Shown here: piece after piece, positions 1 through 35,433 of the stretch | How the letters are laid out: each line of letters starts with the position of its first letter | Position numbering within the stretch: position 1 is the first letter of the stretch | Assembly (NCBI RefSeq): GCF_007991735.1 | Contig: NZ_BJYX01000033.1 | Span: forward strand, 1-35,433 | Source of the DNA: Terrabacter aerolatus | GTDB lineage: Bacteria > Actinomycetota > Actinomycetes > Actinomycetales > Dermatophilaceae | DNA length: 35,433 nt | Reading direction: 5' to 3' | Notes under the pieces: generated by a model | What the model was told of the DNA's origin: nothing | What the model saw: the letters and a program-made list of their open reading frames with translations, nothing else | Databases searched by the model: none | Made by a program: the position numbers and the translations under genes

Positions 1-25
1 GACTTGACCTGTTAAGTTCCTGCGC

Positions 26-697
26 ATGGGGAGGATGCAGGATCCATGGAAGCCCATCGCCAAGGCATGCGTTGGGCTGGGGCTGCTGTCTCTACTGTTC
101 AACATCACGCTGCACGCAGAGCTTGAGGGCAACCTGCAGACGTGGTCGTTCGTCCGTAAGACCATCGGCGACGTCCTCAACTCCGGCACAGCTTGGGCCG
201 CCGTCCCCTTCTACGCCGGCTGGAAGATGGCCAAGCCGTGGATGGCGTTTCTTGTCGGCATCGGAGCCGCCATCGCCACGCTGCTGATCCACTACATGGT
301 TGGATCCGCGCTGCACATCTACCAGGCAGGCGAAGTCGGAATGAACGGCATCTGGTTCCAGGCAGCCATGGTGCTCTGTGGACCTATGGGTTTGGTTGGC
401 TGGTTGGCCGCTCGTCGGGGATGGCTTAGCCTTCTCGCCCGCCTCGTTGTCCCGCTGGGGGCGATGATGGAGCCGTTCGTGCTCAGGAAGTTCGACAATT
501 ACCCGCCTGGTCGACCTTGGGCGGCGCAGTATTCCGACATTGCAAGCGGGATCATCCTCATCGTCCTGGGTGTACTGGCCGCCGGCTATGTCCTTTGGCG
601 CGGACCCACATGGCCGCGCCGCAGACCCGGCCCTGCAGAGGGCGGCATCGAGAAGCGCGCCTCTGAATCCCTCGCGTACTTGAAGGAAGACCACTAG
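26..697 (+). CDS. Multi-pass membrane protein of unknown function (possibly DUF6518-like)
   Basis: The product is 223 residues. An in-frame stop at 5-7 shows the gene is complete in the window; ATG 26 is the first start and no good ribosome-binding site precedes it. Hydrophobic stretches near residues 13-28, 53-95, 107-150 and 172-190 predict four to six membrane helices. The C-terminal tail (about 192-223) is charged and probably cytoplasmic. The layout, with an N-x-G-x-AW segment after helix 1 and GW-LAARRGW before a later helix, resembles small actinobacterial membrane proteins of the DUF6518 type, but I recall that family only loosely. No catalytic motif is visible. Codon choice is less GC-biased than in the central genes, which fits a place in the putative island. 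No function is assigned. Confidence 0.6.
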   Translation: MGRMQDPWKPIAKACVGLGLLSLLFNITLHAELEGNLQTWSFVRKTIGDVLNSGTAWAAVPFYAGWKMAKPWMAFLVGIGAAIATLLIHYMVGSALHIYQAGEVGMNGIWFQAAMVLCGPMGLVGWLAARRGWLSLLARLVVPLGAMMEPFVLRKFDNYPPGRPWAAQYSDIASGIILIVLGVLAAGYVLWRGPTWPRRRPGPAEGGIEKRASESLAYLKEDH

Positions 698-710
698 GAA
701 CGGGATCACT

Positions 711-745
711 GACTTTCAGCGTGAGGCGTTTACCGGACATGCCGC
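711..745. repeat. IS-end-like repeat, copy A
   Basis: This segment contains TCAGCGTGAGGCGTTTA followed by CCGGACAT. The same two modules recur at 34596-34623 in the opposite order, where TTTACCGGACAT is followed by TCAGCGTGAGGTGTTTA. Seventeen of 18 bases match in one module and all 12 in the other. The circular permutation suggests the ends of a mobile element or a repeated insertion target. Both copies lie in the accessory edges of the window. Confidence 0.5.
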
Positions 746-786
746 GCTGAGGACGGCTACGCTCGTCCGACTTTGCCGCGGTCAGC

Positions 787-1140
787 TCAGTCGGACTGAC
801 TCGACTGATGCTCGCTTCCGGTGTCGAAGTGCCGATCGAGGTACTCGCCCGGCAAGAGCTCGCTGCGACGGATGAGAGAGAACACCTCGACCCCGTGCCC
901 CGGCTTCATGGCCAGCGCATACGCCTGCCTCAACCCGAGCACCTCACCTCCCAAGTCGTCGACGTAGCGTTCACACTCGTCCTGCGCCATCGCGATGGCT
1001 GCATCAACGCTCTCGGCCCTCCAAAGCGTGATGCGCTCTTCGAAGTCGATCTCACCCGGTTCCAGATCCCGCGGCCCCCAAGGCTGGTTCTCGGTTTCGG
1101 CCACGATCATGCGGACCGCAAACCACTGCTGCTCGACCAT
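787..1140 (-). CDS. DUF4288-like small protein
   Basis: A 117-residue cytoplasmic protein starting at ATG 1140; a TTG 30 bases further upstream would add ten residues. The N-terminus (WFAVRMIVAE) and the block EERITLWRAES with an alanine-rich helix after it fit the pattern of DUF4288, small proteins opening with a W-[FY]-AVR strand and carrying a conserved E-R-x-x-x-x-x-A segment. The C-terminus is polar and low complexity (SEHQSSQSD). There are no membrane segments or catalytic residues to point to. It is transcribed against both neighbours and stands alone. Its function is unknown; the family assignment is a resemblance, not a search result. Confidence 0.6.
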   Translation of the reverse strand: MVEQQWFAVRMIVAETENQPWGPRDLEPGEIDFEERITLWRAESVDAAIAMAQDECERYVDDLGGEVLGLRQAYALAMKPGHGVEVFSLIRRSELLPGEYLDRHFDTGSEHQSSQSD

Positions 1141-1170
1141 GCCGCAATCCTGTATGAGCGAGGACCGCAA

Positions 1171-1606
1171 CGCACGAACAAGCCGCTGACGGCTCGGGCA
1201 GGTGTCGCACGTCAGGTGGCGCGTCGCTGTCGCCCATCACCCGGCACAGGACGCTTCTCGAAGTTGATGGCGTGAGGACTTTCTGTACTGGCTCAAGCGC
1301 GCCTCCGGCGCAAAGAAGCGCGGGACCCCGCGATGGGGACCCCGCGCTCCGGCGCTGGCGCGCCTACGCGCACCCCACCGCACCCCGCGCCTAATCGGGA
1401 GAGCGTCCGGGAGGCCGCCCATCAGCTCTCCAACCGGCCATCACCCTCCCGCCAGTCCAAGCTGCAACATGCGCCACATCGGGCCTGCGCTCGCTGGGCC
1501 ACGCCCACTCACGTTCAGGCGCCATAGGGCCCATCGCCCCCGGGAGTTCACCCCACCTACCTAGCGTCGATCGACGACAGGGGCCAACCAAACCCGAGAG
1601 GTTCCC
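1171..1606. other. Intergenic stretch with GC-rich hairpin potential
   Basis: No credible gene lies here. Around 1317-1348 the sequence can fold into an imperfect GC-rich hairpin (AGCGCGGG and CCCC pairing with GGGG and CCCGCGCT), which may be a terminator or just composition. The 3' end carries GAGAGG a few bases before the ATG at 1607, which is the ribosome-binding site of the next gene. The promoter of that gene should lie here, but I cannot pick out clear -35 and -10 boxes. Confidence 0.35.
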
Positions 1607-2587
1607 ATGAAGCGCATCCGTACCCACGTCTACGCGCTGATCGCTGCAGGTGCCGTGACGCTCACCGGCGCTGCCGTAGCGACCGCTCACACCACCGAGC
1701 CTGCCGCCAGCCACAGCACCAACACGGCCCTCGCCGACGCATTCGGCAAGGTCACCCGCAACACCAACTGGCAGCTGACCAGCAAGCTCAAGCTCAACTT
1801 CCCGACGTTCCACACCGAGGGCATCGCTTTCACGCCCGACCACATCTTCCTGTCCGCCGTCCAGATCATCGAGCACACCGTCAAGTACCCGAGCCCACAG
1901 GGCGGCTACGACCGGACGCCCGGCAAGGGCATCGGGCACCTGTTCGTCATGGACCTGCAGGGCCACCTCCAGAAGGACATCACCCTCGGCGAGGGCGACA
2001 TGTACCACCCCGGCGGCATCGACTTCGACGGCAGGAACGTGTGGGTGCCGGTCGCGCAGTACCGCCCCAACTCCAGCGCCATCATCTACCGCGTCGACGC
2101 ACGTACTCTGAACGTCCACAAGCAGTTCGAGGTCAAGGACCACTTCGGTGGCATCGTGATGGACAAGCAGACCGGTCACTTGGTGGGCAACACCTGGGGT
2201 TCGCGGCGCTTCGCCGAATGGAACCTGCAGAGCAAGCAGCTCAAGACGTGGGACAACCCGAACTTCTTCATCGACTACCAGGACTGCCAGTACGTGCCCA
2301 GCAGCAAGATGCTCTGCGCGGGGGTCACCAACCTGCCGCAGACGCCGGCCGCAGGTGGCACCGCAGCCACCTACGAGCTCGGTGGAGTTGCCATGCTCGA
2401 TCTGACCAGCGAGCAGGTCACCCGCGACATTCCCTTCCAGAAGTGGTCCACGGCCGGACACGTGGCAACCCGCAACCCGTTCAAGATGACCGCTGACGGC
2501 AACCACCTGACCATGCGCGTCGCGCCCGACAACGGCGACGAAGGCAACGGCACCGAGATCCTCACGTACCAGGCGACCGTGAGCTGA
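1607..2587 (+). CDS. Secreted DUF6454-like protein (predicted beta-propeller)
   Basis: A 326-residue exported protein. A classical Sec signal peptide is plain: KRIR at the N-terminus, a hydrophobic core at about 10-24 and AVATA-H as a likely cleavage site near residue 28. The mature part has repeated strand-rich segments of the form G-G-I-D-F-D-G-x-N-V-W-V-P, as in a beta-propeller. Two cysteines near residues 227 and 237 could pair outside the cell. It matches my memory of DUF6454 proteins, secreted actinobacterial proteins of about this length. Enzymatic activity is not known. A GAGAGG Shine-Dalgarno sequence supports ATG 1607, and a hairpin follows the stop. Being on the putative island, it may be a host- or surface-interaction accessory gene, which is inference. 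Confidence 0.75.
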   Translation: MKRIRTHVYALIAAGAVTLTGAAVATAHTTEPAASHSTNTALADAFGKVTRNTNWQLTSKLKLNFPTFHTEGIAFTPDHIFLSAVQIIEHTVKYPSPQGGYDRTPGKGIGHLFVMDLQGHLQKDITLGEGDMYHPGGIDFDGRNVWVPVAQYRPNSSAIIYRVDARTLNVHKQFEVKDHFGGIVMDKQTGHLVGNTWGSRRFAEWNLQSKQLKTWDNPNFFIDYQDCQYVPSSKMLCAGVTNLPQTPAAGGTAATYELGGVAMLDLTSEQVTRDIPFQKWSTAGHVATRNPFKMTADGNHLTMRVAPDNGDEGNGTEILTYQATVS

Positions 2588-2599
2588 CCTTCTCGATCC

Positions 2600-2636
2600 G
2601 ACCCGGTGCCGCTCGTGACTCGAGTGGCGCCGGGTC
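2600..2636 (+). terminator. Hairpin terminator after the DUF6454-like gene
   Basis: A 16-bp stem with two G-T pairs (2600-2615 with 2621-2636) and a 5-base loop begins 12 bases after the stop codon. There is no T tract, as is common for high-GC actinobacteria. Confidence 0.6.
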
Positions 2637-3154
2637 GACCACCCCTCACGCGACCTGCCGCCGACACGCGACCGGGTGGCCACCCTGGCCCATCGCTGCG
2701 TTTCAGGCGCTGGGGAGGAGGGAAGCCCCGGCCGTTGCGTTCGGGGCCGAGGCCCACAGAGGACCACTGCCCACTTCGAGCGCGGGGCTCGGTCGACGAC
2801 CCGCTCCGTCGGCATCCGCAAGCGCTTTCTGCGCGGCACCTTCCAGCCCAACTTGTCCGCGTCACTGCGCAGACCCGCGTGGCGCATTCGTCGCGCACGG
2901 CGTCCGAGAAGGTCGCCTGCGAGGCTCCAATAACAACAGGCAATCACGCAGGCGAGCACCCACCCCAGAGCCCCCGAGAACAGGCCATACTCGGCTCCCA
3001 GAGCGGAAGGCGCTCTGCCACACGCGTCGCGGGGCTGCTTGGGGGCGCAAAAGGGGCACGCTGGCTCGGAAGGCGACGACAGTCCACAGCAACGTGCACT
3101 GAACTTTCGTGCCTGAAAGTCCTCACGGGCGGGAGGCACCGCACCCCTCGGACC
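2637..3154. other. Gene-free stretch between the terminator and the tRNA fragment
   Basis: Open frames cross this region on both strands, but none has a plausible start, a ribosome-binding site or recognisable protein features. I see no transposase or integrase remnant. It looks like decayed island DNA next to the attachment site. Confidence 0.4.
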
Positions 3155-3203
3155 GACTTTTAATCCGCCGGTCGTCGGTTCGAGCCCGACGGGGCCCCAC
3201 CAA
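3155..3203 (+). tRNA. 3' half of tRNA-Lys(TTT): probable attachment-site remnant
   Basis: The segment begins inside the anticodon arm (GACTTTTAATCCG, anticodon TTT). It continues through the variable loop and a perfect T arm (GTCGG, TTCGAGC, CCGAC) to GGGGCCC and ACCA with one extra C. No D arm or 5' acceptor strand precedes it, and the 5' side of the anticodon stem mismatches, so this is not a working tRNA gene. A tRNA 3' half starting at the anticodon loop is the usual core (att) duplicated by tyrosine-recombinase integrative elements. The intact tRNA-Lys gene should be at the other end of the element, outside the window. Confidence 0.75.
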
Positions 3204-3291
3204 CCGCTGGCGCGCAGGACGTCACGGCGTGGATGTCGTTGACGATCGGGCGCAGTGCGTCGACGGTCCACGACATGTCGGCACGGGCGAG

Positions 3292-3642
3292 TCAGCTCGT
3301 CTCCACGTCGAGGTAGTAGAGCTCTTCCCCCGCAGCTGTCAGGTGGAGACTCACCCAAACGCCCGGACCGGTCTCCGGGTCCCAAGCCAACGACGCGCCC
3401 ATCACCTCCTCGACCTCGCCGCTGCTCATGACGACCTGCGGTTCCAAGGGGCGGAACATACACACCAGGTCCAGGTCCATGAGCCGCCGGACCACCGCCT
3501 TCCCGGCACCGACGCCCATGGGAGGCCGAGTGGGTTCGTCGTCCATCGTGGTGGGCACGGCGAGCTCCCAGAGAGGGGACTCCTCGGACGCCAGCATCAT
3601 GACCTCTCGCTCGGCCCCGCTGAGCTCTGCCCAAGCCACCAT
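3292..3642 (-). CDS. Hypothetical protein, 116 residues
   Basis: A complete reading frame from ATG 3642 to 3292 encodes an acidic soluble protein with no signal peptide or membrane helix. The N-terminal half contains WAELSGAEREVMML and the C-terminal half has a strand-rich stretch (GVWVSLHLTAAGEELYYL) that would suit an immunity-type or SMI1/winged-helix-like fold, but I do not recognise a family. It lies between the tRNA-Lys fragment and the end of the sugar-acid operon on the same strand as that operon, separated from it by a hairpin at 3668-3697. No clear Shine-Dalgarno sequence is seen. It could be either the first gene of the chromosome side or island cargo. Confidence 0.5.
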   Translation of the reverse strand: MVAWAELSGAEREVMMLASEESPLWELAVPTTMDDEPTRPPMGVGAGKAVVRRLMDLDLVCMFRPLEPQVVMSSGEVEEVMGASLAWDPETGPGVWVSLHLTAAGEELYYLDVETS

Positions 3643-3667
3643 GTGCCGATTCTGGCACCGCAGTGTC

Positions 3668-3697
3668 GGCCCGGAGCGCTTCGCCAGCGCCCGAGCC
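3668..3697 (-). terminator. Candidate terminator of the leftward sugar-acid operon
   Basis: Read on the minus strand, a stem of about 12 bp with one bulge (GGCTCGGGCGCT against AGCGCTCCGGGCC) starts 8 bases after the SDR stop codon. It has a five-base loop and no T tract. Confidence 0.45.
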
Positions 3698-3705
3698 CTC
3701 GACCT

Positions 3706-4458
3706 TCAGGAAAGCGATGCACCTCCGCAGATCACCAGCGTCTGACCGGTGACCATCGAGCCGGACGGCTCGAGCAGGAACCGGGTCAGCGCTGCCACCT
3801 CCGAGGGCTCGACGAGCCGACCGAGTGGCGGGACGACCGGTGGCACCGAGGCGCGGGCGGGGTCGTCGAGCATCGGGGTGCGGGTGGGACCCGGCGCCAC
3901 GACGTTGACCGTGATGCCGCGTGGTGCGAGCTCGGCCGCCCACGCGCGGGCCATGGCGGCGAGCGCGGCCTTCGTCGCGGCGTACTGGCTCTTGCCCGGC
4001 ACGCCCGTCATGGTGCGGCTGCCGACGAGGACGACGCGACCGCCCTCGGTGAGGTCACCGACGAGCCCACCCACGACGAGCTCTGCCGCGCGCACGTGCA
4101 CGGCCCACATCCGCTCGCCGTGCTCGGGTCGCAGGTCGCCGATGCCGGCCGAGTACTGCAGGCCGGCGGCGTGGACGATCGCGTCCACACCGCCGGCCGC
4201 CGCCTCGCGCACCGTCTGCACGGCCTCGTCGGCTGAGATCACGTCAGCCAGGTCGCACGGCACCCACGTGGCAGCGCCCGGCAGCGAGCCACGTGTGCGG
4301 CTGAGTCCGAGGACGTGCCACCCGGCACCGACGAGGTCGTGGGCGATGGCGAGGCCGATGCCCGAGCTGGCCCCGGTGACGACCGCGCTGCGTGTCACGC
4401 GCTCGCCCGGTGGGGTGGGGGCCGGCTCGGGCCGTGCCGTGGCCGCCGCCTGCGTCAC
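3706..4458 (-). CDS. SDR-family NAD(P)-dependent oxidoreductase
   Basis: A classical short-chain dehydrogenase of 250 residues. The cofactor motif TGASSGIG is at about residues 28-35, HAAG (in place of NNAG) near 95-98, the catalytic YAATK (Y-x-x-x-K) near 158-162, with a serine upstream in VGSRT. The substrate-specificity loop APGPTRTPM follows. The GTG start at 4458 overlaps the stop of the sialidase-like gene by four bases (GTGA), so translation is coupled; a proline-rich N-terminal extension of about 20 residues results, and a second GTG just before the Rossmann fold is possible. It is the last gene of the nine-gene operon and probably interconverts a hydroxyl and a keto group on the imported sugar acid. 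The substrate is inferred from context only. Confidence 0.9.
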   Translation of the reverse strand: MTQAAATARPEPAPTPPGERVTRSAVVTGASSGIGLAIAHDLVGAGWHVLGLSRTRGSLPGAATWVPCDLADVISADEAVQTVREAAAGGVDAIVHAAGLQYSAGIGDLRPEHGERMWAVHVRAAELVVGGLVGDLTEGGRVVLVGSRTMTGVPGKSQYAATKAALAAMARAWAAELAPRGITVNVVAPGPTRTPMLDDPARASVPPVVPPLGRLVEPSEVAALTRFLLEPSGSMVTGQTLVICGGASLS

Positions 4459-5693
4459 GGGGACGTGCCCCGCCGCAGCCGGTCGACGACCTCGGCGGTG
4501 AGGTGCACGTGCTTGATGGCGCGGCGGTGGTAGGTGTAGGCGACGTGCAGGTCGCCGTCGCGTCCGGGCAGCACCGAGGGATAGGACAGCTCGCGGTTGA
4601 GCCCGTCGCGCGAGTTGTTGGACATGCAGTAGCCGTCGCCGGTCTCGAGGTCGACGAGCACCGGCCAGGACCGTCCCTCGTCGGGGCTGAGGCCGAGGGT
4701 CATCGGTGCACGCGGCGCTCCCCAGAAGGCTGTCCGGCGCCCTTGGGCCTCAGCGGACTTCGGCGAGGGCTCGGCGACGACCGGGCCGTCGAGGCCGTCG
4801 ACGACGCCCTCGTCGTCGATCTCGTCGTAGAGCGACACGCGCCGCTCGGTGGCGTCGCGCGCCGAGCTCCGGTTCAGGACGAGCGCGACCTCTCCCCCGC
4901 CCATGGCGACGGCCTGGATCGAGGAGTTGTTGTTCGGCAGTCCGGTCGGGGTGGGCTCGGCCCACGTCAGACCGTCGTCGGTCGACGACGTCTCCCACAC
5001 GTGGTCGGCCCAGCGACTGCGGAAGCACGCCCAGAGCGAGCCGTCCTCTCGCACGACGATGTTCATGTGCACGCACCCCAGCGACCCGGGCACGGGCGCC
5101 TCTGCCCACGAGTCACCGCCGTCGTCACTCCACCACACGCTCGACGTGTCCTCGTTGCCGACCCACTTCTCGCCCGGCACGGTGACGCAGTTGAAGACGG
5201 GCAGCAGGATGCGTCGGCTCGCGAGCACGACAGGCGGCTGGCGCACGAAGACACCTCCCGCGTCCGTCGCGGGCAGCAGCACCGTCGGCGCCTCCCACGT
5301 CCGGCCGCCGTCGCGCGAGACGCGACGACGCACCTCGGACGTGTCCTGGTTGCCGGCGAGCTGCGCCGTGTAGAGCAGCCAGACCGCGCCGTCCGGCGCC
5401 GTGAAGAGCACGGGGTTCTGCTCCGATCGCGTCGGGTCGTCGCTGAGCGGCACCGGGTCCGACCACGCGTCGGCCCCGGACGGCATACGCGAGAGGTAGG
5501 CGGTGATGTCGCTGACGCCCTCCTGGGTGCCCCCGAACCAGACGCACGCGAGGTCGCCGTTCGGCAGCCACGCGAGGTTCGCCGCGTGGCACTGCACGGT
5601 GGGGGTGGGCAGGTATGCCGTGTGGCCGCCGCCGTCGCGTGCGCGCAGGACGCCGTCGGCGAGGATCGGGTCGGCGGACTCGGCGAGCGTCAC
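4455..5693 (-). CDS. Sialidase-fold (BNR_2) protein without signal peptide
   Basis: A 412-residue six-bladed propeller protein of the BNR_2/sialidase superfamily. Four Asp boxes (S-x-D-x-G-x-[TS]-W) are visible: SRDGGRTW, SDDGGDSW, STDDGLTW and SPDEGRSW. The N-terminal block HAANLAWLPNGDL followed by WFGGTQEG is typical of the cytoplasmic BNR_2 branch, not of secreted sialidases, and there is no signal peptide or anchor. Near the C-terminus, NNSRDGLNRELSYPS is another conserved block. The GTG start at 5693 overlaps the aldolase stop by four bases. In this operon it may hydrolyse or otherwise open an imported glycoside or acidic sugar, but sialic acid genes (nanA, nanE, nanK) are absent, so true sialidase activity is doubtful. 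The fold is secure; the reaction is unknown. Confidence 0.85.
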   Translation of the reverse strand: MTLAESADPILADGVLRARDGGGHTAYLPTPTVQCHAANLAWLPNGDLACVWFGGTQEGVSDITAYLSRMPSGADAWSDPVPLSDDPTRSEQNPVLFTAPDGAVWLLYTAQLAGNQDTSEVRRRVSRDGGRTWEAPTVLLPATDAGGVFVRQPPVVLASRRILLPVFNCVTVPGEKWVGNEDTSSVWWSDDGGDSWAEAPVPGSLGCVHMNIVVREDGSLWACFRSRWADHVWETSSTDDGLTWAEPTPTGLPNNNSSIQAVAMGGGEVALVLNRSSARDATERRVSLYDEIDDEGVVDGLDGPVVAEPSPKSAEAQGRRTAFWGAPRAPMTLGLSPDEGRSWPVLVDLETGDGYCMSNNSRDGLNRELSYPSVLPGRDGDLHVAYTYHRRAIKHVHLTAEVVDRLRRGTSP

Positions 5694-6493
5694 GACTCGC
5701 CCCGCGCCGCCCTGAGGTGGGCCGTGGCCGCCTGCTCGAGGTGGATGAGGTCGGAGCTGACGGTGACAAGGGTGAAGCCCTGGCCGAGGCGCTTGGAGGC
5801 CACCTCCCCGCTGGGCGTGTGGAACCCGGCCGCGATGCCGGCGTCCTCTGCTGCCTTGAGGATCCGTGCGACGGCGGCCTCGAAGACGTCGTCGACGGCG
5901 GGGTCGGTCGAGGTCGCGCCACCGACGGCCAGCCGCAGGTCGGACGGGCCGATGTAGAGGCCGTCGATGCCGGGCGTCGCTGCGATGGCCTCGACGTTCT
6001 CGAGGCCCTGCGGGGTCTCGATCATGGCCAGGACGACGGTCGCGGCGTTGGAGTCGGCCGGGTTGGGGCCGATCCGCAGCTGGGACCGCATCGGACCGTA
6101 CGAGCGGATGCCCTCGGGTCCGTACTTCGCGAAGGAGACGGCGCGGGCGGCGTCCTCGGCCGTGTTGACGAGCGGCACGATGACCCCGGCGGCTCCGGCG
6201 TCGAGCGCCTGCCCGATGAGGAAGGGGTCGTTGGCGCCGACCCGGACCATGCCGAGCGACTCGCCACCGGCGTCGACGGCCTGCATGCCGGAGAGGAGCC
6301 CCTTGTAGTCGAGCAGCCCGTGCTGGGCGTCGAAGCAGACGTAGTCGTAGCCGAGGCGGGCGAGCCGCTCCGTCGACACCGGGGAGTCGATGATGACCCA
6401 GTAGCCGACGATCGTCTCGCGGGACCTGAGCCGCCGCGCGTAGTCGAGCACTCGCTCGCGGCTGCGCTCGACGGCCGTCCCTCCGCCGCTCAT
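5690..6493 (-). CDS. HpcH/HpaI-family aldolase
   Basis: A class II, metal-dependent pyruvate aldolase of the HpcH/HpaI family, 267 residues, the usual length. It shows the FDAQHG block near residue 57 (family form V/F-D-x-E/Q-H), a region with PMRSQ, and MIETPQGLENVEAIA with GIDGLYIGPSDL, where the glutamate of MIE and the aspartate of PSD usually bind the metal. Family members cleave 2-keto-3-deoxy or 4-hydroxy-2-keto acids to pyruvate or a related keto acid plus an aldehyde. ATG 6493 overlaps the stop of the aldo/keto reductase gene (ATGA). An earlier in-frame start would run into that gene and was rejected. In the operon it most likely cleaves the sugar-acid skeleton; the exact substrate cannot be read from sequence. 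Confidence 0.88.
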   Translation of the reverse strand: MSGGGTAVERSRERVLDYARRLRSRETIVGYWVIIDSPVSTERLARLGYDYVCFDAQHGLLDYKGLLSGMQAVDAGGESLGMVRVGANDPFLIGQALDAGAAGVIVPLVNTAEDAARAVSFAKYGPEGIRSYGPMRSQLRIGPNPADSNAATVVLAMIETPQGLENVEAIAATPGIDGLYIGPSDLRLAVGGATSTDPAVDDVFEAAVARILKAAEDAGIAAGFHTPSGEVASKRLGQGFTLVTVSSDLIHLEQAATAHLRAARGES

Positions 6494-7515
6494 CGGTTGT
6501 ACCCCGGCATCGACCCGGCGATCGCCAGGCCTGCCTCGTCGCACGCGGCGACGACGTCGTCGGGGAGCGGACCGGCTTGTGCAGCAGTGATGTTGGCCTC
6601 CAGCTGGTGTGGTTTGGACCCGCCGAGCAGCACTGACGACACGACAGGCTTCGAGAGCAGCCAGCGCAGTGACAGCTCGGGCAGGGTGATGCCGGCCTCG
6701 GACGCGATGGCGCCGAGGGCCTCGATGACCGCGAACGTCTCGACGTTCCAGTAGCGGTCCTTGTACATCGACGCGAGCGCCGACGAGCCGAAGCGTCCCT
6801 CGCCCGGCGACTCGGCGAACGAGTGGCGTCCGGTGAGCAGGCCACCGCCGAGGGGGTTGTAGACGATCGTCGCGAGGCCCTTCGTCGTGGCGAACTCGGC
6901 GTACTCGGCCTCGATGCGCCGGGCGACGAGGTTGTAGAGCTGCTGCGCGAGGACGGGACGAGCGGTGCCCAGCGCGTCGCAGGCGGCGAAGACGTCACCG
7001 ATCTGCCAGGCGGAGTAGTTCGAGATGCCGATCGCGCGGACCTTGCCCGCGGTGACGAGGTCGTCGAGCGCGGCGACCGTCTCGGCGATCGGCACCGAGC
7101 GGTCCGGCTGGTGCAGGTAGTAGACGTCGACGTGGTCGGTGCGCAGTCGACGCAGACTCGCCTCCAGCGAGGAGCGCAGACCGGCCGCCGAGAGCAGTGG
7201 CGAAGAGCCGGCGTCGCCGGGGTAGATGCCCGCCTTGGTCGCGATGGTCACGGCGTCTCGCCGTCCCACGAGGATCTCGGCGAGCATCTCCTCGCTGCGA
7301 CCCGCGGCATACCCGTTGGCGGTGTCGATCGAGGTGATCCCGGCCTCGATCGCGGTGTCGACCATGGTGCGGGCCGTGTCGACGTCGACGGTGTCGCCGA
7401 ACGTCATCGTGCCGAGCACGAGACGCGAGAGCGGGCGGGCGAGCCCCGGCAGGTCGAGCGTGGGCAGGTCGCGCGTGGGCAGGGTCGTGCTGCTCTGGGT
7501 GGTCGGGCTCGTCAT
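6490..7515 (-). CDS. Aldo/keto reductase
   Basis: A 341-residue NADP(H)-dependent aldo/keto reductase with a (beta/alpha)8 barrel. The catalytic tetrad is visible in order: Asp and Tyr in SIDTANGY (near residues 60-67), Lys in TIATKAG (near 93) and His in YYLHQPD (near 130). AIGISNYSAWQ follows, and the cofactor-binding block LLGGSKP is near the C-terminus, of the YajO/Tas-like type. ATG 7515 overlaps the stop of the upstream ATPase gene (ATGA). In the context of a transporter, an aldolase and an SDR enzyme, it probably oxidises or reduces an aldose or keto intermediate. The direction and substrate are inference. Confidence 0.92.
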   Translation of the reverse strand: MTSPTTQSSTTLPTRDLPTLDLPGLARPLSRLVLGTMTFGDTVDVDTARTMVDTAIEAGITSIDTANGYAAGRSEEMLAEILVGRRDAVTIATKAGIYPGDAGSSPLLSAAGLRSSLEASLRRLRTDHVDVYYLHQPDRSVPIAETVAALDDLVTAGKVRAIGISNYSAWQIGDVFAACDALGTARPVLAQQLYNLVARRIEAEYAEFATTKGLATIVYNPLGGGLLTGRHSFAESPGEGRFGSSALASMYKDRYWNVETFAVIEALGAIASEAGITLPELSLRWLLSKPVVSSVLLGGSKPHQLEANITAAQAGPLPDDVVAACDEAGLAIAGSMPGYNR

Positions 7516-8360
7516 GAGGCCTTCTCGGTCTCCGCCGTGCGGGACGCGGCGATGTGTCGGATGAGGTGTCGGGGCTTGATGCCGGTCATGAGACCCGGCT
7601 CGAGGGCCGAGCGGCGCAGGCGCTGGGTGTACTCCTCCTGCGGCCGTGAGAGGAGGTCATCGGTGCGACCGCTCTCGACGATGCGTCCGGCCCGCATGAC
7701 GACGGTGTCCTGCGAGATGGCACGCACGACGCCGAGGTTGTGCGAGATGAACAGGTAGGTCAGGCCGGTCTCGGCCTGGATGTCCCGGAGCAGCTCGAGC
7801 ACCTGCGCCTGGACGGAGACGTCGAGGGCGCTCGTCGCCTCGTCGCAGACGAGCAGCTCGGGATCGGACGCGAGCGCCCGGGCGATGCCGATGCGCTGGC
7901 GCTGGCCACCGGAGAACTCCGGCGGCTTGCGCTCGAGCGCCGTCCTCGGCAGACCGACCCGGTCGATGAGCTCGGCGGCCTTGTCGCGCTGGACCTTCCG
8001 CGACTTCTCGCCGCGCACCCTGACCGGCTCGGCCACGATCTCCTGGGCGGTCAGGTGCGGGTCGAGGGACCCGTACGGGTCCTGGAAGACCATCTGCACC
8101 CGGTGACGCATCGGGCGCAGCTGCTTCTCGGAGAGCTGGGCCAGGTCGGTGCCGTCGAGGTCGAGGACGCCGGACGTCGGCTTGAGCAGCCGCACGAGCG
8201 CCTTGGCGATCGTCGACTTGCCGCAGCCCGACTCGCCCACGATGGCGAGCGTCCCGCCACGGGGCACGCGGAACGACACGTCGTCCACCGCGCGGAAGAC
8301 CTCCTTGCCGGTGCGGTACTCGACGGCGAGGTTGCTGACGGTGAGCAGGTCATCAGCCAC
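7512..8360 (-). CDS. Dipeptide/oligopeptide-type ABC transporter ATPase (DppF/OppF-like)
   Basis: A cytoplasmic ATPase of 282 residues. Walker A is GESGCGKST, the Q-loop lies in MVFQDPYGS, the signature is SGGQRQRIGIARAL, Walker B is LLVCDEATSALD and the H-loop is FISHN. These are the hallmarks of the nickel/peptide subfamily, although the usual C-terminal oligopeptide extension is modest. The GTG start at 8360 overlaps the previous gene by eight bases; a longer frame upstream translates to non-homologous sequence and was discarded. It pairs with the ATPase at 8353-9195 to power the permeases encoded upstream. Confidence 0.92.
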   Translation of the reverse strand: MADDLLTVSNLAVEYRTGKEVFRAVDDVSFRVPRGGTLAIVGESGCGKSTIAKALVRLLKPTSGVLDLDGTDLAQLSEKQLRPMRHRVQMVFQDPYGSLDPHLTAQEIVAEPVRVRGEKSRKVQRDKAAELIDRVGLPRTALERKPPEFSGGQRQRIGIARALASDPELLVCDEATSALDVSVQAQVLELLRDIQAETGLTYLFISHNLGVVRAISQDTVVMRAGRIVESGRTDDLLSRPQEEYTQRLRRSALEPGLMTGIKPRHLIRHIAASRTAETEKAS

Positions 8361-9195
8361 GGCTGGCCTCCTTCGCGAGCTCGGGCACGGCGAGCGCCGG
8401 GTCCTCCCACGGGCCGAGCTCGGGGATCGCCCCGAGCAGCTTCTGGGTGTAGGGGTGCTGGGGGTGGTCGACGACATCGGTGACGGAGCCGCTCTCGACG
8501 AAGCTGCCGGACTTCATGACGTGGATCCGGTCGCTCATGAGCCGCGCGACGCCGAGGTCGTGGGTGATGAGCAGCAGCGCGATGCCGGTGCGCTCCTGCA
8601 GCTCGAGCAGCAGGTCGAGGATGCCGGCCTGCACCGTGACGTCGAGGGCGCTCGTCGGCTCGTCGGCGACGATGAGGTCGGCGTCGGTCGAGACCGCCAT
8701 CGCGATGAGCACACGCTGGAGCATGCCGCCCGAGAGCTGGTGCGGGTAGGCGTCGAACTGCTTGGCGGGGTTGCGGATGTGCACCTGCTCCATGAGCGAG
8801 AGTGCGCGGGCCCTGGCCTCGCCCCGGCCGAGCTTGGGGTACTTGACCCGCACAGCCTCGGTCATCTGGCGGCCGACGGTGCGGATCGGGTTGAGGGCGG
8901 TCATGGGGTCCTGCGGGATGAGCGCGACGGCCCGTCCGCGGAGCTTGTCGATGACGGCGCGGCTGCCGGTGACGTCCTGGCCCGAGATGCGGGCCTCGCC
9001 CGAGATGACCGCGAGGTCGTCGGGAAGCAGCCGCAGGATCGCCATGGCCGTCGTGGACTTGCCCGACCCGGACTCGCCGATGATCGTCACGGTCTCACCG
9101 GCGTCGATGTGGAAGCTGACCCCGTCGACGGCGCGGACGACGGAGGTGCCCGTCATCAGCTCGACCTGCAGGTCCTTGACCTCGAGGACGCTCAT
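8353..9195 (-). CDS. Dipeptide/oligopeptide-type ABC transporter ATPase (DppD/OppD-like)
   Basis: A 280-residue ATPase with Walker A GESGSGKST, Q-loop ALIPQDPMT, signature LSGGMLQRVLIA, Walker B LIVADEPTSALD and H-loop LITHD. The motif R-N-P-A-K-Q before the signature and the C-terminal HPYTQKLLGAIPELG are typical of the DppD/OppD branch. Two starts are possible: ATG 9195, which shares one base with the upstream stop (TGATG), and GTG 9198, giving GTGA overlap and one more residue. It forms the ATP-binding heterodimer with the next gene product. Confidence 0.92.
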   Translation of the reverse strand: MSVLEVKDLQVELMTGTSVVRAVDGVSFHIDAGETVTIIGESGSGKSTTAMAILRLLPDDLAVISGEARISGQDVTGSRAVIDKLRGRAVALIPQDPMTALNPIRTVGRQMTEAVRVKYPKLGRGEARARALSLMEQVHIRNPAKQFDAYPHQLSGGMLQRVLIAMAVSTDADLIVADEPTSALDVTVQAGILDLLLELQERTGIALLLITHDLGVARLMSDRIHVMKSGSFVESGSVTDVVDHPQHPYTQKLLGAIPELGPWEDPALAVPELAKEASRG

Positions 9196-10145
9196 CACTG
9201 GTCTCCCTTCGCACGGCGGACCCGGTCACGCAGGCCGTCCCCGACGAGGTTGACCCCGACGACGAGCAGGGCGATGACGATGCCCGGGATGGTCACGAGC
9301 CACCACTTTCCGGTGACGAAGAGCTCGCGCCCGTCGGAGATGATGCCGCCCCACGTCGGGTAGGGGCGCTGCACGCCGGCGCCGAGGAAGCTGAGCGCGC
9401 TCTCGAGGAGCACGGCCTGGGCGAGCAGCAGCAGGACGACGACGAGGACCTGCTGGAGGATGTTGGGGATGAGGTGCCGGGTGATGATCGAGATGCGGTG
9501 CAGCCCGAGCACCCGTGCTGCCGCGACGTACGGCTTCTCCCGCTCGACGAGCACGAGGGCGCGCGTGATGCGCGCCGGCTCGGGCCACTGGGCGAAGGCG
9601 ATGACGAGGGTGATGACGGGGATCGACGGCCCGAAGAGGGCGACGACGAGCAGCAGCATGAGCAGCAGCGGCAGCGACATCTGTGCCTCGAGCAGGCGCG
9701 AGACGATGGTGTCGACCCAGCCACCGAAGTAGCCGGCCGCGGCGCCGGCGACGATGCCGACGAGGCCGGACACGAAGATGGCGAGCACGCCGATGACGAG
9801 CGAGGTCTGACCGCCGTGCAGCACCCGGCTCAGCAGGTCGCGGCCGTTGGGGTCGGTGCCGAAGAGGTGGCCGGCGCTGAACGGCGGGAGCGAGGACTCC
9901 GACAGCTGGCCGATGATCGGGTCGGGAAGGGGCAGCAGCTGGGCGAGCGCGACCGGGACGACGACGAGCCCCGCGCAGATCGCACCGACCCAGATCTTGA
10001 TGGTGCTGTAGCGCGCCCGCCTGGCCGCGGCCGAACGGCGGAGCAGCACCTTGGTGACGGCCGAGTCGCGGCCGAGGATCGAGCCCGGAACCTCGCTGAG
10101 GTTGGGCACCTGCGGGTGCCCGGGCAGGTTCGTCGAGGTGGTCAT
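9195..10145 (-). CDS. ABC transporter permease (DppC/OppC-like)
   Basis: A 316-residue inner-membrane permease. After a polar N-terminal tail of about 45 residues comes the first helix (WVGAICAGLVVVPVALAQLL), then the DppC-type periplasmic region HLFGTDPNGRDLLSRVLHGG near 100-118. A five-helix core follows, with the ATPase-contact loop EPARITRALVLVEREKPYVAAARVLG (EAA-like). ATG 10145 overlaps the stop of the dppB-like gene by four bases. It pairs with that gene product to form the channel. Confidence 0.92.
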   Translation of the reverse strand: MTTSTNLPGHPQVPNLSEVPGSILGRDSAVTKVLLRRSAAARRARYSTIKIWVGAICAGLVVVPVALAQLLPLPDPIIGQLSESSLPPFSAGHLFGTDPNGRDLLSRVLHGGQTSLVIGVLAIFVSGLVGIVAGAAAGYFGGWVDTIVSRLLEAQMSLPLLLMLLLVVALFGPSIPVITLVIAFAQWPEPARITRALVLVEREKPYVAAARVLGLHRISIITRHLIPNILQQVLVVVLLLLAQAVLLESALSFLGAGVQRPYPTWGGIISDGRELFVTGKWWLVTIPGIVIALLVVGVNLVGDGLRDRVRRAKGDQ

Positions 10146-11074
10146 GAGCTGGCCTCTCCGAGTCGGACGCGCGGGTCCATGAGCGGGTAGAGCAGGTCGA
10201 CGAGGAGCTGCACCACGAGGGCCAGCACGACCGTGACGAGGACCGTGGCCTGGATGAGCGGGAAGTCGCGCTGCTTGAGTGCGTTGACGACGAGCTCGCC
10301 GACGCCCGGCCACTTGAAGACGACCTCGACGATGACGACGCCGTTGAGCATCGCGGCGAAGCGGGTGCCGAGGGCCGTGACGACGGGGATGGCCGAGTTG
10401 CCGAAGGCGTAGCGCCAGGTCAGGGCACGCTCGGAGATGCCGCGCGACCGCGCCACCGTGAGGTAGGGCGAGGCGAGGTTGACGACCATCTCGCGGCGCA
10501 CGAGCCGGCTGATGAGGGCGACCTGCAGGATCGCGATCGTCACCGTCGGCAGGACGATCGAGCTGGCCGACGTGAAACCGGCCGGCTCGAACCAGCCGAG
10601 CTGGACGGCGAAGAGGATGAGCAGCACGAAGCCGATCCAGAAGTCCGGCATGGACTGCCCGGCGATCGTCGCGATGTTCGAGCCCAGCTCCTTGGCGGTG
10701 TCGGCCCGCCGGGCCATCCACACCCCGAGGGGGATGGCGACGACCGCCGTGACGACGATCGCGGCCACCGCCAGCGTGATGGTGTACGGCAGGCGCTCCA
10801 TGACGACCTCGAGCGCCGGGCGCTTGAAGAAGAACGAGGTCCCGACATCCCCTTGGAACAGGTGCTGCAGGAAGGTCACGAACTGCACGGGGATGGACCG
10901 GTCGAGGCCGAACTGCTCGCGGATGGCCGCGAGCTGCTCCGAGGTCGGGTTCGGCGGCGCGTAGTTCGCCGCCGGGTCACCCGGGGCCATCCGCAGCAGG
11001 ACGAAGACCGTCGCGGTCGCGAGGAACGCGGTGAGCACGGTCTGCCCGATGCGCTTGAGGACGTAGGTCAGCAT
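10142..11074 (-). CDS. ABC transporter permease (DppB/OppB-like)
   Basis: A 310-residue permease with the DppB N-terminal signature: YVLKRIGQTVLTAFLATATV as helix 1, then LLRMAPGDPA. The domain GDVGTSFFFKRPALEVVMERLPYT precedes helix 2. The EAA-like loop RREMVVNLASPYLTVARSRGI and the C-terminal block VVFKWPGVGELVVNAL complete the family pattern. ATG 11074 lies 36 bases after the binding-protein stop, the only junction in this operon without overlap, which would allow higher expression of the binding protein as is usual for ABC importers. Confidence 0.93.
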   Translation of the reverse strand: MLTYVLKRIGQTVLTAFLATATVFVLLRMAPGDPAANYAPPNPTSEQLAAIREQFGLDRSIPVQFVTFLQHLFQGDVGTSFFFKRPALEVVMERLPYTITLAVAAIVVTAVVAIPLGVWMARRADTAKELGSNIATIAGQSMPDFWIGFVLLILFAVQLGWFEPAGFTSASSIVLPTVTIAILQVALISRLVRREMVVNLASPYLTVARSRGISERALTWRYAFGNSAIPVVTALGTRFAAMLNGVVIVEVVFKWPGVGELVVNALKQRDFPLIQATVLVTVVLALVVQLLVDLLYPLMDPRVRLGEASS

Positions 11075-11110
11075 GGGATCACCTGGAGGTGGGCGGGTCG
11101 GCGGACCCGG

Positions 11111-12739
11111 TCAGGCCGAGACCGTCACGGAGCCGAGGTCGTAGGAGTTGATGGCGCGCAGCTTGAGCGTCGTGACGCGCTTGCGCTTGGCGAGGACGTT
11201 GTTGGGCGTCCAGGCCCACATGGCCGGCCAGAGCGCCCAGATCTTCGTCTGGGCCTGCCCCAGCAGGGCGTCGCGCTTGGCCTCGTCGGCCTCGGCCCCG
11301 GCCTGGTCGAGCAGGGCGGAGATCTCGGGGGCGACGAAGCCCTGGTAGGTGTCGCGGGTCTTCTCCTTCTCCGCCGTGCCGCCGTACTGGCCCTGGAGGT
11401 TGGTCAGCGCGAGACCGGTCTGGTTGCCGTAGCCGTTGGCCAGCACGTCCCAGTCGCCGGCCTCGCCGCGACGCCAGGCGTTGATCTCGCCGCCCTTGGG
11501 GATCATCTTCAGGGTGGCCGTGACCCCGACGGCGGCGAGCATCTGCGAGATGGCCTCGAGCACGCGGGAGGCGCCGGCGAACTCCGAGTCCTCCCAGATG
11601 AAGGTGAGCTTGAGGTCGCTCGCGCCAGCGGCGGCGAGCATCTGCTTGGCCTTGTTCGGGTCGTAGGTGTAGGTCCCCGTCCGCGCGAAGCCCGCGAGGG
11701 TCTTGGGCACGACGCCCTCGGCCGAGCTGACCTGGTTGTTCATCAGGGCCTTGATGAGCGAGTCGTGGTCGATGGCGTAGGTGAGGGCCTCGCGCACCTC
11801 GGGCTTCGACAGCGGGCTGCTGGCCGGCTTTCGGAAGTTGTAGAAGAGGTGGATCAGGCGCGTGCCGGGCGTCTCGATGACGTCGACGTCGGCGTTGGTC
11901 TTGAGCGAGGCCGCCGACTCGGGGGTGATGGTGTCGATGACGTCGGCCTGGCCGGAGGTGATGGCGATGACGCGAGCGCCCTCCTCCTCCTGGTAGCTGA
12001 CGTTGACCTCCTGGAGCCTGGCCTTCTCGCCCCAGTAGTTGTCGTTGCGCGTCAGCTTGTAGGTGCCGGTGCCGGTGTCGGCGTTCGCGATGACGAACGG
12101 GCCGGTACCGAGGCCGTTGCTCAGCTCCTCGGCCTTGTTGTCCTTGGCCGGCGTGATGAGGATGTTGGACATCAGCGAGCTGAGCGTGACGACGGGGGTC
12201 TTCGTCGTGAGCGTGAAGGTCTTGTCGTCGACCTTGGTGAAGGTCGGCTGCTCCGGGAACTGGGAGGCGACGTAGCCGGCCTTGACCTCGAAGTAGAGCT
12301 TGAGCGCAGTCTCGACGTCCTCGACGGTGACCGGCGACTTGTCGGAGTAGTGGATGTCGCTGCGCAGCTTGACGGTCCACTCGGTGGGCTTGGTCTGCTC
12401 GAAGGACTCGGCGAGGACGAGCTGGGGCTTGAGGTCGTCACCGATCTTCGTCAGCGCCTCGCGCACGGCGCGCTGGACGGTGACGGCCGCGTCGTACTGG
12501 TTCAGCTTGTTGTCGAGGCTGACCAGGTTGCGGTTGAGCACGATGCTCAGTGTGCCCCCTGCCGCCCCTCCCCCGGCAGTGCTCGCGGTGTTGGCGGTCT
12601 TGGGGCCGGCGCAGGCGGCGAGTGCGGGAGCGAAGAGCGCTCCGGCGCCGGCCAGCGAGGCCAGCTTGAGCATCGAGCGACGCGAGACCTCCCGCGTCGG
12701 CTGGTCAGACGTGGGAAGCAGTGCAGGCTGCTGGGGCAT
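11111..12739 (-). CDS. Family 5 extracellular solute-binding protein, Tat-exported lipoprotein
   Basis: A 542-residue receptor of the peptide/nickel/oligosaccharide family (SBP family 5). The N-terminus has a twin-arginine motif SRRSMLKLAS (about residues 19-28), a hydrophobic segment and the lipobox LAAC, with the acylated cysteine near residue 43. The mature domain contains the family features: YSDKSPVTVEDVETAL, the block VREALTYAIDHDSLIKALM and the late segment with the YDPNKAKQMLAAAG repeat. ATG 12739 has GAGGAG seven bases upstream; earlier in-frame codons lie in the promoter region. It is the first gene of the operon, read divergently from the kinase gene, and defines what is imported. 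Family members bind peptides, but also oligosaccharides and sugar acids, and context favours the latter. Confidence 0.93.
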   Translation of the reverse strand: MPQQPALLPTSDQPTREVSRRSMLKLASLAGAGALFAPALAACAGPKTANTASTAGGGAAGGTLSIVLNRNLVSLDNKLNQYDAAVTVQRAVREALTKIGDDLKPQLVLAESFEQTKPTEWTVKLRSDIHYSDKSPVTVEDVETALKLYFEVKAGYVASQFPEQPTFTKVDDKTFTLTTKTPVVTLSSLMSNILITPAKDNKAEELSNGLGTGPFVIANADTGTGTYKLTRNDNYWGEKARLQEVNVSYQEEEGARVIAITSGQADVIDTITPESAASLKTNADVDVIETPGTRLIHLFYNFRKPASSPLSKPEVREALTYAIDHDSLIKALMNNQVSSAEGVVPKTLAGFARTGTYTYDPNKAKQMLAAAGASDLKLTFIWEDSEFAGASRVLEAISQMLAAVGVTATLKMIPKGGEINAWRRGEAGDWDVLANGYGNQTGLALTNLQGQYGGTAEKEKTRDTYQGFVAPEISALLDQAGAEADEAKRDALLGQAQTKIWALWPAMWAWTPNNVLAKRKRVTTLKLRAINSYDLGSVTVSA

Positions 12740-12815
12740 CGGGACTCCTCGTTGAGCGGTGGCCTCCCCGTCGGCGGCGCACGCTGCGCCCCTCGGGTTC
12801 ACCAACCTTCGCACC

Positions 12816-12834
12816 ATTGCGTGATCTGCGCAAT
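12816..12834. promoter_or_regulatory. Candidate operator ATTGCG-N7-CGCAAT in the divergent promoter region
   Basis: A perfect 6+6 inverted repeat spaced by 7 bases lies 77 bases upstream of the binding-protein gene start. The core TTGCG-N7-CGCAA with identical spacing recurs at 13058-13074. An A/T run (minus strand ACAAAAAACG, 12841-12850) and TACAGGTATT next to it could be promoter elements of the leftward operon, so a protein bound here would cover the transcription start. The DeoR regulator of the cluster is the obvious candidate, by inference. Confidence 0.6.
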
Positions 12835-12985
12835 ACCTGTAGCGTTTTTTGTGAAAGGCGGGTGAGCGTATGCCGTCCGGCACGGTCACAAGGGTTCGCC
12901 CGACGCCTTTCAGCTCCACCGGCAAGGTCGCCAAAGTCCTTGCTGCACAATGATTTATCCGGACAGCACGCAGCGAGGAGGAGAC

Positions 12986-14272
12986 ATGAGCGCACCGGTT
13001 CTGGGCATCGTCGCCGATGACCTCAGCGGCGCCGCAGAGAGCGCATCACACCTGCTGTTGCGCGTTTCGCGCAACAGCGTCGTTCTCATCGCCTCCAACT
13101 CGTCCGGCGACCCGTCCATCTCCGCGCAGCCCGACGACGTCCTCACGGTAGACACCGACTCCCGCAGGCTCGACGCAGCGGACGCGGTGCGCGCGGTACG
13201 CGCAGCCGCAGCCCTCGTGGCCGGCGCGCCGGTCGTCGTCAAGAAGGTGGACTCCCTGCTGCGCGGCCACCTGGCCGCCGAGGTCGCTGCCCTCGCGGAC
13301 GAGCTGGGCCGCACACCGGTCGTGGCCGTGGCCAACCCAGCCCTCGGTCGCGTCGTGCGCGACGGCGTGCTCCACGTCGGCGACACGCCCCTGCACGAGA
13401 CCGACCTGTGGGACGTCGAGCCGACCGCGGCCCCGTCCCGGGTCGCCGAGGCGCTGCACCCGCTGCCCACCGTGCTCGTCCCGCACACCGTCGTCGCACT
13501 CGGGGTCGACGCCGTCGCCGGCGCCCTGACCGAGGCCACCACGGCCGGTCTCCTCGCGGTGTGCGACGCCGTCACCGAGAGCGACCTCGCGGTCGTTTAC
13601 GAGGCGGCCACCCGGGGCCGTGACGCGCTGCTCGTCGGGTCCGGCGCCCTGGCAGCCGTCGCCGCGGCCGCCCTCCCGGTCGGTGACCGGCGGCCCGGAC
13701 CGGACCTCGAGGCACCGATGGCCCGCTCGCTGCTGCTCGTGCTCGGCACGCGCGCCAGCGTGGTCCCCGCCCAGCTCGAGCAGGTGGCAGCTGCGCGCCG
13801 GGCGCACGTCGTGCTCGTGCAGCCCGAGCTGCTGCTCTCCGCTCCCGGCGACCCGGTCGCCGTGCTGGCCGGGCTGCCGCGCGACGGCGTCGTCGTCGTC
13901 GCCCTCGACCCGACAGCCCCCGCCGACCCCAGGCGGTCCCGCGCGCTCACCGAGGCCCTTGCCGATGCGGTCGCGCCGCTGCTCGACGACTACGACGCTG
14001 CGTTCCTGTCCGGAGGCGAGACCGCACGCGCCGTGCTCGACCGGGTCGGCGCCGGCTCCCTCGACGTCATCGACGCCGTCGAGCACGGCACCGTCGTGAG
14101 CCGTCGTCCCGGCGGCCGCCTCGTCGTGACCCGCCCGGGCAGCTTCGGCGGCCCGTCCTCCCTCGTCCGCGTCGCGGAGCACCTGCTCGACCGTCCCACG
14201 CCCCATTCGCCCGAAACGACTCACACCGCAACCCGCGCCGCCCCCGGCGCGACCACCGAGGAGAACTCATGA
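12986..14272 (+). CDS. Four-carbon acid sugar kinase (DUF1537 family; DtnK/OtnK-like)
   Basis: A 428-residue kinase. The N-terminal domain opens with GIVADDLSGAAES, the DUF1537 substrate-domain motif (usually DDxTGA), followed by VDTDSR and VKKVDSLLRGHLAAE near residues 80-95. The C-terminal nucleotide-binding domain shows FLSGGETARAVL near 346-357 and TRPGSFGGPSSL near 382-393. Characterised members phosphorylate D-threonate, L-threonate, D-erythronate or 3-oxo-tetronate at O-4 with ATP. GAGGAG before ATG 12986 fixes the start. The stop overlaps the pdxA-like ATG (ATGA), so the kinase and the dehydrogenase that uses its product are coupled. The coding sequence carries a second copy of the putative operator at 13058-13074. 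The neighbouring PdxA2 favours D-threonate or D-erythronate as substrate. Confidence 0.9.
   Translation: MSAPVLGIVADDLSGAAESASHLLLRVSRNSVVLIASNSSGDPSISAQPDDVLTVDTDSRRLDAADAVRAVRAAAALVAGAPVVVKKVDSLLRGHLAAEVAALADELGRTPVVAVANPALGRVVRDGVLHVGDTPLHETDLWDVEPTAAPSRVAEALHPLPTVLVPHTVVALGVDAVAGALTEATTAGLLAVCDAVTESDLAVVYEAATRGRDALLVGSGALAAVAAAALPVGDRRPGPDLEAPMARSLLLVLGTRASVVPAQLEQVAAARRAHVVLVQPELLLSAPGDPVAVLAGLPRDGVVVVALDPTAPADPRRSRALTEALADAVAPLLDDYDAAFLSGGETARAVLDRVGAGSLDVIDAVEHGTVVSRRPGGRLVVTRPGSFGGPSSLVRVAEHLLDRPTPHSPETTHTATRAAPGATTEENS
13054..13078. promoter_or_regulatory. Perfect 11-bp inverted repeat containing the second TTGCG-N7-CGCAA site
   Basis: GCTGTTGCGCG, then TTT, then its exact reverse complement, 69 bases into the kinase gene. 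The inner 17 bases keep the TTGCG-N7-CGCAA arrangement of the intergenic site 241 bases away. It could be a downstream operator (looping or roadblock) or an RNA hairpin. Confidence 0.6.
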
Positions 14273-15276
14273 GCGCCGCCCTTCCCCGCATCGCCGTGAC
14301 CATGGGAGACGGCGCCGGCATCGGCCCGGAGATCATCGTCAAGGCCCTGGCCGACCCGCACGTCGCGACCATGGCGCGCACCGTCGTCGTCGGGGACGCA
14401 CTGCGCCTCAAGCAGGCCGCGGCCGTCGCGGACGTCGCCGTCGACATCGTCACCATCGACGACGTCGAGCAGGCGAGCGAGATCCCGGGGCGCATCAACG
14501 TCATCGACCTGGCCCTACTCCCGGCGGACCTGCCCTTCGGGCAGCTGTCCGCGGTCGCCGGCGACGCGGCATACCACTACATCCGGGTCGCGGCCGATCT
14601 CGCGATGGCCGGCCAGGTGCAGGCCATCTGCACGGCCCCGCTCAACAAGGAGGCGCTGCACGCCGGCGGCCACGTCTTCCCCGGCCACACCGAGCTGCTC
14701 GCCCACCTCACCGGCACGCCCGAGGTGTCGATGATGCTCTCGACCGAGCGGGTCAAGGTCATCCACGTCACGACCCACATCGGCCTCATCGACGCCGTCA
14801 ACCGCATCGAGCCGGGCCTCGTCGAGCGGGTCATCCGCCGCGGCCACCGGGCGCTCGTCGACGCCGGCAACCCCACCCCGAAGATCGGCGTGTGCGGCAT
14901 CAACCCGCACGCCGGCGAGAACGGCCTCTTCGGCTACGGCGAGGAGGAGTCGAAGATCAACCCCGCGATCGAGGTCTGCCGCGCGGACGGCATCGACGTG
15001 CACGGCGCCCTCCCGGCCGACACGCTCTTCTTCCTCGCCGGCCGTGGCGACTACGACCTCGTCGTCGCGATGTACCACGACCAGGGCCACGGGCCGGTCA
15101 AGGTGCTCGGCCTCGAGGCCGGGGTCAACGTCACCATCGGGCTGCCCGTCATCCGTACGTCCGTCGACCACGGAACGGCGTTCGACATCGCCGGCACCGG
15201 CATCGCCGACCACCGGTCGATGATCGAGGCCCTTCGACTCGGCGCGGAGATGGCGCCGCGGCCCGTCGACGCCTAA
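14269..15276 (+). CDS. pdxA2: PdxA2-type 4-phospho-D-threonate/erythronate dehydrogenase
   Basis: A 335-residue member of the PdxA isocitrate/isopropylmalate dehydrogenase-like family. The N-terminus TMGDGAGIGPEII is diagnostic. Metal-binding histidines occur in FPGHTELLAHLTG (near 141), VTTHIGLID (near 166) and AMYHDQGHGPVK (near 270). TAPLNKEALHAGG and GINPHAGENGLFG are further family blocks. In pyridoxal synthesis PdxA acts on 4-hydroxy-L-threonine phosphate. The PdxA2 branch, found next to DUF1537 kinases, oxidises and decarboxylates 4-phospho-D-threonate or -erythronate to dihydroxyacetone phosphate. Coupling to the kinase gene by a four-base overlap makes the catabolic role much more likely here. 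Confidence 0.9.
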   Translation: MSAALPRIAVTMGDGAGIGPEIIVKALADPHVATMARTVVVGDALRLKQAAAVADVAVDIVTIDDVEQASEIPGRINVIDLALLPADLPFGQLSAVAGDAAYHYIRVAADLAMAGQVQAICTAPLNKEALHAGGHVFPGHTELLAHLTGTPEVSMMLSTERVKVIHVTTHIGLIDAVNRIEPGLVERVIRRGHRALVDAGNPTPKIGVCGINPHAGENGLFGYGEEESKINPAIEVCRADGIDVHGALPADTLFFLAGRGDYDLVVAMYHDQGHGPVKVLGLEAGVNVTIGLPVIRTSVDHGTAFDIAGTGIADHRSMIEALRLGAEMAPRPVDA

Positions 15277-15277
15277 G

Positions 15278-16075
15278 GTGCCCAGCGTGGCGAAGCACAC
15301 CGCACAGACGCGTCGGGGCGAGATCGTCCGCCTCGCCACCACCAGTGGGCTCGCGAGCGTGGAGGAGCTCTCCGACCAGCTCGGGGTCACGGCATCGACG
15401 ATCCGGCGCGACCTCGCCAAGCTGACGGCACAGGGCAAGCTCGCCCGCACCTACGGCGGGGTGATGAGCCTCGCGCACCACCCGGAGGCCTCGCTGCGCC
15501 AGCGCCTCGGCGAGGCCCACGCGGCCAAGCGGGACATCGCGCGGTGGGCCGCCGACCAGATCGAGCCCGGCGAGACGGTGCTCCTCGACGCCGGGTCGAC
15601 GATGGGAGCCCTCGCGGACGCCATCACCAAGACGCCCGAGCTGACCGAGCTGACCGTCGTCACCGCGGGAATCAGCGCCATGGTCACCCTCACCGACAGT
15701 GTCGGCATCGACGTCATCGCCCTCGGCGGCCGGCTGCGGCCGCTCAGCCAGGCCTTCGTCGGACCGCTCGCCGAGGCCGCGGTGCAGCGCCTCAGCTTCG
15801 ACCGGGCCTTCATGGGCGCCGACAGCGTGCACGCCGAGCGCGGCATCTGCGAGGCCGACCTCGAGCAGACCCGGCTCAAGGAGCTGATGATGAGCCGGGC
15901 CGAGCACACCTACGTCCTCGCACACGCCGACAAGCTCGGCCAGAGCCCCTTCCACGCCTGGGCCGTCATGCCGCGCGCGTGGACGCTGGTGACCGACGAG
16001 TCCGCCGATCCCTCTGCGTTGCAAGCGTTCCGCGACAACGGCATCGAGGTCGTCGTCGCACCCCGGCGCGACTGA
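15278..16075 (+). CDS. DeoR/GlpR-family transcriptional regulator
   Basis: A 265-residue repressor-type protein. The N-terminal winged helix shows ASVEELSDQLGVTASTIRRDL then GKLARTYGGV near residues 25-62, the textbook DeoR signature. The sensor domain has LDAGSTMGALADAI near 107, VVTAGISAM, IALGGRLRPLSQAFVGPLAE and FMGADSVHAERGI, the sugar-phosphate-binding fold of DeoRC. The GTG at 15278 begins one base after the pdxA2 stop; a second GTG at 15287 is an alternative. DeoR proteins usually sense phosphorylated sugars, so a phospho-tetronate or dihydroxyacetone phosphate is a sensible inducer. The two TTGCG-N7-CGCAA sites are its candidate targets. Confidence 0.92.
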   Translation: MPSVAKHTAQTRRGEIVRLATTSGLASVEELSDQLGVTASTIRRDLAKLTAQGKLARTYGGVMSLAHHPEASLRQRLGEAHAAKRDIARWAADQIEPGETVLLDAGSTMGALADAITKTPELTELTVVTAGISAMVTLTDSVGIDVIALGGRLRPLSQAFVGPLAEAAVQRLSFDRAFMGADSVHAERGICEADLEQTRLKELMMSRAEHTYVLAHADKLGQSPFHAWAVMPRAWTLVTDESADPSALQAFRDNGIEVVVAPRRD

Positions 16076-16081
16076 GAGCGG

Positions 16082-16116
16082 GCGTATGCCGCGTGGCCCG
16101 GCCACTCGGCATACGC
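16082..16116. terminator. Bidirectional terminator hairpin built from an inverted CGGCATAC pair
   Basis: GCGTATGCCG at 16082-16091 pairs with CGGCATACGC at 16107-16116. Inside, GTGGC-CCG-GCCAC extends the stem after one mismatch. It sits 6 bases after the deoR stop and lies between convergent genes. The arms are two copies of the window-wide word CGGCATAC. Confidence 0.7.
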
Positions 16117-16229
16117 GCCCCACCCACGGGTGCGCCTCCACGGCGGGAGTGCGCCTTCCGCGCCACACTGGTGGGACAGACCCGCACCCGTGACGCGAGC
16201 GCGCACTCCTGACCGGACCTGGCCCGGTC

Positions 16230-18659
16230 TCAGTCCTCGACGACGGTCGTCATGACCCAGTCGCGCACCTCGGGCATGTCCTCGAGGTGCTCGACGATGT
16301 AAGCGTGATGTCTGGCGAGCTTGGCCTCGCACCAGGTCTTGAGCTCGCTCGACCCGCGCACCTGGCGGCCGGCGTTGTTGATGGCGTCCATGACGAGGGA
16401 GTATCGGTCGACGCCGTTGCGCACGACCATGTCGAAGGGCGTCGTCGTCGTGCCCTCCTCGCTGAAGCCGCGCACGTGGAAGCGGTCGGCATCGGGGCGG
16501 CCGTGAACGAGCTGGTGGATGGCGCCGTGGTAGCCGTGGAAGGCGAAGACGACGTCGACGTGGTCGGTGAAGAGCTCCCCGAAGCGCACGTCGTCCATGC
16601 CGTGCGGGTGGCTGCGCGCCCGGGGCAGGGTCATGAGGTCGACGACGTTGACGACGCGGACCCGTAGCTGCGGCAGTCTCTTCCTGAGGATCTGTGCCGC
16701 GGCCACGACCTCCATCGTCACGACGTCGCCGGCGCAGGCGAGCACCACGTCGGGGTCGCGGTCCCCGTCGTCCGTGCCGGCCCAGTCCCAGATGCCGGCC
16801 CCGGCCGCGCAGTGCGCGATGGCCTCGTCCATCGTCAGCCACTGCGGCTGCGGCTGCTTGTCGATGACGACGAGGTTGACGTAGTTCTTCGACCGGAAGC
16901 AGTGGTCGGCAACGGACAGAAGGCAGTTCGCGTCCGGCGGCAGGTAGATGCGGGCCACCTCGCCGCGGGCGTTGAGGACGGTCTGGATGAGCCCGGGTCC
17001 CTGGTGCGAGAACCCGTTGTGGTCGTTGCGCCACGCCGTCGACGTCAGCAGGATGTTGAGGCTCGGCACCTTGGCCCGCCACTCGAGCTTGTTGGCCTCC
17101 TGGAGCCACTTGCTGTGCTGCACCGTCATCGACGCGCTCACCATGGCGAACGCCTCGTACGTCGCGAAGAGCCCGTGCCTCCCGGTCAGGGTGTAGCCCT
17201 CGAGCCAGCCGTGGCAGGAGTGCTCCGAGAGCACCTCCATGACGCGGCCCTCGTGCGAGAGCTTCTCGTCCTGCTCGAGCACGCGCTCGGCCGTCATCCG
17301 GTCCGAGACGTCGAAGACGGCGCCGACCCGGTTGCTGTTGGTCTCGTCGGGGCTGAAGAGCCGGAACGTCGTCGGGTTGCGCACGTAGAGCTCGCGCATC
17401 AGCTCGCCGATCGCACGCGTCGACTCCTCGCGCACGGACGCCGGGGACGGCACGTCGCGGGCGTAGTCCCGGAAGTCGGGGAGGTCGAGCTCGGTCGTCA
17501 GGCGGCCACCGTTCGCGTGCGGCGAGGCGCTCATGCGCAGATCACCCGCCGGGTTGGCCTGCAGCACCAGCTCGGTGGGTCTGCCCGACTCGTCGAAGAG
17601 CTCCTCCGGCCGGTAGGAGCGCAGCCACGTCTCGAGGACCGCGAGGTGCTCGGGGTTCTCCTTGACGCCCGACAGCGGCACCTGGTGCGAGCGCCACGAC
17701 CCGGTGACCGGGATGCCGTCGACCTCCACCGGCCCGGTCCACCCCTTCGGGGTCCGCAGCACGATGAGGGGCCACCGCGGCCGCTCCCCCAGCGTCCAGC
17801 CGTCCGCCCTGGCCTCCTGTTGGATCTCGCGGATGCGGTCGTATGCCGTCGCCAGCGTCTGCGCGAAGCGCTCGTGCATGCCGGGCACGTCGTCACCCTC
17901 GACCTCGAGCACGTCGTAGCCGTGGCCCCCGAGGAGGCTGCGCACCTCGGCCGGGTCCTTGCGGCCGAGGACCGTCGGGCCGGCGATCTTGTAGCCGTTG
18001 AGGTGCAGGATCGGCAGCACGGCGCCGTCGCGTCGCGGGTTGAGGAACGATATGCCCTTCCACGAGCCCTCGAGCGGGCCGGTCTCGGCCTCGCCGTCGC
18101 CGACGACCGCCAGGGCCAGCAGGTCGGGGTTGTCCATGACGGCCCCGAAGGCGTGGACGAGGACGTAGCCGAGCTCGCCGCCCTCGTGGATCGACCCGGG
18201 CGTCGTCACGGAGACATGGCTCGGGATGCCGCCGGGCGAGGAGAACTGCCGGAAGAGCCGGCGCACTCCCTCGGCGTCGGCCGTCACCTTCGGGTAGATC
18301 TCGGAGTACGTGCCCTCGAGGTACCCGGCCGCGACGAGCGCCGGTCCGCCGTGCCCGGGGCCGGTGAGGTAGATCGTCTCCTGCCCCGTGTGCCGGATGA
18401 CCCGGGACATGTGGGTGTAGACGAACGACAGCCCCGGACTCGTGCCCCAGTGGCCCAGCAGGCGCGGCTTGATGTCGTCGGGCACGAGCGGACGTCGCAG
18501 GAGCGCGTTGTCCTGGAGGTAGATCTGTCCGATCGTCAGGAAGTTGTTGGCTCGCCACCACGCGTCCATCGACGCGATCTCGTCGGGGGTGGGAGCGGGC
18601 ACGGCAGCGGTCGTCCGGGTCTGGGTCGTCACGGCAGGGGCCTCTCGAGCGGTCGGCAT
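16230..18659 (-). CDS. xfp: Phosphoketolase (xylulose-5-phosphate/fructose-6-phosphate)
   Basis: A cytoplasmic thiamine-diphosphate enzyme of 809 residues, full length for the family. It splits xylulose 5-phosphate (and often fructose 6-phosphate) with phosphate into acetyl phosphate plus glyceraldehyde 3-phosphate or erythrose 4-phosphate. Family motifs: LLGHWGTSPGLSFVY near 67, GPGHGGPA at 100-107, SSPGGIPSH at 140-148, GDGEAETGP at 187-195 (cofactor pyrophosphate/Mg) and HLNGYKI near 219. In the C-terminal half GLFATYEAF and QGPGLIQ are present. ATG 18659 is used; GTG 18632, preceded by GAGAGG, would remove nine residues and is equally plausible. No acetate kinase or phosphate acetyltransferase gene is adjacent. 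It converges with the deoR gene and is probably a separate unit. Confidence 0.95.
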   Translation of the reverse strand: MPTAREAPAVTTQTRTTAAVPAPTPDEIASMDAWWRANNFLTIGQIYLQDNALLRRPLVPDDIKPRLLGHWGTSPGLSFVYTHMSRVIRHTGQETIYLTGPGHGGPALVAAGYLEGTYSEIYPKVTADAEGVRRLFRQFSSPGGIPSHVSVTTPGSIHEGGELGYVLVHAFGAVMDNPDLLALAVVGDGEAETGPLEGSWKGISFLNPRRDGAVLPILHLNGYKIAGPTVLGRKDPAEVRSLLGGHGYDVLEVEGDDVPGMHERFAQTLATAYDRIREIQQEARADGWTLGERPRWPLIVLRTPKGWTGPVEVDGIPVTGSWRSHQVPLSGVKENPEHLAVLETWLRSYRPEELFDESGRPTELVLQANPAGDLRMSASPHANGGRLTTELDLPDFRDYARDVPSPASVREESTRAIGELMRELYVRNPTTFRLFSPDETNSNRVGAVFDVSDRMTAERVLEQDEKLSHEGRVMEVLSEHSCHGWLEGYTLTGRHGLFATYEAFAMVSASMTVQHSKWLQEANKLEWRAKVPSLNILLTSTAWRNDHNGFSHQGPGLIQTVLNARGEVARIYLPPDANCLLSVADHCFRSKNYVNLVVIDKQPQPQWLTMDEAIAHCAAGAGIWDWAGTDDGDRDPDVVLACAGDVVTMEVVAAAQILRKRLPQLRVRVVNVVDLMTLPRARSHPHGMDDVRFGELFTDHVDVVFAFHGYHGAIHQLVHGRPDADRFHVRGFSEEGTTTTPFDMVVRNGVDRYSLVMDAINNAGRQVRGSSELKTWCEAKLARHHAYIVEHLEDMPEVRDWVMTTVVED

Positions 18660-18904
18660 CGTGCGTCCCGTCGAGCCTCACCGAGCCGGGAGGGTCCTGG
18701 CAAGGGGTCGGACGTCCCGATCCCGGCCACCCGGCATACGCCCTCGTGGATCGTCCCGGCACCTCAGGAAACCGTCACGGACTCTCATGGCCCCCTCGTC
18801 TCCCCCCAGGCCCGTCGTGGTCGCGGCGGGGTCGTCGTGGTCCGGTCGGGGACAGAGCAGTGGGCCGGCCCCCGTCGGGACCGACCCACCCCACTCCGGA
18901 AAGG

Positions 18905-19099
18905 TCAGCGGTCGAGGGCGTCCTTGACGTCCTTGCCCGCATCCTTGAGCTGCTCGCCCCGCTGCTTGAGGTCCGCCGAGGCCTGGTCACGCTCGCCCTC
19001 GGCCTCGAGTCGCTCGTTGTCGGTGACCTTTCCGGCGGCTTCCTTGGCCTTGCCCTTCAGGTCTTCACCCATGTTGCTGGCCTTGTCTTCGATTCCCAT
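18905..19099 (-). CDS. CsbD-family stress protein
   Basis: A 64-residue highly charged, helix-forming protein with the CsbD pattern: MGIEDKASNMGEDLKGKAKEAAGKVTDNERLEAEG is the family N-terminal signature, where KGKxKEAxGKxT and the L-x-x-x-G-x-x-Q/D-x-A-x-x-x block recur. CsbD proteins are small general-stress proteins without a known activity, under sigma-B in Bacillus. AGGGGCC before ATG 19099 fits a ribosome-binding site. It is divergent from the CDF transporter gene, with 132 bases between the two starts. Confidence 0.9.
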   Translation of the reverse strand: MGIEDKASNMGEDLKGKAKEAAGKVTDNERLEAEGERDQASADLKQRGEQLKDAGKDVKDALDR

Positions 19100-19231
19100 G
19101 TCGGGGCCCCTTTCGCCTTCGATCGGATACCTGTGCCCCTACCCGGTCGCCGTGGTTCGCCACCACGTCCGAAGCGGCAGTGACCGTGGTCACGCGTCGA
19201 TCTCGTCGGTGGTCTTTGCGACACTGGAGCC

Positions 19232-20284
19232 GTGACGACGATCCCGAACCCCGCCTCCGAGCCCCCCGCCGCACCCTCCCGGGCGCCGCAGACGCGAGAC
19301 CTCAGCCGGTTCGCCTACCTGTCCATCGTGGCCGCCGTCGTCACGATCACCCTCAAGGTCATCGCCTGGCGCATCACCGGCTCCGTGGGGCTGCTCTCCG
19401 ACGCGGCCGAGTCGGTCGTCAACCTCGTCGCCGCGATCGCCGTGCTCATCGCGCTCAAGGTGGCGGCCATGCCCGCCGACAAGAACCACCACTTCGGCCA
19501 CACCAAGGCCGAGTACTTCTCGGCGGCCGTCGAGGGGATGATGATCTTCGTCGCGGCGCTCGTCATCATGTACACCGCGGTCGAGCGCTTCCTCAACCCG
19601 CAGCCCATCGAGAACGTCGGGCTCGGTCTCGCCATCTCGGTCGTCGCCTCCGCCGTCAACGGGGCGGTCGCCGTCGTCCTGCTCCGGGCCGGACGCCGCT
19701 ACCGCTCGCTGACGCTCACCGCCGACGGCAAGCACCTCATGACCGACGTGTGGACCTCGGCCGGCGTCGTCCTCGGGGTGCTCCTCGTCGGCCTGACGCA
19801 CGTCGAGCGGCTCGACCCGATCATCGCCTTCCTCGTCGGTGTCAACATCGTCTGGACCGGCTGGAAGCTCGTCCGAGAGTCCACCGAGGGGCTCATGGAC
19901 ATCTCCATGCCCAAGGAGGACAACAGCGCCATCGCGGAGATCCTGTCGCGCTTCGTCACGCGCGAGGTCCACTTCCACGCGCTGCGCACGCGCGTCGCGG
20001 GGCACCACCGCTTCGCCGAGGTCCACGTCCTCGTCCCGGGCGCCTGGACCGTCCAGCAGGGCCACGACCTCGTCGAGGAGGTCGAGGAGACCGTGCACCG
20101 CGAGTTCGGCGACATCGCCCTGACCTGCCACCTCGAGCCTTCCGAGGACCCCCGCGCCTACGGCGACTACACCGCCGAGTTCCCCATCCCGACGCACGAC
20201 GACATCGTCGCCGCGCACGGGGCGCCGGGGACGACGGGGACGACGGGGACGCCGCGGCCGGGTCGGGGCGACGACGGAGCATGA
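19232..20284 (+). CDS. Cation diffusion facilitator (CDF) metal exporter
   Basis: A 350-residue inner-membrane antiporter. Six helices are predicted between residues about 26 and 215. Motifs: LLSDAAESVVN in helix 2 (D-x-x-x-S form, where Zn exporters often have HxxxD), HHFGHTKAEYFSA after helix 2 and HLMTDVWTS in helix 5 (HxxxD metal site). A C-terminal cytoplasmic domain with HFHALRTRVAGHHRFAEVHVLVPG is the regulatory ferredoxin-like fold. The substrate could be Fe2+, Mn2+ or Zn2+; sequence alone does not settle it. The tail contains a 9-bp tandem repeat. GTG 19232 is the only sensible start. The stop overlaps the ATG of the alkyltransferase gene by four bases. Confidence 0.92.
   Translation: MTTIPNPASEPPAAPSRAPQTRDLSRFAYLSIVAAVVTITLKVIAWRITGSVGLLSDAAESVVNLVAAIAVLIALKVAAMPADKNHHFGHTKAEYFSAAVEGMMIFVAALVIMYTAVERFLNPQPIENVGLGLAISVVASAVNGAVAVVLLRAGRRYRSLTLTADGKHLMTDVWTSAGVVLGVLLVGLTHVERLDPIIAFLVGVNIVWTGWKLVRESTEGLMDISMPKEDNSAIAEILSRFVTREVHFHALRTRVAGHHRFAEVHVLVPGAWTVQQGHDLVEEVEETVHREFGDIALTCHLEPSEDPRAYGDYTAEFPIPTHDDIVAAHGAPGTTGTTGTPRPGRGDDGA
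20227..20253 (+). repeat. Tandem 9-bp repeat in the CDF gene 3' end
   Basis: Three copies of GGGGACGAC (the last ends GCC) encode GTTGTTGTP in the disordered C-terminal tail. Such slippery repeats often vary in copy number; no function is apparent. Confidence 0.7.
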
Positions 20285-20793
20285 GTCCCACGCACGTCGT
20301 CGTGCCGTCGCCCATCGGTGACCTCACCGTCGTCGCCGAGGACGGCGCCGTCACGCACCTGCTCATGGATGCCGCGAAGTACCGACCCGAGGACCCTGCG
20401 GTGCTCGGCGAGGCCGGAGACCCGGGCGAGGAGCCGTTCGCGGCGACGGTGGTGCAGCTCGCCGCCTACTTCAGCGGCGCGCTGACCGAGTTCGACCTGC
20501 CGCTCGCCCCACGCGGCGACGAGTTCCACCAGCGGGTGTGGGCGCTGCTGCGCACGATCCCCTACGGCGAGACCCGCAGCTACGGCGACCTCGCGAGGGC
20601 GCTCGGCGACCGCAACCTGGCCCAGGCGGTCGGCACGGCCAACGGCCGGAACCCGATCGCCGTCGTCGTGCCGTGCCACCGGGTCATCGGCGCCGACGGC
20701 TCCCTCGTCGGGTACGCCGGTGGCCTCGACCGCAAGCGCTACCTCCTCTCGCTCGAGGAACCACCCGCCGACGAGTCCGGCCGCCTCTTCTGA
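20281..20793 (+). CDS. ogt: Methylated-DNA-protein cysteine methyltransferase, copy 1
   Basis: A 170-residue suicide DNA-repair protein that moves the alkyl group from O6-alkylguanine to its own cysteine. The active site is VVVPCHRVIGADGSLVGYAGG with Cys132; the helix-turn-helix region holds FHQRVWALLRTIPYGETRSYGDLA. The asparagine hinge NGRNP is present. The position that in many homologues is the DNA-intercalating arginine (ARAVG) is glutamine here (AQAVG), a common bacterial variant. ATG 20281 overlaps the CDF stop (ATGA), so it is co-translated with a metal exporter, an unusual pair. The second paralogue at 21395 is only about 40% alike by eye. Confidence 0.92.
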   Translation: MSPTHVVVPSPIGDLTVVAEDGAVTHLLMDAAKYRPEDPAVLGEAGDPGEEPFAATVVQLAAYFSGALTEFDLPLAPRGDEFHQRVWALLRTIPYGETRSYGDLARALGDRNLAQAVGTANGRNPIAVVVPCHRVIGADGSLVGYAGGLDRKRYLLSLEEPPADESGRLF

Positions 20794-20901
20794 CCCTTCC
20801 CTCTCCGGATCTCCGGTCGCCGGCGGGGGTCGAGCGACGGCGTCGGCCCGTCCGTCACACTGGGGACCTCACACTTCCGCGGGCCGGAGCGTCTACAGGG
20901 C

Positions 20902-21402
20902 ATGAAGCATCCGTTCGAGCAGGCCGTCACCGAGCACGGGGCCGTGGTGCTGCGCGTCTGCCGCGCCGTCCTCGGACCGGCGGAGGCCGACGACGCGTGG
21001 TCCGAGACCTTCCTCTCGGCACTGCGGGCCTGGCCCGACCTGCCGGACGACGCGAACGTCCGGGCGTGGCTCGTCACCATCGCGCACCGCAAGGCCGTCG
21101 ACGTCGTCCGAGCCGGCGCGCGTCACGCGGTCCCGGTCGCCGAGGTGCCCGAGGCCGCCGCCCCACGCGCCGACGAGCCCGAGGAGTCCCTGCCCGACGG
21201 GGAGCTCTGGGGCGCCGTCGCCGCCCTCCCCGAGAAGCAGCGCCTCTGCGTGGCCTACCACCACGTCGCGGGCCTGCCCCACCCCGAGGTCGCCCGCATC
21301 GTCGGCGGCACGCCAGCGGCTGCGCGCCGTGCGGCGGCCGACGGCATCGCGCGCCTCCGGTCCACCTACGCGCCCCACGGAAGGGTGAGCACCCATGTCT
21401 GA
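20902..21402 (+). CDS. ECF-type RNA polymerase sigma factor
   Basis: A 166-residue sigma factor with only regions 2 and 4. Region 2 spans about 5-75 (VLRVCRAVLGPAEADDAWSE, FLSALRAWPDL, VRAWLVTIAHRKAVDVVR). Region 4 spans about 105-155 (AVAALPEKQRLCVAYHHVAGLPHPEVARIVGGTPAAARRA). No anti-sigma gene is adjacent. Instead its 3' end overlaps the ATG of the second alkyltransferase gene by eight bases. ATG 20902 has only a weak Shine-Dalgarno sequence. Upstream, GGGAC (20863-20867) and CGTCTA (20890-20895) resemble ECF -35 and -10 boxes, but with long spacing, so autoregulation is possible but unproven. Confidence 0.88.
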   Translation: MKHPFEQAVTEHGAVVLRVCRAVLGPAEADDAWSETFLSALRAWPDLPDDANVRAWLVTIAHRKAVDVVRAGARHAVPVAEVPEAAAPRADEPEESLPDGELWGAVAALPEKQRLCVAYHHVAGLPHPEVARIVGGTPAAARRAAADGIARLRSTYAPHGRVSTHV

Positions 21403-22003
21403 CAACCCCATCCAGCTCCTGACCACCTCGTCGCCCGGCGACGACGAGCGCCTCGCCTCGTTGCACGCCACCCTCGTCGAGCGGGCGTCGGGCGAGTCCT
21501 CGCTCGACGCCTCCTACCGTGTCGTCGACTCGCCCGTGGGTCCGCTCCTGCTCGCGGCGACCGCGAAGGGCGTCGTCCGCGTCGCGTTCGAGGTCGAGGA
21601 CCACGACCGGGTCCTCGAGTCGCTCGGGGCGTCCGTGGGATCGCGGATCCTGCGCGGCGGCACCCGGCTCGACGCCCTGGCCCGTGAGCTCGACGACTAC
21701 TTCGCCGGACGGCGCCACGCGTTCGACGTCTCCCTCGACCTGCGCCTGGCGCGGGGTTTCCGTCTCACCGTGCTGCGCCACCTGAGCGAGATCCCCTACG
21801 GCTCGACCGAGAGCTACGGCGAGGTGGCCGTGGCGTCGGGCAGCCCGCGGGCCGTGCGGGCCGTGGGATCGGCCTGCGCGACGAACCCGCTGCCCATCGT
21901 CGTCCCGTGCCACCGCGTCGTGCGGTCGGACGGCTCGCTCGGCGGCTACCTCGGCGGCCTGCCGGCCAAGGAGCGCCTGCTGGCCCTCGAGCGGGCGGCC
22001 TGA
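21395..22003 (+). CDS. Methylated-DNA-protein cysteine methyltransferase, copy 2
   Basis: A 202-residue O6-alkylguanine repair protein with an N-terminal extension of about 40 residues compared with copy 1. The active site is IVVPCHRVVRSDGSLGGYLGG, Cys172. The helix-turn-helix region is FRLTVLRHLSEIPYGSTESYGEVA, and the arginine finger is kept (RAVRAVGSA). Its start lies within the last codons of the sigma-factor gene, so the two are translated together. This suggests that the sigma factor controls, or is modulated by, the alkylation repair protein. No Ada-type methylphosphotriester domain (four-Cys zinc site) is present. Confidence 0.92.
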   Translation: MSDNPIQLLTTSSPGDDERLASLHATLVERASGESSLDASYRVVDSPVGPLLLAATAKGVVRVAFEVEDHDRVLESLGASVGSRILRGGTRLDALARELDDYFAGRRHAFDVSLDLRLARGFRLTVLRHLSEIPYGSTESYGEVAVASGSPRAVRAVGSACATNPLPIVVPCHRVVRSDGSLGGYLGGLPAKERLLALERAA

Positions 22004-22092
22004 GGGGGACCGGCCACGGCGCTCGACGAGGTGCCCGCCGCCCTTCCGCCGGACGGGTGGGACCATCAGGGCATGCGCCCTGGAGAGCCGAC

Positions 22093-22641
22093 GTGACCTG
22101 GCCCGTGCATGAGACCCGTGTCGTCTACGAGAACCCGTGGATCAGGGTGCGTGAGGATGCCGTGACCCGCCCGGACGGGAGCGACGGCATCTTCGGCGTC
22201 GTCGAGGTGCAGCGCCCCGCGGTCTTCGTCGTGGCCCTGACGGACGACGACGAGGTCGTGCTCGTCACCCTCGACCGCCACACCGTCGGCACGTCGGTCG
22301 AGGTCCCCGCCGGGGGCACCGACGGCGAGGACCCCCTCGTCGCGGCCCGGCGCGAGCTCGCCGAGGAGACGGGGCTCGTCGCCGGGAGCTGGCGGCAGGT
22401 GGGAACGATGAACGCCCTCAACGGCATCTGTCGAGCGCCGGAGGTGGTCTTCCTGGCGACGGACCTGTCGCCCGCACCCGACACCGACGACACCGCGGCC
22501 CGGCGCGAGGAGGGCATCCGCGACGTCCGCCCGGTCCCGCTCGCCGACGTGCTCGGCCTCGTCGCCGACGGCACCATCACCGACGGCGAGACGATCGCCG
22601 CCCTGATGTTCGCGCTCGTGGCGCTGGGGCGCGTCGCCTGA
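22093..22641 (+). CDS. Nudix hydrolase (ADP-ribose pyrophosphatase-like)
   Basis: A 182-residue hydrolase. The Nudix box is PAGGTDGEDPLVAARRELAE then ETGLV, with REL-x-EE-x-G intact and the first glycine-to-glutamate spacing one residue shorter than consensus. The leading strands (VYENPWIRVREDAVTRPDG, FGVVEVQRPAVFVVALTDDDEVVLV) match ADP-ribose/nucleoside-diphosphate-sugar pyrophosphatases. GTG 22093 is the first start in frame after the alkyltransferase gene; an ATG at 22073 is out of frame. The substrate is a nucleoside diphosphate linked to another group, but it is not identifiable further. It may belong to the repair operon, since the gap to the previous stop is 89 bases. Confidence 0.9.
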   Translation: MTWPVHETRVVYENPWIRVREDAVTRPDGSDGIFGVVEVQRPAVFVVALTDDDEVVLVTLDRHTVGTSVEVPAGGTDGEDPLVAARRELAEETGLVAGSWRQVGTMNALNGICRAPEVVFLATDLSPAPDTDDTAARREEGIRDVRPVPLADVLGLVADGTITDGETIAALMFALVALGRVA

Positions 22642-22787
22642 GCGGGGGCAGCCTCTCGGCCACACGGCATACCCCGCGAAAGAGCCGGCGGGCGGGTGCA
22701 ACGGTTCGGCCGTCCCATGTGTCCAAGGGGGTGTACGACACTGACACGTACGCGATCGGCACCAGCGACCGGAACCGGCAGGAGCTC

Positions 22788-23291
22788 ATGAGACGGAGGG
22801 ACGAGGCGGCGTTCCGCACCTTCGTGGAGGAGCGGCAGACGATGCTGCGCCGACGCGCCTACCTGCTCTGCGGCAACTGGGCCGACGGCGACGAGCTCGT
22901 CCAGGAGGCGCTGGCCCGCGTCTACGTCGCATGGCCCCGGATCGCCACCGGCGCGGAGACCGCCTACACGAGGCGCACGATGATGAACCTCTACCTCAAC
23001 GACCAGCGCAAGCGTCGCCGTGAGGTCCTGACCGACGAGGCTCCGGAGCCCCCGACGACCGACCACGACCGCGAGCTCGCGCTGACCCTGACCGACCTGC
23101 TGCACGACCTCCCCGAGAAGCAGCGCGCCGTGCTCGTGCTCCGCTTCTGGGAGGACCTCACGGTCCCCCAGATCGCCGAGTGCACCGGCGTCGCCGAAGG
23201 AACGATCAAGAGCCACATCTCGCGAGGCCTCGCCGCCCTGCGCGGCCGGCTCGCCGAACCGCCACTGACCGGGGCAGGAGCCTTGCCATGA
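22788..23291 (+). CDS. SigE-family ECF RNA polymerase sigma factor
   Basis: A 167-residue sigma factor of the actinobacterial SigE (SigE-like, Streptomyces-type) group. Region 2: FVEERQTMLRRRAYLLCGNWADGDELVQEALARVYVAW; region 4: LHDLPEKQRAVLVLRFWEDLTVPQIAECTGVAEGTIKSHISRGLAALR. AGGAG stands six bases before ATG 22788, the preferred start. An in-frame GTG at 22719 would add 23 residues. The stop overlaps the next gene by four bases (ATGA); that product has one membrane helix and is the probable partner. Members of this group usually respond to cell-envelope stress or govern niche functions. Confidence 0.9.
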   Translation: MRRRDEAAFRTFVEERQTMLRRRAYLLCGNWADGDELVQEALARVYVAWPRIATGAETAYTRRTMMNLYLNDQRKRRREVLTDEAPEPPTTDHDRELALTLTDLLHDLPEKQRAVLVLRFWEDLTVPQIAECTGVAEGTIKSHISRGLAALRGRLAEPPLTGAGALP

Positions 23292-24154
23292 GCGACGACA
23301 CGACGCGGGGTCAGGGCGCCGCTCCGGAGGAGGGCGAGCTGCAGCTGCGAAAGGCGCTGTCCACGATGAACGACCTCGAGCCACCTCGCGACGACCTCTT
23401 CGCCCAGCGTGCCCTGATGCGCGGCCGCGCCCGCACGTCCCGACGCCGCTCGACCCTCCTCGGCGCCGCGGCCGCCGTCGTGGTCGTCGGAGCCGTGGGC
23501 GGTGCGTGGGTGACCTTCGACCACGGAGCCTCGTCGACAACCGCGAGCGCGGGTTCCGCCGGGGTGCAGAAGGACTCGTCCGGCAGCGCGGTCCAGGGCA
23601 ACGGGTCCCGGGGCCCCGAGTCGCTCTCCGGGAACGGCGCGGGGGCCGTCCCTTCGGCGCCGCCCGCTCGCGACACGACCCGCTGGTTCGGCACCCTGTC
23701 GACCCCGCAGACCAATGCCTTCACCGCCATCGAGCCCACGGTGGCCTCACGCTGGCCGCAGGTCTTCTCGGGGGCGTATGCCGTCGACGCCGCGGGTGCC
23801 CGCGTGGCCGTCGTGGTCACCCGCCACGACCCCGGCCTCGAAGCCTTCGTCGCCCGGGCGATGCCGTCACCGACCGATGTGGAGTTCGTCGTCATGAGTC
23901 ATTCGCTCGAGGAGAAGCAGAGGGTCGCCAAGGAGATCGTCGACCAGCGAATGCTGTGGCGCTCCAAGGGAGTCCAGATCATCGCCGTCCAGCAGGATGC
24001 CCGCACGGACCAGGTGGTGGTCCTGGCCGACGAGGGCCCCTCGCCGGGTCTCGTCGAGCAGCAGTACGGCGACATCGTCCGCGTCGTCCCCACCACGCAG
24101 ACGGCCCCGGGCAGGCTGCCGGACGGGAGCACGCTGCCGCCCCTGCAGCAGTGA
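23288..24154 (+). CDS. Membrane-anchored putative sigma-factor partner, 288 residues
   Basis: The layout is cytoplasmic (about 1-55), one membrane helix (about 56-76, STLLGAAAAVVVVGAVGGAW), a Ser/Gly/Ala-rich linker (80-130) and an extracytoplasmic domain (135-288). The N-terminal segment is short and charged, as in anti-sigma proteins, but the zinc-finger motif HxxxCxxC is absent. The outer domain has mixed strands and helices and a proline-rich end (LPDGSTLPPLQQ); I do not recognise the fold. ATG 23288 overlaps the sigma-factor stop by four bases. By position this is most likely the anti-sigma factor or sensor, which is an inference from context; no family match supports it. Confidence 0.7.
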   Translation: MSDDTTRGQGAAPEEGELQLRKALSTMNDLEPPRDDLFAQRALMRGRARTSRRRSTLLGAAAAVVVVGAVGGAWVTFDHGASSTTASAGSAGVQKDSSGSAVQGNGSRGPESLSGNGAGAVPSAPPARDTTRWFGTLSTPQTNAFTAIEPTVASRWPQVFSGAYAVDAAGARVAVVVTRHDPGLEAFVARAMPSPTDVEFVVMSHSLEEKQRVAKEIVDQRMLWRSKGVQIIAVQQDARTDQVVVLADEGPSPGLVEQQYGDIVRVVPTTQTAPGRLPDGSTLPPLQQ

Positions 24155-24193
24155 GACCGCTCTCGGTCGGTCGGCGCGGTTAGGCTGCTCGAC

Positions 24194-25240
24194 ATGGAGC
24201 AGCCGACACCTCCGCAGGCACCGATCAGCCCGATCGACGCGCTCCGCCGCATCTGCTTCCTCCTCGAACGAGGCCGTGAGAGCAGCTACCGCGTCGATGC
24301 CTTCCGCACGACGATCGAGGCGATCACGCTCATCGGCGACGCGGAGCTGAAGGAGCGGGTCGAGGCGGGAACCCTCAAGCAGATCAAGGGAATCGGCGAC
24401 TCGAGTGCCGCGATCATCGGGCAGGCCGTGCGCGGCGTCCTGCCGGCCTACCTCGTGTCCGCGGAGGAGAAGCACGGCGAGCCGTTGACGCGCGGCGGGG
24501 CCGAGCTCTACGCCGCCCTGCGCGGCGACCTGCACGCGCACTCCAACTGGAGCGACGGCGGCAGCCCCATCGAGGAGATGGTCCTGGCGGCAGTCGAGCT
24601 CGGTCAGGAGTGGATGGCCCTGACCGACCACTCCCCCCGGCTCACCATCGCCAACGGCCTCTCGCGCGAGCGCCTCACCGACCAGCTGAAGCGCGTCGAG
24701 GCCATCAACGCGAGCCTCGGCGACGCCTTCACCCTGCTCAAGGGCATCGAGGTCGACATCCACCTCGACGGCACCCTCGACCAGGACGACGACCTGCTGG
24801 ACCAGCTCGACGTCGTCACGGCCTCGATCCACTCGAAGCTGCGCCAGCCCTCGTTCGAGATGACGCCCCGCATGGTCGCGGCGGTGCGCAACCCGCACAC
24901 CAACGTGCTCGCCCACTGCACCGGACAGCTCGTGACCGGCGGCCGCGGCAAGCGGCCGCCGTCGCAGTTCGACGCCGAGAAGGTCTTCCGAGCCTGCCTC
25001 GAGAACGACGTCGCCGTCGAGATCAACTCCCGTCCCGAGCGGTGCGACCCGCCGGACGAGCTCATCGAGCTGGCACGCGACCTCGGCTGCCTCTTCACCA
25101 TCGACTCCGACGCGCACGCCCCCGGTCAGCTCGACATGAAGTCGCTCGGCTGCGAGCGCGCCGAGCGACTCGGCATCACCGCCGAGCGCATCGTCACGAC
25201 GTGGCCGGTCGAGGACGTCCGCGCGTGGGCGAAGGGCTGA
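24194..25240 (+). CDS. PHP-domain phosphoesterase with N-terminal HhH region
   Basis: A 348-residue protein. The N-terminal 100 residues match the helical DNA-binding part of PolX-type enzymes, including the helix-hairpin-helix LKQIKGIGDSSAAIIGQAV at 61-79. The PHP domain follows: GDLHAHSNWSDG at 111-122, ALTDHSPRL at 142-150, LKGIEVDIHLDG near 177-188, HCTGQLVTG near 237, INSRPERCDPP and DSDAHAP, giving the expected histidine and aspartate metal ligands. The DNA polymerase core between HhH and PHP seen in bacterial PolX is missing. ATG 24194 follows a gap of 39 bases after the previous gene. It probably is a DNA-end or nucleotide phosphatase/nuclease; the substrate is unknown. Confidence 0.88.
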   Translation: MEQPTPPQAPISPIDALRRICFLLERGRESSYRVDAFRTTIEAITLIGDAELKERVEAGTLKQIKGIGDSSAAIIGQAVRGVLPAYLVSAEEKHGEPLTRGGAELYAALRGDLHAHSNWSDGGSPIEEMVLAAVELGQEWMALTDHSPRLTIANGLSRERLTDQLKRVEAINASLGDAFTLLKGIEVDIHLDGTLDQDDDLLDQLDVVTASIHSKLRQPSFEMTPRMVAAVRNPHTNVLAHCTGQLVTGGRGKRPPSQFDAEKVFRACLENDVAVEINSRPERCDPPDELIELARDLGCLFTIDSDAHAPGQLDMKSLGCERAERLGITAERIVTTWPVEDVRAWAKG

Positions 25241-25298
25241 TCCGGCACCCCGTCCGACACCCTGTCCGGCACCCCTCGGAGGGGCCTCGGGAGCCGAT

Positions 25299-25327
25299 TT
25301 GGTCGGTGCCAGAAACTCCCATATAGT
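25299..25327 (+). promoter_or_regulatory. Promoter of the tRNA-Glu/tRNA-Asp unit
   Basis: TTGGTC (25299-25304), 17 bases, then TATAGT (25322-25327), a near-consensus housekeeping promoter. It lies 29 bases before the first tRNA, which fits transcription starting near 25334. Confidence 0.75.
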
Positions 25328-25356
25328 TTCGACGTCCCAACGGATAGGTCGGGCAG

Positions 25357-25429
25357 GTCCCCATCGTCTAGCGGCCTAGGACTCCGCCCTTTCACGGCGG
25401 CAGCACGGGTTCGAATCCCGTTGGGGATA
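25357..25429 (+). tRNA. tRNA-Glu (anticodon TTC)
   Basis: A full cloverleaf of 73 bases. The acceptor GTCCCCA pairs with TGGGGAT, the anticodon stem-loop is CCGCC-CTTTCAC-GGCGG, and the T arm is ACGGG-TTCGAAT-CCCGT. CCA is not encoded. A housekeeping promoter precedes it. Confidence 0.96.
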
Positions 25430-25461
25430 CGCAGTACAGTTCGACACGCACCACCCAGTAA

Positions 25462-25535
25462 GGCCCCGTAGCGCAGTTGGTTAGCGCGCCGCCCTGTCAC
25501 GGCGGAGGTCGCCGGTTCGAGCCCGGTCGGGGTCG
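25462..25535 (+). tRNA. tRNA-Asp (anticodon GTC)
   Basis: A full cloverleaf of 74 bases. The acceptor GGCCCCG pairs with CGGGGTC, the anticodon stem-loop is CCGCC-CTGTCAC-GGCGG, and the T arm is GCCGG-TTCGAGC-CCGGT. It begins 32 bases after tRNA-Glu, in the same transcript. Confidence 0.96.
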
Positions 25536-25542
25536 CTTCACA

Positions 25543-25580
25543 CCAGAAGCGCCGCTCTCAGCAGAGAGCGGCGCTTCTGC
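25543..25580 (+). terminator. Strong hairpin after the tRNA pair
   Basis: A perfect stem of 15 bp (25544-25558 with 25565-25579), extended by a C-G pair next to the loop AGCA. It begins eight bases after tRNA-Asp. There is no T tract, but the stem is long and GC-rich. Confidence 0.8.
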
Positions 25581-25626
25581 CGTTCCGGGGCCGGCCGCGC
25601 CGCACCCGTCTCCTAGGGTGGGCTCC

Positions 25627-26583
25627 GTGCGGATCGCGGTGCTCGACGACTACCAGGGCGTGGCCCTGACCAGTGCGGACTGGTCGCCCGTCACCGACCG
25701 TCCCGGCTCGCCGTGCAGCGTCGACGTCTTCCGCGACCACGTCGGCGAGCCGGACGCCCTCGTGCGGCGGTTGGCCCCGTACGACGCGGTCGTCGTCATG
25801 CGCGAGCGCACGCCTCTGCCCGCAGAGGTGCTCGGGGCCCTCCCCCGCCTGCGCCTCGTCGTGACGACCGGCCGTCGCAACCCGAGCATCGACCTCGCGG
25901 CGGCCGCGGCGGCGGACATCACCGTGTGCGGCACCGACAGCCTGGCCACCGCTCCGGCCGAGCTGACGTGGGCGCTGGTCCTGGGGCTGGCCCGACGGCT
26001 CGTACCGGAGGCCACCGGCGTCCGCGAGGGCGGCTGGCAGACGACGGTGGGCCGTGACCTCGCCGGCCACACGCTGGGCCTGCTCGGCCTCGGGCGCATC
26101 GGCAGCCAGGTGGCGGCCGTCGGTCAGGCCTTCGGCATGGACGTCGTCGCCTGGAGTCGCAGCCTGACGCCCGAACGCGCCGGGGCCGTCGGCGTGCGCG
26201 CCGCGTCGCTCGACGAGGTGCTGACGGCGTCGGACGTCGTCTCGGTCCACCTCGTCCTCGCCGAGAGCACGCGCGGCCTGCTCGGCGAGCGCGAGCTGGC
26301 CCTCATGCGACCCGACGCCCTGCTCGTCAACACCTCTCGAGGGCCCATCGTCGACGAGGTCGCCCTGCTGGCAGCGCTCGAACGGGGTCACCTCGGCGGC
26401 GTGGGCCTCGACGTCTTCGACACCGAGCCGCTGCCGGCCGACCACCCGCTGCGCACCGCGCCCCGCACGCTCCTGACGCCGCACCTCGGCTATGTCACGC
26501 ACGACGTCTACGCGACGTTCTTCGGCGGCGTCGTCGAGGACCTGACGGCATACCTCGACGGCTCTCCCCTGCGCACCCTCTGA
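25627..26583 (+). CDS. D-isomer-specific 2-hydroxyacid dehydrogenase
   Basis: A 318-residue NAD(P)-dependent dehydrogenase acting between a 2-keto acid and a D-2-hydroxy acid. The cofactor motif is GLLGLGRIGSQVA (near 153-165). The catalytic triad regions are NTSRGPIVDE (Arg), VFDTEPLP (Glu) and LTPHLGYVT (His). The N-terminal half has the flanking substrate domain. GTG 25627 is chosen because the upstream extension runs through the tRNA-Asp gene and its terminator. The true substrate (glycerate, lactate, phosphoglycerate or other) is not defined. Its 3' end converges with the PucR gene with only 32 bases between. Confidence 0.92.
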   Translation: MRIAVLDDYQGVALTSADWSPVTDRPGSPCSVDVFRDHVGEPDALVRRLAPYDAVVVMRERTPLPAEVLGALPRLRLVVTTGRRNPSIDLAAAAAADITVCGTDSLATAPAELTWALVLGLARRLVPEATGVREGGWQTTVGRDLAGHTLGLLGLGRIGSQVAAVGQAFGMDVVAWSRSLTPERAGAVGVRAASLDEVLTASDVVSVHLVLAESTRGLLGERELALMRPDALLVNTSRGPIVDEVALLAALERGHLGGVGLDVFDTEPLPADHPLRTAPRTLLTPHLGYVTHDVYATFFGGVVEDLTAYLDGSPLRTL

Positions 26584-26615
26584 ACCGAGGGCGTATGCCG
26601 TCCGCCCGGTCGCGC

Positions 26616-27863
26616 TCAGCGGTGGCCGGCGCGCAGGACGAGCTCGAGCTCGAACCTCACCTCGGGGTCGTCGAGGCCGTCCCCGAAGAGCTCCTTGAGC
26701 TGGGCGACCCGGTAGCCCACCGTCTGCTGGTGCACGAAGAGCTCCTCGGCGATCGGCGCTCGCTGCCCCTGGTGTCGCAGCCACGACAGCAGCGTCTCGG
26801 TGAGGCGCTCCCGGACGGCGGGCCGCAGCCCGTCGAGCGGTGCGAGGCGCGTGCGGGCGAGGTCCTCGGTGGCGAGTGGTTCGGCGAGCACGACGAGCTC
26901 GGCGAGGTGGTCCTCGACCCAGACCGGTGAGCCCGCGCCTGCCGGTCCCGACCTGCCGGCGTCGGCGGCCCCGTCCCCCGTCCCGGCGGCCGACCCGACG
27001 GCGTGGGGGTCGCTGTGGCCGACGCCGTGCGCCCCCGCGGACGTCGCGAGGTGCAGCGACTCACCTGCCTGCTGCCACGGACGAGGCGGACCGACGATGG
27101 CGCGGCGCCCACGCAGCGCCCGCGCGAGGTCCCGCCGGCGCGCGGTGCGGCCGGCCGAGGGGAGGACGATGACGACGTCGCTGCCACGCTCGGCGACGAG
27201 GGCGTCGGGACCCAGCGCCGCCCGCAGGCCCTCGACGTACGGGGACGGCACGAGCGCGACCACGACGACCTCCGGCAGGGTCCAGCCCACGGCGGCGGAC
27301 AGGCGCGGGACACCGCCCTCGCTCGAGTCGCCCCGCAGGATCATCTCGAGCAGCTCGGCGCGCAGGCGCACCTGCTCACCGGCCCGCTCGGACTGCTCCT
27401 GCGCGTAGCCCTGGGCACTCGCGGCCGACAGCTCGTCGATGTAGGCGAAGAGCGACTCACCGAGCGAGAGGAGGACGTCCGGAGGCAGCTGCGAGACGTC
27501 GACCGTGCGCGAGATCGCCCGGAAGGTGACGCGGGCCCCGTAACGGTAGGCCGCGAGGAGCGACTCGAGGCTGCGCCCGGAACGCACCTCTCCGCGACCG
27601 AGGTTCTCGTAGACCCACTTGCCGTCCTCCGACAGCGCGGGCAACCGGGTCCCGGGCAGGTCGAGGAAGCGGTTGAGCGCGATGGTCACACCCTGGCGCA
27701 CCCCCTGGCCGAAGCGACCCTCCATGGGCATCGCGTAGACCGGTACGTCCCGCGGGATGCCGGCGATGATCGCCTCGACGATGTCGCGGACGACCGGTCG
27801 CAGCACGACTGCCACTTCGGCGGGCAGAGACAACCACGGCGGGTCTGATGTGTCCTGTGCCAC
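26616..27863 (-). CDS. PucR-family transcriptional regulator
   Basis: A 415-residue regulator. The C-terminal 60 residues hold the PucR helix-turn-helix: LTETLLSWLRHQGQRAPIAE, LFVHQQTVGYRVAQLKELFG. The N-terminal and middle parts match actinobacterial PucR-like proteins with a GGDEF-like (CdaR) region: ENLGRGEVRSGRSLESLLAAYRYGARVTFR is a recognisable block. GTG 27863 is preceded by GGAGG at the right distance, so the longer TTG-initiated frame is rejected. It is divergent from the ferredoxin reductase/desaturase operon, which makes it the likely regulator of that operon. An alanine/glycine-rich insert (about 285-305) is probably a linker. Confidence 0.88.
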   Translation of the reverse strand: MAQDTSDPPWLSLPAEVAVVLRPVVRDIVEAIIAGIPRDVPVYAMPMEGRFGQGVRQGVTIALNRFLDLPGTRLPALSEDGKWVYENLGRGEVRSGRSLESLLAAYRYGARVTFRAISRTVDVSQLPPDVLLSLGESLFAYIDELSAASAQGYAQEQSERAGEQVRLRAELLEMILRGDSSEGGVPRLSAAVGWTLPEVVVVALVPSPYVEGLRAALGPDALVAERGSDVVIVLPSAGRTARRRDLARALRGRRAIVGPPRPWQQAGESLHLATSAGAHGVGHSDPHAVGSAAGTGDGAADAGRSGPAGAGSPVWVEDHLAELVVLAEPLATEDLARTRLAPLDGLRPAVRERLTETLLSWLRHQGQRAPIAEELFVHQQTVGYRVAQLKELFGDGLDDPEVRFELELVLRAGHR

Positions 27864-27885
27864 GTCGGCCTCCAGCAAATTGTCG

Positions 27886-27908
27886 TGACGCAACAGTTTC
27901 TCGCGTCA
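27886..27908. promoter_or_regulatory. Candidate operator TGACGC-N11-GCGTCA
   Basis: A perfect 6+6 inverted repeat with an 11-base spacer, midway between the divergent PucR and ferredoxin reductase genes. Its position suits a site controlling both promoters. PucR is the obvious candidate to bind it. Confidence 0.5.
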
Positions 27909-27962
27909 AAGAGTACGCGTCGCCCCAAGACGTGCGGACCCTGTGAACACCATGATGGAACC

Positions 27963-29033
27963 ATGACCCAGTTCCGTGCTCTCCGACGTGTGGCGTCGAT
28001 CCTGACGACCCCGCGCGAGCCCGAGGACTTCCTCAACCTCGTCAACCCGCTCTCGTCGGCGCGCCAGCTGCGCGGCGTCGTGACCAAGGTGGTCCGCGAG
28101 ACCGCCGACTCCACGACGATCCACTTCCGACCGGGCCGCGGGTGGAACCCCCACGCCGCCGGCCAGTGGGCCCGCATCGGCGTCGAGATCGACGGCGTGC
28201 GCCAGTGGCGCAGCTACTCGCTCTCGGCCGCCGTCGGGCACGACCCGGCCATCACGGTCACCGCGATCGGCTACGTCTCGACGGCGCTGGCACGCGACAC
28301 CAAGGTCGGCGACATCCTCTTCCTCGACACCCCGCAGGGCGACTTCGTGCTCCCCGAGCACCCCAGGCCCCTGCTCATGCTGACGGCCGGCAGCGGCCTG
28401 ACGCCGGTCATGTCGATGATCCGCACGCTCGTGCCGCGTCGACCCGACGCCGACGTCGTGCTCGTGCACTCCGCGCGGACCCGCGACGAGGCCCTCTTCC
28501 ACGACGAGCTGCTCGAGCTCGCCGACCAGTTCCCCGGCCTCACCGTCAGGCACTGGTTCACCCGCGAGGAGGGCGCCAGGCGCCTCGACCTCTCGGACGT
28601 CACCGACCTCGAGACGCTGTGTCCCGACTGGCGCGAGCGCGCGGCATACGCCTGCGGTCCGACCGACTTCCTCGACGCGGCCACCGAGCTGTGGCTGCAC
28701 GACGGGGACGACGCCACCCACACCAACCTCACCATCGAGCGCTTCGCGCCCGTCCTGCTGGAGGGATCCGGCGGGGAGGGCGGACTGCTGACGTTCGAGA
28801 AGTCCGACAAGGAGGTGGAGGCGGGCGGCGACGTCCCCCTCCTCGAGGCCGGCGAGGACTGCGGCGTCGTCATGCCGAGCGGATGCCGCATGGGCATCTG
28901 CCGCAGCTGCCTCGTGCCGCTCGTCGCGGGCAGGGTCCGCGACCTGCGCACCGGTGAGGTGCACGGCGACGAGGGCGAGCTCATCCAGACCTGCGTCAAC
29001 GCGGCCGCCGGACCTGTCCACCTGGACATCTGA
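27963..29033 (+). CDS. Ferredoxin reductase with C-terminal [2Fe-2S] domain
   Basis: A 356-residue flavin/iron-sulfur electron-transfer protein of the type that serves acyl desaturases (compare Rv3230c with DesA3 in Mycobacterium tuberculosis). The FAD site is RSYS at 83-86, the NADPH site TAGSGLTPVMS at 141-151. Plant-type iron-sulfur ligands are Cys308, Cys313, Cys316 and Cys344 (C-x4-C-x2-C-x27-C). It passes electrons from NAD(P)H to the desaturase encoded 13 bases downstream. ATG 27963 has a weak ribosome-binding site; nearby ATGs at 27952 and 27955 are out of frame. No membrane helix is evident. Confidence 0.93.
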   Translation: MTQFRALRRVASILTTPREPEDFLNLVNPLSSARQLRGVVTKVVRETADSTTIHFRPGRGWNPHAAGQWARIGVEIDGVRQWRSYSLSAAVGHDPAITVTAIGYVSTALARDTKVGDILFLDTPQGDFVLPEHPRPLLMLTAGSGLTPVMSMIRTLVPRRPDADVVLVHSARTRDEALFHDELLELADQFPGLTVRHWFTREEGARRLDLSDVTDLETLCPDWRERAAYACGPTDFLDAATELWLHDGDDATHTNLTIERFAPVLLEGSGGEGGLLTFEKSDKEVEAGGDVPLLEAGEDCGVVMPSGCRMGICRSCLVPLVAGRVRDLRTGEVHGDEGELIQTCVNAAAGPVHLDI

Positions 29034-29046
29034 GAAGGGAACCACC

Positions 29047-30333
29047 ATGACTGCCACCACGAACCGACCGACGACGACGCCCCGCGAGGACGCCGCCGCC
29101 GGTGTCGTCCAGGGCACCGCCCCGACGACCCGGCCCCGCAAGCCGGTCCTCGCGGCGTCCGGCGGACCCGCCAAGCGGCCGAGCGCCGCGGCGCACCTCA
29201 GCGACGCCGACGTCGAGCAGCTCGGCAAGGAGCTCGACGCCCTGCGCGACCGGATCATCGCGACCCGAGGCGCGTCCGACGCGGCCTACATCCGTCGCGT
29301 CATCCGCGTCCAGCGCACCCTCGAGGTCGCCGGTCGCGCCACCCTGCTGCTGTCGCGGAAGAAGACGGCGTTCGTCGCCGGCACCGCGATGCTCTCGGTC
29401 GCGAAGATCCTCGAGAACATGGAGATCGGCCACAACGTCCTGCACGGGCAGTGGGACTGGATGCGCGACCCCGACATCCACTCCACGACGTGGGAGTGGG
29501 ACTTCGTCACCCCGGCCGCCGCCTGGAAGCACACGCACAACGACCTGCACCACACGTGGACCAACGTGCTGGGCAAGGACAAGGACGTCGGCTACTCCAT
29601 CCTGCGCATGGACGAGGACCAGCCGTGGCACCCCGGCAACCTCGGCAACCCGCTCTACAACATGATCCTCGCGCCGTTCTTCGAGTGGGGCATCGCCATC
29701 TACGACCTCGAGCTCGAGGCGGTCAAGGACGGCGAGAAGTCCAAGGAGGACCTCAGGAAGGACCTCAAGGCCATGGGTCGCAAGGTCGTCCGCCAGTTCA
29801 CCAAGGACTATGCGGCGACCCCGCTCGCCGCCGTGCCGTTCGGCTCGGGCAAGCAGGCCCTCCTCGGCACCTTCACGGCCAACGCGATCCGCAACGTCTG
29901 GGCGCACTCCGTCATCTTCTGCGGCCACTTCCCCGACGGTGTCGACACCTTCACGGAGGAGGAGATCGAGGGCGAGACCCGCGGCGACTGGTACATCCGC
30001 CAGATGCTCGGCTCGGCCAACATCTCGGGGTCCAAGCTCATGCACCTCATGACCGGCAACCTCAGCCACCAGATCGAGCACCACTGCTTCCCCGACCTGC
30101 CGAGCAACCGCTACCACGAGGTCGCGGTCGAGATGCGCGAGATCTGCCAGCGCTACGGCCTGCCCTACACGACCGGCCCGCTGCCGAAGCAGGTCTACCA
30201 GGCCTGGGCCAAGGTCTTCCGCCTGGCGCTGCCGAACCGTCCGCGACCGTTGCCGAAGACCACCACCCGCGCCGTCAACGCCCCGGTCCCGCCGCGGCGC
30301 TCCGCCCTGCCGATGGTGGCCAGTGTCGGGTGA
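29047..30333 (+). CDS. Fatty-acid (acyl-CoA) desaturase
   Basis: A 428-residue membrane di-iron desaturase. The three histidine boxes are present: H129-x3-H133 (GHNVLHGQW), H164-x3-HH (HTHNDLHH, 164-169) and H341-x3-HH (HQIEHHCFPD). The first 45 residues are low complexity and proline/threonine-rich. Hydrophobic segments lie around 105-122, 205-220 and 270-293. It inserts a cis double bond into a fatty acyl chain, probably at delta-9, taking electrons from the upstream reductase; the regiospecificity is inferred from the DesA3 parallel. AAGGGAACC precedes ATG 29047. The gene ends within the start of the HAD hydrolase gene (11-base overlap). Confidence 0.93.
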   Translation: MTATTNRPTTTPREDAAAGVVQGTAPTTRPRKPVLAASGGPAKRPSAAAHLSDADVEQLGKELDALRDRIIATRGASDAAYIRRVIRVQRTLEVAGRATLLLSRKKTAFVAGTAMLSVAKILENMEIGHNVLHGQWDWMRDPDIHSTTWEWDFVTPAAAWKHTHNDLHHTWTNVLGKDKDVGYSILRMDEDQPWHPGNLGNPLYNMILAPFFEWGIAIYDLELEAVKDGEKSKEDLRKDLKAMGRKVVRQFTKDYAATPLAAVPFGSGKQALLGTFTANAIRNVWAHSVIFCGHFPDGVDTFTEEEIEGETRGDWYIRQMLGSANISGSKLMHLMTGNLSHQIEHHCFPDLPSNRYHEVAVEMREICQRYGLPYTTGPLPKQVYQAWAKVFRLALPNRPRPLPKTTTRAVNAPVPPRRSALPMVASVG

Positions 30334-31024
30334 CGCCGGGGCACGACCGGTCCCCACGGCCGCCTTCTTCGACCTCGACCGCACCCTGATCCGCGGGTCC
30401 GCCAACTACCCCCTGGCGATCGCGGCCTTCCGCGGCGGCCACGTGCCGTGGAGGGACCTCGTCAAGGACACCGTCAACGCGATCTCCTTCCACCGCAAGG
30501 GATCCACCGACGAGGGCTCGGAGGCGCTGCGCGAGCGCATCCTCCGGGCCGTGGCGGGCATCCCGCAGTCCGACATCATCCACCTCACCGACGCGATCGT
30601 GCCGGGCATCGTGCGCAAGGCGATCCCGGCCTCGATGGGCCTGCTGTCCGAGGCACGCGAGGTCGGGCACGACCGCATCGTCGTCTCGGCCTCTCCCATC
30701 GAGCTCGTCAGCCGCATCGCGACGGCGCTCGGGCTCGAGGGCGCCGTCGCCACCCGCAGCGAGCTCGACGAGCAGGGCCGCTACACCGGTCACCTCACGG
30801 GCGAGTTCTGCTACGGCGCGGGCAAGGTCGTCGAGATCGAGAAGCTCGCCGCCGAGCGCGGCTACGACCTCGACCGGTGCGCCGCCTACAGCGACTCGAT
30901 CAGCGACCTGCCGATGATGGAGCGCGTCGGCACGGCGGTCGCCGTCAACCCCGACGGTGAGCTGCGCGAGGTGGCCCGGGAGCGCGGCTGGCGCGTCGTC
31001 GAGGTCGGCCGCAAGCGCCACTGA
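30323..31024 (+). CDS. HAD-IB family phosphatase (SerB-like)
   Basis: A 233-residue soluble hydrolase. Motif I is FFDLDRTL with nucleophile Asp17 and Asp19; motif II is VVSASP; motif III has the lysine in GAGKVVEIE; motif IV is YSDSISDLPMM. The helical cap is between motifs I and II. The HAD-IB subfamily includes phosphoserine phosphatases and lysophosphatidic or glycerol-phosphate-type phosphatases. Its start (GTG 30323) overlaps the desaturase gene by 11 bases, so a role in membrane-lipid metabolism (for example a lipid head-group phosphatase) is plausible; that is inference from context. Confidence 0.88.
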   Translation: MSGDAGARPVPTAAFFDLDRTLIRGSANYPLAIAAFRGGHVPWRDLVKDTVNAISFHRKGSTDEGSEALRERILRAVAGIPQSDIIHLTDAIVPGIVRKAIPASMGLLSEAREVGHDRIVVSASPIELVSRIATALGLEGAVATRSELDEQGRYTGHLTGEFCYGAGKVVEIEKLAAERGYDLDRCAAYSDSISDLPMMERVGTAVAVNPDGELREVARERGWRVVEVGRKRH

Positions 31025-31040
31025 CCCCCACCACCCCCTC

Positions 31041-31110
31041 GCAACACACCGAGCAGTCGCCAACCCCTGCGGCTACAACCGCAGTGGTTGGCGACTGCTC
31101 GGTGTGTTGC
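31041..31110. repeat. Long perfect inverted repeat between convergent genes
   Basis: Two exact 25-base arms (31041-31065 and 31086-31110) with an inner hairpin CTGCGG-CTACAA-CCGCAG in the loop. The outer flanks (CCCCCT and GGGGGA) pair as well. It lies between the HAD gene and the GuaB1 gene, where a bidirectional terminator is needed. At over 60 bases it is far longer than an ordinary terminator and may be a repetitive extragenic palindrome. Confidence 0.85.
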
Positions 31111-31143
31111 GGGGGAAGAGGGCGGGGGTGCGGGCGGGCGAGG

Positions 31144-33218
<2,075 letters not shown>

Positions 33219-33234
33219 GCAGCCCGCCACGTCG

Positions 33235-33280
33235 GTTCGAGGTGTCGGCGCGCCACCCGGCGCGACGGCATACCTCGAAC
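33235..33280. terminator. Bidirectional hairpin containing CGGCATAC
   Basis: Outer stem GTTCGAGGT (33235-33243) with ACCTCGAAC (33272-33280). Inner stem CGCGCC-ACCC-GGCGCG. It is placed between convergent genes. CGGCATAC (33266-33273) forms part of the 3' side. Confidence 0.65.
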
Positions 33281-33305
33281 GCGGGCGCCCAGCCCGGCCC
33301 GGAGC

Positions 33306-33872
33306 TCAGCCCTGCTGGTCGCTGCCGCGCTTGACCGCCGAGATCTCGAACTCGAGCGAGATCTTCTCGGAGACGAGGACGCCACCGGCGTCGAGCGGCA
33401 TGTTCCACTCGAGGCCGAAGTCGCGGCGGTTGATCCGGCGCGACCCCTCGAAGCCCGCGCGCAGGGCGCCCTGCGCGTCGGCCTGGACGCCGACGAGCTC
33501 GATGGGGATCGTGACCGGCTTGGTGACGTCGCGGATCGTCAGGTTGCCCGAGACCATGTAGGCGTTGTCCTCGACCTCTTCGATGTGCGTGCTCTCGAAG
33601 CGGATCTCGGGCCACTTCTCCGCGTCGAAGAAGTCGCCGCTGCGCAGGTGGTCGTCGCGCTGCTGGTTGCGCGTGTCGACGCTGGCCACCTTGAGGACGA
33701 CCTCCGCGTACGACGCGGACATGTCCTGGAGGTCGGCGTAGAAGCGCCCCGTCACGTCGTTGAACGACCCACGGACGGTGGTCACCATGGCATGGCGCGC
33801 CGAGAACCCGATCCGGGTGTGGGCCGGGTCGAAGTCCCAGTCCCCGCTGAGCGCGGATCCGTGGTCGGTCAT
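33306..33872 (-). CDS. YceI-family protein
   Basis: A 188-residue lipocalin-like beta-barrel protein. Family blocks: WDFDPAHTRIGFSARHAMVTTVRGSF near residues 12-37, ASVDTRNQQRDDHLRSGDFFDAEKWPEI near 63-90, GNLTIRDVTKPV near 109-120 and FEGSRRINRRDFGLEWN near 140-156. YceI folds bind isoprenoid or amphiphilic ligands. There is no signal peptide, so unlike E. coli YceI this one is cytoplasmic, as is usual in actinobacteria. GGGGAGAG precedes ATG 33872. It stands alone. Confidence 0.92.
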   Translation of the reverse strand: MTDHGSALSGDWDFDPAHTRIGFSARHAMVTTVRGSFNDVTGRFYADLQDMSASYAEVVLKVASVDTRNQQRDDHLRSGDFFDAEKWPEIRFESTHIEEVEDNAYMVSGNLTIRDVTKPVTIPIELVGVQADAQGALRAGFEGSRRINRRDFGLEWNMPLDAGGVLVSEKISLEFEISAVKRGSDQQG

Positions 33873-34073
33873 GGTCTCTCCCCTGCGGGTCGATGATGGA
33901 GTCGCGGCATCGTCTCACGACCGAGGATGCTTGAATCTTTCACTCGGCCGGCGTCGATGGCAAGAGCCACGCCGCCCACGGCCGCCGATCGGCCGAGTCC
34001 CTCCTCGCCCGCTCCCTGCTCGCGACGACGAGCGCCGTCGTCGCCACCGTGGCTCGGGCCTCTGGGAGACGGT

Positions 34074-34104
34074 TTGCGAGAAGGTCCGAGGGGTCGGCTA
34101 TAGT
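34074..34104 (+). promoter_or_regulatory. Promoter of tRNA-Phe
   Basis: TTGCGA (34074-34079), a 19-base spacer and TATAGT (34099-34104). The -10 box is identical to that of the tRNA-Glu promoter. The spacer is slightly long. Confidence 0.6.
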
Positions 34105-34119
34105 TCCACTCGTTGTCCC

Positions 34120-34193
34120 GGCCAGGTAGCTCAGTTGGTACGAGCGTCCGACTGAAAATCGGAAGGTCGGCGGTTCGACCCCGCCCCTGGCCA
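34120..34193 (+). tRNA. tRNA-Phe (anticodon GAA)
   Basis: A full cloverleaf of 74 bases. The acceptor GGCCAGG pairs with CCTGGCC, the anticodon stem-loop is TCCGA-CTGAAAA-TCGGA, and the T arm is GGCGG-TTCGACC-CCGCC. CCA is not encoded (ACAAC follows). It marks the boundary between backbone and the accessory right edge. Confidence 0.95.
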
Positions 34194-34200
34194 CAACCCG

Positions 34201-34236
34201 AAACCGCAGGTCAGAAGCCTCTGACCTGCGGTTTTG
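34201..34236 (+). terminator. Intrinsic terminator of tRNA-Phe
   Basis: A perfect 15-bp stem (34201-34215 with 34220-34234), loop AGCC, with a run of four T at the end. It begins seven bases after the tRNA. Confidence 0.88.
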
Positions 34237-34318
34237 TCGTTTCCTGGGCTGTTCGGCCAGCCGCTCGGCGGCTCTACCGAGTAACCGTCAGTGTCCACGA
34301 CACGCCGAGGATCGCCGC

Positions 34319-34342
34319 GAGTTATCGCACGAGTTATCGCAC
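34319..34342 (+). repeat. Tandem duplication of a 12-bp unit
   Basis: GAGTTATCGCAC occurs twice in direct succession. It may be a footprint of an excision or slippage event downstream of tRNA-Phe. No coding frame uses it. Confidence 0.6.
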
Positions 34343-34595
34343 GCCGTCTCGACGTCAAGACATCAGCCAGGACGACCGGGAGCTCGCTACCGAGGTCTGG
34401 GGCTCGAGCGTTCGGGATGGGAAAGACAGCGTCATTGCACGCTCGACTCATCAGCCTCGCCGGCAGCGTTGTCAGGCGCCGCGCCGTCCCTAACGGAGTC
34501 CGACGGACCGTCCATGTCGGGCGGCCACCCTCGACGCGAGCCGGACGCGGCCTCGGATCCGGAGGTCCTCCCCCACCAACCCCATGTGCTCGCTC

Positions 34596-34631
34596 TTTAC
34601 CGGACATCAGCGTGAGGTGTTTAGCGTCAAG
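34596..34631. repeat. IS-end-like repeat, copy B
   Basis: TTTACCGGACAT followed directly by TCAGCGTGAGGTGTTTA (sharing a T). It is a permuted form of copy A at 711-745, as though two ends of one element had been joined. It lies about 215 bases beyond the IS110 transposase stop. Confidence 0.5.
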
Positions 34632-34845
34632 GGCTGAGCGGGTGCCGGTGTCCTCGTCGTCGGTCCCTGCATAGCTAATCGAGTTCGTGCTCGGCAGCGT
34701 GTGATCGGGTTGTGTCGACGACGGGACGGGGCGGCCTGCGATGTCCGACGAGATACCGCAAGGGTTCTCAATGCCGCAGAAGGCTCACCCCGCCCCAGCT
34801 CTTGGTGGTTAGCGCCTCGTGCTGGTGGCTTGGTACTGGATCTCG

Positions 34846-35433
34846 TTACGCAGCAGCGGTGCCCGTGGTCTCCTTCCACCTCGTGGTGCCGTGGGCGGCG
34901 ATGACCGGGTCCCACGCGCGCTGCTGGGTGACGACGGCGTACAGCTGCCGCAGGATCGCTGCGGCGACCGCGGTCTGGGCTTGGGTCGGGGTCAGCGGGT
35001 GGTGCTCCCGGCTGGTGAGGTGTCGGTAGCGGGCGGCGTACACCCGGTTGGTCTGCAGGCATCCCCATACCGCCCGCCACGCCGCGACGCGCAGCTGCGG
35101 GCGTCCGGCGCCGGTGACCCGGGCTTTGCCGGTGAACGTGCCGGACTTGCGTTCCCGCGGGGCCAGGCCGGCGTGCTTGACGACGGCCCGAGCGGAGGTG
35201 AACCGGGTCAGGTCGCCGGTCTGGGCGAGGATCGCCGCGGCCCCGACCGGGGACAACCCGTCGATGCTGGTGACCAGCGCCGTCAAGCCGAGCTCATCGA
35301 GCACGGACACCATCCGCGCCTCGATGTCGGCGAGCTTGGCCCGGGCGTCGTCCCAGTCGGCCAGGGTCCACTCGAGCCGCTCGAACACCGCCGGCCGGTG
35401 CGCCACCACGCCCGCACCGTCGGTCAGGGCGGT
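34846..35433 (-). CDS. IS110-family transposase, C-terminal part (runs off the window)
   Basis: About 195 codons remain; the frame stays open to the end of the window, so the start and the N-terminal DEDD (RuvC-like) domain lie outside. The visible part is the Transposase_20 domain: LVTSIDGLSPVGAAAILAQTGDLTRFTSARAVVKHAGLAP near the front, then KSGTFTGKARVTGAGRPQLRVAAWRAV. The serine of KSG is probably the catalytic serine of the family, judged from position. IS110 enzymes are RNA-guided recombinases that use a bridge RNA encoded in the element's own noncoding end and leave no terminal inverted repeats. The stop is TAA at 34846-34848. There is no sign of frameshift in the visible part. Confidence 0.93.
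   Translation of the reverse strand, partial: TALTDGAGVVAHRPAVFERLEWTLADWDDARAKLADIEARMVSVLDELGLTALVTSIDGLSPVGAAAILAQTGDLTRFTSARAVVKHAGLAPRERKSGTFTGKARVTGAGRPQLRVAAWRAVWGCLQTNRVYAARYRHLTSREHHPLTPTQAQTAVAAAILRQLYAVVTQQRAWDPVIAAHGTTRWKETTGTAAA

Follow-up and report, generated by a model that had tools for sequence, protein, structure and literature searches.

The 8-mer CGGCATAC is probably the DNA uptake sequence of Terrabacter aerolatus: the genomic sequence argues with good confidence for a word that would work like the DUS of Neisseria, apparently without the pilus of the latter. The preliminary description of the DNA stretch analysed here (the window, 35,433 nt) had proposed uptake, and the majority of the genomic results obtained here agree with it, i.e., enrichment, patchiness among relatives, dialects with a common core, absence of polarity, presence of com and tad genes and some depletion in foreign-looking DNA.

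Recognition of own DNA during uptake is well documented for two Gram-negative families. It seems reasonably likely that Actinomycetota possess uptake sequence systems of their own, with an origin separate from those of Neisseriaceae and Pasteurellaceae and a receptor belonging to the Tad/Flp pilus. One family would then use three or more spellings, probably four, that share the core GCAT[A/C/T]C, and a second family of this order would use the 11-letter form CGAGGCATCCG; dialect shifts and within-genus losses would act as recombination barriers between species. No earlier report of an uptake sequence system in Actinomycetota was found in the literature searched. If the proposal is true in high-GC Gram-positives, with their different pilus, DNA self-recognition probably has more than one origin, and a separate example, in which dialects are seen while still changing, becomes available for the question of drive versus benefit for uptake words. 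Practical uses would be the prediction of competent strains, the design of transforming DNA and a receptor search based on natural gain/loss pairs.

Sites in the window

The window contains 16 copies of CGGCATAC, against a mean of 0.56 and a maximum of 4 in 100 shuffles. The 16 positions first reported are all correct, and every GGCATAC in the window is indeed preceded by C (16/16). Genic or intergenic status was assigned from our own simple gene calls. These independent calls give the same intergenic share as before, 7/16, and six of these seven sites lie 3' of at least one gene end. The odd one out, 12868..12875 (−), has divergent genes on both sides. The other intergenic copies are found between convergent genes at 16084..16091 (−), 26593..26600 (−) and 33266..33273 (+), between tandem genes at 18732..18739 (+) and 22665..22672 (+), the latter past the stop of gene 22093-22641, and at 16107..16114 (+).

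The genic copies are located at 5481..5488 (+) and 5613..5620 (−), both within gene 4455-5693 (−), at 7305..7312 (+) within 6490-7515 (−), at 14567..14574 (+) within 14269-15276 (+), at 17841..17848 (−) within 16230-18632 (−), at 23776..23783 (−) within 23288-24154 (+), at 26546..26553 (+) close to the 3' end of 25618-26583 (+), at 28642..28649 (+) within 27990-29033 (+) and at 31242..31249 (+) within 31144-32586 (−).

The copies at 16084 and 16107 are the left and right arms of an inverted pair, which is predicted by folding to form a hairpin at 16080..16118 (−31.1 kcal/mol, z −3.2 for segment 16070-16125). It had been described as a terminator: a hairpin is predicted, but no U-run follows it, and the terminator role is therefore not established. 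In the same way, CGGCATAC is really missing from the edges 1-5480 and 33274-35433, but this absence is not significant by itself (Poisson 0.055 and 0.32, respectively, at the sampled density).

Enrichment in the genome

The whole genome (4.42 Mb) contains 2,163 copies of CGGCATAC; the reversed word occurs 195 times. A sample of 435 kb has 244 copies, where Markov models of order 2, 3 and 4 predict 6.8, 11.4 and 68.5, respectively. The ratio falls to 1.4 at order 5 and 1.0 at order 6, because such models hold almost the whole word. Counts of one-base variants in the same sample mostly agree with expectation or nearly so, the exceptions (seen/expected) being CGGCATCC (92/47), CGGCCTAC (44/25) and CGGCATAG (11/4). 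The word is non-palindromic and its flanks show weak preferences, A before and G-N-C after (A-CGGCATAC-GNC). Its density is 0.43/kb within genes, 1.51/kb in intergenic DNA and 2.9/kb between convergent genes.

Foreign-looking contigs contain 10 copies in 70.8 kb (0.14/kb) vs. 46 in 98.8 kb (0.47/kb) for typical contigs, these groups being defined post hoc. By gene, the density along falling GC3 is 0.42, 0.43 and 0.27/kb, then 0 in 663 bases. The suggested depletion in acquired DNA is moderate at the level of contigs and only a weak trend gene by gene. Prophages could not serve for this purpose and the test was set aside, phage markers being too rare: the portal protein (PF04860) is found in 1 of 24 genomes, on a 6.5 kb contig with 0 words, and TerL (PF03354) in 1 of 21 at only 26.7 bits, near which 17 words occur in 40 kb, i.e., about half of the density of that genome. 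The MobF-type relaxase of T. aerolatus matches at least 5000 plasmid records, with none from its own family among the 50 matches listed.

Inverted pairing was also reported as a habit of the word. Such pairs do exist, but they are a minority: among 323 sites in 608,670 bases, 8 (−,+) pairs are found within 60 bp, against about 2.2 expected (a quarter of 8.8). Word pairs taken in total are scarcely over chance (13 vs. 8.8 and 15 vs. 12.4 expected). Searching viral contigs for inverted word pairs gave no usable information, the pattern being its own reverse complement.

Distribution and dialects among relatives

The word is enriched in 108 of 186 genomes of the family, with a bimodal distribution. 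It is patchy: related genera, and single species within carrier genera, are devoid of it, and losses have occurred within genera. Relatives use the alternative spellings CGGCATCC and CCGCATAC; CGGCATTC, seen at the single locus L150, is probably a further spelling in the family. The 11-letter form CGAGGCATCCG is found in another family of the same order. Genus g54 carries both CGGCATAC and CGGCATCC, with 1,217/2,195 and 1,189/2,099 copies, respectively, in two genomes and 361/4,480 and 288/3,619 in two others. In genus g21, CCGCATAC is present in 4/4 genomes; in Nostocoides F2B08 it is weakly indicated, from one locus (L162; only 5 vs. 0.7 by shuffle).

Other dialects are weakly indicated, i.e., CGGCGTAC in G031 and G032, GGCGTCCG in two Propionibacteriaceae, and CGGCATCC in a Humibacillus MAG (12 vs. 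2.5) and a Tetrasphaera MAG (11 vs. 1.3 by Markov, outside the top six words of the shuffle), both from samples of only 13-21 kb. The top shuffle words of G031 (e.g., CAGTTCGA) were discarded: most of their copies lie in a single stretch of 20 kb (28 copies in L037), and they look like a local repeat. No dialect word is detected in 20 kb each of G126, G065 and G150. Natural switches in word use are seen between G126 and G127/G033, between G065 and G062-064/066, between G150 and the other 30 genomes of g69, within g54 (G082/083 vs. G084/085) and in g21.

Near comEC, aligned sites of T. aerolatus are retained 5/5 and 6/6 in two close relatives vs. 42% and 47% for control 8-mers. Conservation is mixed in more distant pairs (e.g., 6/13 and 1/5).

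Alternative explanations

Codon usage, composition, repeats or carried-over sequencing adapters could in principle produce the enrichment; this explanation has a negligible probability. CGGCATAC is contained in a common Illumina adapter, and an adapter-type primer printed in a published paper contains it. However, four 13-letter adapter forms have 0 matches in 608,670 bases of T. aerolatus, and neither adapters nor a by-product agree with an enrichment in more than half of the family genomes counted above. Neither synonymous shuffling nor Markov modelling up to order 4 accounts for the enrichment: 168 coding copies are observed vs. 8.0 after shuffling. Moreover, the tyrosine codon in the context G-TAy-GCC-G is the rare TAT in 124 of 150 cases, while TAT represents 47 of 2,163 tyrosine codons when the next codon is not alanine; 124 of the 195 TAT codons examined fall within CGGCATAC, to which this preference is restricted. 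GCA preceding TAC is used in 44 of 93 cases after CG vs. 4 of 240 elsewhere. Codon bias thus fails to explain the word, as had been stated from the window, and the word itself is favoured independently of codon use.

Methylation and nucleoid-protein sites, also mentioned in the preliminary description, seem less likely than uptake. A DNA methyltransferase or a repair system could maintain the word in highly iterated form, as has been suggested for HIP1, methylation protecting it or steering mismatch repair. Such a system is likewise expected to enrich its word genome-wide, and HIP1 of cyanobacteria (GCGATCGC) is also a hugely over-represented 8-mer, tied to orphan methyltransferases in the account of PMC4390886. 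HIP1 is a palindrome; on the contrary, CGGCATAC is not, and it has dialects: single positions differ among relatives, and two spellings are both abundant in two genomes of one genus. The lower density in foreign-looking contigs also speaks against a methyltransferase, which is improbable here. Slightly more doubtful still is a role of the word in recombination, as a Chi-like signal, or in chromosome organisation or segregation, as the site of a protein that binds it. Motifs of these kinds are 8-mers of about the density of CGGCATAC, and the retention of the word near comEC above control 8-mers would suit them. Nevertheless, polar motifs of the Chi/KOPS type are strand-biased along the replichore, while CGGCATAC shows no polarity: across a 320 kb part of contig C1 its strand counts are 94:86, taken without reference to the origin. 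The absence of the word from related genera and from single species of carrier genera, and the variation of its spelling between relatives, also disagree with a chromosomal motif of this type.

Competence genes and proposed mechanism

As the uptake reading had anticipated, com and tad genes are encoded in the genome of T. aerolatus. ComEA (HHH_3, SLBB) adjoins ComEC, and the tad loci encode TadA-type ATPases, TadE and pilin-like proteins: one locus has TadE-type genes, another a small pilin-like protein, and there is a third tad locus. PilM (PF11104), a marker of the type IVa pilus, has no match in this genome; a search of 36 genomes of the family gives two with a match, G033 and, weakly, G028. 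ComEC is not a discriminator of carriers since it is present in 57 of 58 genomes. The 12 genomes searched for T2SS/Tad ATPases all have them, tad genes are shared by carriers and non-carriers among the loci listed, and com plus tad genes are found also in genomes without the word.

No receptor specific for the word was found among the com, tad, LTD and comEC-neighbour candidates. The lamin-tail (LTD) protein beside tad-1 was rejected, its distribution not following the word: short single-LTD frames occur in the non-carriers G016, G017, G031 and G032 and are absent from many carriers. In a comparison of 26 comEC neighbourhoods (L122 of T. aerolatus plus 25 picked from 80), the gene families lying up to 10 kb from comEC all fail to distinguish the 18 carriers from the 8 non-carriers (best p 0.20).

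The following mechanism may be proposed. In competent cells, DNA import would use a Tad/Flp pilus together with the ComEA-ComEC channel. A DNA-binding protein of the cell surface, which may be a minor Tad pilin, would grip word-bearing DNA tighter than other DNA. The imported DNA would recombine into the chromosome. Because word-bearing alleles would enter cells more often, the word would accumulate where selection permits (molecular drive), above all between genes. A shift in receptor preference would slowly rewrite the genome to a new spelling, i.e., a dialect, and the word would decay upon loss of the system.

Comparison with known systems

The DUS receptor of Neisseria, ComP, is a minor pilin of the type IVa pilus, which is not detected here by the PilM test. 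PMC3630211 describes the DUS of Neisseriaceae as a short non-palindromic word in thousands of copies, with common-core dialects that differ by one or a few letters, some genomes having no DUS and some mixed dialects. CGGCATAC is similar in being short, non-palindromic and abundant, with dialects, word-less genomes and genomes of mixed spelling. It differs by the phylum, by the word itself (CGGCATAC vs. GCCGTCTGAA) and apparently by the rarity of inverted pairs, and its uptake role is a putative one. The USS of H. influenzae is a 9-letter word with about 1,300 copies (PMC5217627), and PMC12616744 describes for Pasteurellaceae two dialects with a common core and AT-rich flanks in the extended USS. 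Both word and machinery differ in T. aerolatus, and the flank preferences are weak.

The phrase "uptake sequence" has 0 matches within the two papers on Micrococcus luteus searched. Natural transformation of M. luteus, which depends on Flp/Tad pili, requires both tad clusters and comEC according to PMC4322843. The T. aerolatus genome resembles that of M. luteus, with its two tad loci and comEA/comEC, by the presence of tad loci and comEA/comEC, and differs from it by the third tad locus.

Abundance of the word in Terrabacter aerolatus

The 8-mer CGGCATAC occurs 16 times in the window, at all the positions reported in the preliminary description, against a mean of 0.56 copies in dinucleotide shuffles. 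The window corresponds to one entire contig (C33) of the draft genome. This 4.42 Mb genome contains 1,091 + 1,072 = 2,163 copies; the control, i.e., the word reversed without complementing, has 195. In a 435 kb sample of this genome the word (n = 244) is far above the Markov expectations of orders 2, 3 and 4 (6.8, 11.4 and 68.5, respectively). The observed/expected ratios for orders 5 and 6 (1.4 and 1.0) are near 1 because such models absorb the word.

The enrichment belongs to the exact word itself. In the same sample, one-base changes at positions 1-4 give 0-5 copies each and the majority of one-base variants do not exceed expectation, the exceptions being CGGCATCC (92 vs. 47), CGGCCTAC (44 vs. 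25) and CGGCATAG (11 vs. 4). The base 5' of the word is A in 52% of cases and T is almost excluded; on the 3' side, G follows immediately in 57% and C is found at the third position in 68%.

Codon usage

In genes the word is most often read as nnG-TAT-GCC-Gnn (110 of 169 coding sites). TAT is rare (195 vs. 2,382 TAC) in a set of about 513 kb that adds four loci of 18-20 kb to the 435 kb sample. In the exact word context, TAT represents 124 of 150 tyrosine codons; thus the word accounts for 124 of all 195 TAT codons. The proportion is 2/25 when the last letter is not G, 13/84 when the first letter is not G, and 47/2,163 when alanine is not the next codon. For the second frame, GCA, itself a rare codon, stands before TAC in 44/93 cases after CG vs. 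4/240 otherwise. Shuffling synonymous codons in the genes of the 435 kb sample gives 8.0 copies vs. 168 observed, and CGGCATAC ranks first among all words. These context counts and the shuffle bear out the earlier view that codon bias does not explain the word.

It can be noted that the same shuffle gives a moderate excess of CGAGCAGC/GCTGCTCG in genes (283 vs. 108.6 in T. aerolatus); this excess is found in genomes with and without an uptake word (samples of T. aerolatus, G034, G032 and G055).

Placement and inverted pairs

According to simple gene calls on the 435 kb, 169 sites are in genes (0.43/kb), 70 are intergenic (1.51/kb) and 5 straddle gene ends. Intergenic density is 2.9/kb in convergent, 1.4/kb in tandem and 0.9/kb in divergent regions. 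Inside genes, 121 sites are opposite to the gene and 48 along it. The strands are split 94:86 over 320 contiguous kb, therefore the word has no polarity in that stretch. With a CV of 0.86, the spacing seems a little more regular than random.

The inverted pairs of the preliminary description are present, but few. Among 323 sites in 608,670 bases of T. aerolatus (small contigs with low GC3 left out), 13 pairs lie within 60 bp vs. 8.8 expected, 8 of them in (-,+) order. Twenty named loci from carriers, i.e., genomes enriched in the word, have 15 close pairs vs. 12.4 expected (8 in (-,+) order); the genomes G015 and G030 have 3 and 1 vs. 3.8 and 1.3, one being in (-,+) order. The pair at 16084/16107, previously described as a terminator, does form a strong hairpin but has no U-run.

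In the comEC loci of 17 carriers (among L050-L074), 5 words were counted by eye in 17 loci of 3.8 kb; the density at the comEC domain ±1.5 kb is well under that of the genome.

Conservation and foreign-looking DNA

The comEC region of T. aerolatus, with 9 sites, was used as reference, the same sites being counted in each comparison. In two close relatives (85-86% identity) aligned sites are kept in 5/5 and 6/6 cases, vs. 42% and 47% for control 8-mers of equal G+C. In two further genera (three genomes, 78-79%), 3/7, 5/6 and 6/8 are kept (controls 26-28%). Other directions of comparison are more mixed, e.g., 6/13 (control 29%) and 1/5 (control 20%).

Of 17 small contigs, each read over at most 20 kb, the six of low GC3 contain 10 words in 70.8 kb and seven typical ones 46 in 98.8 kb, a split chosen after the numbers were seen and with a weak effect per gene. 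The four others were left out: one had no called genes, one reads N, and two were of intermediate GC3 (3 sites in 16.9 kb). Read by eye, the low-GC3 contigs carry relaxase (a MobF match), resolvase and transposase genes and a catabolic cluster.

Contig C42 (L229, 15.9 kb) has no copy of the word; with its CoA-transferase, acyl-CoA and MmgE/PrpD-like gene cluster (by eye), it looks like an acquired catabolic island. Phage portal and TerL are near-absent as judged by these two models, with matches in 1/24 and 1/21 genomes, mostly carriers.

Distribution in the family

By ComEC, the best of 80 named loci listed belong to Terrabacter sp. Root85 (88%) and to Terracoccus sp. 273MFTsu3.1 (86%), which makes the organism Terrabacter-like. 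NCBI labels these relatives Intrasporangiaceae; the GTDB name is Dermatophilaceae. Word density is bimodal over 186 genomes (53 genera) of the family: 108 have at least 0.1/kb, 62 less than 0.03/kb and 16 lie between. Twenty-five genera comprise carriers only, 16 non-carriers only and 12 are mixed or intermediate. Non-carriers in carrier genera are (i) G126, with 19 copies vs. 1,062 and 3,681 in congeners; (ii) G065, with 37 vs. 1,251-1,660; (iii) G150, with 50 vs. 394-1,901 in 30 congeners. In all 22 genomes examined from other families of the order, the CGGCATAC spelling stays below 0.1/kb.

A ComEC tree was built from 40 loci selected from 80 (carrier states taken from about 12-21 kb per genome); its well-supported branches require at least 5 changes of carrier label. 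The label clusters only somewhat, with 10 changes vs. a shuffled mean of 13.2 (24 of 500 shuffles as low).

Dialects

Differently spelled versions were looked for in 14-120 kb of each CGGCATAC-poor genome, then counted in whole genomes, which confirmed two, CGGCATCC and CCGCATAC. CGGCATCC has 2,099-4,480 copies (0.69-1.25/kb) in 7/186 genomes (G024, G071, G034, G082-G085); G009 (1,336) and G190 (1,210) are weaker cases (0.35-0.38/kb), the level elsewhere being about 0.1-0.25/kb. CCGCATAC has 511-1,204 copies in 4/4 genomes of genus g21, and outside it at most 476 (G139), then 459 (G026), 433 (G019), 428 (G141) and 365 (genus g69). In genus g54, CGGCATAC/CGGCATCC counts are 1,217/2,195 and 1,189/2,099 in two genomes and 361/4,480 and 288/3,619 in two more, as expected for a genome under rewriting. 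In a Phycicoccus MAG (L150), CGGCATTC is the top word, alongside CGGCATAC.

Under synonymous shuffle, with genes called by a model trained on T. aerolatus, CGGCATCC gives 63 vs. 9.6 (G034), 25 vs. 6.0 (G024) and 37 vs. 10.5 (G009), and CCGCATAC 23 vs. 1.1 (G028). The non-carriers G016, G017, G018 and G021 have no word of comparable strength in this shuffle. G055, from another family of the order (L269-L272), has 23 copies of the 11-letter CGAGGCATCCG in 80 kb; its sub-word AGGCATCC gives 27 vs. 1.4, and GAGGCATCC, also part of it, is found in close pairs 18-24 bases apart. CGAGGCATCCG probably represents another uptake-type word, this one from outside the family. GCAT, one variable letter and C are common to all five spellings (CGGCATAC, CGGCATCC, CCGCATAC, CGGCATTC and CGAGGCATCCG).

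Under synonymous shuffle, GGCGTCCG is in excess in a Propionibacterium MAG (L211; 39 vs. 11.8) and in Propioniciclava sinopodophylli (L216; 32 vs. 10.4); a distant dialect is one possible explanation among others.

Comparison with known uptake sequences

The features found here, taken together, are much like those described for the DNA uptake sequences (DUS) of Neisseriaceae (PMC3630211): (i) a short non-palindromic word in thousands of exact copies, with one-base variants little enriched; (ii) a placement driven by tolerance; (iii) dialects, some of them mixed in one genome, and recurrent loss. On this combined likeness we think that CGGCATAC belongs to a DNA uptake sequence system in Actinomycetota, and infer uptake, receptor and drive. 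It would work like the Neisseria DUS but would not be a member of that family in the sense of a common pilus. A 2025 review presents Neisseria as the exception needing a DUS (PMC12236230). The literature matches listed on uptake sequences in Actinobacteria/Actinomycetota, on CGGCATAC as a word, on natural transformation in Intrasporangiaceae and on uptake specificity in Gram-positives, drawn from a scope mostly outside subscription journals and bioRxiv, contain no report of a system of this kind.

Competence machinery

The com and tad (Tad/Flp pilus) genes, for which the preliminary description advised a search, are present in T. aerolatus: comEA (helix-hairpin-helix + SLBB) adjoining comEC, and three tad loci. 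The tad-1-like locus (TadA-type ATPase, two T2SSF, TadE, TadE/G-like) adjoins apparent prfB and ftsE genes (by eye), the tad-2-like locus encodes a DUF4244 pilin-like protein together with a TadA-type ATPase, and the third has Flp pilins. PilM (type IVa pili) has no match in this genome. Transformation of M. luteus requires comEC and both tad clusters (PMC4322843). comEC was found in 57/58 genomes. The com/tad machinery is common to carriers and non-carriers, as expected if specificity alone differs; no receptor was found among the tad loci, the lamin-tail-domain gene and the comEC neighbours of either.

A small secreted lamin-tail-domain protein is encoded immediately after the tad-1-like locus (L119:14961-15419), and frames of similarly high score are found in 8 genomes of the same genus and in G015, G024 and G034.
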